Origin: Candidatus Saccharimonadota bacterium
GTDB lineage: Bacteria; Patescibacteriota; Saccharimonadia; Saccharimonadales; Saccharimonadaceae
Length of the DNA stretch: 64,000 nt
Direction of reading: 5' to 3'
NCBI GenBank assembly: GCA_017431955.1
Contig: JAFRKC010000005.1
Coordinates: forward strand, 169,954 to 233,953
Shown: positions 1-64,000 of the stretch, in pieces
Layout of the letters: every line of letters starts with the position of its first letter
Numbering within the stretch: the first letter of the stretch is position 1
Notes under the pieces: model-generated
Told to the model about the DNA's origin: nothing
Databases searched by the model: none
What the model saw: the letters and a program-made list of their open reading frames with translations, nothing else
Made by a program: the position numbers and the translations under genes

Positions 1-2359
1 CTTGATGCCCTGCTGGAAGATAAGGGGAGACAAGTTTGTCGTCTTGATTAGATTCAGAGAGATAATCAAGGTGTTTTGGCGATTTACCAGCGAAGTCTTT
101 GATGGAATTAGTGATGTAAAGATTAGTTTTGGCGCGGGTAATAGCGACGAAAAGCAAGCGGATACGCTCACTATCGGTGGCACCAGTGTGGCGGATGAAG
201 GTGAGGTTTTTAGGGAGCGAAAGCATGTTGTTATTCCCTTTGCTCTTGCCCCAGGCGGTGTTGTCGACGGCAATTAGGAAAACGTGGGAAAACTCAAGAC
301 CCTTGGACTTGTGCGCGGAGAGAACTTGGACCGAATCTTCGGCATCGCGATAAGGACTGGTGCTAATAAGTGGCGTATTGGCGGAATCGTAATCGTCAAT
401 GAATTCGATCAGATCGGCGAGCTTTGGCGAGTCGGTTTTGAGATGAGATTTTAGTTTTTCTTTGAATACGTGCAATGATTCATAAATTTGGAAGGTGGTG
501 TCATCGGAGACGTTTTTAGTGTAAAAATCAAGGAAATTAGATCTGTATTCTAGATTTTTGATTTGGTCAGTGCCGATGATAAGATCGATAATACGCTCTA
601 AGGAAAGATTGAGTGATTTAAGGGCTAGATTAGAGAAGAAGTTACCGATTGTTCTTAGTTTTTCGTTGTCTGATTCCATAAGATAGTCTAGGCCGGATTT
701 GTGACATTTTGCGGCGGCATCGGTGATTTTAATGGCTTCGTAAGCGTCGACTTCCCAGAAATCGAAGCCGAGGATTTCTAGCAGTAGGTTGGCGGTCGGT
801 TTGGAATTTGCGGTGTTATAAACAAAGCGAGCAATGGTCAAAATTTGGTGGATGTATTCATTTTTAAAGAGGTCCTCGCGCTTTTCGTAGGAGATGTTGA
901 TCTCGGGATGGTTTTTAAGATAAGGTAACATCGGAATGATATATTTGTGCTTCGGCGCGATGATGGCGATTTCTTTTTGTGGAACTCCAGATTTAATGAG
1001 TGCAGAGATTTGGTCTGCGACCCAGAAATATTCGGCATCAGAAGAGATAAATTCGTGGCGTGAAATCTCGGCGGTCGTTGGTTTCTTAATGTTAGAAGTG
1101 AGGGATTTGTTGAGATTTAGTTCTGGTTGAGTTTTAACAAAACTATCTGGTACTTGATCGATGATTTTGCGCGAAAAATCGAGAATATCTTGAGTACTGC
1201 GGTAGTTTTGAACGAGGTTAATAACCTTGGCGTGGTAATGATTTTTGAAACTAGATAGACTGGCGGCATTGGCGCCTTGGAATTCGAAAATGGCCTGGTC
1301 GTCATCGCCGACGGCCATAACGATTGGGTTTTCGTAGTCGGTGAGTTGTTTAATAATTTCGAATTCGGATGGGTTGGTGTCCTGGAACTCGTCTAAGAGA
1401 ATAAATTGATAGCGCTCAGAAAGAGTAAGACGAAAACCGGTGTCGGATTTTAGGGCGTTGATAGCTTCTCTGATCATGTCGGCAAAATCGAGCAAGTTGT
1501 TTTTCTCGAGATAATCTTGATATTTTTGCATGACGTTCGCTAGCGAAACGAGTTTTTTGTTAGCAATACGATCTTTTAAGCGATAATTTCCGAGGTTGTC
1601 TTTTTCAAAATAAGTGTCTTTCCAACATGAGAGCGGAGTGATTTTGCTTATGGTCTTAGCCTCATTTAGGGCGCTTTCTAGATCTCTAGCTACATCCTCG
1701 ATATTTCTAGAGACGTTTTTTAGGATTAATTCGTTTTTGGTATGGTTTTTAAGGGTTTCGTAGATTGGCTCGTAGACTTCTTTTAGATTTGGCTCTAGTA
1801 CGCGCGGAGTGAGTTTAACGAGAAATTCTGAGATTACGGAGCTTAGAACTTCGCTGTCTTTTTGGTTGATGGTGGCGATTTTTTCTAAATCTTTGGCGGT
1901 GAGGCCGGCGGATTTGGTGGCATCGATGGTAGAGGCGATGTCGGTAGGGTTATCACCTCTTAAAATGTCGGAACTATCAAGCGCGCTTTGGATATTTTTG
2001 ATAATTTTGAATTTTAGGATATCGTCGATCGGCTCGTCGAAACGGCGGCTTGGAGCGTCGGAATAATTGCTATATTCGGCGAGGATTTCGCGGCCGAAAG
2101 CGTGGTAAGTATTGATATGGACTTTGACGGCGTCTTTACCGATGGTAGAGGCGAGACGTTCGCGCATGTTGGCGGCGCCGGATTCAGTAAAGGTAATACA
2201 AAGGATATTTTCTGGGTTAGTATCGGTGTTCTTTAGAATGTAAGCGACTTTTTTGGATAGAAGCTGAGTTTTGCCGGTGCCTGGGCCAGCAAGAACCAGA
2301 AGCGGCCCTTCTAGGTATTCGACGGCCCTTTTTTGTTCTTCGTTTAACTCAATTACCAT
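1..2359 (-). CDS. UvrD/PcrA-type superfamily 1 DNA helicase (3' part cut by window edge)
   Basis: ATP-dependent 3'-5' helicase of the UvrD/PcrA/Rep group, used in DNA repair and replication restart. About 786 codons are visible from the ATG at 2359; the C-terminus lies outside the window. Motifs in order: Walker A LAGPGTGKTQLL near residues 22-33, Walker B LLDEFQDTNP, motif III GDDDQAIFEFQGA, motif IV VQNYRST, motif V SAHKSKGLEFSHVF, motif VI LLFVAITRAKTNLYI. Motif VI falls near residue 750, later than in a 720-residue PcrA, so the middle domains are enlarged or a nuclease domain follows. No Shine-Dalgarno site precedes the ATG; a TGT-TAAAAT box ends 6 bases upstream, suggesting a leaderless mRNA. 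Exact subfamily is not decidable from this part. Confidence 0.93.
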   Translation of the reverse strand, partial: MVIELNEEQKRAVEYLEGPLLVLAGPGTGKTQLLSKKVAYILKNTDTNPENILCITFTESGAANMRERLASTIGKDAVKVHINTYHAFGREILAEYSNYSDAPSRRFDEPIDDILKFKIIKNIQSALDSSDILRGDNPTDIASTIDATKSAGLTAKDLEKIATINQKDSEVLSSVISEFLVKLTPRVLEPNLKEVYEPIYETLKNHTKNELILKNVSRNIEDVARDLESALNEAKTISKITPLSCWKDTYFEKDNLGNYRLKDRIANKKLVSLANVMQKYQDYLEKNNLLDFADMIREAINALKSDTGFRLTLSERYQFILLDEFQDTNPSEFEIIKQLTDYENPIVMAVGDDDQAIFEFQGANAASLSSFKNHYHAKVINLVQNYRSTQDILDFSRKIIDQVPDSFVKTQPELNLNKSLTSNIKKPTTAEISRHEFISSDAEYFWVADQISALIKSGVPQKEIAIIAPKHKYIIPMLPYLKNHPEINISYEKREDLFKNEYIHQILTIARFVYNTANSKPTANLLLEILGFDFWEVDAYEAIKITDAAAKCHKSGLDYLMESDNEKLRTIGNFFSNLALKSLNLSLERIIDLIIGTDQIKNLEYRSNFLDFYTKNVSDDTTFQIYESLHVFKEKLKSHLKTDSPKLADLIEFIDDYDSANTPLISTSPYRDAEDSVQVLSAHKSKGLEFSHVFLIAVDNTAWGKSKGNNNMLSLPKNLTFIRHTGATDSERIRLLFVAITRAKTNLYITNSIKDFAGKSPKHLDYLSESNQDDKLVSPYLPAGHQ

Positions 2360-2365
2360 AAGGCT

Positions 2366-2371
2366 ATTTTA
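2366..2371 (-). promoter_or_regulatory. -10 box of the helicase gene
   Basis: TAAAAT preceded by TGT (extended -10), ending 6 bases before the ATG at 2359. The expected transcription start coincides with the start codon. Confidence 0.55.
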
Positions 2372-2381
2372 ACACAAAAGC

Positions 2382-2810
2382 TTAGTGTTTTTCTCGGTAG
2401 TTTTCGATGGCGGCTTTTAGGGCGTCGTGGCCGAGGACGGAGCAGTGGAATTTGTGTTTTGGCAGGCCGCCGAGGTAGTCGGCAATCTGCTTAGCATCAA
2501 TTTTTAAAGCTTCGTCCAATGTTTTTCCTTTGGCAAGTTCAGAGAGAGCGGAGGTTGAGGCGATGGCGCTGGCGCAGCCATAAGTTTTCCATTTTACGTC
2601 TGTGATGGTGTCGGTTTTTTTATCGATTTTAAGCATCATCAGCATTTGGTCGCCACAGATAGGGTTGCCGATAATTCCTTTGGCGTCGCATTTAAACTTT
2701 TTTTCGTCGCCCATGAGAAAATTTTGTGGGTTTAAGAAGTGTTCTTTAACCTTTTCGGAATAGACCCACGGAGCGGGAGTTTTGGGGGTGGAAGTGCATT
2801 TTTTAGTCAT
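2382..2810 (-). CDS. iscU: IscU/NifU-type iron-sulfur cluster scaffold
   Basis: Scaffold on which [2Fe-2S] clusters are assembled from desulfurase sulfur before transfer to target proteins. The 142-residue product has the three scaffold cysteines, Cys52 (GNPICGD), Cys79 (YGCASAIAS) and Cys123 (FHCSVLG), plus Asp54 and His122 of the active site. Length matches single-domain IscU with a short N-terminal extension. It overlaps the end of the desulfurase gene by 8 bases, so the two are translationally coupled. No chaperone, ferredoxin or A-type carrier gene is adjacent, which suggests a minimal ISC system. NrdG, 2 kb away, is an obvious client. Confidence 0.94.
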   Translation of the reverse strand: MTKKCTSTPKTPAPWVYSEKVKEHFLNPQNFLMGDEKKFKCDAKGIIGNPICGDQMLMMLKIDKKTDTITDVKWKTYGCASAIASTSALSELAKGKTLDEALKIDAKQIADYLGGLPKHKFHCSVLGHDALKAAIENYREKH

Positions 2811-3963
2811 TTTTTACCTCTATAGTGCTGATACCTTGTAAGTTTTTAATAATGTTTGGGAGTTCTTTCATTACGGCGTCGATGTCTGATTTTTTGGTGT
2901 TTAACCCGAGTGAAAAGCGGATGGAACTATGGGCGACTTCGGCGTCGTTTCTAGTTGCCATAATAACATGAGATGGCTTGCCGTCGCCAGAGGCACAGGC
3001 AGAGCCGGTGGAAACAATGATTTTGCCGAGCATATCAAGATAGAGTTGGATAGATTCGCCTTCGGCGGCTGCAAATGAGACGTTGAGAATATTGGGTAAT
3101 GATAAGGATAGCGGCGTATTAAGGGCGCTACCTTTGATGTTTTTTAGAATGAGATTGGCTAGTTTATCGCGAAGCGGGCGGACTTCAGACTCGTAAGTTT
3201 CCCAAGTTTTGTGGGTAGTGGCGTATTTAGCGACGGCACCAAATCCAGCGATGGCAACAGTGTTGTAAGTGCCGGCACGCTTGCCGTGTTCTTGGTGGCC
3301 ACCGAGGATCAGCGGCTGATATGGTGCGCCTTTTTTGACATATAAGATGCCGATGCCGACCGGGCCGCCGATTTTGTGGGCGGAGGCAGTAAGGTAAGCT
3401 ATGTCGAGTTTTTTGACGTCGATTTTAATCTTGCCAAGGGCTTGAGTAGCGTCGGTATGAAGGTAAATATTGTCGGAACTTTTGAGCGCGCTGATTATAG
3501 ATTTTACCTCTGTTATTGGTTCGATGGTACCAAGTTCATTATTAGCTAACATAACGGAACAGAGGGTGTTTTTGGCGGTGTTTTTTAGCGATTTTTTGAG
3601 AAAATCTAGGTTGATAACCCCATCTTTGTCTACTGGGATTTGGTGAAGCTTTTTAGCGTAGGTCTTGGCTGGCTCTAAGATGGACGGATGCTCGATGGCA
3701 GAAGCGAAGATCTCGCAATTTTTAAAAGTATGGATGACGGTATTATTAGCTTCGGAGCCGCCAGATGTAAAGATAATCTCCTCTGGGTCGGCATTAATGA
3801 GTTTTGCGATGTTCTCGCGGGCTTCTTCGATTAAATTATGAGCAAGATGACCGGGGGTATGGAGCGCGGAAGCATTACCCGGGAAATTTTCCAGGGCGTT
3901 CTCCATAGCTTTTTTAGCGGATGGCAAGATAGGGCTAGTGGCGGAATGGTCGAGATAAATCAT
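2803..3963 (-). CDS. iscS: Cysteine desulfurase, IscS/NifS type
   Basis: PLP enzyme of aminotransferase class V that takes sulfur from cysteine and passes it as persulfide to IscU. The 386-residue product carries the PLP lysine in SAHKIGGPVGIG near residue 193 and the mobile-loop cysteine in STGSACASGDGK near residue 322, the class I (IscS/NifS) arrangement. First gene of an iscS-iscU operon. No clear Shine-Dalgarno site precedes the ATG at 3963; a TATAAT lies about 55 bases upstream and a weaker TAAAGT 6 bases upstream, so the transcription start is uncertain. A second, more distant desulfurase homologue lies at 58140-59297. Confidence 0.94.
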   Translation of the reverse strand: MIYLDHSATSPILPSAKKAMENALENFPGNASALHTPGHLAHNLIEEARENIAKLINADPEEIIFTSGGSEANNTVIHTFKNCEIFASAIEHPSILEPAKTYAKKLHQIPVDKDGVINLDFLKKSLKNTAKNTLCSVMLANNELGTIEPITEVKSIISALKSSDNIYLHTDATQALGKIKIDVKKLDIAYLTASAHKIGGPVGIGILYVKKGAPYQPLILGGHQEHGKRAGTYNTVAIAGFGAVAKYATTHKTWETYESEVRPLRDKLANLILKNIKGSALNTPLSLSLPNILNVSFAAAEGESIQLYLDMLGKIIVSTGSACASGDGKPSHVIMATRNDAEVAHSSIRFSLGLNTKKSDIDAVMKELPNIIKNLQGISTIEVKND

Positions 3964-4087
3964 AAGCCTACTTTACTCTTAATTATCGTGAATTTAACTT
4001 TTGGCATACCAAAATTATACCATAATTTTCAGAGTTTGGCTACACGCCTGGAAAATATCGTCGGTGCTAGCGAGCACGCTGAAAAAG

Positions 4088-4115
4088 TTGCAAGCTTAAT
4101 TTTTTTTGATACAAT
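4088..4115 (+). promoter_or_regulatory. Promoter of the 4122 membrane protein gene
   Basis: TTGCAA at 4088-4093 and TACAAT at 4110-4115 with a 16-base spacer. The predicted start is at the ATG at 4122, giving a leaderless mRNA. Confidence 0.5.
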
Positions 4116-4121
4116 ATGCTT

Positions 4122-4832
4122 ATGGAAAAAGAAAAGAAACCTGTATATAAAAGGACATGGTTTGTGCTTTTAATTGTTACAATTATTATACTTGTGATTC
4201 CTGATATTTTTATGAATATAATTCGTTCAGATGATTGTACAGGTATGTGTGCTTTGGGACTAGCTTCTTTATGGGGATTTTCAAAATTGGGGTCTGTAAT
4301 AGTCGTTGTTCTAATGTGGATTATTTTTGCTATCTATTCAGCAAGTAGACCACCCATTCCTGCAAATAAAAAACAACGAACGAACAAACAAACTGTTGTT
4401 AGCCAAAAAACAGCTCCAAAATCTGTTAAAAATTCAGCCAAAAAAATGACATTTGATAAGTTTTCTGTAATTTTTTCAATTATTGTCAATGTCACCAGTG
4501 CTTTATTAGTTATTTTTTTTCTCTTGGGTTCGTTAGTAATGAAAATTGAGCAAGTAGGTGTTATGAGTGATGGAGGGCTTATAGCGAGCGTTTCAATGAT
4601 TTTTTATTCTATAACTATGCCTGTTAGAATTGTTTCTATTATTCTATCTATGATATCAATCTCCAATAACAAAAATAAGTTCAAGAGCATTAATAAAATG
4701 CCAAAGGAAACAAGGAAACTTGTAAGCATGAATAAAAAATCTATGATTATTTTGATTATATTAACAATCGTGCCGTTTCTTTTTATTTTATTATTAATGA
4801 CTAGTATTAGACTTAAATTCGTCGGAGTTTAA
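4122..4832 (+). CDS. Polytopic membrane protein of unknown function
   Basis: Not recognised. The product (236 residues from the ATG at 4122) has about five hydrophobic segments: one at the N-terminus after a Lys-rich start, one near residues 55-75, a long one near 120-145, one near 160-180 and one at the C-terminus. A Lys/Gln/Ser-rich linker separates the second and third. It is A+T-richer than its neighbours and is the only plus-strand gene among minus-strand genes, so it may be a late arrival. The ATG at 4122 is preferred over 4116 because TTGCAA-16-TACAAT places the transcription start at about 4121-4122. No Shine-Dalgarno site is present. Confidence 0.7.
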   Translation: MEKEKKPVYKRTWFVLLIVTIIILVIPDIFMNIIRSDDCTGMCALGLASLWGFSKLGSVIVVVLMWIIFAIYSASRPPIPANKKQRTNKQTVVSQKTAPKSVKNSAKKMTFDKFSVIFSIIVNVTSALLVIFFLLGSLVMKIEQVGVMSDGGLIASVSMIFYSITMPVRIVSIILSMISISNNKNKFKSINKMPKETRKLVSMNKKSMIILIILTIVPFLFILLLMTSIRLKFVGV

Positions 4833-4877
4833 AAGCGCGCTTATTATAGAAAATAGCAGAGGTGAGTTTCTAGGTGG

Positions 4878-5369
4878 TTATTCGACAGAAAGGATTTTTC
4901 CGGTGCCGTGTTCGAGATGAAGTAGGCGTTGATTGCGTGAACCGCGGAATTTGAGAGTAAGATCGCGCTCGGCGAGGACGAAGCGGCCGTCGATGAGCGC
5001 GTCGAGAGATTTGAGGAATTCCCAGGCGGCGCCACCGTGTTCTTTGATTTCTTCGTAGGTAAAGCCGGAGAAGGACCAGATGTTCCAGCCGAGTTCTTTG
5101 CGACACCAATCGGCGATTTCTTTGCAAGCTTCGGGTTGGACAAATGGCTCGCCACCGCAGAAGGTGATTCCGGCTTGGCCGCTGAAGGTTTTGAGCTTGG
5201 CTTTAACCTCTTCAACGTCAACCAAGACTCCGCCGTTAAAATCCCAAGTCTCAGGGTTTTGACAGCCAGGACAATGGTTTGGGCAGCCTTGAGTCCAGAG
5301 GACGGCGCGTAAACCATAGCCGTTCACGATATTGTCGCGTTCGAGCGGTCCGGATAAACGAATTTGCAT
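4878..5369 (-). CDS. nrdG: Anaerobic ribonucleotide reductase activating protein (radical SAM)
   Basis: Radical SAM enzyme that installs the glycyl radical on NrdD using S-adenosylmethionine and a [4Fe-4S] cluster. The cluster motif CxxxCxxC is Cys29, Cys33 and Cys36 in TQGCPNHCPGC, and the SAM-binding GGEP motif follows as FCGGEPFVQ. At 163 residues it is the normal NrdG length. The ATG at 5369 follows a strong Shine-Dalgarno AAGGAGG and sits 12 bases after the nrdD stop, so it is cotranscribed from the NrdR-box promoter. Cluster assembly probably depends on the IscS/IscU pair at 2382-3963. Confidence 0.95.
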   Translation of the reverse strand: MQIRLSGPLERDNIVNGYGLRAVLWTQGCPNHCPGCQNPETWDFNGGVLVDVEEVKAKLKTFSGQAGITFCGGEPFVQPEACKEIADWCRKELGWNIWSFSGFTYEEIKEHGGAAWEFLKSLDALIDGRFVLAERDLTLKFRGSRNQRLLHLEHGTGKILSVE

Positions 5370-5381
5370 TGTCCCTCCTTT

Positions 5382-7724
5382 TTAGCTTTTGCCTAGGGCT
5401 TTCTTTTGGGCGGCTTTGGCCTTTTCACGGGCGCATTTTTCATCTTTAGTGTAAACGCCAGCTAGATTGTGTTTGACGCGGGCTTTTTCCTCGGCTTTTT
5501 TAGCGTCGTTCCAGCGATCGAGGGTACCGACGAGGTAACCGGTGATGCGGCGAAGGCGTTCGAATGGAATATCTCCTTCAAGACGGCCACAGGATGGGCA
5601 GCGGTCGCCAGCGATGATGCCAGTGAAACCACAGACAGGGTCGCTATCTACTGGGTGGTTAACAGAGCCGTAGCCGATGCCACAGTCGTGCATTTTGCGG
5701 ATGACGGCTTCAAAGGCTTCGATGTTGTTGGTTGGGTCGCCATCAAGTTCGATGTAGGTGATGTGACCAGCATTACAAAGATTGTGGTATGGAGCTTCGA
5801 TTTCGATCTTTTCGAAGGCGGAAATTGGGTAGTAAACAGGGACGTGGAAGGAGTTGGTGTAGAATTCGCGGTCAGTGACACCTTTGAGTTTGCCAAATTC
5901 CTTACGATCCATTCTAGTGAAGCGGCCAGCAAGACCTTCGGCTGGAGTGGCGAGAAGCGAGAAGTTTAGACGATATTTCTTGCAGTATTCGTCACACTTT
6001 TCGCGCATGTGGGAGACGATATCAAGGCCGAGTTCGCGGGCAGTTTCATCTTCGCCGTGGTGTTTACCAGTCATGGCAACGAGAGTTTCGGCGAGGCCGA
6101 TAAAGCCAATAGATAAAGTGCCGTGTTTGATGACGTCGCGAAGGGTATCATTTGGCCCGAGTTTTTCGGAGCCAAACCAGTTGCCTTGGCCCATAAGGAA
6201 CGGGAAGTTGCGGACGTGTTGGCTAGCTTGGAAGTCAAAGCGCTCGAGGAGCTCGTCGCGGACGAGATCCATGACGCGATCGAGATCTTTGTAGAAGGCT
6301 TGCCAGTCGGCTTCTTTGCGCTCGCCAGTAGCGATACCGTGTTTGATACCGATGCGGACAAGGTTTAACGTGGTGAAACTGAGGTTACCACGGCCGGTGA
6401 CAATACCGTCGGATTCTGGGAAGACGGAAGCGAAGACGCGAGTGCGGCAGCCCATGGTGGCGATTTCGGTGCGATAATCACCTGGTTTGTAGTATTTGAG
6501 GTTGTAAGGCGCATCGATAAAGCAGAAATTTGGGAAGAGACGCTTGGCGGAAACTTCCATACTGCGTTTGAAAAGATCGTAGTTTGGATCTTCTGGGTTA
6601 TAGTTGATTCCTTCTTTGACTTTGAAGATGGAAATTGGGAAAATTGGGGTTTCACCGTGGCCGAGACCAGCATCGGTGGCTTCGAGCAAGTATTTACTAA
6701 CCAAGCGGCCGGCTGGAGTGGTGTCGGTACCGAAGTTGATCGAAGTAAATGGAACCTGAGCGCCAGCGCGAGAGTGCATGGTGTTGAGGTTGTGTACGAA
6801 ACCTTCCATAGCTTGGAGAGTCTGGCGTTCGGTATCTTTGTTGGAAGCCTCGATGACGGCTTTTGGAACTTTGGCTTTCAAAAGCTTTTTGTCGTCGCCA
6901 AATTCGATGTCATCGGCAATTTTGACGTTTAGTTTTTTATCGGTGAACTCATTATATTTTTCTAGGTTGGATTTTAGAGCTTTGCGGAAAGTTTTGTTAA
7001 CACCCGGAGCCATAGCGTAGTCGAAGTTAGGAATAGATTGACCACCGTGCTGCTCGTTTTGGTTGGCTTGAAGCATGATGGCGGCAAGTGCAGCGTATGA
7101 ACCGATGGAATTTGGGGTGCGAAGATGACCGTGACCGGTATTGAAGCCGCCGTTTTCAAAGAGAATGAATGGGTCAGACTGGCAGCAAGTTAAAGTGCCG
7201 GTGGCATAGAAATCGAGGTCATGAATATGAATATCTCCGTTGTCATGAGCGAAGGCGATGTCTGGACGAAGAAGAATTTCTTTAGCGAAGACCTTGGAAC
7301 CCTCAGCGCCGAATTGGAGCATCTTTCCCATGGCAGAGTTGCCGTCGACGTTGGCGTTGCCGCGTTTGACGTCGGAATCTTCGGATGCATCAGAGATGGA
7401 AATGGTGCGATAGACTTTCATTAAGTCGCTCTCAGCTTCGCGAGCTTTGTTGCGCTCTTGGCGATATGTGATGTATGCCTTGGCGGTTTTTTTGTAAGCA
7501 GATTCCATTAAAACTTGCTCGACAACATCTTGGATTTGTTCGACAGATGGCGTGCGTTTGGTGACGGTTTCATCTAGGCGTTTGACTACTTTGTCGGCGA
7601 GAGCCTTAGCTCGATCTTTTTTGAATTCGCCAGTGGCGACACCGGCTTTTTCGATAGCATCAGCAATTTTTTCTGGTTTGAAATCTACTATTTTGCCGTC
7701 ACGTTTGACAATTTTTTTGAACAT
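5382..7724 (-). CDS. nrdD: Anaerobic (class III) ribonucleoside-triphosphate reductase
   Basis: Glycyl-radical enzyme reducing ribonucleoside triphosphates to deoxyribonucleotides without oxygen. The 780-residue product has an N-terminal ATP-cone (about residues 1-95) for allosteric control, the large barrel domain, a C-terminal zinc site and the glycyl-radical segment RRITGYLVGTLDRWN. The zinc site reads DPVCGFTG...CPSCGR: three cysteines are clear, and the position expected for the first of the four is Asp. Start codon at 7724 follows AAGGAGGTCA. No other ribonucleotide reductase is in the window, which suggests anaerobic growth. Expression is probably repressed by NrdR. Confidence 0.96.
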   Translation of the reverse strand: MFKKIVKRDGKIVDFKPEKIADAIEKAGVATGEFKKDRAKALADKVVKRLDETVTKRTPSVEQIQDVVEQVLMESAYKKTAKAYITYRQERNKAREAESDLMKVYRTISISDASEDSDVKRGNANVDGNSAMGKMLQFGAEGSKVFAKEILLRPDIAFAHDNGDIHIHDLDFYATGTLTCCQSDPFILFENGGFNTGHGHLRTPNSIGSYAALAAIMLQANQNEQHGGQSIPNFDYAMAPGVNKTFRKALKSNLEKYNEFTDKKLNVKIADDIEFGDDKKLLKAKVPKAVIEASNKDTERQTLQAMEGFVHNLNTMHSRAGAQVPFTSINFGTDTTPAGRLVSKYLLEATDAGLGHGETPIFPISIFKVKEGINYNPEDPNYDLFKRSMEVSAKRLFPNFCFIDAPYNLKYYKPGDYRTEIATMGCRTRVFASVFPESDGIVTGRGNLSFTTLNLVRIGIKHGIATGERKEADWQAFYKDLDRVMDLVRDELLERFDFQASQHVRNFPFLMGQGNWFGSEKLGPNDTLRDVIKHGTLSIGFIGLAETLVAMTGKHHGEDETARELGLDIVSHMREKCDEYCKKYRLNFSLLATPAEGLAGRFTRMDRKEFGKLKGVTDREFYTNSFHVPVYYPISAFEKIEIEAPYHNLCNAGHITYIELDGDPTNNIEAFEAVIRKMHDCGIGYGSVNHPVDSDPVCGFTGIIAGDRCPSCGRLEGDIPFERLRRITGYLVGTLDRWNDAKKAEEKARVKHNLAGVYTKDEKCAREKAKAAQKKALGKS

Positions 7725-7782
7725 AAAAAATGACCTCCTTTAATTTACTGCACTGGTTTTTGTTTTTAATTGGTTTTGTCTG

Positions 7783-7835
7783 ACCCTATATTTAGTGTCT
7801 GGAACTATTTTATGACACTAAATATGTGGTGTCAA
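7783..7835 (-). promoter_or_regulatory. nrdDG promoter with a pair of NrdR boxes
   Basis: On the minus strand TTGACA (7830-7835) and TAAAAT (7807-7812) are separated by exactly 17 bases. Two copies of the NrdR-box consensus acaCwAtATaTwGtgt lie at 7783-7798 (ACCCTATATTTAGTGT on the plus strand, 14 of 16 matches) and 7815-7830 (ACCACATATTTAGTGT on the minus strand, about 12 of 16). Their starts are 32 bases apart, three helical turns, as is usual for NrdR pairs. One box fills the -35/-10 spacer, the other covers the transcription start, so repressor binding would block RNA polymerase. Confidence 0.85.
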
Positions 7836-7905
7836 TAGGATTTTGCTTATTTTTATTGTAATATTTACAACGATTTTTTAGAGGTGGTATCTATAAAATA
7901 AAATG

Positions 7906-10413
7906 CTAATGTTTGATTTTTTTGTGCAATTCGACCGTAACAAATGGAACGATGAAAGAAATTATTACGACGATGATGAGAGGGATGATTGGCACCGTGG
8001 AAACATGAAGTAGCGCGCCAAGTGGACCGAAGATAGCTAGGCTTTGAAGAATGGCTGCTGCGGCTAAAGAGAAGAGGAAGCTGTTGTTTTTGGCTTTTAG
8101 TCTAGAAATGGCAGATTCATGAATGCCGCGAACGGTGAAGGCATTAGTCCATTGCATTACGACGAGGGCGATGAAGGCTAAGGTATTGGATTGCTCGTGC
8201 GTTAAGAATTGGCTAGAGATGTAGTAAGTGCCAAGAGTGATGATGGCCATGGTGATAGCGATGATAATCATGCGTTTGATGAGGTAACTGGAAAGAATTG
8301 GCGCGTCCTTTGGTTCTGGTTTGCGCTTAAGATAGTGTTTTTCTGATGGCTCGAGGCCAATTGGGATAACCATGAGCGAGTCGGTGACTAAGTTGATCCA
8401 GAGAATCTGAATTGGATAAAGTAGTTGTTCTCCGCCAAAGACGAGTGCGCCAACCATGGTAAGAACTTCACCGGCGTTAGTAGCAAGGAGATAAACTAAC
8501 ATGCGACGAATGTTGGCTAGGATAATGCGGCCTTCGTGCATGGCTTCAATGATGTTTTTAAAGTTGTTATCTAGAAGTACTATATCGCCAGCATCTTGTA
8601 CGATGGCGGGGCCGTCGCCCATAGCAATGCCAACGTGGGCGTTAGTGAGGGCCGGAACGTCGTTGACACCGTCGCCGGTCATAGCAACAATTTCATTCTT
8701 TTTAATAGCGGTTAAGATTCTGAATTTATCTTCTGGTGTAACGCGAGCAAAAACCATAGTTTTTTTGGCAATTTCTTCTAGATCCTCATCTGGTATATTG
8801 CCCATTCTGGAACAATCGAAAACTTGTGCAAAGTCATTAACTAACCCAAGTTTTTTACCAATAGCAAAGGCGGTTTGAGCATGGTCTCCGGTGACCATCT
8901 TTACTTTGATTCCGGCGGCGGTAGCTTGTTTGATGGCTGGAATAGCTTCGGTCCTAACTGAGTCGGCGATAGCAATAAGCCCCCTAAAAGCAAATAAGTC
9001 TTTTTTACTAAGGCGATTTAGCTCATTAATTTCGTGTTCCAGCTTGGCGGTTGCTACAGCAATGACTTTATAGCCGGCGTTACTAAATTCTTCTAGTTTG
9101 GCCTCGGCTTCTTCACGGTTTTTTTCGCTGATTTTGCATTTTTCGAAGATAGTTTCTGGTGCACCTTTAACAACTAGATTTAGGGCTCCGGTTTTAGTTT
9201 CATATAAGTTTCCAGAGACTTTAAGAGATTGGTCAAAAGCGTAACTATGGACCGGGCCGGTGTCGGTGAGATATGATTTGTGAGCTTTGATATAGTCCCA
9301 AATTGCCGAGTCTAGTGGATCGGTTGACTCCGCGAATGGCAGAGCAGATTTAGCAACAACTTCGAGGAAATTTTTATCAGAATTTTTAGCCGACCAGTGT
9401 TCTTGAAGAGATAACTTATTTTCGGTGAGGGTTCCAGTTTTGTCGGATGCAATAGTAGTGACGATGCCAATAGACTGAATAGCTCGCATTTCTTTGATTA
9501 GCGCGCGTTTTTTAGCCATACGGCGAGCGCCAAAGGCAAGTATAATTGAAATGGCTACTGGTAAGCCTTCTGGAACGGCTGAAACGATCATGGCTAGGGT
9601 GAACTCTGCAGCAGAGAAAAAACTGATACCATTCGCAAGCTGAATAATCAGGATGAGAATTGCTAGCGATACTACTACGATAGCGATTCTAACCACAAAT
9701 TTATTGATTTTGTCTTGGATTGGGCTAGATGATTCGGCAGACGAAGCAAGTGAGGCGATTTGACCGTATTCGGTATTGTTACCAGTTGCCGTGACGAGCA
9801 TTTTGCCAGAGCCGGTTAGAATGAAGGAGCCAGAGAAAAGGATGTTTCGTTGTTCATAGACTTTTTTGTCGCCAGAGATAGCTTTGGCGTCTTTGGCGAT
9901 AGCGTCGGATTCGCCGGTGAGCATAGATTCGTTGGCGAGCAGGCCGGATTCTTCGATGATGCGACCATCGGCTGGAACGCGATCCCCTTCTTTGAAGATA
10001 ACAATATCGCCAGGAACTAGTTCGTCTGCATCGATTTCGATTTCTTCATGGTCTCTTAGTACAGTGATTTGGTGGACGGTTTGAGCGTGCAGGCTGCGTA
10101 AAACGCGTTCGGTAGAAAAGTCTTGAATATAATAAATAGTGGCGTCGACTACGATAATTACGGCAATAATAGTGACTTCGGCCCAATCCTGTTGGATGGC
10201 AGACAGAATCATTGCAGAGATAAGAATGATCATAAAAACATCGATAAATGGTTCGAGGATTTTCTTCCAAAGTGGGGTGCTTTTAATATCAAGAACGTTT
10301 TTGCCGTATTTTTTTTGACGTCTTTTTACTTCTGGACTTAGTAGCCCAGTTTTTAGATTGGTTTTTAAGAGATCGAGACTTTCTTTAACAGTTTGATTAT
10401 AGAAATTGGGCAT
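7906..10413 (-). CDS. P-type cation-transporting ATPase, SERCA/PMCA-like (probable Ca2+ pump)
   Basis: Ion pump of the P2 class, probably exporting Ca2+ from the cytoplasm. The 835-residue product shows the actuator TGES motif near residue 168, phosphorylation site DKTGTLT near 327, nucleotide-domain TGDHAQTA, and hinge TGDGVND near 583. Ion-site motifs match calcium pumps: PEGLP in M4 (about residue 280), LATNAGEV in M5 and NLVTD in M6. The N-terminal cation-ATPase domain precedes M1. Single-gene unit; no Shine-Dalgarno site, but TATACT ends 6 bases before the ATG (10420-10425). Mn2+ or another divalent ion cannot be excluded. Confidence 0.92.
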   Translation of the reverse strand: MPNFYNQTVKESLDLLKTNLKTGLLSPEVKRRQKKYGKNVLDIKSTPLWKKILEPFIDVFMIILISAMILSAIQQDWAEVTIIAVIIVVDATIYYIQDFSTERVLRSLHAQTVHQITVLRDHEEIEIDADELVPGDIVIFKEGDRVPADGRIIEESGLLANESMLTGESDAIAKDAKAISGDKKVYEQRNILFSGSFILTGSGKMLVTATGNNTEYGQIASLASSAESSSPIQDKINKFVVRIAIVVVSLAILILIIQLANGISFFSAAEFTLAMIVSAVPEGLPVAISIILAFGARRMAKKRALIKEMRAIQSIGIVTTIASDKTGTLTENKLSLQEHWSAKNSDKNFLEVVAKSALPFAESTDPLDSAIWDYIKAHKSYLTDTGPVHSYAFDQSLKVSGNLYETKTGALNLVVKGAPETIFEKCKISEKNREEAEAKLEEFSNAGYKVIAVATAKLEHEINELNRLSKKDLFAFRGLIAIADSVRTEAIPAIKQATAAGIKVKMVTGDHAQTAFAIGKKLGLVNDFAQVFDCSRMGNIPDEDLEEIAKKTMVFARVTPEDKFRILTAIKKNEIVAMTGDGVNDVPALTNAHVGIAMGDGPAIVQDAGDIVLLDNNFKNIIEAMHEGRIILANIRRMLVYLLATNAGEVLTMVGALVFGGEQLLYPIQILWINLVTDSLMVIPIGLEPSEKHYLKRKPEPKDAPILSSYLIKRMIIIAITMAIITLGTYYISSQFLTHEQSNTLAFIALVVMQWTNAFTVRGIHESAISRLKAKNNSFLFSLAAAAILQSLAIFGPLGALLHVSTVPIIPLIIVVIISFIVPFVTVELHKKIKH

Positions 10414-10419
10414 ATTTTA

Positions 10420-10425
10420 AGTATA
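10420..10425 (-). promoter_or_regulatory. -10 box of the P-type ATPase gene
   Basis: TATACT on the minus strand ending 6 bases before the ATG at 10413. The -35 region is poor. Predicted leaderless start. Confidence 0.45.
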
Positions 10426-10540
10426 ACCGATTTGAGATAGTTTTGGAAGTAAAGGCAAACTGGTTGTGTTTGTTTTTTAGGGGTGGATATGATATAACAA
10501 GATAGAATTTTCAAAAAATTGTACGTTAGGAGTGATATGA

Positions 10541-11089
10541 TTGAAACATTTTGTCCGTTTGATGTTTGTGGCGGTGTCTCTGCTGGCCACATTTGTGGTT
10601 TTTAAGGTTGATATTTTGTCTTTAGCAAAGGAAAGTTGGTTTTCTTACGAAGAAGATAAGGCGGCACAGGTCAGTGAAGGTGGCCGTTTAGTTGATTTTC
10701 AGGATGAAACGTATTGGGATGGCGATACTTTTTTTCTAAGTAAGTATGCAGAAGACTTGGGTTTTGTTTTGGTGTCTGATAAACGTGAGGGGCAATCGGC
10801 GGTTTGGCGCTGTGGTGCTAGACGGTTTGCTATTGATGATGATGGCAACATGTGGATTAGCATAGTCGGTGATGAATGGGATGATTTAACTACCAAAAAT
10901 GATTATGTAGTCTATGGTTATTCAATTGATTATGGTAATGGCATCATCAGAAATGTGAATGAAGAGACAGTGTTATATTTTGCCTCTTCGATGCTTAACT
11001 TACGGAAAAATGATAATTTGCGTGATGCGGCTGGCGCTGTGCGCGCAGATATCGATAATTATCACACCATGAAGAAAGGCGCTTTTTAG
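10541..11089 (+). CDS. Small exported or membrane-anchored protein of unknown function
   Basis: Not recognised. The 182-residue product starts with a Lys/Arg-containing N-terminus and one hydrophobic segment (about residues 6-26) with no lipobox cysteine, so it is probably a signal anchor. The rest is a soluble acidic domain with many Trp and Tyr. The start is TTG at 10541: the upstream codon is a stop, and AGGAG lies 8 bases before it. The nearby ATG at 10537 opens only a 22-codon frame. A plausible promoter is TTGTTT-17-TATAAC just upstream. The stop codon lies inside the intrinsic terminator. Confidence 0.7.
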   Translation: MKHFVRLMFVAVSLLATFVVFKVDILSLAKESWFSYEEDKAAQVSEGGRLVDFQDETYWDGDTFFLSKYAEDLGFVLVSDKREGQSAVWRCGARRFAIDDDGNMWISIVGDEWDDLTTKNDYVVYGYSIDYGNGIIRNVNEETVLYFASSMLNLRKNDNLRDAAGAVRADIDNYHTMKKGAF

Positions 11090-11098
11090 CGCCTTTTT
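11074..11098 (+). terminator. Intrinsic terminator overlapping the stop codon of the 10541 gene
   Basis: Stem AGGCGC (11077-11082), loop TTTTTA, stem GCGCCT (11089-11094), flanked by A and T runs. The TAG stop (11087-11089) is in the loop and second arm. It may also end transcripts of the convergent gene at 11110-14217. Confidence 0.85.
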
Positions 11099-11109
11099 GC
11101 TGATTAATT

Positions 11110-14100
11110 TTAGACGGTAGCGGTGCGATTTCTGATGTCGTTGTAGACGATTGCGTATTGCAAAATAACGTTTTCAGATTCTGCGGCAACGTTGCTTCCG
11201 GTATCGATGTAAGTTTTCTTGGTGTAATCTGTGTCGTCATCACCAAACACGTAGCGAGTGGATGGATCGTAGTCGGCGATGTAATTTAAATAATCTATGG
11301 CGTCTAGCGTTGCGACAACGGTTTCTTTAGTAAGGCCAGAATAGCGAGCGAGAATACCTTCGTAGGAATTATCAAGCGGATGTTCAGCATAGTATTCTTC
11401 AAGGAAAGCGACTTCGGCGGAAGTATAGTTCGGGTCGATGCTCTCCATTAGACGTTGATCTTCAAGGAAACGTTGATAATATTCACCTTCGTTGGCCCAA
11501 TTTGGCGTTGAAGTGGAATGGCTGTTTGATGTGTTTCCGGTTACGCAGGATTCTCCAGTTATCCAACCAAGATTATTTGCGGTGTTGGCATTTTGAACTA
11601 CATCTACTAAGTCCCCTATTATAGGTACACTCCCTACTATTGCATTACTAGTAGTGTCTACAGCTTCCGATCCACTTTCAACTGATAGAATGGTGAGTTG
11701 ATTCGAGATGTTTTGGTCGGCAAATCCAAAGCTTGATGTTCTCTCGCTACAGTATAGTATATATTTGCCTAGATTGGAATCTTTATCAATTTTCGGATTG
11801 TCATTTTCGTCGAAATCCGAAAAACCACCTAGGCTATCAACTGTACCCACGATATCTGCTGGGTGTTCGTTCATGGTTTTACTGCCAACGTCAGTTATGA
11901 TATATGGATTACAGTATGCATCGCCAACGGCGCCGATAGACTCTAAATACGGACAGTTTCCGGTGTCTTCGATCATTTTGGTGGCTGTGACGGCAGAAGC
12001 TGATGGAAGTATTGACGTGAGTGAGTTCCTAGTAATGTTCCCAATGGTGGTTATAAATCCGGACGTAGAATTGCTAGCTGTATAAAAAGAGGCGAATTTG
12101 GTGAGTAGTGAACCGAGAAAAGTATATTGTGAAGTGATATCGAACGGGCTGCGGTTGGCGCGTTCATATTCAGCATTATCGGCAATTATTTTCTCATGTT
12201 CTACGGTATAGGCTAGAAGACCGTCCTTATCTGTTAAAGATCCGCCGCCAGATCGATGATTACCGCTCATGTACATGTTGGCTCCAGAAACGAGCGCATT
12301 TCCCAAATCTTCGCCAGCTAAGTCACTGATTAAGTCTCTTGTCAGCGCTGCGGTAATTTTTGGAACTAATAGTTTGATTGCAATAGTAACGCCTGCGGCA
12401 AGTCCTACGGCTACTACTGCGCCCTTCACGGCGTCTTTTATAAGATTACCGATGCCGCCAGTTGTTATGAGCAGGGCGATGGTGACCCCTGCGCTTGCTG
12501 CTGCTACTGCTAATTTTGCTGCAGTACAACCAATGAATGCCCCAGCGCTTAACCCCAAGCCACCCAATATATTATCGAAACTACCCTGTATATTGAAAGA
12601 TTGAACACTCGGGTCACTTTGATCGACTGGGGTGTTTCCATATAATGCTGCTATGCCAGAAGATTGCATTGCTGAAACATTTTCTTTGACAGTGTGCTCT
12701 GTTAAGTTATAATCTTCGCTGTCGTCAGTCTCTGTGATAATTCCACCATTATCGTCGGAAAGGCTCCAACTTTTAGTATTTGTAGTGGTGACTAAAGACT
12801 GAGATAATACATGGATGGGTGAATCGACACCTTCTCCATATTGAGTTTTCTGTATGGCTTCTGTAAAACTAGAAATTAATTTAACGATTTGCAACCCTTC
12901 TGCCGCCGCTACTAATACACCAACCGTACCAATAACTCCGGCGATTGCACATGCGACATTCGTACCAGCTTGAGCGCCGTTTATAGCCGCTGCCGCTTTT
13001 GTTATTTTTGCAGTTTTTGCCTTAATTTCATCAGCGTCCATGTCGGTCTTAAAAGAAGTGTCTTCTTTTGCTTTTGTGTCAGTCTCTTCTTTTATGTCTC
13101 CAGCTTCGTTTTGCTTTTCATTGATTTCGCCAAAGTCAATAGTTCCACGCACTTCATCTGCGCCTTTATTCATGTCTGCTTTCGCTACTTCCATCTCTGC
13201 TTCCTGAGTGGTTTTAGGGGTGTTCGGTTCCGGATCTGCAGGGTCTACTCTTCCTGCTTCTCCAGATCTGGTGTTTCCAGCTTCGGCATCCTCTACTCTT
13301 TCTCGAAAATTTTTAAAGTGGTTGCGAGAAGCATCTATTCTATTGAGAAATTTGAGTGTTAGATTGTCGAACCAGGCGCCGACGGCTCCTTTCCAAGTAC
13401 GCGAAGCTTTGTTATAACCATTTTTAAAATCTGATAGCTTACTATACGCGTCATCGAATGTCATTTTTTGCCCAATCTCTACCGTCTCCCCGCTGTCTAA
13501 TGTGACCGACGTCCTTCCACTAACCGCGTCTAGTTTTTTCCCATCTGGAGAAATAAGAGTTCTTGTGGGTGATCCGTCATCGAACACGAGGTAAGTTTTC
13601 CCGTCTATTTCTACCGAGTCAATACCCTGAGCCTTAAGTTTGTTGCTTTGTTTTCCTGATAACTTAAATTTTTGACCACCAAAGACACCTCTACGAGTAG
13701 CTGGTTTTATATCGCCATTGGTTTGAAATTTCAAAAATTGTTTTGACCTTAATGCGGTACTAACATTTATGGAATCGAAATTACCAATAAATTGTGCCAC
13801 TAAGCTAAACGGCATTAAGCTTTGGCCGCCGAGCATAAGGCCGCCAACACCAAGAAAGAGTGCGATAATAGATCCGATCGGGCCGCCTTTTTTGAGCTTG
13901 CCTTTTACGTCTTTTTTCTCGGTGGCTTTTAATCCGCGGACGTTATTAATGAAGCCGCCAGCCGCTAATCCGCCGGCTTCGGCATTTAGGACGTTTTTGG
14001 CTCCGTCGCCAGTTTTGGCGATGGGGTTAGAAACGGCATCCTTTTCGGCATCACCGAGGCCTTTACTAGCTTCGCCTACTTTGGTAGCATTTTTGGATTT

Positions 14101-14217
14101 GCCACCTTCTAAAACGGTGAGATTTGGCTTGGTTGATTTATAAAAATTAGAGTCACCATAGGCGTTATCATCCTCTGGTTTAAGAGCACTAGTTCCATCA
14201 ACACGACCGTATGCCAT
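11110..14217 (-). CDS. Large multi-segment membrane protein of unknown function
   Basis: Not recognised. The 1035-residue product starts with a soluble, Asn/Lys/Gly-rich region. It has hydrophobic segments near residues 111-145, 415-450 and 550-622; the last is a block of Ala/Gly/Val helices separated by short loops. Between about 290 and 410 is a strongly charged, Lys/Glu/Asp-rich stretch likely to be helical. The C-terminal 400 residues are soluble and Ser/Thr/Asn-rich. No catalytic motif was seen. The layout (soluble-TM-charged-TM-soluble) could suit a surface or secretion-associated protein, but that is speculation. Upstream TTGTGT-17-TACAAT ends 9 bases before the ATG. Confidence 0.75.
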   Translation of the reverse strand: MAYGRVDGTSALKPEDDNAYGDSNFYKSTKPNLTVLEGGKSKNATKVGEASKGLGDAEKDAVSNPIAKTGDGAKNVLNAEAGGLAAGGFINNVRGLKATEKKDVKGKLKKGGPIGSIIALFLGVGGLMLGGQSLMPFSLVAQFIGNFDSINVSTALRSKQFLKFQTNGDIKPATRRGVFGGQKFKLSGKQSNKLKAQGIDSVEIDGKTYLVFDDGSPTRTLISPDGKKLDAVSGRTSVTLDSGETVEIGQKMTFDDAYSKLSDFKNGYNKASRTWKGAVGAWFDNLTLKFLNRIDASRNHFKNFRERVEDAEAGNTRSGEAGRVDPADPEPNTPKTTQEAEMEVAKADMNKGADEVRGTIDFGEINEKQNEAGDIKEETDTKAKEDTSFKTDMDADEIKAKTAKITKAAAAINGAQAGTNVACAIAGVIGTVGVLVAAAEGLQIVKLISSFTEAIQKTQYGEGVDSPIHVLSQSLVTTTNTKSWSLSDDNGGIITETDDSEDYNLTEHTVKENVSAMQSSGIAALYGNTPVDQSDPSVQSFNIQGSFDNILGGLGLSAGAFIGCTAAKLAVAAASAGVTIALLITTGGIGNLIKDAVKGAVVAVGLAAGVTIAIKLLVPKITAALTRDLISDLAGEDLGNALVSGANMYMSGNHRSGGGSLTDKDGLLAYTVEHEKIIADNAEYERANRSPFDITSQYTFLGSLLTKFASFYTASNSTSGFITTIGNITRNSLTSILPSASAVTATKMIEDTGNCPYLESIGAVGDAYCNPYIITDVGSKTMNEHPADIVGTVDSLGGFSDFDENDNPKIDKDSNLGKYILYCSERTSSFGFADQNISNQLTILSVESGSEAVDTTSNAIVGSVPIIGDLVDVVQNANTANNLGWITGESCVTGNTSNSHSTSTPNWANEGEYYQRFLEDQRLMESIDPNYTSAEVAFLEEYYAEHPLDNSYEGILARYSGLTKETVVATLDAIDYLNYIADYDPSTRYVFGDDDTDYTKKTYIDTGSNVAAESENVILQYAIVYNDIRNRTATV

Positions 14218-14260
14218 ATACGTTTAATTGTATAGTAAATATGTTAAAAACACAAGCGTA

Positions 14261-14289
14261 TTGACTTTTTTCGGTTTTTGTGCTATAAT
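14261..14289 (+). promoter_or_regulatory. Strong promoter of the 14296 gene
   Basis: TTGACT (14261-14266), 17-base spacer, TATAAT (14284-14289) with upstream TGC. The start codon ATG is at 14296, the expected first transcribed base. Confidence 0.85.
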
Positions 14290-14295
14290 GGGGGT

Positions 14296-14496
14296 ATGGG
14301 ACGTCAAAATAAACATCTTAAAAACCAGATATATGAACCAGAAAAATGTTGGGTGGGAGAGATTCAAAAAATTTGTTATGGTTCAAAGGAAGAGGCTGAA
14401 GTAGCGGCCAAAGTGGCTGAATATGATCATGGGGCTAAGAATCTTGGCGTTTATAAGTGTGAGTTTGGCGACCACTGGCATCTAAGTTCGAAGTAG
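14296..14496 (+). CDS. Small Cys/His protein, zinc-ribbon-like, probably from a leaderless mRNA
   Basis: 66-residue protein from the ATG at 14296. The end reads GVYKCEFGDHWHLSS, which resembles the YxCxxCxxWHL signature of a group of small bacterial zinc-ribbon proteins, but the second Cys of that pair is Gly here. Cys18 and Cys27 lie upstream, so Cys18, Cys27, Cys55, His60 and His62 could still form a metal site. Function unknown. The start at 14296 is chosen because the consensus promoter places the first transcribed base there; there is no Shine-Dalgarno site. Its last 62 bases overlap the 3' end of the convergent cutinase-VWA gene. Confidence 0.75.
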   Translation: MGRQNKHLKNQIYEPEKCWVGEIQKICYGSKEEAEVAAKVAEYDHGAKNLGVYKCEFGDHWHLSSK

Positions 14497-16459
14497 TTTT
14501 GACGATACCAGAATCCGGCGCTTTAACCGGATTATTTTTATTGTTTTGAATCTCCGAGCCTAAAGTTAAACTTTTAGTTTCTCCGCGTTCGCCATTTGCA
14601 GAATATGAGACGAGCGAGATTGTGTTTTCTCGTGTTAAATCTAGATCGGTAATAGTAAAAGTTTTTTCGGTTAATTCACCAAGTAGAGCGTCGTTTAGAA
14701 TTAGAAAAACTTTTTCGGCATCAGTAGAATAATTGATGGTCAAATCGTTGCCATTTTCAATAGTACTTTCAACTGTGATAGTGCTGGCGCTAATAGGAGA
14801 TTCTTCGGTAATAGAAATACTGGCAGACATGGTGCTAGAAAGATTATTTTCATCAACTACTTTTACTTGAACGAAGCCAGAAACTGGTGCAGTGTAAATT
14901 TTGGAAATGATTGGGTTTTCCGAGGAAGTTTCAAAAGCGCCATCACCATCTAAATCCCATTCGTAGCGTATGATTTTTGAAGTGGCGGCGGAAGAGCTGG
15001 CGTCAAAAGTTAATTTATCACCAATGATTCCCTGGTATTCGGCATTATTCAAAATGGCGGTTGGTCGTTCTAGGATGTGGGTGGTAGAAAGTTCTATTTC
15101 GTCGGTCGAGGAGAAGGTCTCGCCGCCGGTGGCTTCTGCTAAGCTAGTATAATTTTCTATGTTGCTAGGTGTTGTAATGATGTAAAAATTGACTGGGTCG
15201 ATTTCTAGACTACGTTCTATAACTTGCTCTGGAGTCGTGCCGTCTCGATCGACTTGATGATAGCCGGCATCGGTGAGAATTACGATACTTTTTGTGGCGC
15301 CAGGTTTCCAGTTTTCGGTATTTAAGGCTTTGAGTGCGGCCGACATGGCAGATTCCAATGTGTCGCCACCGCCAGAAACGGTAATTGAGTTAATTTTTTC
15401 GACGAAAGTTTCTATAGTACAGGTGTCAAAACCGCAATGCCTAACCGGTTCGAATGGGTCGTCTAAATCTCGATATTCATAAAGCGCGATACGCCCGCCG
15501 GAATTGATGGCTTCTTGAGCTAGTCTGATGCCTTCGGATTTGTATTGGTCGATTAGGCCAGACATTGAACCTGTGGAGTCAATCAAAACTGCGACGTCGT
15601 GAACAGGGGCGTCTATTTCTACTTTGGTGATTTTATCGGGAAAAGTATCGGCGAGCCTGTTGTTGATGATTTTTGCAAGTTTTTCGTATAAACCATCAGA
15701 GATGTAAGAAATGTGGCCTTGCAGTGGGTCGAAAATATAAAAATGTCTGCTGCACATAATATCTAAGTAATTGCACCAAGCGCCAAGTTTGCCACTAAAA
15801 CTGGTTGGCCGGTAGGGGTCGTTTTTGCCCAGCAGGCCTTCGTAAGCTCTGCAATCTGGCACAAAGGTGCGATATTCGGACAAGTTTTCGCCACGGCAGG
15901 CATTAGGAAAAAGACCATAACCTTCTGGTAGATAAAGTTTTGGATCGCCAAGAGTGGCGGCGTAGATAATTTTAGACGAATCGATGTCTTGAAGAGCGGT
16001 AGATACGACCAGGCCGCCCTGAGAATAGCCAGCTAGGACAAATTTCGTGTTTTCGCAAGTGGTGTTAATAGAATTTATGTATGCCGAAAGTTCTTCTTTG
16101 CCAGCTTTGACACTTTCGCCAAAAGCATAGGACCCACCAGCACCGGCCGCTGCGCCGATGGTGGTAATAGTATGTTCAACGGTGTCGATGCCAATGGCTA
16201 TGGCGGGATATTGGTAGTCTCCTTGCATTTCTGACCCAAGTTCATAAAAATCGTATTTTAAAGTGTCATCCGGGATGTTTTCTTCTATTTTAGTTTTAAA
16301 TTCTTGGTAGCTGACATCATTTAGAGCTTCGCCGGAGCCTCTTGCAAAGACAAAAATAACGTCGTTACAGCTGGCTGCTCTGGCTGAATTTAAAAATGGA
16401 AAAAATAATGTGGCGGGGACGATTAAAAGGCCCGAAAGAATAAATTTTAAAGATTTCAT
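14435..16459 (-). CDS. Secreted cutinase-like hydrolase fused to VWA and PKD-like domains
   Basis: 674-residue exported protein. A signal peptide (about residues 1-29, ending SARA-A) is followed by a cutinase-like serine hydrolase (about 30-275) with the family's FARGSGE start, nucleophile GYSQGG, Asp in VPDCRAYEG and His in GHISYISDG. A von Willebrand A domain (about 285-480) has an intact MIDAS motif LIDSTGSMS. A PKD-like domain (about 490-560) contains RYEWDLDGDG, and a last beta-rich segment follows. The tail contains APDSG but no hydrophobic anchor, so cell-wall attachment is uncertain. Start follows GAGGAG. Likely role: an adhesive surface esterase or lipase; substrate unknown. Confidence 0.85.
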   Translation of the reverse strand: MKSLKFILSGLLIVPATLFFPFLNSARAASCNDVIFVFARGSGEALNDVSYQEFKTKIEENIPDDTLKYDFYELGSEMQGDYQYPAIAIGIDTVEHTITTIGAAAGAGGSYAFGESVKAGKEELSAYINSINTTCENTKFVLAGYSQGGLVVSTALQDIDSSKIIYAATLGDPKLYLPEGYGLFPNACRGENLSEYRTFVPDCRAYEGLLGKNDPYRPTSFSGKLGAWCNYLDIMCSRHFYIFDPLQGHISYISDGLYEKLAKIINNRLADTFPDKITKVEIDAPVHDVAVLIDSTGSMSGLIDQYKSEGIRLAQEAINSGGRIALYEYRDLDDPFEPVRHCGFDTCTIETFVEKINSITVSGGGDTLESAMSAALKALNTENWKPGATKSIVILTDAGYHQVDRDGTTPEQVIERSLEIDPVNFYIITTPSNIENYTSLAEATGGETFSSTDEIELSTTHILERPTAILNNAEYQGIIGDKLTFDASSSAATSKIIRYEWDLDGDGAFETSSENPIISKIYTAPVSGFVQVKVVDENNLSSTMSASISITEESPISASTITVESTIENGNDLTINYSTDAEKVFLILNDALLGELTEKTFTITDLDLTRENTISLVSYSANGERGETKSLTLGSEIQNNKNNPVKAPDSGIVKTTSNLDASGRQTHTYKRQDS

Positions 16460-16524
16460 AACTCCTCTTTTTTAAGTTTTGAGAGGAGTTTAAAGAACTC
16501 AATAAAAAACTACAACCTTAAGCA

Positions 16525-16552
16525 CAAAAAACCGGGCCTGGAAGCCCGGTTC
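16525..16552 (-). terminator. Intrinsic terminator of the DUF4870-like gene
   Basis: Stem AACCGGGC / GCCCGGTT with a short loop; on the minus strand it is followed by a T run (complement of the A run at 16525-16530). Confidence 0.85.
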
Positions 16553-16564
16553 TTTAAAATCGAA

Positions 16565-16969
16565 TTATTTGACGATTTTGATTTTGCCAACAACTGGAAG
16601 TTTTTTAGCTTCGCCGCTGCAAGCTTGGACGATGCCCATGATGGACATGACGAGGAAGAAGATTGAACAGGCCCAACCGATGACGCCGATAATAGGAAGA
16701 ATGGTAAATAACAAGAACAGATTAAGGCTAGCAGCAGCTATACCGGAGATGATACCGGAGATGATGCCGATGCCAACGCCAACAATGACTTCGCAGAGGA
16801 AGAGATTAATACCTTGTTTGGCGTGATAAACAACAAATTTGTTTTTCTTTTCGGCGAAGAATGGGATAAGGCTAAGAATACCGATATAAGCGAGAACGCT
16901 CATGCCTTTGCCGGATTCCTTTTCTTCTTTAGTAAATTTATCTGCTGGTTTTGCAGGTGCAGTTTCCAT
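16565..16969 (-). CDS. DUF4870/Tic20-like small membrane protein
   Basis: 134-residue protein with a charged, Lys/Glu-rich N-terminal 20 residues, then three to four hydrophobic segments. The segment FVVYHAKQGINLF between the first two helices is the recognisable signature of the DUF4870 group. Function is unknown in the family. Start codon follows TTGGAG 7 bases upstream. Single-gene unit with its own terminator. Family assignment is fairly firm, role is not. Confidence 0.8.
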   Translation of the reverse strand: METAPAKPADKFTKEEKESGKGMSVLAYIGILSLIPFFAEKKNKFVVYHAKQGINLFLCEVIVGVGIGIISGIISGIAAASLNLFLLFTILPIIGVIGWACSIFFLVMSIMGIVQACSGEAKKLPVVGKIKIVK

Positions 16970-17061
16970 TGAATTTCTCCAATTAGTTAATGTTAACCTG
17001 ATTATAGCACATTATTTGATTTTTGATATATTTTAAGGTAGGATAGAAAAAAGAGGTAAAA

Positions 17062-17607
17062 ATGACGAAGAAACAGCTTGAATGGGATCAATATTTTATG
17101 AATATCGCCGATGAAGTGGCGAAAAAATCTAAGGATCCTTCGTCGCAAAATGGCTGTGTGATTGTAGATTCTAGGCATCGTCCAGTGTCGTTTGGCTATA
17201 ATGGCACGATTCAAGGTGCGGACGAGACTAAGTTGACTTTGTCTGAACGCCCGATGAAATATTATTTTGCGATTCATTCCGAGATGAACGCGGTATTGTT
17301 TGCGCAGCGCGACCTTACTGGCTGCACGCTTTATAATCGCATTGCTACCTGTGAAAATTGCCTTAAATATTGTTTGCAAGCTGGAATTAAAAGATTTGTT
17401 TATAAAGAGCTTCGCGTAGCTTCTTATAAAAAGTCAGCCAAAACTATGACTAATGTTGATACTGATGAAGCAGTGATTAGATTGCTTGCGGCAATGCCAG
17501 AGGTAGAGACTTTAAATATTTCAAATGGTAAAACTTATCAACAGGATATTTTAGACTATTACGATAAAAATTCTGAAGAATATAAGCGCCTTGCTCAGTG
17601 GGTTTAA
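17062..17607 (+). CDS. Deoxycytidylate (dCMP) deaminase family protein
   Basis: Zinc-dependent deaminase turning dCMP into dUMP, a precursor of dTMP. The 181-residue product has the zinc/catalytic motif HSEMNAV (His ligand, Glu proton shuttle) and the paired cysteines in ATCENCLKYC; the residue before the first Cys is Thr rather than the usual Pro. Start at 17062 follows AAAGAGGTAAAA. It ends directly before the convergent lysozyme-like gene. With Tdk (34090-34680) and Tmk (33479-34090) it suggests dTTP supply by salvage. Competence-type ComEB proteins share this fold and are an alternative label. Confidence 0.87.
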   Translation: MTKKQLEWDQYFMNIADEVAKKSKDPSSQNGCVIVDSRHRPVSFGYNGTIQGADETKLTLSERPMKYYFAIHSEMNAVLFAQRDLTGCTLYNRIATCENCLKYCLQAGIKRFVYKELRVASYKKSAKTMTNVDTDEAVIRLLAAMPEVETLNISNGKTYQQDILDYYDKNSEEYKRLAQWV

Positions 17608-18795
17608 TTATTCCTCTGCTGGCTGGTGTAAATATAAGAAAATTGGTATAGTACCAGGTCTTTTATCTGTGGCCGAATCGCTCCATTTGCTATCTGCTGT
17701 ATACATACCGCCCCTGTATTTGTTGGTGCCGGTGTAGACATATGACGAATAGCTGTCGTGATAATCTCTGGCGCCAGTACCATTAAAAGTTTCGGTGAAC
17801 ATGGCGATACTAGATAAAGTGGTTAGGTCATTTTTGAGGTGGAACCTATTGGTATTATAATTGAATTGTTTTATTTCACGTTCGATGGCATCAACAGCGG
17901 CGGCGGTAAAACTATTGAAATTAATTCCGGCTGGAACTAGAGTTGTAGGTTTGCCTAGTTTTTCGCCGTTGTGCAAATAGGTGGTGAAATCGCAACTAGA
18001 TTCTCGATAGTGAATAGCGCAGATCATTTCCGGAGGGATTTTTAGTCCGATATCTCTTTCTACGCGTTCAGCAATGTTCTTATAAGTTTCGAGGTGCTCG
18101 TCATAGATTTTTTTAACTTCCTGAAGTTGTTTTTCCATAGAATCAGTTAAATCTAGCTCGACGTCCATGTCCATTTCGATAGAATCTTCTTGATTCTCTT
18201 TGGCGGCTTCTGCTTTAGGAGTCGATTCTTTAGCGGTGACTTTAGAATCTTCTGTCTTTTTCTCGTCTTTTTGATGAATTGAGACTTCGTTAGTGTCTTC
18301 GTCAAAGGAGAAAATTTGGTCTTCAATATCTTTATAATCGACAGAATCTTCTACCGGGGCTTTTTCGGTGATATTAATAGCGTCAACATCTTTTTTGTCT
18401 CTTTTAATAGCGCCGGCAGCGGTGAAAATAGTAGTGGTGGCAAGTACAGTTGCAAGAGTTTTGGCGCCGATGTTTTTGTGGCGTTTTCTGATTTCCCTAG
18501 CTCTTTCACCCAGGTCTTGGATCTCGGTTTTAACGATTTTTGAAGCGAAAGATGGATGCTTTTGGTGCTCTCTCACTTTATGGGTAAAATCATCTGGATT
18601 TTCAGCTTTTGAAAAATCAATAGCCTCTTTAGCTGGATGCGGAGTAGTAAAGTTTGGTATATCAACAGGTTTTGATGTTTGATTGTTTGAACCGTTAATA
18701 TTAGGGATGTTGAGGGTAGTTTTTGGAGTTGGTTCTAGACTCGCATCAGGTTGAGTGTTGATAGTAAAAGGCTTAAAATTTTCTGGTGATTTCAT
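17608..18795 (-). CDS. Membrane-anchored protein with C-terminal lysozyme-like domain
   Basis: 395-residue protein. The N-terminal 105 residues are a cytoplasmic Pro/Asn/Thr-rich linker; one short hydrophobic segment lies near residues 112-130 (type II anchor). An acidic Glu/Asp/Lys-rich spacer (about 135-225) and a C-terminal domain (about 230-395) follow. That domain has AIHYRESSCDF, TYLHNGEKLGK, and YVYTGTNKYRGGMYTADSKW, which resemble lysozyme-like peptidoglycan hydrolases of phages and cyanobacteria, with the Glu of HYRESS as probable catalytic acid. Likely role: cell-wall cleavage. A TACAAT ends 7 bases before the ATG. Confidence 0.75.
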   Translation of the reverse strand: MKSPENFKPFTINTQPDASLEPTPKTTLNIPNINGSNNQTSKPVDIPNFTTPHPAKEAIDFSKAENPDDFTHKVREHQKHPSFASKIVKTEIQDLGERAREIRKRHKNIGAKTLATVLATTTIFTAAGAIKRDKKDVDAINITEKAPVEDSVDYKDIEDQIFSFDEDTNEVSIHQKDEKKTEDSKVTAKESTPKAEAAKENQEDSIEMDMDVELDLTDSMEKQLQEVKKIYDEHLETYKNIAERVERDIGLKIPPEMICAIHYRESSCDFTTYLHNGEKLGKPTTLVPAGINFNSFTAAAVDAIEREIKQFNYNTNRFHLKNDLTTLSSIAMFTETFNGTGARDYHDSYSSYVYTGTNKYRGGMYTADSKWSDSATDKRPGTIPIFLYLHQPAEE

Positions 18796-18825
18796 AACTC
18801 TTATTGTAAAGTTTTTTGTTAGTTT

Positions 18826-19473
18826 TTACCAGACGATTTTTGATTTTCCCCATTTTTCGAGTTGGTCGTTGGTTTTGCTAAAGTGTTTACAGCCAAAAAA
18901 ACCGTTGTAGGCAGAGAGTGGTGACGGGTGGGCGGCTTCTAGAATTAGGTGTTTTTCTTGATTAATGAGCGGCTTTTTGTTTCTGGCGTCGCGACCCCAA
19001 AGGAGAAATACGAGATGGTCTTTGGTCTCGTCTAGATATCTGATGGTGGCTTCGGTGAAAGTTTCCCAGCCGTGGTTACGATGCGAGCCAGCTTTGTGGG
19101 CCTCAACGGTGAGGACGTTGTTTAAAAGTAAAACTCCTTGGTCTTGCCAGTTTTTTAGATAGCCAGTTTTGTTGGCATGGCTGCCGATGTCGCTGTCGAT
19201 TTCTTTATAAATATTGATTAAAGATGGTGGAATAGGCTGAGAATTTGGTACCGAAAAAGCTAGGCCGTGAGCGGCGCCGGGAGTATGATATGGGTCTTGC
19301 CCGAGGATTACTACTTTTACTTCGTTTAAGTCGGTAGTAAAAGCCGAAAAAACCTGAGCCTTTTTAGGGAAAATGGTCTTTTTCTCATATTCATTAGAGA
19401 GAAATTCTGATAATTCTTTAAAATATGGTTTAGCGAATTCTGATTTTAAAAATGGTTTCCAACTTTCGTGCAT
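18826..19473 (-). CDS. ung: Uracil-DNA glycosylase
   Basis: Removes uracil from DNA as the first step of base excision repair. The 215-residue product is normal length for family 1 UDG and carries the water-activating motif GQDPYHTPG, and the leucine-loop motif HPSPLSAYNGFFG. A TGC-TATAAT box (19480-19485) ends 6 bases before the ATG, with no Shine-Dalgarno site, so the mRNA is predicted to be leaderless. It may be read through into the lysozyme-like gene 31 bases downstream. Confidence 0.96.
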   Translation of the reverse strand: MHESWKPFLKSEFAKPYFKELSEFLSNEYEKKTIFPKKAQVFSAFTTDLNEVKVVILGQDPYHTPGAAHGLAFSVPNSQPIPPSLINIYKEIDSDIGSHANKTGYLKNWQDQGVLLLNNVLTVEAHKAGSHRNHGWETFTEATIRYLDETKDHLVFLLWGRDARNKKPLINQEKHLILEAAHPSPLSAYNGFFGCKHFSKTNDQLEKWGKSKIVW

Positions 19474-19479
19474 AGAATT

Positions 19480-19485
19480 ATTATA
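19480..19485 (-). promoter_or_regulatory. Extended -10 box of ung
   Basis: TATAAT preceded by TGC, ending 6 bases before the ATG at 19473. It lies just past the terminator of the upstream gene. Confidence 0.65.
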
Positions 19486-19490
19486 GCATC

Positions 19491-19517
19491 GAAAAAGAGT
19501 CGACCTTAGTCGACTCT
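19491..19517 (-). terminator. Intrinsic terminator containing the stop codon of the 19506 gene
   Basis: Perfect 9-bp stem AGAGTCGAC / GTCGACTCT (19496-19504 with 19509-19517), loop containing the TAA stop at 19506-19508, then a T run on the minus strand. Confidence 0.88.
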
Positions 19518-19919
19518 GGTGTTTTTGAGGATCTTGATTGAGTTCTTGAATAATCTGTTTCTGCTTGGGCTTAAATCATTTGCTATGAGTGTCTCAAACA
19601 TTTTGATTCTTTTTTGCCGGTAGACTTCGCGGTATTCTACGGGCATCTGTTCCATCAGCATGATGTCAATTGCTCCACAGCGATCCTCTTCGTTTTTTAC
19701 CGTTGGAGCGAGATTTTTATAACATCCCATACAGATACACTCGTGTGCTCCTGCGTAGTATGCATAAAGCTCGTCGGCTTTTTCGTCAACTGTGGTTACA
19801 CCTTTGCTATTAAATTTGACAAGTGTGTCAGTGTTATTTGGTGCTTCCTTGGAGAAATCTTCTCGTTTGACGTGAAACGGTATTAACGTGCCTTTAATAG
19901 AGATATAGTATTTTTTCAT
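19506..19919 (-). CDS. Small soluble protein with a CxCxxC motif, function unknown
   Basis: Not recognised. The 137-residue product has no signal peptide or membrane segment. It contains ECICMGC near residue 80 and one further Cys (DRCGAID) 20 residues later, so a metal site is possible. The C-terminal third is Arg/Lys-rich. It starts after AAGGGGGAATATT and a TTGACT-17-TATAAT promoter with a leader of about 30 bases, and ends in its own terminator. This self-contained build resembles the genes at 52004-52261 and 60377-61513. Confidence 0.65.
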   Translation of the reverse strand: MKKYYISIKGTLIPFHVKREDFSKEAPNNTDTLVKFNSKGVTTVDEKADELYAYYAGAHECICMGCYKNLAPTVKNEEDRCGAIDIMLMEQMPVEYREVYRQKRIKMFETLIANDLSPSRNRLFKNSIKILKNTRVD

Positions 19920-19957
19920 AATATTCCCCCTTAAAAAGATTTAACTATATCTATATC

Positions 19958-19986
19958 ATTATAGCACGAAAATGCAAAAAAGTCAA
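19958..19986 (-). promoter_or_regulatory. Promoter of the 19506 gene
   Basis: TTGACT (19981-19986), 17-base spacer, TATAAT (19958-19963) with TGC before the -10. Confidence 0.8.
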
Positions 19987-19993
19987 TATTCGG

Positions 19994-21496
19994 CTAGTTT
20001 TTGAGTTTTTGTCGAAGAATTTCCTGGGCAACAGATGGGTTGGCTTTGCCTTTTGAGGCTTTCATGACTTGGCCAACGAGGAAGCCGATAACTTTTTCTT
20101 GGCCGGCCTTAAAATCTTCTTGGGCTTTTTTGGTGGCCGGGTCGGCAAGGATTTCATCGACGATTTTCTCTAATGCATCGAGATTGTTTTCTTGGAGAAG
20201 GTTGAGTTCTTTGGCGATTTCTTTAGCTTCTTTGATCTTCATTTGTGGGTCGAATAAGCGAAGGAATACCTCTTTAGCGCCAGTAGAAGAGAGTTCTTTT
20301 TTCTCAGTCATTTCGGCGAGGTTGGCAAGCTGTTTAGCGGAAGGAAGATCGTTCAAATATTCGGCGGATTTTTCCTCGGCAAGAAGCACTGAAGCAAACC
20401 AGTTGGAAATTTTGCCAATCGTTTTTTCTCGGGCCGCTGCGTCGCTCCCGTCGTTACGAGGCTCCTTGCTTAGTTCGCTCCCGTTGTCGCGAATATCCCC
20501 CGAAAAAAGATTGGTAATTTCCTCCAGTTTTTCCATCAATGGTTTGTAGTCGAGGAGGATCTCTAGGGTGTCAGAAGCGATAGTGCCGCTGAATTTTTCA
20601 CGGTAGGCTTTAGGGGTGGTTGGGAGTTTGGCGGCTTCTTTATCGATAAATTCTTGGGAAAGATTGATTGGTGGAAGGTCTGGTTCTGGCATATAGCGGT
20701 AATCTTGAGCCTCTTCCTTGCTACGCTGTGGAGTGGTTTTGCCGGTAGCGTCGCTCCAACCGCGAGTTTCCTGGACGACTTTTTCGCCTTTATCGAGAAT
20801 TTTGGCTTGGCGTTCGTATTCGTATTCTACAGCGTGTTCGACAGAGCGGAAACTGTTTAAGTTCTTAATTTCGGCGCGAGTACCGAGTTCTTTAGCGCCT
20901 TCTTTAGCTAGTGAAATGTTGACGTCAAAGCGCATGTTGCCGTTGTATAAGTCGCCGTTGGTAACTTCAGCATAAACCATGGCGCGCCAGAGTTCCTTAC
21001 AATAATCGTGAGCTTGCTTGGCGGAGTGAATATCCGGCATGGAAACGATTTCGATTAAAGGAGTATCAACGCGGTTTAAATCAACGAGAGAATAGTTACC
21101 AAAATGCGAGAGTTTGCCAGCATCACCTTCTAGGTGGGCGTGCTCAATGCGGACTTTGGTGCCGTCTGGAAGTTCGATATAGCCCGCGCCAATGATCGGG
21201 TGATAAAACTGGGTAATCTGATAGCCTTTTGGTGAATCTGGGTAGAAATAATGTTTGCGATCGAAACGAGAATGCTTATTGATTTCGCAGTTCATAGCTT
21301 TGCCGGCGCGGATAGCGAATTTGATCGCTTCACCGTTTAATCTTGGCAGCATGCCTGGAAGCGCATAATCAACTGGGGAGACGCAAGAGTTTGGCTCTTT
21401 GCCGCGAGCATCGTTATCAACCTCGGAAAAGAGCTTGGTTTTGGTAGAGAGCTGAACATGACACTCAATACCGATAGTGATTTCGTATTTACTCAT
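19994..21496 (-). CDS. gatB: Aspartyl/glutamyl-tRNA amidotransferase subunit B
   Basis: tRNA-binding kinase/transamidase subunit of GatCAB, which converts Glu-tRNA(Gln) to Gln-tRNA(Gln) or Asp-tRNA(Asn) to Asn-tRNA(Asn). The 500-residue product starts with IGIECHVQLSTKTKLFSEV and has the catalytic-domain segments and the helical plus YqeY-like C-terminal tail. In the helical region near residues 330-357 it carries an unusual G+C-rich insert encoding two 11-residue units (RDNGSELSKEP and RNDGSDAAARE). Start codon overlaps the stop of the HEPN-like gene, so translation is coupled. Ends with TAG. Confidence 0.95.
   Translation of the reverse strand: MSKYEITIGIECHVQLSTKTKLFSEVDNDARGKEPNSCVSPVDYALPGMLPRLNGEAIKFAIRAGKAMNCEINKHSRFDRKHYFYPDSPKGYQITQFYHPIIGAGYIELPDGTKVRIEHAHLEGDAGKLSHFGNYSLVDLNRVDTPLIEIVSMPDIHSAKQAHDYCKELWRAMVYAEVTNGDLYNGNMRFDVNISLAKEGAKELGTRAEIKNLNSFRSVEHAVEYEYERQAKILDKGEKVVQETRGWSDATGKTTPQRSKEEAQDYRYMPEPDLPPINLSQEFIDKEAAKLPTTPKAYREKFSGTIASDTLEILLDYKPLMEKLEEITNLFSGDIRDNGSELSKEPRNDGSDAAAREKTIGKISNWFASVLLAEEKSAEYLNDLPSAKQLANLAEMTEKKELSSTGAKEVFLRLFDPQMKIKEAKEIAKELNLLQENNLDALEKIVDEILADPATKKAQEDFKAGQEKVIGFLVGQVMKASKGKANPSVAQEILRQKLKN
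20423..20505 (-). repeat. G+C-rich tandem-repeat insert within gatB
   Basis: About 80 bases clearly richer in G+C than the surrounding gene. Two imperfect copies of TCGCTCCCGTyGT..CGA on the plus strand start at about 20442 and 20475 (33-base period, in frame). The block is bounded by an imperfect inverted repeat (TTTTTTCTCGGG at the left, CCCCCGAAAAAA at the right). Confidence 0.65.
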
Positions 21497-21918
21497 TAGA
21501 TCGCTCCTAGGTCTTTTAAGGCTTGTTTGTAGACGGAAAGTGCATGTTTGGCTTGATTATAGTCAAGTTGAAAATTATGCTCGTGTGCGATTTGGTTGCG
21601 AAGTTTGTGCGCGTGCCAAACGGCGTTGGTTTGGGAGAATTTAGTATTGCCAAGTTTCTTCATGCGTTCGCCCATGGTTTTGCCAGGGACGCCCATTTCA
21701 CAGAGGGCTTTGTCTAGAAGTTTATCGGCATTGACGACGGACATGTTGTAGGAGGCTTTGCTATCTTTAATGAGATTGTTTTCGATTTCTAGGAAGCTAG
21801 TTTGATATTCCATGGTGTCGAAAGAATGGCTGCGTTTACTGGTGAGCAAAATAGCGATAAAAATCAGTACGCCAACTACCAAAACGGAAATAAGTAAAGT
21901 TAAAGTAGATGATTGCAT
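21496..21918 (-). CDS. Membrane-anchored HEPN-like protein inside the gat operon
   Basis: 140-residue protein with one N-terminal transmembrane helix (about residues 7-26) and a helical cytoplasmic domain. Near the C-terminus is KLRNQIAHEH, matching the Rx4-6H motif of HEPN domains (R-NQIA-H), which in many HEPN proteins is the ribonuclease site. Helices before and after it fit the HEPN layout, but the match is by motif only. It lies between gatA and gatB with start and stop codons overlapping both neighbours, so it is made together with GatCAB. A role in tRNA handling or membrane tethering is only a guess. Confidence 0.65.
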   Translation of the reverse strand: MQSSTLTLLISVLVVGVLIFIAILLTSKRSHSFDTMEYQTSFLEIENNLIKDSKASYNMSVVNADKLLDKALCEMGVPGKTMGERMKKLGNTKFSQTNAVWHAHKLRNQIAHEHNFQLDYNQAKHALSVYKQALKDLGAI

Positions 21919-23288
21919 TAGGCGAGCTCCTTTGCAAAGTTAATTAGAGTTTTATCGCTGCGACGTGGGCCGATGAGCTGGAGACCGGTAGGCAGGCCAT
22001 TTTCGCCGGTGCCAGCCGGGATAGTGAGGCCAGGTAGACCAGCAAGGTTTATTGGCACGGACATAACGTCTTCAAGATACATTGAAACTGGATCGTTGAT
22101 CTTTTCACCGAGTTTAAAGGCTTGGTTTGGCGCAACTGGGGTGAGAATAACATCGCATTTTTTGAAGGCTTCTTCGTATTCCTTGATGATGAGAGTGCGG
22201 GCTTTTTGGGCTTTGAGATAATAAGCATCATAAAAACCAGAGGAAAGCACGAAGTTGCCGATCATGATACGGCGTTTGTTTTCATCCATAAAGCCTTCGT
22301 TTCTGGATGAAGTATAGATGCTTTCTAGATCGGTGATGTTGTCGCTGCGGTAGCCGTAGCGGATGCCATCGTATCTGGAGAGGTTGCTGGCGATTTCGGC
22401 TGGAACGATAATGTAATAAACTGCAAGGGCGTATTTTAGGGCTGGCATGCTGAGCTCGACGATCTCATACCCCTGTTTTTTGAGCTGATCGACTTTTTTA
22501 TTCAGCGCGCTCTTAAGTTCCGACGAAACAGAGTCGTTATCAAATTCTTTAATGATACCGACCTTCTTAACTTCTTTTATCTCAGAAGTTTCGTAATAAT
22601 CTGGGAGAGTAGTGAGATCGTTTGCATCTTGGCCAGCGGTGATAGACATGAGTAAATCCATATCATCTGGGGTTTTGGTAAAGAAGCCGATACAGTCGGT
22701 GCTGGAAGCCATGGCTACGACTCCGTAGCGAGATATGGTACCGTAGGTAGGCTTTAGACCGTAGATGCCGTTGAATGAAGCTGGCTGCCTGATGGAGCCT
22801 CCGGTGTCGGTGCCGGTAGCAAATTCGACGATATCTAGGGCAACAGCAACGGCTGAACCGCCAGACGAACCGCCCGCAACTCGAGTTTTGTCGGCGGAGT
22901 TTAGAGTTGGGCCAAAATAAGAGTTTTCGGTGGATGAGCCGTGCGCAAAGGAGTCCATGTTGGTGCGACCAATCATAATGGCACCCTCTGCCTCTAGCTT
23001 TTTAATGGCCGTGGCAGTGATTGGGCTAACTAAAGGCGAGAGAATTTTGCTGGAAGCGGTGGTTGGTCCTTCTGGACTCAAGAAGTTGTCTTTAAAAGCA
23101 TATGGTACGCCGGCGAGTTTGCCGACTTTTTCGCCTTTAGCGATTTTAGCATCAATTTCGGCAGCTTTTCTTAACGCGCCCTCTTCGTTTAAGAAGGTGA
23201 AAATGTTGTATTCTTCAAAATGTTTGGCCTTTTCTAGGGCGTCTTTTACGAGTTGAGTGGCAGTGACGGTTTTATTAGCGATTTTCAT
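21918..23288 (-). CDS. gatA: Aspartyl/glutamyl-tRNA amidotransferase subunit A
   Basis: Amidase subunit of GatCAB that releases ammonia from glutamine. The 456-residue product has the amidase signature GGSSGGSAVAVA and the Ser-cisSer-Lys triad: Lys in YAFKDNF near the N-terminus, and the two serines in GSSGGS and TDTGGSIRQPA. It directly follows gatC with overlapping stop and start codons and overlaps the next gene by one base. Confidence 0.96.
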   Translation of the reverse strand: MKIANKTVTATQLVKDALEKAKHFEEYNIFTFLNEEGALRKAAEIDAKIAKGEKVGKLAGVPYAFKDNFLSPEGPTTASSKILSPLVSPITATAIKKLEAEGAIMIGRTNMDSFAHGSSTENSYFGPTLNSADKTRVAGGSSGGSAVAVALDIVEFATGTDTGGSIRQPASFNGIYGLKPTYGTISRYGVVAMASSTDCIGFFTKTPDDMDLLMSITAGQDANDLTTLPDYYETSEIKEVKKVGIIKEFDNDSVSSELKSALNKKVDQLKKQGYEIVELSMPALKYALAVYYIIVPAEIASNLSRYDGIRYGYRSDNITDLESIYTSSRNEGFMDENKRRIMIGNFVLSSGFYDAYYLKAQKARTLIIKEYEEAFKKCDVILTPVAPNQAFKLGEKINDPVSMYLEDVMSVPINLAGLPGLTIPAGTGENGLPTGLQLIGPRRSDKTLINFAKELA

Positions 23289-23575
23289 TATAGTACTTTC
23301 GGAATTTTTATTTGATTATCTTCTTGTTCTTTAGTGAGCGCGAGCAGGTCTTCTCTGCTGGCTTCTTGCGGAATAATTTCGTCGTCGCGCCAGACATTTT
23401 CCATTTCAAAAACTTGGTAAGTTGGCTCGACGTCTTTAGTGTCTAATTCATCTAGTTGAGAAATGTAGTTGATGATGCTCTCGAGATCCTTGCCAAGGCT
23501 TTTAGAATCTTTTTCGGACAATGAAAAATCTGACAATTTTGCCAAATGTTCGATTTGTTTGTCGGTCGTATCCAT
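23288..23575 (-). CDS. gatC: Aspartyl/glutamyl-tRNA amidotransferase subunit C
   Basis: Small subunit (95 residues) that wraps around GatA and GatB and stabilises the complex. Recognisable start EHLAKLSDFSLSE and central ESIINYISQLDELDT followed by VEPTYQV. First gene of gatC-gatA-HEPN-gatB. TGT-TATAAT (23583-23588) ends 7 bases before the ATG and there is no Shine-Dalgarno site, so the whole operon probably begins with a leaderless reading frame. Confidence 0.93.
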   Translation of the reverse strand: MDTTDKQIEHLAKLSDFSLSEKDSKSLGKDLESIINYISQLDELDTKDVEPTYQVFEMENVWRDDEIIPQEASREDLLALTKEQEDNQIKIPKVL

Positions 23576-23582
23576 AGTACAA

Positions 23583-23588
23583 ATTATA
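23583..23588 (-). promoter_or_regulatory. Extended -10 box of the gat operon
   Basis: TATAAT preceded by TGT, ending 7 bases before the gatC ATG at 23575. Confidence 0.65.
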
Positions 23589-23619
23589 ACACAAAAATCG
23601 ATAATATACAGGGTAATAT

Positions 23620-25629
23620 TTACTTTTTGAGGTCGTTTTTGATGGACTCGATTTGGTCGCGAAACAGAGCGGCGTGTTCGAATTCGAGATTGGCGGCGGC
23701 GAGTTGCATTTGCGAAGTTAATTCTTTGATTAAGGTTGGGAGTTCTTCTTTTGGCACTTTTCTTAAATCGAGCTTGGATGCAGTTTCTTTTTCTGGAATA
23801 ATAGCGCGGAGACCAGCGCCGATGTTTTTCTTAATGGATTTTGGAGTAATATGATGCTTTTTATTATATTCTTGCTGGATTTCACGGCGGCGGTTAGTTT
23901 CAGAGATGGCCTTTTCCATGCTTTCGGTGATGTTATCGGCATACATGATGACTTTGCCTTCAACATGCCTGGCGGCGCGGCCGATGGTTTGAATTAGGGC
24001 AGATTCAGATCTTAAAAACCCTTCTTTATCGGCGTCGAGAATCGCTACAAGAGAGACTTCTGGAAGATCCAGACCTTCACGGAGAAGATTAATGCCAACC
24101 AAAACGTCATAAACTCCGGCGCGGAGATCCCTTAAAATATCGCCGCGCTCCAAGGTATCAATGTCGGAGTGAACGTAGGCGGTTTTGATACCACGTTCTT
24201 TGAGATGGTCGGTGAGATCTTCGGCCATGCGCTTGGTTAAAGTAGTAACGAGCGTGCGCTGTTTTTTAGCGATACGTTGGTCGATTTCTTCAAGCAAGTT
24301 GTCGATTTGACCGTTCGAACTTCGGACTTCAATTTCTGGATCTAATAGTCCGGTTGGACGGATGACTTGCTCGGCTGGTTTTGGAGAGTTGCTCAGCTCG
24401 TATTCGCCAGGGGTAGCAGAAATATAAACAACTTGGTTAATATGCTTGTTGAACTCATCAAAAGTGAGTGGGCGGTTATCTAGTGCGGATGGGAGCCTAA
24501 AGCCATATTCCACTAAGGTTTCTTTGCGAGAATGATCGCCGTTATACATGCCGCGAACCTGTGGCAAGGTCATGTGGGACTCGTCGACAAGGAGTAAGAA
24601 ATCTTTCGGGAAGAAATCAAGCAGCGTGGAAGGTGGTTCGCCGGGTTTTCTGCCTTCTAGGTGTCTGGAATAGTTTTCGATTCCCTTCACAAAACCAGTT
24701 TCGGCGAGCATTTCAAGATCGTATTTAGTGCGCTGAGACAGGCGTTGCTCTTCGAGGTATTTTTGATGTTTTTCAAAATAGGCTACGCGTTCGTCGAATT
24801 CTTGTTTGATAGTTGTAAGTGCGTGTTCGAGTTGATCTCTTGGGGTGACATAATGAGTGTTTGGAAAAATATGAACGTGCTCTGGCTTTTCGCGTACTTC
24901 CATAGTGAAAGGATCAACGATTTTAACTGATTCGAGATTATCGAATCCAAATTCAAAGCGATAGGCGTATTCGCCGTTAGCTGGGAAAAGGTCGATCGTA
25001 TCACCCATAACGCGGAAATTACCACGCTCAAAAGCAATATCGTTGCGGTGATATTGCATGGTAACCAGATGTTTGATAAATGATTGTTGATCTAGAGATA
25101 AAATACCATTTTCGCTTTGTGGGATTTGCCAAGTGCCGTCGATTTTGGTGATTGGTAAGGACATAGCAGTATAGTGGCTAGGAGAACCAATGCCATAAAT
25201 GCAGGATACAGAAGCAATGACAATAACGTCGTTTCTGGTGAGTAGGGCCTCGGTAGCACCGTGACGCAAACGGTCGATTTCATCGTTGATGGCAGAGTCT
25301 TTTTCGATGTAAGTGTCGGTGGAAGAAATATAGGCTTCTGGTTGGTAATAATCGAAATAAGACACAAAATAATGAACTTCGTTTTCGGGAAAGAAATCGC
25401 GAAATTCGGAATAGAGTTGAGCGGCAAGAGTTTTGTTGTGGGCAAGAATTAGGGTTGGTTTTTGGACGTTCTGGATGATGTTAGCCATAGTAAAAGTTTT
25501 ACCGGAGCCAGTTACACCGAGCAGAGTTTGTTCCCTGATTCCCTTTTTAATGCTATCAGTTAAACTAGCGATAGCTTTAGGCTGATCGCCGGTAGGCTTA
25601 TACTTACTAACTAGTTTAAATTTTGGCAT
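23620..25629 (-). CDS. uvrB: Excinuclease ABC subunit B
   Basis: Damage-verification helicase subunit of nucleotide excision repair. The 669-residue product has Walker [16 protein letters not shown], the beta-hairpin region around [14 protein letters not shown]-type [10 protein letters not shown], helicase motif QTIGRAARH, and a C-terminal UvrB/UvrC-interaction helix pair ([24 protein letters not shown]), i.e. full length. TATAAT (25636-25641) ends 6 bases before the ATG, with no Shine-Dalgarno site. uvrA and uvrC are not in the window. Confidence 0.97.
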
Positions 25630-25635
25630 AACTTA

Positions 25636-25641
25636 ATTATA
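25636..25641 (-). promoter_or_regulatory. -10 box of uvrB
   Basis: TATAAT ending 6 bases before the uvrB ATG at 25629, only 2 bases from the stop of the upstream LOG gene. Confidence 0.6.
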
Positions 25642-25643
25642 TA

Positions 25644-26342
25644 CTAAACGGTGCTAGCGCTAAAACCGTCGTAATAGTTGGTTTTGATCTTTGGATGGCC
25701 GATTTTATTGGCAGCGGCAACAATTTCTTTAACATCATCAGTGATTTTATAAATTCTAAGATCTGGAGTTTTGATCAGTTTGTTCGGTAGCATTTTTGAT
25801 GCATAGAATTTGTCTAGTGGGCGCCAGAAAGATTTGCCAAACAAGAAAACCGGCATTTTTGGCATTTTACCTTCTTGCATCAAGATGATGATTTCGGTCA
25901 ATTCGTCCATAGTGCCGTAGCCGCCTGGGAAAAAGACATAGACTTTTGCAGACATAGCGAGCATAACTTTGCGGGCAAAGAAATATTTGAATTGAAGCAT
26001 ATCGGTAAGATATGGATTTGGATGTTGTTCGTGAGTTAAGGTAATATTGAGACCAATGGAACGGCCACCATATTCGTAGGCACCTTGGTTGGCAGCTTCC
26101 ATAACACCAGGGCCGCCGCCGGTAATAACGGTGTGACCATTTTGGGCGAGGAGCTGGCCAAGTTCGCGAGCTTTTTTGCAATATTTATTTTCTTGGGACA
26201 ATCTAGCGGATCCAAAAATCGTGACACCTTGTGGAAAAGTGCGAACGATTTTAAGTCCGTCGCTTAAATCTTTGGCGTAGGCGGAAGCACGCTCAAGGTC
26301 AGCGAGATTTAATTGTTCGATAGTATCATGATCGGCAAACAT
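25644..26342 (-). CDS. LOG-family protein (nucleotide 5'-monophosphate phosphoribohydrolase type)
   Basis: Rossmann-fold protein of the LOG / YgdH group, which hydrolyses nucleoside 5'-monophosphates to base and ribose 5-phosphate. The 232-residue product has the family's TGGGPGVMEAANQGA and PGGYGTMDELTE motifs, the latter with the catalytic Glu; Arg and Met preceding it (FARKVMLAMSA) also match. Last gene of gap-rpiB-rpe-pfkB-LOG, overlapping the pfkB stop by one base; Shine-Dalgarno AGGAG. In this setting it may recycle ribose from nucleotides into sugar phosphates (inference). Confidence 0.85.
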   Translation of the reverse strand: MFADHDTIEQLNLADLERASAYAKDLSDGLKIVRTFPQGVTIFGSARLSQENKYCKKARELGQLLAQNGHTVITGGGPGVMEAANQGAYEYGGRSIGLNITLTHEQHPNPYLTDMLQFKYFFARKVMLAMSAKVYVFFPGGYGTMDELTEIIILMQEGKMPKMPVFLFGKSFWRPLDKFYASKMLPNKLIKTPDLRIYKITDDVKEIVAAANKIGHPKIKTNYYDGFSASTV

Positions 26343-27307
26343 TATTTTATCTCCTGAATTGGCATCGGATGGAGCTTTTCCTCGCCGGTTAAAATACCTT
26401 TCTTAGCGCCAAGATTTTTGACTACAGAAGTAGAATTGGCGGCTCCAAAAATTAATGAATCTTTAAACGAAAATCCGTAAGCGAGATGCGCAAGAAAACC
26501 AGAGCCCATAGCGTCACCGGCGCCAGTAGCATCTTTTACTTTGACGTCTTCGTAAATGCCAAGACGGTAAGTCTCGATGCCATTAGTGGCGATAGCGCCC
26601 ATTGAAGCGTCGGTAATGATGACGGTCTGAACATAATTTGAAAGTTTGGATAGAAGTTCGGTCAAAAGTTGTCCAGGGACGATTTTGGCGGCTTCTTGTT
26701 TATTAACGATCAAAATGTCAACTTCATCTAAGAGTCCGATGAGCTTTTTCGGTTGTTCTAGCTCTAATAATCCAGGGTTAAACATAACTTTGCAGTTGAT
26801 TGAGTGGGCTTTTTCGAAGAAACGCAATAGCATGTCCATATCTCCACCAATAGTAGTAGCATAAAGCCAATCTGGTTGAATAAGATCTAAATCCGATTCA
26901 TCAAAATTATTAAATTTAGCAGAGGAGCCACGATGAGTTAGGATAGTGCGTTCGCCACTTCTGGCATCTAGTAGAATGACTGAACAGCCAGTTTTAAGTT
27001 TAGTAGAAAAACCAACATAGCTACTATCTATACCTTCATCGTCCAAAGTTTGCAGAATTGCTTCGCCGGCTGGATCTCTAGAGATATTGCCGATAAAAAT
27101 GGCTTCATGGCCATGCCTAGCAAAAGATGTGGCTGAATTGGTGCCGCCACCACCAACTTCATAAGATATTTTGTCGATATCTACTTTGCTGCCAATTTCC
27201 AATTTACCAAAGATTGATTGACCTTTATAGTCTGATGATACGAAATCGTCTTGATCTACAAGATAAATATCTTGTAGTGCCGACCCTAAACTAACGATTC
27301 TTGCCAT
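26342..27307 (-). CDS. PfkB-family carbohydrate/nucleoside kinase
   Basis: Ribokinase-fold sugar or nucleoside kinase of 321 residues. The N-terminal GGGGTNSATSFARHG matches PfkB signature 1 and the C-terminal VKDATGAGDAMGSGF is signature 2 with the catalytic Asp and anion hole. Substrate cannot be read from the sequence; ribokinase-like, adenosine-kinase-like or ribose-1-phosphate kinase roles are possible given the neighbouring rpe, rpiB and LOG genes. Start overlaps the rpe stop by one base, so it is translationally coupled. Confidence 0.87.
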   Translation of the reverse strand: MARIVSLGSALQDIYLVDQDDFVSSDYKGQSIFGKLEIGSKVDIDKISYEVGGGGTNSATSFARHGHEAIFIGNISRDPAGEAILQTLDDEGIDSSYVGFSTKLKTGCSVILLDARSGERTILTHRGSSAKFNNFDESDLDLIQPDWLYATTIGGDMDMLLRFFEKAHSINCKVMFNPGLLELEQPKKLIGLLDEVDILIVNKQEAAKIVPGQLLTELLSKLSNYVQTVIITDASMGAIATNGIETYRLGIYEDVKVKDATGAGDAMGSGFLAHLAYGFSFKDSLIFGAANSTSVVKNLGAKKGILTGEEKLHPMPIQEIK

Positions 27308-27963
27308 TATAAGACCACCCCATTTTTATCTAACTCCTCAGTAAGTTGTTTAAAGGCTTCTGGAGCATTTTGAGCATGACTAATTGCACTACCAACATTA
27401 ATAACGTCAATGCCGCTATGGGCAAGCGCGCGGACATTAGAAAGATTAGCTCCGCCATCCCATCCGATTTCGATATTTGATTTAATAGAACGAATGATTT
27501 CAACTTTTTCGGTCTGTAAAAGATCGGCCTCTCCGCCTTGCAAACCGAGTTTACCAGAAAAGATAAGCGCATGATCGGCTGCTTCGATGTATTTTTTGAA
27601 TTTTTCGCTTCCAGGATAGGTCTGCTTTAAGAAGGCAACGCCGGTTTTGATTCCAGCTTCTTTTAGCTTATCGAAAATTGGTATTAAATCTTCGCTAACT
27701 TCGCAGTGAAAGATACATAGTGATGGATTGACTTTGATGATGGTTTGTAAATGTTTGGATGGGTTTGTAACCATCATGTGGACGTCGCAAGTAGTTTGAT
27801 CCTTGTTCCACCAGATATTTGATTCGTCGATGGTTTGGTTTTGAGCAAACTCACCATCGGTGATATCCACTTGAATGCGTTTAGCAAAGTTGTTGTAGAC
27901 TTCGATATAACGACGATATTGACTAATATCGGTGGCAAGCACTGCTGGTACGATTACTGCCAT
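27307..27963 (-). CDS. rpe: Ribulose-phosphate 3-epimerase
   Basis: TIM-barrel enzyme interconverting ribulose 5-phosphate and xylulose 5-phosphate. The 218-residue product has IQVDITDGEF (usually H/VDVMDG), the metal-binding VHMMVTNP, GVAFLKQ in place of GV.l.p, and the phosphate site IGWDGGANLSN and NVGSAI. The motifs are somewhat divergent: Ile-Thr replaces Met in the VD-MDG motif. Coupled by one-base overlaps to rpiB and pfkB. Confidence 0.88.
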   Translation of the reverse strand: MAVIVPAVLATDISQYRRYIEVYNNFAKRIQVDITDGEFAQNQTIDESNIWWNKDQTTCDVHMMVTNPSKHLQTIIKVNPSLCIFHCEVSEDLIPIFDKLKEAGIKTGVAFLKQTYPGSEKFKKYIEAADHALIFSGKLGLQGGEADLLQTEKVEIIRSIKSNIEIGWDGGANLSNVRALAHSGIDVINVGSAISHAQNAPEAFKQLTEELDKNGVVL

Positions 27964-28406
27964 TACATAACCTCCTCGTCTAAGCGATTGTTACGGCGCA
28001 CTAGGCGTTCTTCATTTAAGAATTGCGTGTTTAAAAAGACGTCTGCGATGTTTTTCATATTTTCTAGGTCTTGGTAATCAGAGGATAGGCAGAGAACGTT
28101 GGCGTCATTATGCTCCCGTCCCAATTTGGCTAGGTCTATGTTGTAGCCAACGATGGCACGGACACCTTTGAAGCGATTAGCTTGAATGGATATACCGTGA
28201 GCGGAGCCACAAAGCAAGATGCCTTTACTGCCAGGATTTCCTAGCACTGCTTTCGCAACACGAATAGCAAAATCGTTATAGTCATCGGTTTCTTGATAAA
28301 TTTCAGCGCCAAGGTCGATAACTTCATAGTTTTGCTTGAAGTAATCGGCGAGTTGGTTCTTTTTCTCAAACCCGCGATGATCTGCACCGATGAAAAGTTT
28401 TGTCAT
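27963..28406 (-). CDS. rpiB: Ribose-5-phosphate isomerase B
   Basis: Interconverts ribose 5-phosphate and ribulose 5-phosphate. The 147-residue product matches RpiB/LacAB: IGADHRGFEKKNQL at the start, the phosphate-binding GILLCGSAHGISIQANR, where Ser replaces the usual Thr of CGTG and Ala the second Gly, and RAIVGYN, then REHNDANVLCLSS. The ATG at 28406 directly follows the TGA of gap, so translation is coupled. Confidence 0.92.
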   Translation of the reverse strand: MTKLFIGADHRGFEKKNQLADYFKQNYEVIDLGAEIYQETDDYNDFAIRVAKAVLGNPGSKGILLCGSAHGISIQANRFKGVRAIVGYNIDLAKLGREHNDANVLCLSSDYQDLENMKNIADVFLNTQFLNEERLVRRNNRLDEEVM

Positions 28407-29420
<1,014 letters not shown>

Positions 29421-29438
29421 CTAATATACTTGAGTTTA

Positions 29439-29467
29439 ATTATATATTAGGCGATAGCTTTTTGCAA
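29439..29467 (-). promoter_or_regulatory. Promoter of the gap operon
   Basis: TTGCAA (29462-29467), 17-base spacer, TATAAT (29439-29444). Leader of about 20 bases with AGGAGG. Confidence 0.7.
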
Positions 29468-29505
29468 TAAAAACGCTCCTGCTTAAAATTAACAGGGGCG
29501 TTTTT
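29468..29505 (-). terminator. Intrinsic terminator of rpsL-rpsG
   Basis: Imperfect stem ACGCcCCTG / CAGGaGCGT on the minus strand, loop of about 11 bases, then TTTTTATT. Its T run abuts the gap promoter. Confidence 0.82.
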
Positions 29506-29522
29506 GCTATTTTTTATATGCT

Positions 29523-30002
29523 TTAAGCGCGGGCAAAATGCGCGAAAGCGCGGTTTGCTTCGGCCATGCGGTGGCAGTCTTCTTTTTTCTTGAAAGCAGC
29601 GCCAGTTTCGTTGTAAGCATCGATAATTTCGAGCTCAAGACGTTTACTATAAGGCATACCTTGGCGAGCGCGAGCAGATTGTACTAGCCAAGAAAAGGCA
29701 AAGTGTAATTGGCGATGGCCCGAAATTGGGAATGGGATTTGATAGTTAGCACCACCAACACGGCGGGATTTAACTTCAAAATCTGGAGAAACGTTAGCGA
29801 GGGCCTTTTCGAAAACTTCGACAGGATTTTCGCTACCGAGTTTTTTGGCAGCGCCTTCTAGGGCAGCATAAACTGCGCGTTCAGCAGCTTGTTTTTTGCC
29901 GTCGAGCATGGATTTATTGATGAGGCGTTGAACCAAAATTGATTGATATTTGCGATCTGGGAGGACTTTGCGCTCCAAAGATTTAGTAGTTTTGCGTGGC
30001 AT
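29523..30002 (-). CDS. rpsG: 30S ribosomal protein S7
   Basis: Primary 16S rRNA-binding protein that starts assembly of the small-subunit head. The 159-residue product begins MPRKTTKSLERKVLPDRKY and contains the conserved GGANYQIP and RAIRWL-equivalent SWLVQSARAR segments, ending in FAHFARA. Two bases after rpsL in the usual str-operon order. The expected fusA and tuf genes do not follow: gap lies downstream after a terminator. Confidence 0.97.
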   Translation of the reverse strand: MPRKTTKSLERKVLPDRKYQSILVQRLINKSMLDGKKQAAERAVYAALEGAAKKLGSENPVEVFEKALANVSPDFEVKSRRVGGANYQIPFPISGHRQLHFAFSWLVQSARARQGMPYSKRLELEIIDAYNETGAAFKKKEDCHRMAEANRAFAHFARA

Positions 30003-30004
30003 AA

Positions 30005-30418
30005 TTACTTATCCTCCTTTTTGGCACCGTATTTAGAGCGGCCTTGTTTGCGGCCTTGGACGCCTTGAAGATCGAGGGTACCACGAACGATGTGATAGCG
30101 TACACCTGGAAGATCAGGAACACGACCACCACGAACTAGCACAACAGCGTGCTCCTGGAGGTTGTGGCCTTCGCCACCGATGTAAGCCCAAACTTCTTGA
30201 CCGTTAGTCAAACGGACACGAGCAACTTTACGAAGAGCTGAGTTTGGTTTCTTAGGTGTTTTGGTGGTTACTTTGATACAAACGCCACGTTTGAGTGGGG
30301 CAGCTTGATCATAGTAACGGGTTTTAAGTGTGTTTACGATTGAACCTAGTGCTGGAGCCTTGGATTTTTTGGCTGAGCTTTTTCTAGGTTTACGAATCAA
30401 CTGATTAATAGTTGGCAC
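30005..30418 (-). CDS. rpsL: 30S ribosomal protein S12
   Basis: Decoding-centre protein. The 137-residue product starts [13 protein letters not shown] and has [15 protein letters not shown], the streptomycin-site loop [11 protein letters not shown], and [14 protein letters not shown] with the PDLPGVRYH motif. The start codon is GTG at 30418; AAGGA lies 11 bases upstream. Preceded by a consensus promoter and a leader of about 85 bases. Confidence 0.97.
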
Positions 30419-30534
30419 AGTTAAAATAATCCTTAATTATAAGTTAATATTGATTTGCCTGGTTGTTTACAGCAATAACAATCAAGCGTGAAACTCTTAC
30501 TTTGTATTATACAGGTTAGGGGTTAAAAAGTCAA
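30419..30534 (-). promoter_or_regulatory. rpsL promoter and structured leader
   Basis: TTGACT (30529-30534), 17-base spacer, TATAAT (30506-30511), directly after the trigger-factor stop. The leader can fold: TTGATT pairs with AATCAA further down, with a possible inner TTGC/GCAA helix. A ribosomal-protein feedback site is plausible but not shown. Confidence 0.65.
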
Positions 30535-30536
30535 GC

Positions 30537-31814
30537 TTATCCTTGAGCTTTGACGAGAAATTCGAGAGTTTTTTCGATGGTGAGGCGATTTTTGACTTCC
30601 ATGCGGACTTTTGGGTCCTTAAGATTGTTGATTGCCTCTGGCGACTTTTGATAAACGTCTCTTAGTTCGGCGATTTTGGCATCGACAGTGTTGTCGTCTA
30701 CAGTGATTTTTTGGTCTCTGGCTAGAACTTGAAGCGCAAGTGAGGCTTTGACTCTGGTTTCAGCGACTTTTTTGGCTTCTTTTTCCCAATCTTCTTCGGA
30801 TTGACCAACTTGTTTTAGATAATCGTCGAAACTCATACCACGAGAAGCGGCGTTGCGACTGATGTCATCTCTGATAAAATTGAGCTGATCAGAGATAAGA
30901 ATTTCTGGCACTGGGATTTTGGATTTTGCTACGAGTGCGTCTACGAGATCGTTTTTGTATTTTTCGTTAGCCTTGTGCTCATTTTGGGCTTCTAGATTTT
31001 TCTTAATATCAGCTTCGAGTTCTTGTATAGTCTTAAATGGGCCGCATTTTTTGGCTAGTTCATCGTCTTTAGCTGGTTTAATAACTTCGTTGACTTGTTT
31101 TAGTAAGACTTCGAAAGTGACTTTTTTGCCAGCGAGATTTTTAACATGATATTCTTTAGGGAAAGTGAGATCGAGATTGAATTTGTCGCCAGATTCGTGG
31201 CCGACGATTCCCTCTTCAAAACCTGGAATAAACTGTTTTGAGCCAAGACCTAGGGCAAAATCTTTGGCAGTGCCACCATCAAAGGCTTTGTTGTCTTTTT
31301 TGCCGACAAAATCAATAATGACTTCATCGCCAAGTTTAGCAGCTTTTTTAGCAGCTTTTTTATCGGCATAGGCACCACGAATATTTTCGATGACTTCATC
31401 GATATCTTTTTGGCTAGCTTTAGTTTCGACTTTTTTAACTTTGAGATTTTTGAAAGCACCGAGTTTGATTTCTGGGAGGATATCTGATGTAGCAAGATAT
31501 TCGGCAGTTTCGTTTGGTACATATTTAATGACGTTTACTTCTGGCATCATAAGTGGAGATTGCTTGGCTTCTTCGAAAGCTACTGGAATAGTTGAGCGAA
31601 TAGCAATTTCGAGTGCAGCGTTATTGATCTCGTTTGGATCGAGATTTTTTTCAGCAACAGATGCTGGAACTTTGCCTTTTCTAAAGCCCTGAACTTTAAC
31701 ATCTTTAGCAAGATATTCAATGGCTTTTTTGCGTGCAGCAGATAAATCTTTTTCGTCGAGGACGACTTTAATTTCCACCCTAGTTTCGGATATTTTTTTA
31801 GTTGTAGTTTTCAT
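30537..31814 (-). CDS. tig: Trigger factor, peptidyl-prolyl isomerase chaperone
   Basis: Ribosome-bound chaperone that meets nascent chains at the exit tunnel. The 425-residue product has the ribosome-docking signature near residues 41-46 (GFRKGKVP), the FKBP-type PPIase domain (about 150-240, starting LGDEVIIDFVGKKD), and the helical C-terminal chaperone arms. TATAAT (31822-31827) ends 7 bases before the ATG and overlaps the stop codon of the upstream oxidase gene; no Shine-Dalgarno site. Confidence 0.95.
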   Translation of the reverse strand: MKTTTKKISETRVEIKVVLDEKDLSAARKKAIEYLAKDVKVQGFRKGKVPASVAEKNLDPNEINNAALEIAIRSTIPVAFEEAKQSPLMMPEVNVIKYVPNETAEYLATSDILPEIKLGAFKNLKVKKVETKASQKDIDEVIENIRGAYADKKAAKKAAKLGDEVIIDFVGKKDNKAFDGGTAKDFALGLGSKQFIPGFEEGIVGHESGDKFNLDLTFPKEYHVKNLAGKKVTFEVLLKQVNEVIKPAKDDELAKKCGPFKTIQELEADIKKNLEAQNEHKANEKYKNDLVDALVAKSKIPVPEILISDQLNFIRDDISRNAASRGMSFDDYLKQVGQSEEDWEKEAKKVAETRVKASLALQVLARDQKITVDDNTVDAKIAELRDVYQKSPEAINNLKDPKVRMEVKNRLTIEKTLEFLVKAQG

Positions 31815-31821
31815 GGGGCCA

Positions 31822-31827
31822 ATTATA
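31822..31827 (-). promoter_or_regulatory. -10 box of tig
   Basis: TATAAT ending 7 bases before the ATG at 31814, overlapping the stop codon (31823-31825) of the FAD-oxidase gene. Confidence 0.6.
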
Positions 31828-33439
31828 TCACAATGTGGTCGTCGTAAGAAGTGCGGAGGCTTTTAATAACCTGTTTTTGGTCAACTCCAATTTTGATGTC
31901 TGGGTTTAAGATGTTGTTTGGATCAAATATTTCTTTGACCTTTCTGTATAGTTCTCTTCGTTCTGAGCCCATTGCTGGGGTAGTAACTAGAGCTTTGCTG
32001 CGACCTTCTGGTGAGCCGCCAGTGAATGAACCTTTGTGCCTCAAAATTACTTCATTGAATACCCTGATTAAGCTGATAATCAGTGGTTCTATGGCCTTGT
32101 CGTCTTCATCTTTTTTTGGCATTAACATTTCTAGTTTAATATCTGGTCTGACATAATAGTTTTCGGTTGCAAATGAACCAAATAATGGAAGTGTGACTTT
32201 AAAGCTTTTTTCGATTCGGGCAAGATCATCCATAAATGAGCTGAGTTCGTCGGCTGGAATATAAAAATCATCTAAGAATCCGATTCTTTCGCCACGAGCA
32301 TCACTGTTTAGATAATTATTGAGCGCTCCAATGAGTTCTTTAAGATAGATTTGATTTTCTTTGTCTTCGACGAAGAAGTTAGATCTCCTTGGTAAATGCT
32401 CTAGACAAAGGCTAAAGTTTTTGGAATTTTTCTTTTGGCCGTCGTTGAAGTTGACTACCACTAAGAAGCCATCATCGATAGGTTTTTTGGTGATGAATTT
32501 GAGTTTCTTGCCATATTCTTCAGATTTTTCGAAGATGCGCATATCATAAATGCTAGCTTCGGCTGGCCTGAGCGATAAGGAGAATTGAAGGAATTCTATG
32601 GCCTTGCTAATGGAATCAAATGTGACGAGTAAATGTCTGGATGGTGCTGGCATAACGTCGCAGCGTAAAATAACTTCTGAAATTATACCTAATGTGCCTT
32701 GAGAAGCTAAAAATAGTGGGGCGAGATCAAAATCTTTACCAGTTTTGATACAAGTGATAGCTGGGTAACCACTAGAATCGTAGCTGCTATTACTAAGACC
32801 AGCAATAGCTTGTTTTTGTTCCGATAATAAATTGTCAATATTTTTATAAATCTTACCCTCAAAAGTTTTACCGCTTTTCAGCTGTTCTACTTTTTTGTGA
32901 TTTATCTTGATGGTCTGGAGTCGATCTCCGTTTGACAAGATAATTTCAAGGCGTTCTATATGTTTAATAATGCCGCCGTATTTTGAAGCAAAAGAATCTA
33001 CCTGACAGTTAGCAATAATTCCGCCGATAGTGTGGTCTGGATGAGTATTGATAGAAACAGAAAGCCCATGTAGAGCCAGAGCGGAGTTTAATTGTCCGAG
33101 TGTAACACCAGCTTCAACGCGAACCAGTCTGCTGCGGGGGTCAATTTCTTTGATGTGGTTCATTTTTTCCATAGAAATCAACATGCCGTTTGTGAGATCA
33201 GCACCGGTTTTGTCTAAGCCACTACCTCTTACAGAAATTGGGAGTTTATAGTTTTTGAGAGCTAGTTGATTAAGGAAAGTTAAGATTCTACTGACGTCTT
33301 TGGTGTTTTCTGGCAGTGCTACAAAGCGAGGTTTTATTTTAAATATAGATCTGTCCGTGGAGTATGCATCAAGAATAGAGTCTTTGTCAAAGACGTTTCC
33401 AGAAATATATTGATTTAGATAACTTGCTACTTTATTCAA
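31823..33439 (-). CDS. FAD-linked oxidase (GlcD/D-lactate dehydrogenase-like)
   Basis: 538-residue flavoprotein of the PCMH/FAD_binding_4 family. The FAD-binding domain is marked by PISVRGSGLDKTGADLTNG (about residues 68-86), VRVEAGVTLGQLNSAL and HPDHTIGGIIANC. The C-terminal part resembles FAD-linked oxidase C domains. No 4Fe-4S domain is present. Oxidation of D-lactate or another 2-hydroxy acid is likely, substrate unknown. The start is TTG at 33439, preceded by AAAGGGTGG. A TATAAT lies about 30 bases upstream. Confidence 0.85.
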   Translation of the reverse strand: MNKVASYLNQYISGNVFDKDSILDAYSTDRSIFKIKPRFVALPENTKDVSRILTFLNQLALKNYKLPISVRGSGLDKTGADLTNGMLISMEKMNHIKEIDPRSRLVRVEAGVTLGQLNSALALHGLSVSINTHPDHTIGGIIANCQVDSFASKYGGIIKHIERLEIILSNGDRLQTIKINHKKVEQLKSGKTFEGKIYKNIDNLLSEQKQAIAGLSNSSYDSSGYPAITCIKTGKDFDLAPLFLASQGTLGIISEVILRCDVMPAPSRHLLVTFDSISKAIEFLQFSLSLRPAEASIYDMRIFEKSEEYGKKLKFITKKPIDDGFLVVVNFNDGQKKNSKNFSLCLEHLPRRSNFFVEDKENQIYLKELIGALNNYLNSDARGERIGFLDDFYIPADELSSFMDDLARIEKSFKVTLPLFGSFATENYYVRPDIKLEMLMPKKDEDDKAIEPLIISLIRVFNEVILRHKGSFTGGSPEGRSKALVTTPAMGSERRELYRKVKEIFDPNNILNPDIKIGVDQKQVIKSLRTSYDDHIVI

Positions 33440-33478
33440 AATACCACCCTTTAATAAATTAATTATAGCATAAGAAAT

Positions 33479-34090
33479 TTAAATTGAAAAAAGTTTTTTA
33501 ATTTTTTCTTGAATTTCGGTTGGTGTCGGGGATGCATCTAGAGTTTTGACATTGAATTTTTTGGCTATTTTGAGGTAGGCCGAGTCGACTGCGTGTTGAA
33601 AATCCATGGATTTTGATTCAAAAGTATCTTTGGATGAATTGTCGTCGCGGGTTGTTTCTCTTGTGAGCCTAGTGTCGTCGTCTAAGGTAAGAATGACAGA
33701 ATGAGTTGGGTTAATGTAGCTCTTTGGCATGAAGTTGCTGGTAATTTCGATAATTTTGTCGATTGAAACGCCTTGGCCGTAGCCTTGATAAGCCAGAGTA
33801 GACCACCAGTTACGAGCGGATATAACTACGCCGCCAGCTCGAAGCGTTGGTTCGGCAATTTTTTGCCAAAGCTCTAATCTTGCAGCGGTAAAAAGTAAGA
33901 CGTGGCTTTCTGGCTCCAAGTTGTATTTTTTATTTTTGATGATTTCTCGGAGCATATGAGCGGATTCTAAATCGCCGTCCGGCTCGTGGATGGTAACAAC
34001 CTTTTTGCCTTGTTTTTTGAAATAATCGGCCAGCATTTCTACTTGAGTAGATTTGCCGGTGGCATCTTGACCTTCAATAACGATATACAT
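33479..34090 (-). CDS. tmk: Thymidylate kinase
   Basis: Phosphorylates dTMP to dTDP. The 203-residue product opens with the P-loop VIEGQDATGKSTQVEML, has the dTMP-binding ARNWWSTLAYQGYG region (DRY/DRYVDSS is altered to ARNWWST), and ends in a short helical tail. The altered DR(Y/H) motif and Glu-Gln change in the P-loop (EGQDATGKS rather than EGxDGAGKS) make it divergent. ATG at 34090 overlaps the tdk stop, so the two salvage kinases are coupled. Confidence 0.87.
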   Translation of the reverse strand: MYIVIEGQDATGKSTQVEMLADYFKKQGKKVVTIHEPDGDLESAHMLREIIKNKKYNLEPESHVLLFTAARLELWQKIAEPTLRAGGVVISARNWWSTLAYQGYGQGVSIDKIIEITSNFMPKSYINPTHSVILTLDDDTRLTRETTRDDNSSKDTFESKSMDFQHAVDSAYLKIAKKFNVKTLDASPTPTEIQEKIKKLFSI

Positions 34091-34680
34091 TATTTTTCTC
34101 CTGTGCGATATTTTTCAATGCAGGCTGGGCAAAGTGCACGGTAAACAATTTCACTTTTGCCATCATCAATTAAAATGTCTGGGCCATCAAGCACGATTTT
34201 GCCGTTTAGAAATCTGCAGTTGGCAGTAGCTTTGTGACCGCATTCGCAAATGGTTTTAATTTCTTCGATGTCATGTGCGATTTGTAATAACCTAGTTGCA
34301 CCTTCAAAACCGCCGTCAGTTTGCTTGAAATTAAGTCTGAGGCCGTAGGCCATGACTGGGATGTCGAGTTTAATGGTAATCATCATAAGTTCGTCAGCTT
34401 GCTCTTTAGTCATAAATTGAGCTTCATCAACAAGTATGCAAGCAACATCAGAAAAGTCCTTTTCAACTTTTTCTAGGATATTAGTATTTTTATCAAAACA
34501 AAAATCGGTTTCGCGTTCTGGGCCAATGCGAGTTAATAATTTGGTGCCGTTTTTGGAGTCAGTTGCTGGTTTGATCACACAAACTTTGTGTCCGCGTTCT
34601 TCGTAATTAAAAGCAACTTGAAGGAGCTGCATAGTTTTGCCACATCCCATTGCTCCATATCGAAAATATAATTTTGCCAT
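34090..34680 (-). CDS. tdk: Thymidine kinase
   Basis: Type II thymidine kinase, first step of thymidine salvage. The ATG at 34680 is chosen over the longer frame because the family starts with the strand leading into the P-loop (MAKLYFRYGAMGCGKT). Walker A GAMGCGKTMQLLQ, Asp-Glu of VDEAQFM as catalytic base region, lasso-loop YGLRLNF, and zinc-binding cysteines in CECGHKA and LCPACIEKY, the first pair being CxC rather than the usual CxxC. About 196 residues. Linked to tmk by overlapping codons. Confidence 0.93.
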   Translation of the reverse strand: MAKLYFRYGAMGCGKTMQLLQVAFNYEERGHKVCVIKPATDSKNGTKLLTRIGPERETDFCFDKNTNILEKVEKDFSDVACILVDEAQFMTKEQADELMMITIKLDIPVMAYGLRLNFKQTDGGFEGATRLLQIAHDIEEIKTICECGHKATANCRFLNGKIVLDGPDILIDDGKSEIVYRALCPACIEKYRTGEK

Positions 34681-34690
34681 AGTTAGATTA

Positions 34691-36475
34691 TTACACGGTT
34701 TCGGAAAATTGTGAATTATAAAGTTCGGCGTAGAAGCCATTCTTTTTGAGCAAGCTTTCGTGATTTCCTTGTTCGACAATGTTGCCGTCTTTTACAACCA
34801 AAATAAGATCTGAATTGCGAATGGTAGAAAGTCTGTGCGCGATGACGAATGAAGTTTTGCCTTTAGTTAATTTTTCAAAGGCATCTTGAATGACTTGTTC
34901 GGTGCGAGTATCGACGTTAGATGTAGCCTCGTCTAAAATCAGCATAGGTGGATTAGCAATCATAGCGCGAGTGATAGTAAGGAGCTGTTTTTCGCCGGCT
35001 GAAATGTTGTCGGAATCTTCAGAAATGACAGTGTCGTAGCCGTGAGACAGCGATTCGATGTAGTGGTGCATGTTAGTGATTTTGGCAACATTTACGATAT
35101 CGGATTTGGTGATGTTTTTATTACCGTAACGCAAGTTTTCTTCAATAGTGCCAGAGAATAGCCAAGTGTCTTGCAGAACCATACCAAAGAGTTTGCGAAC
35201 ATCTTTGCGTTTCATGGTGCTGATAGGCACACCATCAATTAAAATTTCTCCGGATTGCGGATCGTAGAACCGCATGAGCAAGTTGATAATAGTAGTTTTG
35301 CCAGCGCCAGTCGGCCCAACGATGGCGACTTTTTGTCCAGGTTCAATTTTAGCGGAGAAATTTTTAATAATTGGTTTACCTTTTTCGTAGTAGAAGTTGA
35401 CGTTTTTAAATTCGACGGAGCCTTTTAAATTTTTAATATTGGTATTTTCAGTAGTTTCGATTTCTTCTATTTCATCGAGAAAATCAAAGATTCTTTCGGC
35501 GGCGGCTAGAGTAAGTTGAATAGTGGCCGCTATATCTGATAAGTTTGTAATTGGTCTATTGAATTGATTTACATATTGAGTAAAGGCTTGAATGTCACCG
35601 ATTGAAATTTTGCCAGATATTGCGAGATAACCTCCAGTAATACAGATCGCGATATAACTCAGGTTGGTAAAAATATGAGTTAAAGGAAATGCGAGTGAAG
35701 ACAAAAATTGGCTTTTCCAAGTTTCGCGATAAAGTTTTTCGTTAATGTGGCTAAAATCGGCTAGACTTTGTTCTTCGTGAGAATTAGAACTAATAATATT
35801 TAAACCAGAATAATTTTCCTCAATATCACTGTTGAGCGTACCCAAGGTCGCCTGTCGGGCGGCGAAATATTTTTGGGCCTTGCCAGCAACTTTGCTAACT
35901 AAAATTAATGATATCGGAACGGTAATTACGGCTATACCAGAAAGCGCTAATGATATTGAGATCATCATAATAAGTATGCCAATGACCGTTGTAACACCGC
36001 TGATGATTTCGGCGAGTTCATTTGAAAGCGAGTTTGCAAGAATATCTATGTCGTTGGTCATTCTGGAAAGCGTATCGCCGAATGGATGACGGTCGAAATA
36101 TTGGGCCGGCAAGTGGTTAATTTTGTCGAGTATGCTGTGACGGAGTTTTTTGGTGTATTTAGCGGTCAAAATTCCGAAAATGATTTCTTTAAGATAGCTA
36201 ACGCCAAATGAGAATAGATATAACAGAATCAGAATTAGGGCGGATTGTGCGATCGGCTCCCAATTGATATTGCCGGTTCTAGTGAGACTGTCGACTGCTT
36301 CGGTGGTCATATTGCCAAGGATTTTTGGCCCAAAAATCGATAGTACTGATGCCGCGATAGTTAAAATTATAGCTATAGCTATATGCGGATACCAAGGTTT
36401 TAAGGACTTTAGTAGACGTTTAAAAGTCACTTTGATATTTTTGGGTTTGGCAGCAATATTTTTAGGACCTGGCAT
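34691..36475 (-). CDS. ABC transporter, permease-ATPase half (catalytically intact subunit)
   Basis: 594-residue exporter half: six-helix membrane domain (about residues 30-330) followed by an ATPase domain with Walker A IVGPTGAGKTTIINLL, Walker B MLILDEATSNVD with the catalytic Glu, and H-loop IAHRLST. The signature loop is degenerate, ISAGEKQLLT rather than SGGQ. It overlaps the partner gene by 14 bases, consistent with a heterodimer of the TM287/288 or LmrCD type. Likely a drug or lipid exporter; substrate unknown. Confidence 0.93.
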   Translation of the reverse strand: MPGPKNIAAKPKNIKVTFKRLLKSLKPWYPHIAIAIILTIAASVLSIFGPKILGNMTTEAVDSLTRTGNINWEPIAQSALILILLYLFSFGVSYLKEIIFGILTAKYTKKLRHSILDKINHLPAQYFDRHPFGDTLSRMTNDIDILANSLSNELAEIISGVTTVIGILIMMISISLALSGIAVITVPISLILVSKVAGKAQKYFAARQATLGTLNSDIEENYSGLNIISSNSHEEQSLADFSHINEKLYRETWKSQFLSSLAFPLTHIFTNLSYIAICITGGYLAISGKISIGDIQAFTQYVNQFNRPITNLSDIAATIQLTLAAAERIFDFLDEIEEIETTENTNIKNLKGSVEFKNVNFYYEKGKPIIKNFSAKIEPGQKVAIVGPTGAGKTTIINLLMRFYDPQSGEILIDGVPISTMKRKDVRKLFGMVLQDTWLFSGTIEENLRYGNKNITKSDIVNVAKITNMHHYIESLSHGYDTVISEDSDNISAGEKQLLTITRAMIANPPMLILDEATSNVDTRTEQVIQDAFEKLTKGKTSFVIAHRLSTIRNSDLILVVKDGNIVEQGNHESLLKKNGFYAELYNSQFSETV

Positions 36476-38216
36476 GGGCTAACTCCTTTTCATATTCTGT
36501 GTCCTGAAGCTGCGACTTAACTATTTCGCGATAAACTTTGCAATTTTTGAGTAGTTGATAATGCGTACCTTTACCCACAATTTTTCCTTGGTTCAGTACG
36601 ATGATATTTTCGGCGTTTTTGATGGTGCTAATACGTTGAGCGACAATGACAGTGACGGCATTTTTAGAATTTTTAGCGAGCTCTTGGCGAAGCTTGGCAT
36701 CGGTTTTCATGTCGAGTGCCGAGAAAGAATCATCAAAAGCATAAATTTCTGGGTTTTTAGCGATGGCACGAGCGATGGACAGGCGTTGTTTTTGCCCGCC
36801 GGAAACATTACTGCCGCCCCTTGCGATACGCGATTTGTATTTATCGCTCATTTTATTAATAAACTCTTCAGATTGTGAAATTTTAGCGGCAGATTTAGTG
36901 TTTTCTGGTGAGGATTTGGCGTTTCCGAAATTAATATTGGAATCTATAGTGCCAGAGAATAGAAAACCCTGCTGTGGTACATAGCCGATTTTAGAAAAAA
37001 GATCTTTTTTGGCGTAATCTTTGATATTAATGCCATCTACGAAAATCTCGCCTTCGGTAGTGTCGTAAAAACGCATGAGGAGGTTGATGATGGTAGATTT
37101 TCCGGAGCCAGTTGAGCCAACAATGGCAGTGGTTTCGCCGACTTTGGCCTCGAACGAAATGTTTTCTAGTACATTTTCTTCTGCTGATGAGCTATAAGAA
37201 AATTTAACATTTTTAAATACTACTGACGGAATTTTGCTTGGTTTGCCCTTGGTAACTTTTGGCCAGTGAATTTTTGGTTTGGTACGGAAAACTTCGTTGA
37301 TGCGGTTAGCGGAAATATTGGCTCTTGGAATACTAAACAGTACGATAGTTAGGACCAAGAATGAAAATACTACATGAGTGGCATATTGCATGAAAGCCAT
37401 CATGTTGCCAAGATAGGCAATGTTGGCAGATAAATAAGAAATGCCTACCCAAATACAGAGGAGACAGATTTCATTCAAAATTAACGTGGTCAGTGGGCTA
37501 GCTAGGCCGAGTAGTTTAGTAACAGAAATTATAGTGCGAGTTAACTCGTTATTGACTTCTGTAAATTTTTTCTTTTCAAGTTCTTCGTTGTTAAAGGCGC
37601 GGATGACTTTTAGACCAGTGAGATTTTCACGCGTGAGCAAAGTAATTTTATCAAGTAGTTTTTGGAAAAGTTTGAATTTAGGCATGGCAGCTGACAAAAT
37701 AATGATGGCAAAAAAGATAAAGAGTACCACGCCTAGAGCAATAATCCAGGTCATGGTTGGTGCGGTTGCAAAAGCTTGGACGATGGCAACAATACACATC
37801 ATTGGCGCACGAAGGAGCATCGAAAAAATCATAATAAAAGCCTGTTGTACTTGATTGATGTCGTTAGTGGTGCGGGTGATGAGCGAAGCGGTGCTGAATT
37901 TTTCTAAATCAGAAGTGCTAAAAGTGAGGACTTTGGAAAAAATTGCCGTTCTGAGATCTTTTGAAAAACCGGCACCAACTTTGGCACTGAAAAATGATGA
38001 TGAAATTGCTCCAATAACAATAAATACGGAATAAAGTAACATTTTGGCACCGGTTTGCCAGATATAAGTATAGTCGGATTTACTAATGCCGTTGTTGACT
38101 ATGTCCGCCATCATGGCTGGAAGTTGCAAAGTGAACCAAGTTTGCAGAGCGACAGCAAGGAGCAGGATAATTACCTGCCACCAATAGGGCTTCAAAAATC
38201 TAGCCAACTTAAACAT
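36462..38216 (-). CDS. ABC transporter, permease-ATPase half (degenerate-site subunit)
   Basis: Partner of the 34691 gene, about 584 residues from the ATG at 38216 (MFKLARFLKPYWW). Walker A IVGSTGSGKSTIINLL and a canonical signature VSGGQKQRLS, but Walker B reads IYAFDDSFSALD, with Asp instead of the catalytic Glu, and the H-loop has Gln (VIVAQRIST). The two subunits are therefore complementary: one has a good signature and a dead Walker B, the other the reverse, as in asymmetric heterodimeric exporters. A TTG 39 bases upstream (38255) is a less likely start. Confidence 0.92.
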   Translation of the reverse strand: MFKLARFLKPYWWQVIILLLAVALQTWFTLQLPAMMADIVNNGISKSDYTYIWQTGAKMLLYSVFIVIGAISSSFFSAKVGAGFSKDLRTAIFSKVLTFSTSDLEKFSTASLITRTTNDINQVQQAFIMIFSMLLRAPMMCIVAIVQAFATAPTMTWIIALGVVLFIFFAIIILSAAMPKFKLFQKLLDKITLLTRENLTGLKVIRAFNNEELEKKKFTEVNNELTRTIISVTKLLGLASPLTTLILNEICLLCIWVGISYLSANIAYLGNMMAFMQYATHVVFSFLVLTIVLFSIPRANISANRINEVFRTKPKIHWPKVTKGKPSKIPSVVFKNVKFSYSSSAEENVLENISFEAKVGETTAIVGSTGSGKSTIINLLMRFYDTTEGEIFVDGINIKDYAKKDLFSKIGYVPQQGFLFSGTIDSNINFGNAKSSPENTKSAAKISQSEEFINKMSDKYKSRIARGGSNVSGGQKQRLSIARAIAKNPEIYAFDDSFSALDMKTDAKLRQELAKNSKNAVTVIVAQRISTIKNAENIIVLNQGKIVGKGTHYQLLKNCKVYREIVKSQLQDTEYEKELAHARS

Positions 38217-38310
38217 AACAAACTTTATTTTATAAATTTTGTCTTTATAATTCAAGTTAATAAATATAATATTAATAATTGTTATGGTATAATTAATAAA
38301 AAGGAGGTTA

Positions 38311-39390
38311 ATGTCTAGAAAAATTGAAGTTGATACTAAAACATTCGTGCGTTTCTGGTTGGTTATTTTGGCTTTTTGTTTAGTAGGTCTTTTTATTTAT
38401 AAGGCTTTAACTGGGTTAATTATCGTTGGTATTTCTGTATTTTTGGCGATTGCAATCAGGCCATTAGTTGAGAAAATCGATGCCCTCGACAAAAAGAAAA
38501 AACACCCAGCCCTATCGGCTACAATGGCGTATCTGATTGTGGTATTAGTACTCGGTGTTATTATTGCCGTGATTGGACCAGTAGTTGTGCAAGAAACGAC
38601 TAAATTTATTAATAATCAGTTGCCGGAAGTCATTGATGGAATTAACGACTTTGGCAATAATATCGGCGTCGAAAATTTGAAAGAAACCGTTTTTGACAAG
38701 TTTGATATGAATAATTTGGGTGAAGTTTTGGGCAAGTTTGGCGATACGGTCTTTAGCGGAATAGGCACAATTGCTGGATTCATTACTTCTACTATCTTGG
38801 TGCTCGTCCTGACCCTTCTATTCTTATTAGAGGGCCCAGCGATGATGAATGAGTTTTGGAATTTGCTTTCTGGAAAGCATCGAAACGAATCTATTGATGA
38901 GGCCAGAAGAGTTACCGGCAGAATGGCAAGAGTAATTTCGTCTTATGTTTCAAAACAAATTTCTATTGCTCTTCTCGATGGCGCAATGACAGTATTCGTG
39001 GTGTTTTTGCTTTCAATTATCTTTGGATTCTCTGCTGGTTTGGCTTTACCAATGGGTATGACTACAGCCATTCTATATCTTATTCCGATGTTTGGTCAGA
39101 TTATCGGATGTGCGATTGTGACAATACTTCTTTTGTTTAATAGTCCAATTGCGGCTTTGGTTTTTGCAATTTTTTATATCGTATATGCTCAAGTCGAAAA
39201 CAACTTGATTGCACCAAAAATTCAGGGCGATTCTTTACATCTTCATCCGGTCGTGATTTTGATAGCAATTACTATTGGTATGTATATGTTTGGTTTAATC
39301 GGCGCAATTATAGCCGTACCAATTGCCGGATGCATTAGGGTACTTTTGGAAGAATACCCAAGGATTCGAGAATTACAAGAAGGCAAGTAA
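38311..39390 (+). CDS. AI-2E (TqsA/PerM) family membrane protein
   Basis: 359-residue permease of the AI-2E/UPF0118 family. About eight hydrophobic segments: two at the N-terminus, one near residue 70, then after a periplasmic-type soluble stretch (95-150) the C-terminal five with the family's conserved end (LIGAIIAVPIAGCIRVLLEEY). Members include Na+/H+ antiporters and quorum-signal exporters, so no substrate is assigned. Shine-Dalgarno AAGGAGG precedes the ATG, with TATAAT about 15 bases further up. Divergent from the ABC exporter genes. Confidence 0.88.
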   Translation: MSRKIEVDTKTFVRFWLVILAFCLVGLFIYKALTGLIIVGISVFLAIAIRPLVEKIDALDKKKKHPALSATMAYLIVVLVLGVIIAVIGPVVVQETTKFINNQLPEVIDGINDFGNNIGVENLKETVFDKFDMNNLGEVLGKFGDTVFSGIGTIAGFITSTILVLVLTLLFLLEGPAMMNEFWNLLSGKHRNESIDEARRVTGRMARVISSYVSKQISIALLDGAMTVFVVFLLSIIFGFSAGLALPMGMTTAILYLIPMFGQIIGCAIVTILLLFNSPIAALVFAIFYIVYAQVENNLIAPKIQGDSLHLHPVVILIAITIGMYMFGLIGAIIAVPIAGCIRVLLEEYPRIRELQEGK

Positions 39391-39391
39391 A

Positions 39392-40738
39392 TTAGTTGAG
39401 ATACTGCCAGATGGAACCGTCTGGCGTATCTTTTATTGTGATGTTTAGTTTTACTAATTTATCTCTAATTTCATCAGACTTGGCGTAGTCTTTATTTTTT
39501 CTGGCTTCTTCGCGATCTGAAATTAATTGTTTGACTTCGTCGTTGATATCTGGAGAATCGTTGATTAAGTTTAGTCCAAACAATTGGTCGATTCTAGCCC
39601 AGTCGGAAGTAGACAACTTGGAGTTGTCGATGATTGCAAAAGCGGCAGCGGAGTTGAGATCATCACTTACTGCTGCTGTGATTTTATCCATAGCTTCTTT
39701 ATTATCACTGATTCTCTTTTGATAAGAAGCAGCTATGCGGTTGCGCCAGTTTAAATGACGGGTTTTGGCTGCAGCAAGATCTGCAAAAGTGAAGTTACGA
39801 TCGCCACGATAGTGACCTTGCAAAACCCATATTTTGTAATCCATAGGCGAAAATCCACGTTCTGCTAAATCTTTCAAATCATAGACGTTGCCAAGTGATT
39901 TGGAGATCTTTTGGCCATCAATGGTAATAAAGTCACAGTGCATCCAGAAATAGGATAGCTTTTTGCCGTAGGCAGCCTCGGATTGAGCGATTTCGTTGGT
40001 GTGGTGAATTGGAATATGGTCTACGCCACCAGTGTGAATATCAATAGTTTCGCCGAGTTCTTTATGAATAATGGCGGAGCATTCTAGATGCCAGCCAGGG
40101 TAGCCAGGCTTATCTAGGTATTGCCACTGCATAGTGTGGTCTTCGCCTGGTTTGACAAATTTCCAGACGGCAAAGTCTGATACGTTACGTTTGTCGGAGC
40201 TAAAATCAACTCTTGCGCCGGCTTTGAGGTTTTCTAAGTCCAATCTTGCAAAATCTGCATAAGTTGGAAATTTGGAAGTGTCGTAATAAACGCCGTCGGG
40301 GATTTCGTAGGTGCAGCCTTTTTCGGTGAGTGCGTCGACTAATTCTTCTTCTTCCTTGATGTAACCGGTAGCACGAGCAAATTTATGTGGTTCGAGTAAG
40401 TTAAGGGCGTGGTAGTTTTCGAGGAAGTCCTTGATATAAAAATCGGCAATTTCCCAAACTGTTTTATGTTCACGTTTGGCGCCTTTTTCTAGCTTATCTT
40501 CGCCTTCATCAGCATCGGAAACTAGATGGCCGACATCGGTAAGATTGATGACCCTTTTGATTTTGTAGCCGTTAAATTCTAGCGCACGAGTTAGAAAATC
40601 CCAGTAAATGTAGGCAGCATAATTACCAATGTGGGGATAGCTATAAACAGTTGGACCACAGGTATAGACTTTAACCTCGTTTGGATTTTTTGGCTCAAAG
40701 TTTTCTATTTTTTTAGTTAGTTGGTTGTATAGTTTCAT
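39392..40738 (-). CDS. cysS: Cysteinyl-tRNA synthetase
   Basis: Class I synthetase charging tRNA-Cys. The 448-residue product has the HIGH-type motif PHIGN following TCGPTVYSY, the zinc ligands Cys in TCGPT, Cys in WHLECSA, and His in GGVDHIPIHHTNE, and KISKSLGN for KMSKS. C-terminal anticodon region is short. Its start lies inside the end of the DHH gene (26-base overlap), so it is the second gene of that unit. Confidence 0.96.
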   Translation of the reverse strand: MKLYNQLTKKIENFEPKNPNEVKVYTCGPTVYSYPHIGNYAAYIYWDFLTRALEFNGYKIKRVINLTDVGHLVSDADEGEDKLEKGAKREHKTVWEIADFYIKDFLENYHALNLLEPHKFARATGYIKEEEELVDALTEKGCTYEIPDGVYYDTSKFPTYADFARLDLENLKAGARVDFSSDKRNVSDFAVWKFVKPGEDHTMQWQYLDKPGYPGWHLECSAIIHKELGETIDIHTGGVDHIPIHHTNEIAQSEAAYGKKLSYFWMHCDFITIDGQKISKSLGNVYDLKDLAERGFSPMDYKIWVLQGHYRGDRNFTFADLAAAKTRHLNWRNRIAASYQKRISDNKEAMDKITAAVSDDLNSAAAFAIIDNSKLSTSDWARIDQLFGLNLINDSPDINDEVKQLISDREEARKNKDYAKSDEIRDKLVKLNITIKDTPDGSIWQYLN

Positions 40739-41720
40739 GATTTGCTTTCTCTTTTGAAATTGATTGATAAGAAATTGAGATCAAATCTTTAACAACATCT
40801 TCATAGGTGGTGTCGTAAGTTCTGAATCCAGCTGCATATTGGTGCCCGCCGCCGCCAAAATAACCTGCGATTTGGTCTGCGATTGGTAGTGCGGTGCGGA
40901 TTTTGCCGGTGACTTTACCGTCTGGGTAAGTTTTGATGGCTACAGCTACTTCTACGCCTTCAACTAGGCGCATTTCTTCGAGAATCAATACGTTTGGATT
41001 GTATTCATCGGAGAATTCGCGGATGTCATCCCAAGGGATGTGTACGGTGGCAAGTTGACCATCTAGAGAGTATTCGATGCGTTTGATAAGGTCGGCTTTA
41101 TAATCTAGAATGCGTGGGGATTTTTTCATGAATTCGCGGCGCTTTTCTTCTAGTTCGGAAACTTGGACGCCAAGATCGGCTAGCTCAGCGGCAGTGCGAA
41201 AAGTTTCGGAATTGGTCGATGCGCTAGTTAGCCCAAGCGTATCTGATAAGACACCACTCATCAAAGCGTCTGCAGCTGGTTTCTCAATTTTTAAGTTACA
41301 GTGTTTTGCTATCTTATAAATTAATTCACAACAGGCTGGCAAGGCTTGACAGATTGCTTCGTGCTCGAAGTTAAGGTCGTCTGGGGTTTCGTGATGGTCG
41401 ATTACGAGTACTGGTGAGCTATATAACTTATTTTTGATAGCGGCATCGTCTAATAATTTAGATAAGAGAACTTCAGCGGCGGTATCGACAATGATGTAGC
41501 CGTCGGCCTTAAAATCAAATTCATTAGTAACTCTGGACCAATCTTCAAAATAGTGAAGATATTTGGGGATATCAACTGGGCAATATAATGAGACGTTTTT
41601 GTCCCCTAATAGATGATCTAACGAAATAGCCGAGCCCAAAGAATCGCCATCTGGGTTTTCGGCCTGGATAATGCAGATATTTTCTTTATCTTTCAAAAAC
41701 TCGTTAAATTTGTCGTACAT
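40713..41720 (-). CDS. DHH-family phosphoesterase (NrnA-like)
   Basis: Mn-dependent phosphoesterase of about 335 residues. DHH domain: NPDGDSLGSA, VDTA and VIDHHETPDDL; DHHA1 domain: GGGHQYAAGF near the C-terminus. NrnA enzymes degrade oligoribonucleotides and/or 3'-phosphoadenosine phosphate; GdpP-like sensor domains are absent. The ATG at 41720 is preferred over the longer frame from 41738, since the latter would start inside the -10 box. TGC-TATAAT (41727-41732) ends 6 bases before this ATG. Confidence 0.9.
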   Translation of the reverse strand: MYDKFNEFLKDKENICIIQAENPDGDSLGSAISLDHLLGDKNVSLYCPVDIPKYLHYFEDWSRVTNEFDFKADGYIIVDTAAEVLLSKLLDDAAIKNKLYSSPVLVIDHHETPDDLNFEHEAICQALPACCELIYKIAKHCNLKIEKPAADALMSGVLSDTLGLTSASTNSETFRTAAELADLGVQVSELEEKRREFMKKSPRILDYKADLIKRIEYSLDGQLATVHIPWDDIREFSDEYNPNVLILEEMRLVEGVEVAVAIKTYPDGKVTGKIRTALPIADQIAGYFGGGGHQYAAGFRTYDTTYEDVVKDLISISYQSISKEKANHETIQPTN

Positions 41721-41726
41721 AAGATT

Positions 41727-41767
41727 ATTATAGCACAATACTGGTCAAGGTTCTGGTATGCTATAAT
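41727..41767. promoter_or_regulatory. Divergent leaderless promoters of the DHH gene and rmuC
   Basis: Minus strand: TGC-TATAAT at 41727-41732, ATG at 41720. Plus strand: TGC-TATAAT at 41762-41767, ATG at 41775. The whole intergenic region is 54 bases and both genes lack a Shine-Dalgarno site. -35 boxes are poor, as expected for extended -10 promoters. Confidence 0.7.
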
Positions 41768-41774
41768 ATTGGTT

Positions 41775-42929
41775 ATGGAAATAATTTTGGTCATAATTGG
41801 GGCATTTACGGTTTTGCTGCTGCTGATTTTAATTTTTAAGAAACAAAAACCGGTAGAAGTTGATTTATCTAAGGTTGAAGAGCGTATGATTCGCATCGAA
41901 AGCGAGCTCGATAAGATTACGCCAAAAATTTCAAATGAATTCCGCGAGAACCGCAAAGAGATTTCGAACAATTTTGAGACGATTCAGAAAACTGTTGATA
42001 ATAGAGTAAAGAGCTTACAGGATGATAACGCTAAGAAGTTGGAAGAGATGCGCCAAACGGTAGACGAAAAGTTGAAAGAGTCGGTTGAGAAGCGCTTTAA
42101 TGAAAGTTTTAAGACTATCTCTACACAGCTAACTCAGGTTTATGAAGGCCTAGGTGAAATGAAAAATCTCGCGACTGGCGTGGGTGATCTTAAAAAAGTA
42201 ATGGAAGGTGTAAAAACTAGAGGCATTTATGGCGAGGTACAACTTGGCGCGATTATCAGTGAAATGCTAGCTGCTTCGCAGTATGAAGAAAATATCGCTA
42301 CTAAGAAGGGCTCTTCGGATAGAGTAGAGTTCGCGATTAAGATGCCTGGAAAAGATAGCAGTGTATATCTACCGATCGACTCGAAATTCCCGGTTGAGAA
42401 TTATTCTAGATTAATTGCGGCTTATGATAAGGGTGATAAGGATGATATCGAGAAATTCCGTAAGGCTTTGGCTGATGATGTAAAAACTCAGGCGAAAAAG
42501 ATCTCGACCAAATATCTTGATGTACCAGCTACTACTGAATTTGCTATGATGTTTGTGCCAACAGAGAGTTTGTATGCCGAAATTTTGCGTATCCCTGGGC
42601 TGTCGGATGAAGTAAGATCGAAATATAGTGTATCGATTGCTTCACCATCAACTCTGCCAGTGATGTTAAATGGTCTTTTGATGGGCTTTCGCTCGGTGGC
42701 TATTGAGAAGCGCTCGGCTGAAGTATGGCAAACGCTTGGTGCGGTTAAAACTCAATTCGGCAAGTTTGGCGATCTTTTGGATGGTGTGCAAAAGAAGCTC
42801 ACCGAATCGGCTAATAAAATAGAATCTGCTAAAACTACTTCTCGCCAAATAGAGAAAAAACTTTCCGGTGTGGAGGTTTTATCCGAATCTGAATCAGTCA
42901 AAATGATCGGCGAAGTCGCGGCCGAATAA
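41775..42929 (+). CDS. rmuC: DNA recombination protein RmuC
   Basis: RmuC-family protein of about 384 residues, thought to limit inversions by nuclease action. One N-terminal membrane helix (about residues 2-22), a coiled coil (about 30-120), then the RmuC nuclease-like domain with GVKTRGIYGEVQLG, VYLPIDSKFPVENY and FVPTESLYAEIL. ATG at 41775 is chosen over TTG 41769 because the -10 box ends at 41767. Ends one base before the convergent recR. Confidence 0.93.
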   Translation: MEIILVIIGAFTVLLLLILIFKKQKPVEVDLSKVEERMIRIESELDKITPKISNEFRENRKEISNNFETIQKTVDNRVKSLQDDNAKKLEEMRQTVDEKLKESVEKRFNESFKTISTQLTQVYEGLGEMKNLATGVGDLKKVMEGVKTRGIYGEVQLGAIISEMLAASQYEENIATKKGSSDRVEFAIKMPGKDSSVYLPIDSKFPVENYSRLIAAYDKGDKDDIEKFRKALADDVKTQAKKISTKYLDVPATTEFAMMFVPTESLYAEILRIPGLSDEVRSKYSVSIASPSTLPVMLNGLLMGFRSVAIEKRSAEVWQTLGAVKTQFGKFGDLLDGVQKKLTESANKIESAKTTSRQIEKKLSGVEVLSESESVKMIGEVAAE

Positions 42930-43535
42930 TTATAGATTGGTGCGGTTTTCTAGCGCGGCGCTCAGGGTGATTTGGTCAGCATAGGCTAGATCTACACCTA
43001 GAGGTAAGCCACGGGCCAGTCGGGTAATCTTAAGATCTGGGTATTTTTCGGTGATTAATTTTTGAAGCAAAAGAGCGGTAGATTCACCTTCTACGGAAGG
43101 GTTAGTAGCAATGATAATTTCTTTAGCTTCGTCTTTTTTGATGCGGTCCATTAATTCTTTAATATGGAGTTGATCGATAGTAATGCCGTCTATTGGTGAG
43201 AGTGCGCCACCAAGCACATGATAGGTGCCATGATATTGCCTTGTTTGCTCGATGGCGTAAATATCAAGTGGCTCTTCTACGACTAAAATGGTGGTTTTGT
43301 CTTTTTTAGGGTCGGAATAGAGAGGGGAAACGTCGTCTTTGGCATCAATAAGGGCAAAAGTAACTGGGCAAGATTTAATATTAGGATGTAGACTTAAAAG
43401 TGATTCAGAGATGTTTTTAGAGATTTGCGGGTTACTCTTAAACAAAAAGTAGGCATATCTCTCGGCGGTACGAGGACCTACCCCTGGTAAATGACCAAGA
43501 GCTTCAATAACTTCCTCTAGAGTTTTTGGTAACAC
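42930..43535 (-). CDS. recR: Recombination mediator RecR lacking its zinc finger
   Basis: RecR acts with RecO/RecF to load RecA at gaps. The 201-residue product has the helix-hairpin-helix LGHLPGVGPRTAERYA, the Toprim segment TILVVEEPLD, and GGALSPIDGI. The usual Cys4 zinc finger is missing: only Cys56 (KSCPVTFALIDAKDD) remains, and the other three positions hold non-cysteine residues although the flanking YSDPKKDKTT is intact. Start is GTG at 43535 with AGAGG upstream. Cotranscribed with ybaB, as in many bacteria. Confidence 0.93.
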   Translation of the reverse strand: MLPKTLEEVIEALGHLPGVGPRTAERYAYFLFKSNPQISKNISESLLSLHPNIKSCPVTFALIDAKDDVSPLYSDPKKDKTTILVVEEPLDIYAIEQTRQYHGTYHVLGGALSPIDGITIDQLHIKELMDRIKKDEAKEIIIATNPSVEGESTALLLQKLITEKYPDLKITRLARGLPLGVDLAYADQITLSAALENRTNL

Positions 43536-43559
43536 GACGACCTCTTATAAATCTTATGC

Positions 43560-43588
43560 TTGACAAAAATTAAAATGTGTGCTATAAT
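43560..43588 (+). promoter_or_regulatory. Orphan consensus promoter, antisense to ybaB
   Basis: TTGACA (43560-43565), 17-base spacer, TATAAT (43583-43588), with TGC before the -10: a perfect sigma-70 promoter on the plus strand. No plus-strand gene or recognisable RNA follows; transcription would run into ybaB in antisense from about 43595. Confidence 0.7.
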
Positions 43589-43599
43589 GGAAAGATAGA

Positions 43600-43896
43600 T
43601 TATAATCCAAGATTTCCAAGACCACCCATAAGTGGTTTCATTTTTTCGGTAGCGATTTCTTGAGCTTTGGCATAGCCATCACGCATACAGTTTTCGATCC
43701 AGCGCTCTAGTTCGTGAATATCATCGAGGTCAACTTTTTCTGGGTCGATGGTAACTTTTTTAATCTTTAATTCCCCGTTAATTTGAACAACAACCGCACC
43801 GTCACCAGCTTCAACTTCTACGATTTCGTTTTTAAGCTCTTTTTGTGCTTTGCGTAATTGATTGACCATCTTCATCTGGTCCATAGTGGCACCCAT
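43600..43896 (-). CDS. YbaB/EbfC nucleoid-associated protein
   Basis: 98-residue DNA-binding protein of the YbaB/EbfC family, forming a dimer that binds DNA. Recognisable pattern: MVNQLRKAQKELKNEIVEVEA, then VVVQINGELKIKKVTIDPE, and a helical end MKPLMGGLGNLGL. Shine-Dalgarno AGGAG 8 bases before the ATG. Upstream neighbour of recR in the usual order. Confidence 0.92.
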   Translation of the reverse strand: MGATMDQMKMVNQLRKAQKELKNEIVEVEAGDGAVVVQINGELKIKKVTIDPEKVDLDDIHELERWIENCMRDGYAKAQEIATEKMKPLMGGLGNLGL

Positions 43897-43907
43897 AGTA
43901 TAAACTC

Positions 43908-45356
43908 CTAATTACTTTTGACTGTGTATACGTATATTCTATCAGAATTCTCAGTTTTTGGGGAGGTGATAATTTGGGATAATTTGACATTTTCCGGTAA
44001 TTCTTCGATTTTTCCTAGAGAGTAAGCTTCGTCGTTATGCAAATCAGTTAGCGAATTAATAATGGTGATATTTCTTTTTTCTTCCAAGATTTTATAGAAA
44101 TTGAGATTTGGATTATCTGCAGCGATTAGTAGCGTTTTGTTGTTTTCGACGTGTTGATTGATAATAGATAGATCTGTGTTAAACTGATTAGCTACCGATG
44201 GGTTATATTTGTAACCTTCCATATAGTGTGCAAGGTCTGAAATAATTATTAAGCCGAGGAATATAGAGATCGGCAAGATACCGAATACTCTAGCGTAGGG
44301 ATTTTCTGGAAATAGCCCGTACCATTTTTCGAGAATGTAACGTAGGCCGTGAGCTACTAATATAGCAAGTGGGAGTACGATTAACATAGCTGAGTCTGGA
44401 TTAAAACCTGATAAGAATGCTGTGAATAGTATGAAATAAAAAGCGATGGAATTTCTGGAAGCGAAAAATCCTCTCGAGGTGGAAAGAACACCAATAATTG
44501 CGATGGCTACAGTCGCTAAATTAATCAGTGGCGATAGGTAGACGCTTTCTAAGTGACCGTTCCAGGAGAAATATGGCGTAAAGGCTTGTTTTAGGTTTGG
44601 TAAGAATTGGTTGAGAGAGAAGTTTTTAGCAAATAAAAGTTCGATAATGACGTCGGAACGATTGAAAATATTATAGATAATGAGGCCAACACCACCTAGT
44701 ATAACAATAGCCGAGATGATAAGTGGAATTTTTGGTAGGCTTTTGATTGTGAAACGGAGGTGCGGGTTGAAAAAAGCAAATAGTGCAATGAAAAATACTA
44801 GATATGGTAGATGCGGCGTAAAAAGAGATAAAAGTAGTGCAAAAGCAAAAACAAAGCAGTAGAGCGGGCGTGGTTTTTTGACACCTTGGATTTTAGACCC
44901 AAGCCAAAGCAAAAAAGTTGGCCAGAACACTAACATGATAAGTGGGCTACCAGAACCGGCTAGCCATAGGAATGGCACAGAGAGAACCGTCAGAATTGAA
45001 GCCAGGAGCGCAACGTTACTCTTAAACCAGCGGTTAAGTAAGAGGATTAAGAGAAATCCAAGAATGATACCAATAATAATACTTGGTAATTTGATGGCGT
45101 ATTCGTTAAAACCAATATATTTGATAGAGAATTTTTGCAGGACATGGTAAGGAAGGTTGACTAGATCGCCGGTAGCAATAGTTTCAATATGGAGATTGTA
45201 TGAAGTGGCGGCAGAATCAATTTCTGCTTGAGAAAGCCCGTTAGGAGCGATTCTTGGCATAAGAAGAAGTAGCGCAATAAAAGCGATACCAAGGATAATG
45301 TATCCGATATGGAATCTGTAGCGATACAAAAAAAGTTTAGAAATATTCTTTTTCAC
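43908..45356 (-). CDS. Polytopic membrane glycosyltransferase (PMT/ArnT-like)
   Basis: About 482-residue integral membrane protein with roughly ten hydrophobic helices and a soluble C-terminal domain of about 90 residues. The layout (helix, extracytoplasmic loop with an acidic residue in GLSQAEIDSA, many helices, C-terminal domain) is that of GT-C glycosyltransferases such as ArnT and PMT. The expected Asp-Glu motif after helix 1 is reduced to one Glu plus Asp, so the assignment is tentative. Start is GTG at 45356: TGC-TATAAT ends 6 bases upstream, inside the dnaB 3' flank. Confidence 0.72.
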   Translation of the reverse strand: MKKNISKLFLYRYRFHIGYIILGIAFIALLLLMPRIAPNGLSQAEIDSAATSYNLHIETIATGDLVNLPYHVLQKFSIKYIGFNEYAIKLPSIIIGIILGFLLILLLNRWFKSNVALLASILTVLSVPFLWLAGSGSPLIMLVFWPTFLLWLGSKIQGVKKPRPLYCFVFAFALLLSLFTPHLPYLVFFIALFAFFNPHLRFTIKSLPKIPLIISAIVILGGVGLIIYNIFNRSDVIIELLFAKNFSLNQFLPNLKQAFTPYFSWNGHLESVYLSPLINLATVAIAIIGVLSTSRGFFASRNSIAFYFILFTAFLSGFNPDSAMLIVLPLAILVAHGLRYILEKWYGLFPENPYARVFGILPISIFLGLIIISDLAHYMEGYKYNPSVANQFNTDLSIINQHVENNKTLLIAADNPNLNFYKILEEKRNITIINSLTDLHNDEAYSLGKIEELPENVKLSQIITSPKTENSDRIYVYTVKSN

Positions 45357-45362
45357 ATAAAC

Positions 45363-45368
45363 ATTATA
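45363..45368 (-). promoter_or_regulatory. Extended -10 box of the glycosyltransferase gene
   Basis: TATAAT preceded by TGC, ending 6 bases before the GTG start at 45356; supports a leaderless GTG start. Confidence 0.6.
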
Positions 45369-45388
45369 GCATGAATTATGATTTAGTC

Positions 45389-46753
45389 TCAACCATCGTG
45401 AGTTTCGTCTAGTGATAAGAAGCGCGAATGAGCGGTGTCGAAGTAGAGCTTGATTGTACCGACCGGACCATTGCGATGCTTGGCGATTATTAGTTCCATG
45501 ATATGGTCTTCTTCGTAGTCTGGATCATTTCTGTGGAAATAATCTTTACTGTGCATAAGCGCAATAATATCGGCGTCTTGTTCGATAGAACCAGATTCAC
45601 GAAGATCTGACATTTGTGGTCTTGGATCGTCGCGCCCAGTGACGCCACGGTTGAGCTGTGCTAATGCGATAATAGTCACTTCTAGTTCGCGAGCAAGGAT
45701 TTTGAGCCCGCGAGAAATTTCAGTGACTTCTTGTACGCGGTTACCGGCATAGCGATCAGAACCTTGGATGAGCTGGAGATAATCTATGATGATTAGTTTG
45801 ATGTCGTTGTCATGGACGGCTCTACGGGCTTTGTTGCGAATCTCCAAGATATCCATGCCACTGGTATCGTCTATGTATAATGGAATATCGCTCATTTCGC
45901 CAAGAGCATCACTGATTTTGGGAAGATCTTCGTCCGAGATGTTGCCAGTGCGGATATTCCATTCACCTACACCGGAGACGTCGGATACTATTCTGTCGAC
46001 GATTTGATCTTTAGACATCTCCATGGAAAAGAACAAAACTCCAGCTTTATTGATTGAGGCAACGTTATAAGCAATATTGTGTGCAAGAGTAGTTTTACCC
46101 ATGGAAGGGCGAGCGCCAACTATGAACAGGTCGCCTTTTTGTAAGCCAGCAGTATTTTTATCTAGATCTGGATATCCGGTTTTGAGCCCGCGAAGAGCGC
46201 CTTTGTTTTTGTAAAGCATTTCGATGCGATCAAAGGCGTTAACAAGAAGCTGGTCTAGTGACGATGATTCACTCTTAGTATCTTTTTTGGAAACTTCAAA
46301 TAGATCTTTTTCGGCTTGGTCGATCAGTTTAGCAACTTCAGCGTCTTCACTGAAAGCTTTCTCGGCTATGGTGGTGCCAGCTTTGATAAGCTGCCTTCTG
46401 ACGGACATTTTTTTAACTATATCAGCGTAAGCTTTGGCATGTGAAGAAGTTGGAACGAAGTTGGTTAACTCGGTGATATAAGGCGCGCCACCAACACCTT
46501 TGAGCGCTTTGTTGGTGCGAAGCTCAGCAGTGAGGGTGAGAAGGTCAATAGGTTTATTGTGGTCATAAAGTGAGATCATGGCCTGGAAAATTTGGCCATG
46601 TTTCTGTTCGTAAAAATCATAAGGATGGACGATTTCGATGACTTCCGGAAAAACTGTATCAGAAATAAGAATTGCACCAAGCAGTGATTTTTCTGCGTCT
46701 ATGTCTTGTGGCGGAATACGCCCGTCTGTTCTAGAAGATGTCTTCTCCACCAT
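45389..46753 (-). CDS. dnaB: Replicative DNA helicase DnaB
   Basis: Hexameric 5'-3' helicase of the replication fork. About 454 residues: N-terminal helical domain (PPQDIDAEKSLLGAIL), then RecA-like ATPase with Walker A VGARPSMGKTTLAHNIA, Walker B IKLIIIDYLQLIQGS, arginine-finger region and RESGSIEQDADII. No intein. Start at 46753 (MVEKTSSRTDGR) is preferred: it has GGAGG upstream, and the longer TTG start at 46783 directly follows a TATAAT. Overlaps the end of dnaX by 23 bases. Confidence 0.95.
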   Translation of the reverse strand: MVEKTSSRTDGRIPPQDIDAEKSLLGAILISDTVFPEVIEIVHPYDFYEQKHGQIFQAMISLYDHNKPIDLLTLTAELRTNKALKGVGGAPYITELTNFVPTSSHAKAYADIVKKMSVRRQLIKAGTTIAEKAFSEDAEVAKLIDQAEKDLFEVSKKDTKSESSSLDQLLVNAFDRIEMLYKNKGALRGLKTGYPDLDKNTAGLQKGDLFIVGARPSMGKTTLAHNIAYNVASINKAGVLFFSMEMSKDQIVDRIVSDVSGVGEWNIRTGNISDEDLPKISDALGEMSDIPLYIDDTSGMDILEIRNKARRAVHDNDIKLIIIDYLQLIQGSDRYAGNRVQEVTEISRGLKILARELEVTIIALAQLNRGVTGRDDPRPQMSDLRESGSIEQDADIIALMHSKDYFHRNDPDYEEDHIMELIIAKHRNGPVGTIKLYFDTAHSRFLSLDETHDG

Positions 46754-48092
46754 TGTATTTAATTTCCTCCACTTCTCCACCAATTATACCAGAGATTTTT
46801 TCATTAATCGGAGTTTTTTTAACATTATTTTGATCATGAATTTTAAGAGAAAAATTGCCTAAGGCCTGAGATAATAATTGTTTGTTGTCTGTTTTATCAA
46901 GTCGGCCATAGATAAATTTATTTTTTGGATAAAGATGCAGGGTATCGTCAATAAATTCGTGGTTAACATCTCTTGATAGGGTCAGCGCGAGAGTATTACT
47001 TTTTGGTTTAATTTTATCTATAAAAGATTTAAAATCGAAGCTTGTATTGTCTTCGTCAGTGGTTTCTTTTACGATAACCTCTTCTTTTTCGATAGTTTTA
47101 ATTTCATCTTTGGAAACTTTAGCAACTGTAGTTTTAGCGGCGGCAAAATGAATTTCTGGAGCTTTGGCGACTTTTACAAAAGCTAATAAAAGTTTTGCTT
47201 CTGGAAATGGATTAGTGACGCTTGGTAGTTTTTCTAATAAGGGCAGAAGTTCTGGTTTTGGCTGTTCGATAATATATTTAATAATCTCTTCGGCTAGAAT
47301 TTCTGGTTTAATACCTTTCTGAATTGACTCTTTGATGATCTTGGAAGTTTCGATATAATTTTGAGTGGTATAAGCATTAAGAAGTTCTGTAATAATTTGA
47401 TCCTCTGGTAGGCCGATGGCTTCTATGATTTGAGATTTAGTAAGCTTTTTGTCGGCCGACATAGTAGCGAGTTGGTCTAATAACGATAGCGAGTCGCGAA
47501 AGGAGCCTCCACCACGTTTAACAACTATGTCTACTGCGTCGTCATCGATGTCGATTTTTTCGTTTTCAGCAACTTTTTTCAAGAACTTTTTCATAGTGTC
47601 GGCGTCGGCTAGTTTAAAATTATAAGTTTGTGCTCTTGAAGTGATGGTGATTGGCACTTTGTGTGCGTCGGTGGTAGCCATGATAAAAACGACGTGTTTT
47701 GGCGGTTCTTCCAAAGTTTTTAAGAGAGCGTTAAAGGCCGATTTGCTGAGCATATGAACTTCGTCGATAATGTAGATTTTGTATTTGCCAGTAGATGGAG
47801 CAATAGTAGCCTTTTCGCGTAGATCACGAATATTATCAACGCCAGTGTTAGAAGCGGCGTCAATTTCAATAATATCTAAGTAGTTGTCTTCTATTTTATA
47901 ATCAAAATCGTTGATTGCATGAGCAAAAATGCGAGCAACGGATGTTTTGCCAGTGCCACGTGGACCAGTAAAAAGATAGGCGTGAGAAATCTGATTGTTC
48001 TTGATGGCGTTTTCTAGTGTCGCAGTAATTTTTTCTTGCCCAACAACATCAGATAGTTTAGTAGGACGGTATTTTCTATATAAAGCCTTCAT
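46731..48092 (-). CDS. dnaX: DNA polymerase III gamma/tau subunit, zinc module missing
   Basis: Clamp-loader ATPase. The 453-residue product has Walker A TGPRGTGKTSVARIFA, Walker B YIIDEVHMLS, sensor 1 IMATTDAHKVP, SRC-like ITSRAQTYNF and domain III. The Cys4 zinc module normally found between Walker A and the DLIEIDAAS motif is absent: FAHAINDFDYKIEDNYLDIIEIDAASN contains no cysteine. The C-terminal tau part is short. TATAAT (48100-48105) ends 7 bases before the ATG; no Shine-Dalgarno site. Confidence 0.94.
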   Translation of the reverse strand: MKALYRKYRPTKLSDVVGQEKITATLENAIKNNQISHAYLFTGPRGTGKTSVARIFAHAINDFDYKIEDNYLDIIEIDAASNTGVDNIRDLREKATIAPSTGKYKIYIIDEVHMLSKSAFNALLKTLEEPPKHVVFIMATTDAHKVPITITSRAQTYNFKLADADTMKKFLKKVAENEKIDIDDDAVDIVVKRGGGSFRDSLSLLDQLATMSADKKLTKSQIIEAIGLPEDQIITELLNAYTTQNYIETSKIIKESIQKGIKPEILAEEIIKYIIEQPKPELLPLLEKLPSVTNPFPEAKLLLAFVKVAKAPEIHFAAAKTTVAKVSKDEIKTIEKEEVIVKETTDEDNTSFDFKSFIDKIKPKSNTLALTLSRDVNHEFIDDTLHLYPKNKFIYGRLDKTDNKQLLSQALGNFSLKIHDQNNVKKTPINEKISGIIGGEVEEIKYNGGEDIF

Positions 48093-48099
48093 TGGCTTA

Positions 48100-48105
48100 A
48101 TTATA
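48100..48105 (-). promoter_or_regulatory. -10 box of dnaX
   Basis: TATAAT ending 7 bases before the dnaX ATG at 48092. It is the probable start of a dnaX-dnaB transcript. Confidence 0.6.
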
Positions 48106-48116
48106 TCATAGGAAAT

Positions 48117-48635
48117 TTATAGAGCGGCTTCTACAGCAGCCCAAACGGCGTTGTCGTTGTCGGCTGGAATGACTACGGAGACTTGAGAACCCTCTTTGAG
48201 ATGGAAATAGGTAACTGAAGCATAGAGAATTTCGTACTCGCGGCCGGAAACTTCTACATAATATTTATCATCATGATGAATAAGTGTACCGATGACGGTT
48301 TTTCTTTCAACTGGGCCGATTTGTTTGTAGAGGAATTTACCCTCTGGAGTGATGGTAAGTTTAAGAATGTCACCCTCGACTAGCTTGGACTTACTAGCGT
48401 AGTTGGCTGGAACCGGGAAATTCTTGCCATCAGGACCAATCATAACTTGGCCATCGAATACACCCTCGATAATTTTGCCTTCTGGGTCGGAAATTACGGT
48501 TTCACGGGGAGCAGTAATAGTTTCTCCATCGCCAAGGATAGAAATTAAAAGTTCTTTTGCAGCAGCAAGATTGGTTTCTGCTTCGCTAATCAAACTACGG
48601 AGTCTCTTTATTTGTTTTTCTGGTAATTCAGACAT
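48117..48635 (-). CDS. Conserved-looking soluble protein of unknown function
   Basis: Not recognised with certainty. 172 residues: a helical N-terminus (about 1-35, LPEKQIKRLRSLISEAETN) followed by a beta-rich region with FDGQVMIGPDGKNFPVPANY and two strands-and-turn units that look like small barrels (OB- or SH3-like). No membrane segment or catalytic motif. ATG at 48635 preferred over the adjacent GTG. TTGACT is found upstream with A+T-rich -10 candidates. A role in RNA or nucleic-acid binding is possible from the shape only. Confidence 0.7.
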   Translation of the reverse strand: MSELPEKQIKRLRSLISEAETNLAAAKELLISILGDGETITAPRETVISDPEGKIIEGVFDGQVMIGPDGKNFPVPANYASKSKLVEGDILKLTITPEGKFLYKQIGPVERKTVIGTLIHHDDKYYVEVSGREYEILYASVTYFHLKEGSQVSVVIPADNDNAVWAAVEAAL

Positions 48636-48766
48636 CACCTCGCATCCTGTATGTAATTTATATTATCATTATTATATTATATTTTTAGTGCGGAAAAGTC
48701 AACAAAATTTAATGAAACTTTTCCACCAAAAAAACCTTGGTAGTGTGCAAAATGTTGTAAAAAATA

Positions 48767-49198
48767 CTAGATATGATGGTATTTACCGCCGCTTGCGATT
48801 TCGGCAGCGCGGTAGATTTGTTCAATTAACATTACACGCATCAACATGTGCGGAAAAACTAGGTTGGAGAAGCTCCAAACAAAATCAGCTTTTTCTCTTA
48901 CTTCTTTGGATACACCGAAAGCTCCACCAATAATAATTACTACGCTTTTTCCCTCGACAAATTTATCGTTTAGTTTTTGAGAGAGTTCAATCGAACTAAT
49001 ATTTTTACCTCTTTCATCCGTTAAAATTACGAATTCGTCACTTTTAAAATTCCATTCTGCTAAGATTTTATTTAACTTTTCTTCTTCGTAGAATTCCCAC
49101 TTTACGTCAAAAGGCTTATGGAGTCTTTTTTGGTATTCTAGGGTTCCCTCTGCTACCCAGCTTGGGCTCTTTTTACCACCGGCAATTATCCTAATCAT
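48767..49198 (-). CDS. rlmH: 23S rRNA pseudouridine1915 N3-methyltransferase
   Basis: SPOUT-fold methyltransferase acting on helix 69 of 23S rRNA. About 143 residues from the ATG at 49198 (MIRIIAGGKKSPSW); the longer frame from 49243 would begin upstream of the Shine-Dalgarno-like AAAGGAAAAA. Conserved SAM-site motifs: LTDERGKNISSIELSQ, VIIIGGAFGVSKEV (usually GGPYG), and the C-terminal LMRVMLIEQIYRA...GGKYHH. Divergent from rplJ. Confidence 0.93.
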   Translation of the reverse strand: MIRIIAGGKKSPSWVAEGTLEYQKRLHKPFDVKWEFYEEEKLNKILAEWNFKSDEFVILTDERGKNISSIELSQKLNDKFVEGKSVVIIIGGAFGVSKEVREKADFVWSFSNLVFPHMLMRVMLIEQIYRAAEIASGGKYHHI

Positions 49199-49222
49199 GT
49201 TGCATTTTTCCTTTATCTTTGT

Positions 49223-49349
49223 TATAATTATACCAGTTACCAAAGACAGCGACGGGATTTCCCTTAATAATGTCGCCGAGGAATAATTTCTTACAATTTA
49301 TTTGGTGACGCTATTTAAAAATTAGCTAATCATACCAAAGGAACTTTTT
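49223..49349 (+). promoter_or_regulatory. rplJ promoter and putative ribosomal protein L10 leader
   Basis: TGT-TATAAT with -10 at 49223-49228 gives a leader of about 114 bases. It can fold with AGCG (49248-49251) pairing CGCT (49309-49312), GCGAC with GTCGC (49249-49253, 49272-49276) as an alternative, and a GGG-ATTT-CCC hairpin. Position and size fit the L10-L7/L12 autoregulatory leader. Confidence 0.6.
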
Positions 49350-49874
49350 ATGGCAATTTCAAAAGATAAAAAGACTACATTGGTTGCTGATTTAACTAAA
49401 CTTCTTTCCGACGCAAAAATGACTACTTTTGCTCGCTATCAAGGTTTGTCTGTGGCAGAACTTCAAGATCTCCGCAAACAAGCTCGCGAAGCTGGAGTAA
49501 AAATCAAAGTCGTTAAAAACCGTTTGGTTCGTGTTGCGATGGGCGAGATTGCAGTTTATAAAGATACTGATACTACCGGTTTGGTCGGTCAGCTTCTTTA
49601 TGCAATTTCCGATAGCGACGAAGTAATGCCAGCCAAGGTTTTGGCAGAATTTGCTAAAACTCACGAGGCTTTGCAGATCGCTGGTGGTTTTAGTGATGCT
49701 GGTGCAAATCTTTCTGAAGATGAAATTAAGGCCCTTGCCGCTCTTCCATCCAAGAACGAACTCATCGCACAAGTTGTCGCTCAACTTCTTTCCCCAGTTA
49801 CGGATTCTATTTCTGGCCTTTCTGGCGGGATTTCTGGAATCATTTCTGGACTCGAAGCAAAAGCAACCAATTAA
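49350..49874 (+). CDS. rplJ: 50S ribosomal protein L10
   Basis: Base of the L7/L12 stalk. The 174-residue product has the N-terminal rRNA-binding domain (ADLTKLLSDAKMTTFARYQGLSVAELQDLRKQ), the conserved KVVKNRLVRVA, and a C-terminal helix that binds L7/L12 dimers. Shine-Dalgarno AAGGAAC before the ATG. Cotranscribed with rplL, as usual, but the pair faces rplA/rplK instead of following them. Confidence 0.96.
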   Translation: MAISKDKKTTLVADLTKLLSDAKMTTFARYQGLSVAELQDLRKQAREAGVKIKVVKNRLVRVAMGEIAVYKDTDTTGLVGQLLYAISDSDEVMPAKVLAEFAKTHEALQIAGGFSDAGANLSEDEIKALAALPSKNELIAQVVAQLLSPVTDSISGLSGGISGIISGLEAKATN

Positions 49875-49911
49875 TATCAACTATTAATTAATTTAAAGGA
49901 ACTATATTACT

Positions 49912-50295
49912 ATGGCTACTGATATCAAAAAATTGGCTGAAGAACTAGTAAAACTTACCGTTCTTGAAGTCAACGAACTCAAAAACGTCCTTAAGGATGA
50001 ATATGGCATTGAGCCAGCTGCTGCTGTTGCTGCTGTTGCTGCTCCTGCCGCTGGTGACGGTGCCGCCGCTGCCGCTGAAGAAAAATCTGAGTACGATGTC
50101 GTCTTGAAAGACGCTGGTGCTCAAAAAATCGCAGTTATCAAAGCTGTTAAAGAAGCTACCGGACTTGGTCTTGGCGAAGCCAAAGCTATTGTCGATGGTG
50201 CTCCTGCAACCGTAAAAGAAAAAGTCGCTAAAGCTGACGCCGAAGCTATGAAGAAAGCTCTCGAAGAAGCCGGCGCAACTGTAGAACTCGCTTAA
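49912..50295 (+). CDS. rplL: 50S ribosomal protein L7/L12
   Basis: Stalk protein recruiting translation factors. The 127-residue product has the dimerisation domain (about 1-30), an Ala/Pro-rich hinge (35-55), and the C-terminal factor-binding domain with [27 protein letters not shown]. Shine-Dalgarno AAAGGAAC 10 bases before the ATG. Ends before a strong terminator. Confidence 0.98.
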
Positions 50296-50325
50296 TTAAA
50301 ATTAAAACGAACGATTAGCTAATTT

Positions 50326-50355
50326 CAAAAAGACTCCCCTCTGGGAGCCTTTTTG
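50326..50355 (+). terminator. Terminator of rplJ-rplL
   Basis: Stem CTCCC / GGGAG with extra pairs, four-base loop, flanked by an A run before and TTTTTG after; probably bidirectional, as rplA ends at 50368 from the other side. Confidence 0.85.
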
Positions 50356-50367
50356 TTGATTTATTTT

Positions 50368-51315
50368 TTAGTTGTAGATGTTTTCGATGGCGATTGAAGG
50401 GCCCATGGTAGTAGTGATAAACACTGATTTAACATAGGTACCTTTGAGCGAAGCTGGTTTTTGAGCCTTCAAAGAATCAAAGAATACGTTGGCGTTTTCA
50501 ATGAGTTTTTTGTCGCCGAAGGAAACTTTACCAAGACCAATGTGGACGATGGATTGTTTGTCGACGCGATATTCAACTTTACCAGCCTTGGCTTCTTTAA
50601 CAGCTTTCTCGATGTCGGTGGTAACAGTGCCGGCTTTTGGATTTGGCATGAGACCTTTAGGACCAAGGAGACGAGCAAATTTACCAAGTTTTGGCATATA
50701 GGCTGGAGTGGAGATAAGAATGTCGAAATCGATAGTGCCTTTTTCGAGTTTCTTTAAGAATTCTTCGTCTTCAGCGATGTCGGCACCAGCAGCTTTGGCT
50801 TTTTTGGCATCATCAAGTGGTGCGAAAACTGCGACACGAACGGTTTTGCCGTTGCCGTTCGGAAGAACCACGGTGGTGCGGATGTTTTGATCAGCTTGGC
50901 GCGGATCAACGCCTAGGCGGACATGGGCTTCGACGGTGGCATCAAATTTGACCGGGTTGGTTTCGACGGCGAGTTTTAAAGCATCTTCTAGGCTGTAGAT
51001 TTTACCTTTTTCAATCTTTTTGGCGCTTTCTTGATATTTTTTACCACGGCGCTCAATGAGTGGGCGGGTGATTGGTTTAGCGCCTTTTGGCTTTTTCTCG
51101 GCTTCAGCTTCTTGTTCTTTGCGCTCAGCTTTTTTAGCTTGGCGTTCTTCTTCGGCCTTAACTTCTTCAATATGTTTTTTGGATTTTTTGCCGGATTTGG
51201 CAAATTTTTCTTCAGCCTCAGGAGCGGCTTCAGCTTCAACTGGAGCTTCTTTTACTTCTTTAACTGGGGTTTCGACGACTTTTTCGTCTTTAAGTTCCTC
51301 GGCTTTCTTAGCCAT
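50368..51315 (-). CDS. rplA: 50S ribosomal protein L1 with a charged N-terminal extension
   Basis: L1-stalk protein and translational repressor. About 315 residues from the ATG at 51315 ([11 protein letters not shown], with AAAGG upstream). Residues 1 to about 95 are an extension rich in Lys, Glu and Ala, absent from typical 230-residue L1. The L1 fold follows, starting near [21 protein letters not shown], with [14 protein letters not shown] and the signature [17 protein letters not shown]. The extension is likely helical and could contact rRNA or other stalk proteins. Own promoter and leader (51383-51405). Confidence 0.95.
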
Positions 51316-51405
51316 TTGAATCCTTTCTGTGGTAATAGCGGGCAAAGCCCTCCCAACATGAATTAATAATAGATATATTATACTACTTTCTCTTAAAAAA
51401 GACAA
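51316..51405 (-). promoter_or_regulatory. rplA promoter and leader hairpin
   Basis: TTGTCT (51400-51405), 17-base spacer, TATAAT (51377-51382). The leader of about 60 bases contains GGGC-TTT-GCCC shortly before the Shine-Dalgarno site; a possible L1 feedback site. Confidence 0.65.
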
Positions 51406-51436
51406 GAAAAATAGCCCCGTAACGAGGCTATTTTTC
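51406..51436 (-). terminator. Terminator between rplK and rplA
   Basis: AAAATAGCC pairs with GGCTATTTT around a short loop; T run on the minus strand. It separates rplK from rplA, which are cotranscribed in most bacteria. Confidence 0.82.
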
Positions 51437-51445
51437 TGGTATCAA

Positions 51446-51877
51446 TTAGTCTACAACTTCGACGCCCATAGAACGAGCGGTGCCAGCGACTACTTTGACG
51501 GCGCCGTCTAGATCTACTGCGTTGAGTTGATCCATCTTTTTGTTAGCGATCTCTTCAAGCTGAGCGCGGGTGATTTTACCGACTTTTTCGGTGTTTGGTC
51601 TACCGCTACCCTTGTCGAGCTTGATTGCTTCGCGGATGAGATCATCTACTGGTTGACCGAGACAAACCCAGTCAAACGTGCGATCTTCGTAAACCTTGAT
51701 GTGGACAATAACATTTTTGCCCATGTATTCTTTGGTTTTCTCGTTGAATGGGTTGATGAAATCCATCATATTGAGACCCCATTGACCGAGGGTGCTGCCA
51801 ACTGGAGGTCCAGCGGTTGCTTTACCACCAGGGATACGAAGTTTTAGATTGCCTATAACTTTTTTAGCTGTTGCCAT
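51446..51877 (-). CDS. rplK: 50S ribosomal protein L11
   Basis: GTPase-centre protein of the large subunit. The 143-residue product has the N-terminal GGKATAGPPVGSTLGQWGLN with the Pro-Pro turn and the C-terminal rRNA-binding domain with QLEEIANKKMDQLNAVDLDGAVKVVAGTARSMGVEVV. Shine-Dalgarno AAAGGAAC 12 bases before the ATG. It has its own promoter behind the terminator of the 52004 gene, so it is not simply part of a nusG-rplK transcript. Confidence 0.97.
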   Translation of the reverse strand: MATAKKVIGNLKLRIPGGKATAGPPVGSTLGQWGLNMMDFINPFNEKTKEYMGKNVIVHIKVYEDRTFDWVCLGQPVDDLIREAIKLDKGSGRPNTEKVGKITRAQLEEIANKKMDQLNAVDLDGAVKVVAGTARSMGVEVVD

Positions 51878-51922
51878 GATAAAGAGTTCCTTTAAAGATT
51901 AATTCGAATGCGTAACCCATAT

Positions 51923-51951
51923 ATTTTATCTTATTTTTGTAAAAAAGTAAA
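51923..51951 (-). promoter_or_regulatory. rplK promoter
   Basis: TTTACT (51946-51951), 17-base spacer, TAAAAT (51923-51928). Confidence 0.6.
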
Positions 51952-51952
51952 G

Positions 51953-51986
51953 AAAAAACGCCGCATATACCGGGCGCGGCGTTTTT
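51953..51986 (-). terminator. Terminator of the 52004 gene
   Basis: CGCCGC / GCGGCG stem (51959-51964 with 51976-51981), extended by A/T pairs; T run on the minus strand overlapping the rplK -35 region. Confidence 0.85.
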
Positions 51987-52003
51987 CGAGGAAGAGATGG
52001 TAT

Positions 52004-52261
52004 CTATATTAGATCGGAGTTGTCTGTAATGGGTATGTTTTCTGGTGGGCAAAACGAATCTATGCATATAAGCACGATCCATTCGATTATTTGTTCGAGC
52101 AAGGGCATAAATGGGCTGATAACGTAGCCGAGAATTTCGTTGCCGATATATTCAGCTTCAAGACTTATGATTCTTTTAGCGGGAACATATGCGGATGCAG
52201 AAATGGATGATATTGTGAATATCATGGTGGACACGAGTACGATTGCCAAAAATTTTTTCAT
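52004..52261 (-). CDS. Small exported protein inserted in the nusG-rplK interval
   Basis: Not recognised. About 85 residues from the ATG at 52261 (MKKFLAIVLVSTMIF), which follows GAAAGGAGG. A classical signal peptide (residues 1-25, ISSISASAYV cleavage region) precedes a short mature part of 55-60 residues with a hydrophobic amphipathic stretch and two Cys (IDSFCPP and an ICID). It has a private consensus promoter and terminator and sits between two translation genes that are normally neighbours. Could be a small secreted peptide or bacteriocin-like factor, but nothing proves this. Confidence 0.7.
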   Translation of the reverse strand: MKKFLAIVLVSTMIFTISSISASAYVPAKRIISLEAEYIGNEILGYVISPFMPLLEQIIEWIVLICIDSFCPPENIPITDNSDLI

Positions 52262-52318
52262 TTTTTGGCCTCCTTTCAAAATATTTTCTCGTCCTGACTA
52301 TTAAAGAACTGTATTTCT

Positions 52319-52347
52319 ATTATAGCACACTTATCATAAAAAGTCAA
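52319..52347 (-). promoter_or_regulatory. Promoter of the 52004 gene
   Basis: TTGACT (52342-52347), 17-base spacer, TATAAT (52319-52324) with TGC before it. The leader is about 50 bases. Confidence 0.8.
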
Positions 52348-52367
52348 TGCTTTTTTGGATTTTTGGC

Positions 52368-52394
52368 ATAAAAAACAGGGGCGCTACCCCTGTT
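52368..52394 (-). terminator. Terminator of secE-nusG
   Basis: ACAGGGG / CCCCTGT stem (52375-52381 with 52387-52393), loop CGCTA, T run on the minus strand. Confidence 0.88.
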
Positions 52395-52409
52395 CTTTGT
52401 CTTACCAGA

Positions 52410-52958
52410 TTATTGAAGTTGTTTAACCTGAAGAGCATCAAGCTCAACAGGGGTTTCACGGCCGAACATCGAGACCATAACCTTGAGTTTACCCTTGGCT
52501 GGGTCAATTTCGGAAATTGCACCGTCAAAGCCCTTGAATGGGCCGTCGGTGATAGAGACAATCTCGCCAATTTCGTAGTTGACAGAGTATTTTGGATCTT
52601 CGGCGCCCATGCGTTTTTTGATCTTAGCAATTTCCTTTTCGGAAACCGGAGAAGGCTGAGTACCGGTGCCGACGAAACCAGTTACGCCTGGGGTGTTGCG
52701 GATAATATACCAAGTTTCATCAGAGAGCTTCATCTCGACCAAAACATAGCCTTGGAAGATCTTCTTGTCGACAACTTTGCGCTTGCCATTCTTGATTTCG
52801 ATTTGCTTTTCTTTTGGTACGATAGCGTCAAAGATTTTATCGGCTAGGTCAATAGTGTTGATGCGCTGCTTAATAGAATCAGCAACCTTATCTTCGTAAC
52901 CACTATAGGTGCTGATTGCGTACCATGCTCTAGCGTCGTTGTAACGATTTACTGCCAT
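52410..52958 (-). CDS. nusG: Transcription termination/antitermination factor NusG
   Basis: Binds RNA polymerase and couples it to Rho or the ribosome. The 182-residue product has the NGN domain (ARAWYAISTYSGYEDKV, then FQGYVLVEMKLSDETWYIIRNTPGVTGFVG) and a C-terminal KOW domain (EIGEIVSITDGPFKGFDGAISEID). Shine-Dalgarno AAGGAGG before the ATG. Follows secE by 9 bases, the standard order. Confidence 0.97.
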   Translation of the reverse strand: MAVNRYNDARAWYAISTYSGYEDKVADSIKQRINTIDLADKIFDAIVPKEKQIEIKNGKRKVVDKKIFQGYVLVEMKLSDETWYIIRNTPGVTGFVGTGTQPSPVSEKEIAKIKKRMGAEDPKYSVNYEIGEIVSITDGPFKGFDGAISEIDPAKGKLKVMVSMFGRETPVELDALQVKQLQ

Positions 52959-52967
52959 GTGCCCTCC

Positions 52968-53363
52968 TTATTTTAAGAAATTATTAAATATTAATGTTAA
53001 TAGTGCGTCCATAAGAGTGATGAATGCGATGAAAATAGCTGTGTAGACGATGACTGCAATGACCATTTTCCAGGTGGTTTTGCGGTTTGGCCAGCGGACT
53101 TGGCGAATTTCGCGCCAAGAATCTCTAATATAACGACCAAGTGCACAGAATGGACGGAAAAGAATAAATGGTTTTTTGCCAGATTTTTTCTTCTTAGCTC
53201 TTTTTTCAGCTTTTTTGGCTTTTTTGTCGGCCTTTTTTGCGTTTTTGGTAGCTTTTTTATCTTCAATTACGACCTTTTTGCGCGTAATAACAGGTTGGTC
53301 TGAAGTTTTTTCGACGCTTTTGTGGTCGCCTGCTTTGATGCGGGTAATTTTTGCTTTGGCCAT
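52968..53363 (-). CDS. secE: Preprotein translocase subunit SecE with basic N-terminal extension
   Basis: Clamp subunit of the SecYEG channel. The 131-residue product has the SecE core at its C-terminus: amphipathic helix SWREIRQVRWPNRKTTWK and one transmembrane helix (about residues 103-125). The first 65 residues are an extension, strongly Lys-rich from about residue 28 on, longer than the 60-residue single-TM SecE of Gram-positives. Shine-Dalgarno AAAGGAG before the ATG. Cotranscribed with nusG. Confidence 0.93.
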   Translation of the reverse strand: MAKAKITRIKAGDHKSVEKTSDQPVITRKKVVIEDKKATKNAKKADKKAKKAEKRAKKKKSGKKPFILFRPFCALGRYIRDSWREIRQVRWPNRKTTWKMVIAVIVYTAIFIAFITLMDALLTLIFNNFLK

Positions 53364-53384
53364 ATGCTCCTTTGCTATTAAAAA

Positions 53385-53417
53385 AAGTCTGTTACCAGAC
53401 TTGTCAAGTCTATTATA
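53385..53417 (-). promoter_or_regulatory. secE promoter -10 followed immediately by a terminator-like hairpin
   Basis: TGC-TATAAT (-10 at 53412-53417) gives a transcript start at about 53404-53405. The hairpin AAGTCTG / CAGACTT (53385-53391 with 53396-53402) followed by a run of T begins only 2-3 bases later. It probably ends the sortase transcript; an attenuator role for secE is possible. Confidence 0.6.
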
Positions 53418-53439
53418 GCACTAGTGTCAAAAAAGTAAA

Positions 53440-54285
53440 CTATTTTTCGGAATATTTGATGAGCTTGGCATGCACGACTAGTTTTTCGTTGTCATTGTAG
53501 CAGGTTGAGAGAGTGAGTACACGGTCGGATGCCGAAACGGTGGTGCCAAAACTAATATTGCTACGTCCGGCAATCATGTTGAGCCAATCTTGATATTCGC
53601 TATCGGTGGTGAAGTTGACCTTGATGTAGTCGTTGGTGGTAGGGATACGGTAAATGCTGAAGATTTGCCAGAGGCTGTTGTAAGATTCGGTAGAGATTTT
53701 AATAACGTGATTTTCGGTGTTGCTATACCAGGAGCTTTTGAGAGTACCATGGAGCGAGCCAAACATGGTGCCGTCTAGCCTGCCGTGGGCGTAAATAATG
53801 TTGTTTTTATCGCTGAGAGAGCCGTTGTTGCGGTAATCTAAAAACACCCAGCCCGCATCGTTGATGGTTTTCTTGAATGAATGAGTTAGATAATATTTAT
53901 TATCGCCAGATTGAACAAACGGATAGTTAACGTTGGTGCCTGGAACCTGGATCCAGCCAACTGTATCAGAGTTAGTCTTTTTGAGATCGGCAAAATCTAC
54001 ATCTATCAGATTCATTTTTACGTACATCCAGTAAGGGTCATTTGGGTCTATGCCGTCACCGGTGGTTTCGCCGCCAGAATCCTGGTTGATTTCTACAGAA
54101 CTTTGCAAATCAGAGATTTCTTCATTGGTTTTTTCGGAATCTATTTTCCATTTGATGATGCCAATGGCACTATAAAGAGTAATACAAAAAGCGATAATAC
54201 AGAGTGGTAAGACTATAAAGTGAAAAGTTTTTTGATTGGTAAGAGATTTGTTGCTTTTTTTGGATGTTACTTTTTGCTTCGCCAT
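53440..54285 (-). CDS. Class B-like sortase
   Basis: Membrane transpeptidase that attaches proteins to the cell surface. The 281-residue product has an N-terminal signal anchor (about residues 23-45), a linker, and a sortase domain with VGWIQVPGTNVNYPFVQSGDN, YYLTHSFKK and VFLDYRNNG, typical of class B. Catalytic His is in IIYAHGR (about 167) and Cys in LTLSTCYND (about 259). The usual active-site Arg position (R-x-V-V after the Cys) holds Lys in NEKLVVHAKL. TAAAAT (54292-54297) ends 6 bases before the ATG. No substrate gene is adjacent. Confidence 0.88.
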   Translation of the reverse strand: MAKQKVTSKKSNKSLTNQKTFHFIVLPLCIIAFCITLYSAIGIIKWKIDSEKTNEEISDLQSSVEINQDSGGETTGDGIDPNDPYWMYVKMNLIDVDFADLKKTNSDTVGWIQVPGTNVNYPFVQSGDNKYYLTHSFKKTINDAGWVFLDYRNNGSLSDKNNIIYAHGRLDGTMFGSLHGTLKSSWYSNTENHVIKISTESYNSLWQIFSIYRIPTTNDYIKVNFTTDSEYQDWLNMIAGRSNISFGTTVSASDRVLTLSTCYNDNEKLVVHAKLIKYSEK

Positions 54286-54291
54286 AATTTT

Positions 54292-54297
54292 ATTTTA
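54292..54297 (-). promoter_or_regulatory. -10 box of the sortase gene
   Basis: TAAAAT ending 6 bases before the ATG at 54285; it lies just upstream of the phosphorylase gene end at 54300. Confidence 0.5.
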
Positions 54298-54299
54298 CA

Positions 54300-56039
54300 T
54301 TAAAATAGATATTCTAGATAATCTTTAAGCATACGCGTGCCAGAAACAATTGGGAGATAGGCCACAAGGCCTTTTTTGATGAGAAACTCAAGATCAAAAT
54401 CGTTATCCCAAGCTTCGGCCGCTTCTTCCATGCGGGCATAGAGAGATTTTACTTCTTCGGTTTCGTTTTCACCGGAGACGTTGAGATAAGAATCGCTTGG
54501 GGCGTCGGCTACGCCACCATCATGAGTACTGATGAGTAGACAGAGGTTAGCAATATCTTTCATCCAGGACGTACCGCAGGCTTCTAGTCCCACAATTGGA
54601 ATGTTGATTGAAATATTAGAACCTAGCGATAATGCCCGGGCAAGTTCTTCGTCGTAATCCGGGATATAGTGGACGTGAGTTTTGAGATATGGATCCTTAT
54701 CGACTATGGCGAGAAGATTTTTTAATTTTTCGGACATTCTGTTGTCGCCCTCATGGACGCGCCCAGCAAGGATGTAGTGAGCGTTGTGCTTTTCTAAAAT
54801 TTCGCGAATTTTTTGTGGGTTGGCAAAAGGTAGCCACGGGCGCTTGTAATCGACAAAGCGGCGTTTAAAGTCAAAAATCAGCTCACCAGATTCGAATTGA
54901 ACAATTTTGCCGTATTGGTTTGGACGGTGACTGAGGACGTGATTCAAAATGGCGCGGCCTTCGGCCTTTAACTTTTTGATATCTTCGACGTTAATTTTTT
55001 CGATTTCTGCTTGATAATCTTTGGTTGGTAGGCAGAATTTATCGAGGATATTTAACTCTTTGTAATAATTTACGGTGTCTGGTAGAGTCCAGGTCGGAAT
55101 GTCTATGCCGTTGGTGACAGCCTTGAATTTGACCTTATTGCCAGCGAGATCGCGATAATTAGCTACTCTGGCGTGCAATTTACTGACGCCCGAGCGAAGT
55201 TCAGCAATTTCGATGGTGACTTTAGACAGTTTAATGCGTTCATTTTCAAATTTGTCTTCGAGCCATTTGCGGACGGCTGGAGATTTGATGTTTGGAAAGA
55301 CAAAACGTTCGAATTGAGAAAGGTGAAATTCGGCTTCGGCGGCCTGGACTAAGGTGTGATTGGTATATAAGGTGTGCTTTCTGGTGTAGACAACGGCTTC
55401 ATAAAAATCCATGCCATTACTGGTGAGCTCGTCTAGCCTGGCCAGCGCCGCAAAGAAAGTAGCGACTTCGTTAAGCTGCATGATGGCTGGCTTTAACCCG
55501 AGCATCTTTAGAACTTGGTAGCCGCCAAAACCAAGAGAGATTTCTTGGTATAGACGGTGGTCGCCACCGGATTCGCCAGAATAAAGTTCGCCAAAATTTG
55601 GCTCGGTAATGCATAAAATTCTAGTTGAGCCCATGGTTTTTTCGACTACATCCAGAGTGCAAAGTTGCCCGCAACAGCGGATGTTGACAGTATCAACAAA
55701 GTTAAAACCAAAATCAGCATAACTAACCTTTTTGTGGGTGGAGCCGTTAACGCCGTGCTCGTAAGTTTGGTGGGATTCACTAGGGTAAAAAGGAGTAATT
55801 AAGGTGAGCGGAACGTTCATTTTTTCGGCTACACGACGAGTGTCGGCAGCAAGAATACCAAGGCCACCACCACCCCTGATGCCGTTTTGTTGATCGTATA
55901 ATTCAATCGTCCAATAAGTATACGGACGCTCTGGTGAGAGCGACTTAGTAAGATTAGTTCTATTAATTGCAGCATAGAACTCTTCGACGTCTTCAATATT
56001 TTCTAGGCGGTGATATTTGTTGGAGTTTTGGTGTTCCAC
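54300..56039 (-). CDS. Alpha-glucan (glycogen/maltodextrin) phosphorylase, short type
   Basis: GT35-family PLP enzyme releasing glucose 1-phosphate from alpha-1,4-glucans. The 579-residue product lacks the long N-terminal extension of classical 800-residue enzymes, as in the short archaeal/bacterial type. It has GGGGLGILAADTRRVAEKM at the sugar-phosphate site, LNEVATFFAALA, AVTNGIDIPTW, and the PLP-lysine region EACGTSWMKDIAN, then LISTHDGGVADA. Start is GTG at 56039, with AAGGAAA upstream. Indicates use of stored or host-derived glucans. Confidence 0.87.
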   Translation of the reverse strand: MEHQNSNKYHRLENIEDVEEFYAAINRTNLTKSLSPERPYTYWTIELYDQQNGIRGGGGLGILAADTRRVAEKMNVPLTLITPFYPSESHQTYEHGVNGSTHKKVSYADFGFNFVDTVNIRCCGQLCTLDVVEKTMGSTRILCITEPNFGELYSGESGGDHRLYQEISLGFGGYQVLKMLGLKPAIMQLNEVATFFAALARLDELTSNGMDFYEAVVYTRKHTLYTNHTLVQAAEAEFHLSQFERFVFPNIKSPAVRKWLEDKFENERIKLSKVTIEIAELRSGVSKLHARVANYRDLAGNKVKFKAVTNGIDIPTWTLPDTVNYYKELNILDKFCLPTKDYQAEIEKINVEDIKKLKAEGRAILNHVLSHRPNQYGKIVQFESGELIFDFKRRFVDYKRPWLPFANPQKIREILEKHNAHYILAGRVHEGDNRMSEKLKNLLAIVDKDPYLKTHVHYIPDYDEELARALSLGSNISINIPIVGLEACGTSWMKDIANLCLLISTHDGGVADAPSDSYLNVSGENETEEVKSLYARMEEAAEAWDNDFDLEFLIKKGLVAYLPIVSGTRMLKDYLEYLF

Positions 56040-56138
56040 CCTATTTTCCTTATGTTTGTTACTATTTAAGTATAACAGTTTTTAGTAAAAAGAAAACACT
56101 TTAGTTTTTGGCTAAAATGTGGTAGAATTGTGTAAGTT

Positions 56139-56213
56139 TAGGGCGTCGCCAAGTGGTAAGGCAGTGGGTTCTGGTCCCACCATTCGAGGGTTCGAATCCT
56201 TCCGCCCTAGCCA
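56139..56213 (+). tRNA. tRNA-Gln (anticodon CTG)
   Basis: Complete cloverleaf: acceptor TAGGGCG / CGCCCTA, D-arm GCC...GGC, anticodon stem GTGGG / CCCAC with loop TTCTGGT giving anticodon CTG, T-arm GAGGG-TTCGAAT-CCTTC, discriminator G and an encoded CCA. U1-A72 and G73 are tRNA-Gln identity features. With gatCAB present it may be charged by the Glu-tRNA(Gln) transamidation route. A weak TAGAAT (56123-56128) lies upstream. Confidence 0.95.
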
Positions 56214-56228
56214 TGAGAATGAGTATAA

Positions 56229-56256
56229 AAAATCCCGCGGAAGGCGGGACTTTTTG
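56229..56256. terminator. Terminator between tRNA-Gln and the YfiH-family gene
   Basis: TCCCGC / GCGGGA stem with loop GGAAG, A run before and T run after; able to act on both strands. Confidence 0.85.
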
Positions 56257-57300
56257 TTAGAACTTCTTCACGATTAACAGATTCTGGGGATTAGTGGGCC
56301 CTAGTTTCTGCTCAACCGGTTTGCCGGTCCTTTGATTGTACTTGTTGGCTGAGAGAATTTGGGTGTCGGATTTGACTGTGGCTGTGCGCGATAGACGTTT
56401 GGAGTAAAAATAGACATCATCGGTGGTATAAGGCAAGACGTCAATATTGTCTTGGGTGATACCGTTATTTTTGAGCAGCTCAACCACGGCTCTTTGAATG
56501 TCTACATAATGTTCCCAAAGCTCAATATCTTCATAGACGCAGTCTCTGAGTCCGGCTTTAGCAAAGGCTTGAGCAACGTCCGGGCCAACTTTAAAGGACT
56601 GTTGACTGATTGATGGGTAAAGTACAGCTTGAATATTCTTTGCTTTAGATCCGAATTCAGTCTCCATTCGATAAATCATCTCCTCAACGATGTTTGGTTT
56701 GCAGAGAGAATAATTTTCGCCTTTGCCGATTAGGTTACGCCACTGGGCATGGAATATGCCAACGGCGCCCATGGCCGGATCTTCTAGTTTTGCTAAAACA
56801 CAGTCTGCCGAATAACCAATTAGCGTGGTTCTGGACACGTTGGTGATGATACCGTCGCATATGAGCTGTGAATCCCTATTAAAGAGTTCATACTCTTCTT
56901 TGGGGATAAAGTTGTCGTACGCATCGGCGTAGTGGATGCCGTCTTCCGTGGCTAGAGCTACGCGATTAGTCGCGTGGCGAAGGTCACAAGAGTAGGCTTG
57001 TCGGGTTCTGAGAGTGCCCAGAAGTAGTTTGGTGTTTCCGATTTCACATTGAGCCGTTGGCATAGCCTCTTTATAGAGGTTAAAACCAACCTGGCTGATG
57101 ATATAGGAATGACCTATATATGAGCGCATAATGTTGGTGGGAAACGTAGTTCTGGACTTATTGGTTTCTTGTTGAAAAACTCTTAAGAACACGCCTGAGG
57201 TATCATCTAGATAAGATGGGATGCTGATAGGAGTCGGGATATCTGTACCGAGATCAAGCCAGCAGGATTCTACTGGGGCCTTAGAATAAGAGTAGCCCAT
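56257..57300 (-). CDS. YfiH/LACC1-family protein (multicopper polyphenol oxidase fold, purine nucleoside enzyme)
   Basis: 347 residues from the ATG at 57300 (MGYSYSK, after GGAGG). Family motifs: GYSADCVLAKLEDP (TADC in homologues), IFHAQWRNLIGKG (HAGWRG, with Gln for Gly), LYPSISQQSFKVGPDV and the C-terminal YTTDDVYFYSKRLS. The Cys and two His ligands of the active site appear kept. Homologues act on purine nucleosides (phosphorolysis, deamination). The N-terminal 100 residues are an extra segment. A private TTGACA-17-TATAAT promoter and structured leader precede it; base usage differs from neighbours. Confidence 0.8.
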   Translation of the reverse strand: MGYSYSKAPVESCWLDLGTDIPTPISIPSYLDDTSGVFLRVFQQETNKSRTTFPTNIMRSYIGHSYIISQVGFNLYKEAMPTAQCEIGNTKLLLGTLRTRQAYSCDLRHATNRVALATEDGIHYADAYDNFIPKEEYELFNRDSQLICDGIITNVSRTTLIGYSADCVLAKLEDPAMGAVGIFHAQWRNLIGKGENYSLCKPNIVEEMIYRMETEFGSKAKNIQAVLYPSISQQSFKVGPDVAQAFAKAGLRDCVYEDIELWEHYVDIQRAVVELLKNNGITQDNIDVLPYTTDDVYFYSKRLSRTATVKSDTQILSANKYNQRTGKPVEQKLGPTNPQNLLIVKKF

Positions 57301-57402
57301 AAAAACCTCCACACCTTGTAGATTTCAGCTAAAGGGGTAAATCGCAAAAAAGCTGTTAAGGTGCTATCCTTTTATTATACCACTGATTGTCTAAAATGTC
57401 AA
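57301..57402 (-). promoter_or_regulatory. Promoter and foldable leader of the YfiH-family gene
   Basis: TTGACA (57397-57402), 17-base spacer, TATAAT (57374-57379). The leader of about 67 bases can form CACCTT/AAGGTG enclosing CAGCT/AGCTG, with the Shine-Dalgarno GGAGG just outside. Confidence 0.6.
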
Positions 57403-58067
57403 TGCTTATTCTTTATTTTATCTGATTTTACTGGGGTGAGAAATAGGTTATAGATTGAGACCAATGCTGCGGAAATTAAGATACCGCCCAGAATATCGGT
57501 GATCCAATGTACCCCTGATAGCATTCTGCCGACTACGGTGAAAGAAGCCAAAAACATGGCTGCAATACTGATAATTTTGGCGAATTTACTGTTAGCGAAT
57601 GTGCCTTTGTTGAGTAAGATAACGCCCCCAGCGATACAGAGAGCAAACAGAGTATGGGAAGATGGGTAGGATGGCTCTAGTTCGCCATCTAAAATAACTG
57701 GACGGAAATTGAGGGCGAGTTTATCGAATAACACATAGACTGCTAGCATGGCTAAAATAAGCGCACCAAAACAGATAATGCCACGATCTACCTTGAAAAA
57801 ACTTTTTCTTTTGACGAGTTGGGCTAGACCTAAAATTGCATAAACCAGGACAAAACCAAATAGAAGATAGCCTAGAATTTCGGTGATTTTATACAAAGTT
57901 TCGTTAAAGCCAAATCCTTGATGAACAGCTAAATTCCAAGTGGCAAAACCCACCGCAGAAGATTCTGGACCAATTGGTTTTACATCGATATTTTTTGTTA
58001 AAATGGTGAAAATTACTGCCAAAATTGAGAAGAATATGGCGTAAAATAAGTTCTTTTTTCTTTGCAT
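57399..58067 (-). CDS. PAP2-family membrane phosphatase
   Basis: 222-residue protein with about six hydrophobic helices. Acid-phosphatase motifs: KLALNFRP (motif 1), PSYPSSHTL (motif 2) and GRMLSGVHWITD (motif 3), all on the same membrane face. Likely a lipid phosphatase, for example undecaprenyl-diphosphate or phosphatidic-acid phosphatase, serving cell-wall or lipid recycling. Substrate not assignable. No Shine-Dalgarno site; A+T-rich -10 candidates lie 9-11 bases upstream. Confidence 0.88.
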   Translation of the reverse strand: MQRKKNLFYAIFFSILAVIFTILTKNIDVKPIGPESSAVGFATWNLAVHQGFGFNETLYKITEILGYLLFGFVLVYAILGLAQLVKRKSFFKVDRGIICFGALILAMLAVYVLFDKLALNFRPVILDGELEPSYPSSHTLFALCIAGGVILLNKGTFANSKFAKIISIAAMFLASFTVVGRMLSGVHWITDILGGILISAALVSIYNLFLTPVKSDKIKNKH

Positions 58068-58125
58068 AACAAAACTATATTATCATAAACGGGATCAAAA
58101 GAGTACTAGAAATCGTTTTTAATGA

Positions 58126-58131
58126 TATAAT
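58126..58131 (+). promoter_or_regulatory. Extended -10 box of the 58140 gene
   Basis: TATAAT preceded by TGA. It ends 2 bases before the ATG at 58134 and 8 bases before the ATG at 58140. Confidence 0.6.
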
Positions 58132-58139
58132 ACATGCAT

Positions 58140-59297
58140 ATGAGAGAGGATTTTAATTACATTGGCAAAAATATTTACGTCGATACAGCCTGCCAGTCTT
58201 TAAGACCAAAGACCGTGATCGATGCTTTAAATGAGTATTACACCAAGTTTAACTCTTGTGGCGAGCGCGTAAAATATCCTTGGGGCGTAAAAACTGAGCA
58301 AAAAGTAGATGAAACGCGTACAAAAGTCCTGAAGTACCTTAAACTTAGCACCAAAGATTATTTCGTATCATTCACATTAAATACTACTTATGGTATTAAC
58401 TTACTCTTGAACCAAATTGATGCCTCAAAATTTAGCAGAGTGATCACAAGCGACATCGAGCATAATTCCCCGTTCCTCTCTACAATGACTTTTGCCGAGA
58501 AAAATGATCTTCCGCGCGAGGTCATAACTAGAGACGACACCGGTACATTCCCACTCGAGATAGATTTTGATAGGGCTCTGGTGGTGGTAAACTGTGTGTC
58601 TAATATTGATGGTAGAAAGTTGTCTAATTTAAACGACTTAGTCAAAAGAGTACATAAAGAACACGGAATTATTATTGTCGATGCCGCGCAGGCAATGGCT
58701 CATAACGTAGATGTTTTGCGCAAGGTTCAGGCCGACGCAATCTGTTTTTCGGCACACAAGATGTATGCGCCGTCTCTTGGTGTGATGGTGGTTAGAAAGG
58801 ATCTGCTTTCTAAAATTAATACAACGTTTATCGGTGGTGGCATGGTGGATGACGTAAATAAAAACGACTTTACGCCATCTTACGATAATCCAGATAAGTT
58901 CTACACTAAATTTGAATCTGGTCTGCAAGCTTGGGGTGAGATTATCGCACTAGGTAGGGCGATTGATTGGCTAGAAAAGGTGCCAAAGAAAGCTAAGACG
59001 AAGTTTAATTCTTATTGTAAACAGCTGTTTGACTTTATGAAAAAACAGCCAAAAATCCATCTTATTAATAGTACTCCTAGCCCAGTGATTTCATTCTATG
59101 TTGAAGGTATAGATTCGCATCTGTTTGGTGCAGCGTTGGCCGATGAAGGAATTATGGTGCGCACTGGTTATTTCTGTGTGCATTATTATCTTGATCACGT
59201 TAAAAAATATCCGCCACTAATTCGTATTTCGCTGGGGCTTCATAATAATCAGGCCGATATCGATAAAATTATTAAGGTGTTAAAGAAGGCTCTATAA
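58140..59297 (+). CDS. SufS/CsdA-like class V aminotransferase (probable cysteine desulfurase)
   Basis: About 385-residue PLP enzyme. PLP lysine in FSAHKMYAPSLG, preceded by DAAQAMAH, and a Cys in RTGYFCVHYY at the place of the SufS catalytic Cys (RTGHHC). It is distinct from the IscS at 2803-3963 and belongs to the SufS side of the family. No sufU or sufBCD genes are nearby; instead it is coupled by overlapping stop and start codons to a membrane thioredoxin-fold protein. ATG 58140 is preferred over 58134 by distance from the -10. Cysteine desulfuration is probable; selenocysteine or other substrates are possible. Confidence 0.85.
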   Translation: MREDFNYIGKNIYVDTACQSLRPKTVIDALNEYYTKFNSCGERVKYPWGVKTEQKVDETRTKVLKYLKLSTKDYFVSFTLNTTYGINLLLNQIDASKFSRVITSDIEHNSPFLSTMTFAEKNDLPREVITRDDTGTFPLEIDFDRALVVVNCVSNIDGRKLSNLNDLVKRVHKEHGIIIVDAAQAMAHNVDVLRKVQADAICFSAHKMYAPSLGVMVVRKDLLSKINTTFIGGGMVDDVNKNDFTPSYDNPDKFYTKFESGLQAWGEIIALGRAIDWLEKVPKKAKTKFNSYCKQLFDFMKKQPKIHLINSTPSPVISFYVEGIDSHLFGAALADEGIMVRTGYFCVHYYLDHVKKYPPLIRISLGLHNNQADIDKIIKVLKKAL

Positions 59298-60319
59298 TGG
59301 TTTGTATTGCAGCATTTATCATCCTTTGTATTATCAGTGTATTCGTAGCGATTCTTAGTATTTTCCGCCGCGACATCGGCCGTAAATACTGGAAGACTTT
59401 CAAAAAGGCCTGGGGCTGCGTTTGGAAAAAGGTTAGGCTCCAAAAATGTGAGACTAACTTTAAAGAAGACGTCAAAAACAGTATTTTAAAGAAGGTAGTG
59501 ATCAAAAAGCCAAGGCTAGTTAAGCCACTATCTATTGCAATTGAGGTGGCTTCGGTTTTAATTGTGTTCATAACAATCTGGTCTTTGGTGGCAGCCGTAA
59601 AAGCCGGGCTATCACTCTGGACACTTGGAACTTGCAATGTCACCAGTCCATCTTCTTGCGCGCTGGGCGCCGAAGCTTGTTCTACCGAAGAAAAGGATTT
59701 GAGCTGGTTCGAGGAATGGGGTGAGATCTTTGGTGCTATTCCAGACAGGCTAAAAACCTGGAACGCAGAAGAGTATACAGTGGAGCCAAAAGTTTATGTG
59801 GACGAATATAAAGAAGAGAATCCCCTGGCGCTAGATATTATTGATCCGGGCTGCTCAGCTTGTATGAATTCTTATCGCAACCAGCTTGAATCTGGATTCT
59901 TCGACGAAAACAACACTATTTTGATTGTTTATCCAATCGAGGCCGAAGATGGCTACAAATTTGTTAATTCTGGGCTCATTGCCCGCTATTTCTACGCCAC
60001 GGCTTTAGTGGAACCAGAGTTAGCTGTCAAAATTATTGATCGCATTTTCACAGAGCGAAACGAAGAAAAGGTTAATTATCAATCGGTCTTTAACAATGAA
60101 CTAGAGATTAACGAAGCCGAGAGACTAATTAAAGACTGGATTAAAGAATTTGGTCTAGAGGGTGAGAAATACGAAAAAGTTAAATCTTTAGCTTATTCTA
60201 GTGAGGTGGATGAAATTTTGGCTAAAATTAAGGATATCGTCGAAAACAAAGTACACGTTAAGGGCATTCCAACCATGCTTTATAGTGGCAAAAAACACTA
60301 TGGTTTATACAAAAAATAG
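59297..60319 (+). CDS. Membrane-anchored thioredoxin-fold protein with CSAC motif
   Basis: 340 residues: N-terminal transmembrane helix (about 2-24), a basic loop, a second helix (about 85-108), then an extracytoplasmic domain. That domain has GCSACMNSYRNQ (CxxC at about residue 196-199) and KGIPTMLYSGKKHYG with the cis-Pro, so it is a DsbA/thioredoxin-like oxidoreductase. Extra Cys residues (TCNVTSPSSC, ACSTE) lie between the second helix and the domain. Its start overlaps the stop of the desulfurase-like gene. The pairing suggests a redox or sulfur-transfer link (inference). Confidence 0.78.
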   Translation: MVCIAAFIILCIISVFVAILSIFRRDIGRKYWKTFKKAWGCVWKKVRLQKCETNFKEDVKNSILKKVVIKKPRLVKPLSIAIEVASVLIVFITIWSLVAAVKAGLSLWTLGTCNVTSPSSCALGAEACSTEEKDLSWFEEWGEIFGAIPDRLKTWNAEEYTVEPKVYVDEYKEENPLALDIIDPGCSACMNSYRNQLESGFFDENNTILIVYPIEAEDGYKFVNSGLIARYFYATALVEPELAVKIIDRIFTERNEEKVNYQSVFNNELEINEAERLIKDWIKEFGLEGEKYEKVKSLAYSSEVDEILAKIKDIVENKVHVKGIPTMLYSGKKHYGLYKK

Positions 60320-60323
60320 CATG

Positions 60324-60352
60324 AAAAAGCCCCAGACTAATCTGGGGTTTTT
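60324..60352 (+). terminator. Terminator of the 58140-60319 operon
   Basis: GCCCCAG / CTGGGG stem with loop ACTAAT, A run before and TTTTTCC after. Confidence 0.88.
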
Positions 60353-60376
60353 CCGCGTGGAACTTCGGTTATCTTA

Positions 60377-61513
60377 TTAGATGTGGAGATTTTCCCAACC
60401 ATTACTGTCGTGAACATTCGCCTCATCTGCTGCGGTAATAATGCCTACCGCGTCTTCTTCGGAGTAAGCCGGAGAGAGACCGTAAGCTGTACCGTAGTAA
60501 ACTTTGTTGACCTCGACGCCGGAATCATCGGTTCTGGTGTAATATACCTTGCCATTTTCGATGAAATAGCAGCCACCGATAATAGTTTCGGCATCCGTGA
60601 CATCTTCTGACACTATTCTTACTACACCGGTGTCGTGATTTCTATAAACCAGAGTGTAAGTTTTATAGTCGCCAGCGTTCTGATACATATAGTACCATTT
60701 TTCTTCGATGCCGCTGCCGGCATAGAGAGCGCGGCCGTTCGGGCCAATGCTTCGGCTTTCAACGCCAGTCATGTCAAGATCAAGATCTACCGGGAACTTG
60801 GTGAAGTGCCCTCCGGTTCTCTCGATATCACCATCTGCAGTGAAGATGAAATTCTCATGTTTGAAATTTGAAATGAGGATTCCTTCACCGTTACTGACAA
60901 CATCGATGATATCGTCGGCGCTTTTAACGGTGGTCCACTGACCTATCTCGTTGGTATTGAGATAGTCGAAGATGCAAAGATGCTGTCCGAATTTAACAAG
61001 TACGAATCTGTCCAGTACAAAGAAGCAAGCACGTTCGTTGATGCCACCAGGGATAGCGGCATTAAGGTCGGCGCAGTTGATAAAATCGCCTTTGTAAAAT
61101 CTCGCGATAGTGGTGTTGCTATTGTCTACCATTAAAATACCGTCTGCTACAGGGGCTCTGCCAAGGAATTCTCCACCTTTAAAACTGACATCACCGAGGG
61201 TGACATCGGGGTAGATTCTCTGGTCAGTGCCATCCTCGAACAAAACGCCATCTCTGATAGAATAGGTGTGTCCAGGGAGGATCTCATTGGTGGTTTCGGA
61301 TATACCGTCCCACTCACCAGTTTGGTAAGACTGAACTACCTGTGTTAGGCCTTCGGTCCTTGAGAATACGACTTTGCCGATGTTCTCTGTTTCTTCGGTG
61401 TTAGTATAGGTCGGTTCCTCTGTAGAAACAGTGACTTTGCCACAACCGCAGAACAGAGCCGCAACCATCGCAAAAACGATGACTGCTGCAAGTATTTTCG
61501 CTATTCTTCCCAT
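60377..61513 (-). CDS. Exported lipoprotein-like protein, function unknown
   Basis: 378 residues. A signal peptide (1-23) ends AALFCGCGK; Cys24 after Gly is a possible lipidation site, though the lipobox is weak. A Thr/Glu-rich linker follows, then repeated beta-strand units (YKGDFINC, VVSNGEGILISNF, GRALYAGSGIEEKWYYMYQ, YFIENGKVYYTRT) that look like propeller blades resembling DUF5050-type lipoproteins. It seems richer in G+C than neighbours. Private promoter, long folded leader, and strong AGAAGGAG. Possibly acquired from a Firmicutes-like source (inference). Confidence 0.7.
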   Translation of the reverse strand: MGRIAKILAAVIVFAMVAALFCGCGKVTVSTEEPTYTNTEETENIGKVVFSRTEGLTQVVQSYQTGEWDGISETTNEILPGHTYSIRDGVLFEDGTDQRIYPDVTLGDVSFKGGEFLGRAPVADGILMVDNSNTTIARFYKGDFINCADLNAAIPGGINERACFFVLDRFVLVKFGQHLCIFDYLNTNEIGQWTTVKSADDIIDVVSNGEGILISNFKHENFIFTADGDIERTGGHFTKFPVDLDLDMTGVESRSIGPNGRALYAGSGIEEKWYYMYQNAGDYKTYTLVYRNHDTGVVRIVSEDVTDAETIIGGCYFIENGKVYYTRTDDSGVEVNKVYYGTAYGLSPAYSEEDAVGIITAADEANVHDSNGWENLHI

Positions 61514-61660
61514 TTTTTCTCCTTCTCTGTTTGACGCCTGTAAAATTTAAGCGGTTTTCCGCACGTCAAGCAAAAAAGTGGGCCAATCTAAGATAACCTC
61601 TAAAGATACGATTGCCCACCCAATCTCTTTAATTATAGCACAAGTGCTTTAAAAAGTCAA
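61514..61660 (-). promoter_or_regulatory. Promoter and structured leader of the lipoprotein gene
   Basis: TTGACT (61655-61660), 17-base spacer, TATAAT (61632-61637) preceded by TGC. The leader of about 112 bases folds into two helices: GTGGGCAATC with GATTGGCCCAC (61610-61619 with 61578-61588), and TTGACG with CGTCAA (61564-61569 with 61531-61536) enclosing GCGG-AAAA-CCGC. No known riboswitch class was recognised. Confidence 0.65.
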
Positions 61661-61704
61661 GTATACTGATACTTTAAGATTTGTATGACAGAGAAATGCC
61701 TGTA

Positions 61705-64000
61705 TTATTCTAATACATTATCAAATATATAAGTATCATGCAGGAAATAGTCTTCGTCTACAAAATATTCGTAGGCCGGAGCAACAGATCCCAATATTGA
61801 CGTAGTAGCTTTGACCGTACAGAGTATTTTTGAACATTCCATCCCCCATTTCTTTGCGCTTTTGGTGTAGTTGTTGTCATAGACTACTAGCTCATACTTT
61901 TTGATTCCACTTTTACTTACGGATGTTTGTTTTAAGGAAATTGCATTAACTGCGTGGCCATTGCCTTTGTTCTTGTTGTGTATCGAAATAGCAATTGGAT
62001 CGTCGTGACTATTCTTGTCGATTCTATCCTTGATTGTATTTATAAAGTTTTCTGGACCATAATGTTTGCCGTTATTTTTGTTAATTTCGCTGATTATCGG
62101 ATCTGGGTTAGACTCTGTATCTGAATATAGGTTGTAGACGACTGGACCATTATCACTCATAGCGAACAGAGCATATATTGCTCGACCTTGCTTTCCGAGC
62201 GCGAAGAAACCTGGGTGGTTTGAATCTCCCGTCAATAATTTTGTGTTATGTAGTATATCATCTTTTGTCAGCCCTACAAGAGAAAATGTTCCGTCAAAAG
62301 TTCTACCACGATCTGTGTTGGTTGTATAACTCCAGTGTTTCGGATTGTTAAAATCAATTTTTTCCATATACAATAATCGTGCAAGATGTGCCATGCCATG
62401 ACAACTACCATCGCCACCCCAATACCTATCTTGCTCATTATTATATGAACCTTCATTGTCATACCAACCAGCAGGATTCATAATATTAAAGCTGTCTCTG
62501 CCCATCTTGAACCCACTGCTTACGCTCCAGGTTTCAACGCCGCCGCCGCCACTCGTACCACCAGTAAGGAAGTTTTTAACTTTTGTCACCACTGTTTGTA
62601 CGGCTGTTTTCACTTTGTTGAAGGCACTTTTAATAGCGCTGCTAAGGCCGGAAGCACCTAGGGTGTCGTCATCCTGGCCATTGATGCCGCCATCACCAAC
62701 AAAGAGGATGGCTTGGTTATCTGAGAGATTAATAGAAATGGTGTTGTTAGTTTGGTCTATGGTTTTATCTACGTCAGATACGGAAGATTGGACGGTTTCG
62801 GCTTCTTCATCGGAATCGTCGAAGGTCATGGCGATAGCAAAGACGTCTTCGTCAGTGATGTTGCCATCTGAGACTTCAACGGCGCCGAGAGTATTGTCGT
62901 CTTCGCTTTCTCCGGTGGTTGCTTCGGTAACGAACGGGACGGTAATGGTGGCGGAATCTACTTCGCCAGCACTTTGGAAGGTGTAGGCGGTGCCACCTAG
63001 GTTTTCTAGAGATTCGTCGATATCGGTTGGGTTAACAGCATCGATATAAGTGAGTGGAATATCACCAGTGCCGGTAACGGTGTATGCGATACTGGTGGTT
63101 TCGCTGGCTGGTTCAGTATACTCTAGAGTTTCGCCATTATAATCTGGGGTGTTTGGATCGAAGTTGTATTGGTCTGCTTTAGAGAGAGCTACCTCACTAT
63201 AGTCTGCTAGGCCGTCTCCGTCGGTATCTTCGGCTAGTGGATCAGTGTGATGGACTTTTAGTTCGTCGTAGTCACTGAGGCTGTCCATATCGCTATCGGC
63301 AGAGAGTGGGTTCATGCCATAGCGGTTTTCTTCGCGGTTAGAGAGGCCGTCGAAATCATCATCATCTTCAGAGTTAAAGTCTATTTCTGGATAAATATCA
63401 CCTTCTTCTGTTGGGAGAAGTTCGTAGTTAATGGTGGTGGTGAATTCTGTTTCTTCGATGTTAGTGGAGAGTTTGGCGCAGAAGGTAACTGGAACGGTGG
63501 TGGTGAGGGTTTGGTTTATTTCATTAGCAACAACGCCATAGTTGAATGGAAGTGGGTTGCTGGTGGTGGATGTACGATCTGCTATAGTGCCAACATAGTA
63601 GCCCCATTCACCAATACCTAGACCATTCCAGTCTTCGGCTGAAGTGATATTAGAGACACCAGAAGTAGTGGAAGGAAGAGTAGTGTTATCGGTATTGTGC
63701 ATCAGGATGAAGTAGCCATATGGTGCAGCAGTACTATTGATGGAGAGATGGTCTGTACCACAGTATAGTCTGTATCCATCTCCAGGCTCGATATAGGAAG
63801 CTTGGACAGTACCAGAAGTAGTGAGGGAGTCTATTTCAGTATCAGCTTTAGCACCAATGAATCTAGCGGCGGTACCACCAATACCAGCAATAAGGGCAAG
63901 GAAGGTAGCGAAGCCTAGAATGCGGGTGGTATAACGATTTTTGTTAAGACCAGCATCAAAGGCTGCTTGTTTGTTCTGCTTAATTTTAACTATTAATGTA
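61705..64000 (-). CDS. Large surface protein with TSP3-like repeats and a C-terminal cysteine-peptidase-like domain (5' part cut by window edge)
   Basis: The frame is open to the window edge. The visible N-terminal part has a hydrophobic segment (ILGFATFLALIAGIGG) that looks like a signal or anchor. A beta-rich region is followed by three acidic TSP3/EF-like units (DFDGLSNREENRYG, DSDMDSLSDYDELKVH, DTDGDGLADYSEVA; about 63190-63360), a Ser/Thr/Asp-rich stretch, and a C-terminal domain (about 61730-62480). That domain has DGSCHGMAHLARLL, GNGHAVNA and VVYDNNY, the order Cys, His, Asp/Asn of papain-like peptidases. Likely a surface-exposed, Ca2+-binding, self- or target-cleaving protein; no sorting signal at the C-terminus. 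Confidence 0.78.
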   Translation of the reverse strand, partial: TLIVKIKQNKQAAFDAGLNKNRYTTRILGFATFLALIAGIGGTAARFIGAKADTEIDSLTTSGTVQASYIEPGDGYRLYCGTDHLSINSTAAPYGYFILMHNTDNTTLPSTTSGVSNITSAEDWNGLGIGEWGYYVGTIADRTSTTSNPLPFNYGVVANEINQTLTTTVPVTFCAKLSTNIEETEFTTTINYELLPTEEGDIYPEIDFNSEDDDDFDGLSNREENRYGMNPLSADSDMDSLSDYDELKVHHTDPLAEDTDGDGLADYSEVALSKADQYNFDPNTPDYNGETLEYTEPASETTSIAYTVTGTGDIPLTYIDAVNPTDIDESLENLGGTAYTFQSAGEVDSATITVPFVTEATTGESEDDNTLGAVEVSDGNITDEDVFAIAMTFDDSDEEAETVQSSVSDVDKTIDQTNNTISINLSDNQAILFVGDGGINGQDDDTLGASGLSSAIKSAFNKVKTAVQTVVTKVKNFLTGGTSGGGGVETWSVSSGFKMGRDSFNIMNPAGWYDNEGSYNNEQDRYWGGDGSCHGMAHLARLLYMEKIDFNNPKHWSYTTNTDRGRTFDGTFSLVGLTKDDILHNTKLLTGDSNHPGFFALGKQGRAIYALFAMSDNGPVVYNLYSDTESNPDPIISEINKNNGKHYGPENFINTIKDRIDKNSHDDPIAISIHNKNKGNGHAVNAISLKQTSVSKSGIKKYELVVYDNNYTKSAKKWGMECSKILCTVKATTSILGSVAPAYEYFVDEDYFLHDTYIFDNVLE

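Follow-up and report, generated by a model that had tools for sequence, protein, structure and literature searches.

Near-consensus −10 hexamers stand a few bases ahead of many start codons in this 64-kb stretch of Saccharibacteria DNA (hereafter the window), raising the question of whether the genes concerned are transcribed without a leader and, if so, how common this mode of initiation is in the genus. Leaderless genes per se are already known from other lineages. The initial annotation listed 14 such starts (Table 1) and took leaderless initiation to be the default for first genes. Here we compare the window genome with two relatives from the same genus, G157 and G109.

Leaderless-type starts in the window and the genus

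The anatomy ascribed to the listed sites is borne out. All 14 hexamers match TATAAT at 5/6 or 6/6 positions (exactly in 10), and the distance from hexamer end to start codon is 6 bases at nine sites, 7 at four and 8 at one. TGn precedes the hexamer at 11 of the 14 and is missing in register at 10413, 25629 and 54285. Thirteen of the 14 lack a scored Shine-Dalgarno (SD) site; the flag at tig is an artefact of our first, looser SD scorer, which took GTGAT within the promoter TGATATAAT as an SD and was replaced by a stricter one. The description as first genes seems not to fit four of the 14 sites: uvrB, tig, dnaX and sortase each follow a same-strand gene at a distance of 8-24 bp, and their sites look like internal promoters rather than first-gene promoters. 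Revised starts at 41720, 41775 and 45356 are called identically by a coding-score start caller that is blind to upstream signals; the same caller leaves the ORFs at 4122 and 14296 uncalled. A Pfam search with the 236-aa ORF at 4122 gave no match, and the UvrD-helicase match of the uvrD-like product begins at residue 5. The DHH-family gene and rmuC are divergent, with start codons 54 bp apart. Beyond the earlier list, we find a leaderless-type start at 58067(-) and weaker cases at 18795(-) and at a TTG at 38255(-).

Table 1. Leaderless-type starts in the window, with the state of the site in genus relatives. Lower-case letters give TGn; spacing is counted from hexamer end to start codon.
Start	Coordinates	Strand	Hexamer, spacing	Remarks	Relatives
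uvrD-like helicase ATG	2357..2374	(-)	tgtTAAAAT, 6	gene overruns window end	SD in place of site in G157
ATG of 236-aa ORF	4107..4124	(+)	tgaTACAAT, 6		
P-type ATPase	10411..10425	(-)	TATACT, 6	without TGn	
66-aa ORF	14281..14298	(+)	tgcTATAAT, 6		same site type in G157 and G109
uracil-DNA glycosylase (ung)	19471..19488	(-)	tgcTATAAT, 6		absent in G157 and G109
gatC	23573..23591	(-)	tgtTATAAT, 7		identical spacing (7) in G109
uvrB	25627..25641	(-)	TATAAT, 6	without TGn; same-strand gene 14 bp ahead	present in G109; at 63/79 uvrB loci of relatives
tig	31812..31830	(-)	tgaTATAAT, 7	same-strand gene 8 bp ahead	leader and SD in G157 and G109
DHH family	41718..41735	(-)	tgcTATAAT, 6		
rmuC	41759..41777	(+)	tgcTATAAT, 7		
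glycosyltransferase-like, GTG	45354..45371	(-)	tgcTATAAT, 6	PMT_2 match slightly below cut-off	GTG and site both present in G109
dnaX	48090..48108	(-)	tgaTATAAT, 7	same-strand gene 24 bp ahead	missing in G109, sole relative compared
sortase	54283..54297	(-)	TAAAAT, 6	TGn out of register; same-strand gene 14 bp ahead	
class-V aminotransferase	58123..58142	(+)	tgaTATAAT, 8		spacing 7 in G157 and G109
start at 58067	58065..58079	(-)	TATAGT, 6	without TGn	

The relation between −10 hexamer and start codon is confirmed as real by the counts and shuffles that the initial annotation had called for. In the window genome TATAATN6ATG occurs 69 times, against 12 for the N16 spacing and 5 for the reversed pattern. 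Among 348 genes sampled from 65% of this genome, 72 are of leaderless type, whereas 200 dinucleotide shuffles average 8.6 and reach at most 19; the −10-like hexamer is enriched over chance at the leaderless distance, as it is in the TA-led leaderless genes discussed below. Counts of TATAAT relative to ATG reach 48, 22 and 12 at spacings 6, 7 and 8, with 3-13 elsewhere between spacings 0 and 25. Of 118 TGnTATAAT motifs that face a called CDS, 45 end 6-8 bases ahead of it; four lie 9-16 bases before the CDS, none with an SD, and five lie 17-20 bases before it, all with an SD (first SD scorer). The same pipeline assigns 0/153 E. coli genes to the leaderless type. A Deinococcus plasmid meant as a positive control (38 genes) holds few hexamers of any kind. 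In the proposed comparison with other Patescibacteria, N6 barely exceeds N16 in seven genomes of this order from outside the family (125 and 102); small stretches from across the phylum contain too few genes to conclude from.

Leaderless-type sites are retained in 41 of 60 orthologue pairs and confined to the window genome in the other 19, and 24/166 pairs have a site in the relative only. For 10 of the 14 listed sites, one or more genus-mates were available for comparison: six of these sites recur in all the relatives examined (14296, 23575, 25629, 41720, 45356 and 58140) and four in none (2359, 19473, 31814 and 48092). Since orthologues within one genus switch between leaderless-type and SD-led starts, as at tig, the evolution of initiation mode is directly traceable here.

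Promoter anatomy and Shine-Dalgarno use

TGn precedes the hexamer at 34/42, 31/36 and 37/39 of the spacing-6 genes in the three genus genomes (102/117 in total), the arrangement of an extended −10 promoter, against a window-genome background of 164/2394 hexamers in coding DNA and 158/894 other intergenic hexamers. The base at −1 is a pyrimidine in 109/117 spacing-6 genes versus 321/701 others. Neither feature was used in selecting sites. At spacings 7 and 8 the pyrimidine preference is weaker in the window genome (16/22 and 5/8); the two relatives give 13/14 and 5/7, and 12/14 and 8/11. A minority of sites have a weak −35 element, with at least four of six matches to TTGACA at 47/191 sites versus 14.5% of shuffles. 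TGn and hexamer also occur within 60 bp upstream of 15 of 22 tRNA genes, which argues that the motif is a real promoter. A dedicated sigma factor was considered and rejected, as a single gene was found to match Sigma70_r2 and it resembles an ordinary primary sigma; its segment past region 2.4, PVHMVETINK, is the same, residue for residue, as in solved primary sigma factors and presumably includes the residues that contact TG.

With the stricter scorer, an SD is found in 0/72 leaderless-type genes and 180/276 others of the window genome, and in only 1/56 and 3/64 leaderless-type genes of G157 and G109. The lack of an upstream SD also characterizes TA-led leaderless genes, although geometry explains part of the exclusion, the hexamer occupying the SD position. 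Neither signal is present in 96 of the 276 other genes, so the classification misses some genes. Loss of the anti-SD was rejected as a cause: a 16S gene was found in three of nine relatives searched, and all three retain ...CCTCCTTT; a search of the window genome for 16S found none. Loss of S1 was likewise rejected, in view of a 361-aa ORF that matches S1 four times.

Genes inside operons do favor SD sites, as the initial annotation proposed: of 127 genes that follow a same-strand gene at under 25 bp, 88 have an SD, 15 are of leaderless type and 24 have neither. Its "default for first genes" is not supported. The 80 genes with a divergent neighbor divide into 31 leaderless-type, 27 SD-led and 22 with neither signal, and only 5/67 genes behind a same-strand gap of at least 100 bp are leaderless-type. 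After decoy correction, the leaderless-type share is ~35% of divergent genes and 17% of all genes; by gap it is 9% below 25 bp, 28% at 25-99 bp and 5% from 100 bp upward. Leaderless-type initiation is one of two main modes. What stands of the earlier reading is a conserved arrangement, found throughout the genome, that complements SD use.

A class of leaderless mini-ORFs was considered and dropped, the candidate list being a mixture of real genes that had been missed, tRNA promoters and chance matches. The only ORF of fewer than 50 codons that overlaps the next start by ATGA is 4007(-) (15 aa), ahead of a nifS-like gene; in G157 and G109, that gene's best matches are only 33.8% identical and have no such preceding ORF.

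Palindromes shared by divergent genes

Five 20-bp palindromes in the three genus genomes each contain a pair of divergent start codons, separated by 14 bp, around one shared TATAATTATA. At all five sites the −10 is symmetric and shared by both strands (CATnnTATAATTATAnnATG). The palindrome CATGnTATAATTATAnCATG holds two start codons and two overlapping consensus −10 elements, the two complete TATAAT hexamers having 2 bp in common. TG elements are present on both strands at four of the five sites; the T of one gene's TG comes from the opposite start codon and the G from the C preceding that codon. The gene pairs, identified by Pfam and by eye, are RNase H and RelA/SpoT, a galE-like epimerase and a sugar transferase, a Mur ligase and TsaE, and, in two genomes, glycyl-tRNA synthetase and an ABC transporter. 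All 10 flanking ORFs have a Pfam match, and the domain begins at residues 3-9 in the RNase H, RelA/SpoT, epimerase, Mur ligase and TsaE proteins. With 14 bp between start codons and recognizable proteins on either side, there is no space for a leader. These palindromes are a new finding of this analysis. Leaderless initiation has probably permitted intergenic space in this genus to shrink to a 20-bp palindrome, which would indicate how far a bacterial intergenic region that holds two promoters might contract. If just one polymerase fits the palindrome, the two genes compete at each initiation. Divergent starts called very near each other in G157 (gaps of −2 and 0) probably reflect miscalled starts and were left out of the evidence. 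Among 24 divergent gaps called in the E. coli sample, one measures 38.

Mechanism, alternatives and known systems

The motif, its spacing, enrichment and conservation, the initiator base and the absence of an SD are established by sequence comparison, and very probably reflect leaderless transcription from extended −10 promoters followed by SD-independent translation. A sigma70-type RNA polymerase would read TGnTATAAT, with the −35 box contributing little. The hexamer ends 6, less commonly 7-8, bases before the start codon, and transcription would begin at the A of ATG or no more than 1-2 nt away, giving an mRNA without a leader; at spacings 7-8, a leader of 1-2 nt is equally possible. Leaderless mRNAs elsewhere bind the assembled 70S ribosome, presumably the route taken here, without SD contact. 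The remaining genes would have a leader or be operon-internal, with an SD-like match in about two thirds. In the extreme case, a single 20-bp palindrome CATnnTATAATTATAnnATG would serve two divergent genes, which may exclude one another.

That AT-rich upstream composition merely yields chance TATAAT hexamers has next to no probability and was rejected. Upstream regions are indeed AT-rich and background hexamers occur at most distances, but shuffles yield 8.6 genes against 72, the peak is limited to spacings 6-8, the unselected TGn and −1 pyrimidine are enriched, sites are conserved across genomes and E. coli has none. It is unlikely that the promoters are real and the start is shifted by a few bases, with leaders of 1-5 nt, or falls inside the ORF, with use of a later in-frame codon. 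Spacings of 7 or 8, found in 30 of the 72 leaderless-type genes of the window genome, and the weaker pyrimidine preference there are in keeping with such a shift; the near-fixed pyrimidine at spacing 6 is not, nor are the Pfam domains that start at residues 3-9 beside the palindromes or the 54/60 orthologue pairs whose partner gene has its nearest start codon no more than two codons from the aligned start. Main promoters could instead lie farther upstream and produce SD-less leaders, the proximal −10 being minor and secondary. Read-through could reach the four listed genes 8-24 bp behind a same-strand gene; however, where start codons are 14-36 bp apart such promoters must sit inside the opposite gene, and the proximal site is conserved, making this arrangement very unlikely.

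Under leaderless initiation at these sites, SD-leaning tools may misplace gene starts in Saccharibacteria, and less so in other Patescibacteria; a −10 located 6-8 bases before a codon is a strong alternative start signal. The map of leaderless bacteria would gain an apparently undescribed lineage, with the code TGnTATAAT N6 ATG and a pyrimidine at −1. In the open-licence literature we found no report of leaderless genes in Patescibacteria, the Candidate Phyla Radiation (CPR), Saccharibacteria or TM7x; in the CPR texts found, "leaderless" refers to the role of YchF or, in a reference title, to protein secretion.

One of the closest parallels is with the TA-led genes of Actinobacteria and Deinococcus-Thermus, in which TANNNT lies ~12 bp before the start codon and is read as leaderless (Zheng et al. 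2011, PMC3160421). These coexist with SD-led genes, make up >20% of genes in the two groups where they are most frequent, and operon-distal genes are reported as usually requiring an SD (PMC3160421). Both systems place a −10-type motif at the leaderless distance side by side with SD-led genes; unlike TANNNT, the Saccharibacterium consensus is TATAAT in full, and 81-95% of its spacing-6 sites also have TGn. The survey covered 953 bacterial genomes of 2010, with one positive unclassified, and Patescibacteria are absent from the groups named for it (PMC3160421). In Deinococcus-Thermus, a −10 that directly adjoins the ORF gives leaderless mRNA and the spacing is required (Zhong et al. 2025, PMC12340547). 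About one third of D. radiodurans genes have such an ORF-abutting −10, and adding a correctly placed −35 box increases expression; the accompanying survey of the bacterial domain omitted symbiotic or not clearly classified species (PMC12340547). The Deinococcus-Thermus arrangement was tested by experiment, whereas the Saccharibacterium case is deduced from sequence. Finally, the palindromes resemble bidirectional promoters, at which RNA polymerase binds a near-symmetric −10 either way round and one binding blocks the other; transcription start sites there are mostly 18 bp apart, with 10 and 23 also common and 7-25 counted (PMC12825309, PMC10268837). The Saccharibacteria palindromes likewise share a near-symmetric −10 between strands, but differ in a predicted start-site distance of 15 bp, a TATAAT overlap of 2 bp and transcription start sites that would coincide with the start codons.

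Leaderless-type starts and their promoter

A near-consensus −10 hexamer precedes all 14 start codons listed in the initial annotation, ending 6 (nine sites), 7 (four) or 8 (one) bases away. It is exactly TATAAT at 10 of them, and TGn, said to occur at many, extends it at 11. Pfam bears out the gene names given there for UvrD, P-type ATPase, UDG, GatC, UvrB, trigger factor, DHH, RmuC, DnaX and sortase; the start at 58140 belongs to a class-V aminotransferase (Pfam). The basis of the glycosyltransferase label is a PMT_2 match slightly below the cut-off, and the ORFs at 4122 and 14296 have no match in Pfam.

Features by position (window coordinates unless stated)
Position	Strand	Feature
3960-4007	-	TGGTATAAT N6 ATG opening a 15-codon leaderless-type ORF; its stop and the start codon of a nifS-like gene overlap as ATGA
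11110-14217	-	1035-aa ORF without any Pfam match
14296-14496	+	66-aa protein; relatives (~69% identity) in two other genus genomes, both with a −10 at leaderless distance
14435-16459	-	cutinase-like, von Willebrand A and PKD domains joined in one 674-aa protein
30537-31814	-	tig, leaderless-type
41720-41775		divergent DHH-family gene and rmuC; start codons 54 bp apart; two back-to-back extended −10 promoters
L176 1501-1520 (G182, a distant Patescibacterium; 25% GC in stretch)		the 20-bp start-codon palindrome, flanked by an Elp3-like radical-SAM ORF on one side and a methyltransferase-like ORF on the other (both named by eye)

The genome holding the window (712,862 bp in seven contigs, 98% estimated completeness, of which the window is 64 kb) belongs to the Saccharibacteria (TM7) within Patescibacteria, because its best uvrB relatives (82-83% identity, many of ruminant-gut origin) are labelled Candidatus Saccharibacteria. 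In the whole genome TATAATN6ATG occurs 69 times, compared with five for the reversed pattern and 12 for a 16-base spacer (N16). Across 65% of the genome (the window plus 20 stretches; N in 75,351 of 464,000 bases), TATAAT-to-ATG counts are 48, 22 and 12 at spacings of 6, 7 and 8, and 3-13 at all other spacings from 0 to 25. Sampled parts of two genus-mates have the same peak (36/14/7 and 39/14/11).

Genes were called by coding score, blind to upstream signals, and counted as leaderless-type if a hexamer matching TATAAT at 5/6 positions or more, with initial TA and final T, lay at spacing 6-8. The enrichment over shuffled sequence that had been proposed as a check is found: 72 of 348 called genes carry the hexamer, as against an average of 8.6, and never more than 19, in 200 dinucleotide shuffles. 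The identical pipeline run on 200 kb of E. coli yields 0/153 genes, with TATAATN6ATG once and N16 twice.

Neither TGn nor the base preceding the start codon played a part in gene selection. TGn is present at 34/42, 31/36 and 37/39 spacing-6 genes in three genomes of the genus; its background in the window genome is 164/2394 hexamers within coding DNA and 158/894 at other intergenic positions. The usual transcription initiator is a pyrimidine just before a purine. Since a pyrimidine directly precedes the start codon in 109/117 spacing-6 genes (321/701 others), transcription appears to begin on the A of ATG. The tRNA genes show the motif to be a genuine promoter here: of 22 such genes, located in the window and in 17 of the 20 sampled stretches, 15 carry TGn plus hexamer within 60 bp upstream; three have a hexamer with TGn out of register or absent, and four have none. 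Only a weak signal is seen at −35. A single Sigma70_r2 gene was identified, in which the segment after region 2.4 and a helix-turn-helix near the end match solved primary sigma factors.

Coexistence with Shine-Dalgarno initiation

The absence of Shine-Dalgarno (SD) sites claimed for these starts is upheld. With a stricter scorer, an SD of at least 4 is found at 0/72 leaderless-type genes versus 180/276 others, and in two relatives at 1/56 versus 104/166 and 3/64 versus 160/263, an exclusion that is partly geometric because the hexamer sits in the SD position. TGnTATAAT has a downstream feature in 133 cases and a called CDS in 118, of which 45 lie at 6-8 bases, two nearer and four at 9-16. By the first SD scorer, those four are all without SD, 5/5 at 17-20 bases have one, and 15/28 intergenic cases at 21-100 bases have an SD of at least 5. 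Nothing in the sequence suggests that SD recognition has been lost: four S1 matches fall in one 361-aa ORF, and the 16S 3′ ends of three relatives read ...GGATTACCTCCTTT, 16S itself not being found in the window genome assembly.

Leaderless-type/SD/neither counts are 31/27/22 for divergent genes, and 20/24/16, 5/35/27 and 15/88/24 for genes 25-99, at least 100 and less than 25 bp behind a same-strand gene. The leaderless shares, estimated with a PWM trained on two relatives and corrected by decoy positions, are 35%, 28%, 5% and 9% in the same order, and 17% overall. The suggestion that leaderless initiation is the default for first genes is therefore not supported; judged from these counts and shares, leaderless-type starts are a major mode at short upstream gaps. 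The companion claim, that operon-internal genes are SD-led, holds for most genes less than 25 bp behind a same-strand neighbor (88 of 127, with 15 leaderless-type); such leaderless-type starts occur within gene clusters too, at uvrB, tig, dnaX and sortase, each 8-24 bp downstream of its same-strand neighbor. As a single case, the overlapping stop of the 15-codon ORF suggests translational coupling of the nifS-like gene to it. No such mini-ORF was seen at that gene's best matches in the two genus-mates, G157 and G109 (33.8% identical).

Conservation and distribution

In sampled parts of the two genus-mates (median best-hit identity 60% and 66%; spacing 5 allowed), the orthologue is leaderless-type in 41/60 pairs for leaderless-type genes versus 24/166 for others (Fisher p = 3e-14, the two relatives not being independent). 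In both genus-mates a short leader with an SD separates TATAAT from the tig start; initiation mode appears to have switched there in evolution. For uvrB, 80 loci, a few sharing identical upstreams and one without a start in range, give a site at spacing 5-8 in 63/79, most labelled Saccharibacteria.

The proposed comparison with other Patescibacteria (exact TATAATN6ATG versus N16 totals, 286 genomes) gives 69/12 in the window genome, 237/49 in the genus (2 genomes), 405/135 in the family (12), 125/102 in the order (7), 89/17 in the class (3) and 6450/3750 in the remaining phylum (261), where N6 exceeds N16 in 210 genomes, equals it in 9 and is lower in 42 (p < 0.01 in 80). The window genome ranks 16th by ratio and fifth by excess. 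The order-level excess is weak; exact TATAAT probably understates it, because uvrB loci of more distant relatives keep variant hexamers such as TACAAT.

Putative palindromic shared promoters and known systems

Two sites account for four of the 69 TATAATN6ATG matches, since each matches on either strand. Across 379 genomes CATNNTATAATTATANNATG occurs at eight sites in six genomes, and its reversed control at none. Three genomes of the genus hold five of these sites between them; a fourth, G286, has none. All 10 ORFs starting at these five match Pfam families: RNase H with RelA/SpoT, epimerase with sugar transferase, Mur ligase with TsaE; the pair that recurs in two genomes is a class II tRNA synthetase, glycyl as judged by eye, with an ABC transporter. 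This last palindrome is identical at 18/20 positions between the two genomes, while fourfold-degenerate sites of the flanking genes agree at only 54/148 and 30/88. The three sites outside the genus have long ORFs on both sides in one (G182) and on one side only in two. Only 14 bp part the start codons, and ten of these make up the shared −10, so neither a leader nor an SD would fit unless a promoter lay inside the opposite gene. At other loci of the genus, divergent genes that include one or two leaderless-type sites are 18-38 bp apart; among the 24 divergent gaps of the E. coli sample, one is called at 38 bp.

Leaderless genes next to a −10 are described in PMC3160421 and PMC12340547 for Actinobacteria, Deinococcus-Thermus and others, and the latter, a 2025 survey, states that symbiotic and not clearly classified species were excluded. 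Our literature search found no report of them in Saccharibacteria or Patescibacteria, so the trait is of a known kind to which Saccharibacteria would be a new addition. The putative palindromic start-codon promoter is the newest part of the findings. Its putative transcription starts lie 15 bp apart, whereas published bidirectional promoters (PMC12825309) favor distances of 18, 10 and 23 bp.
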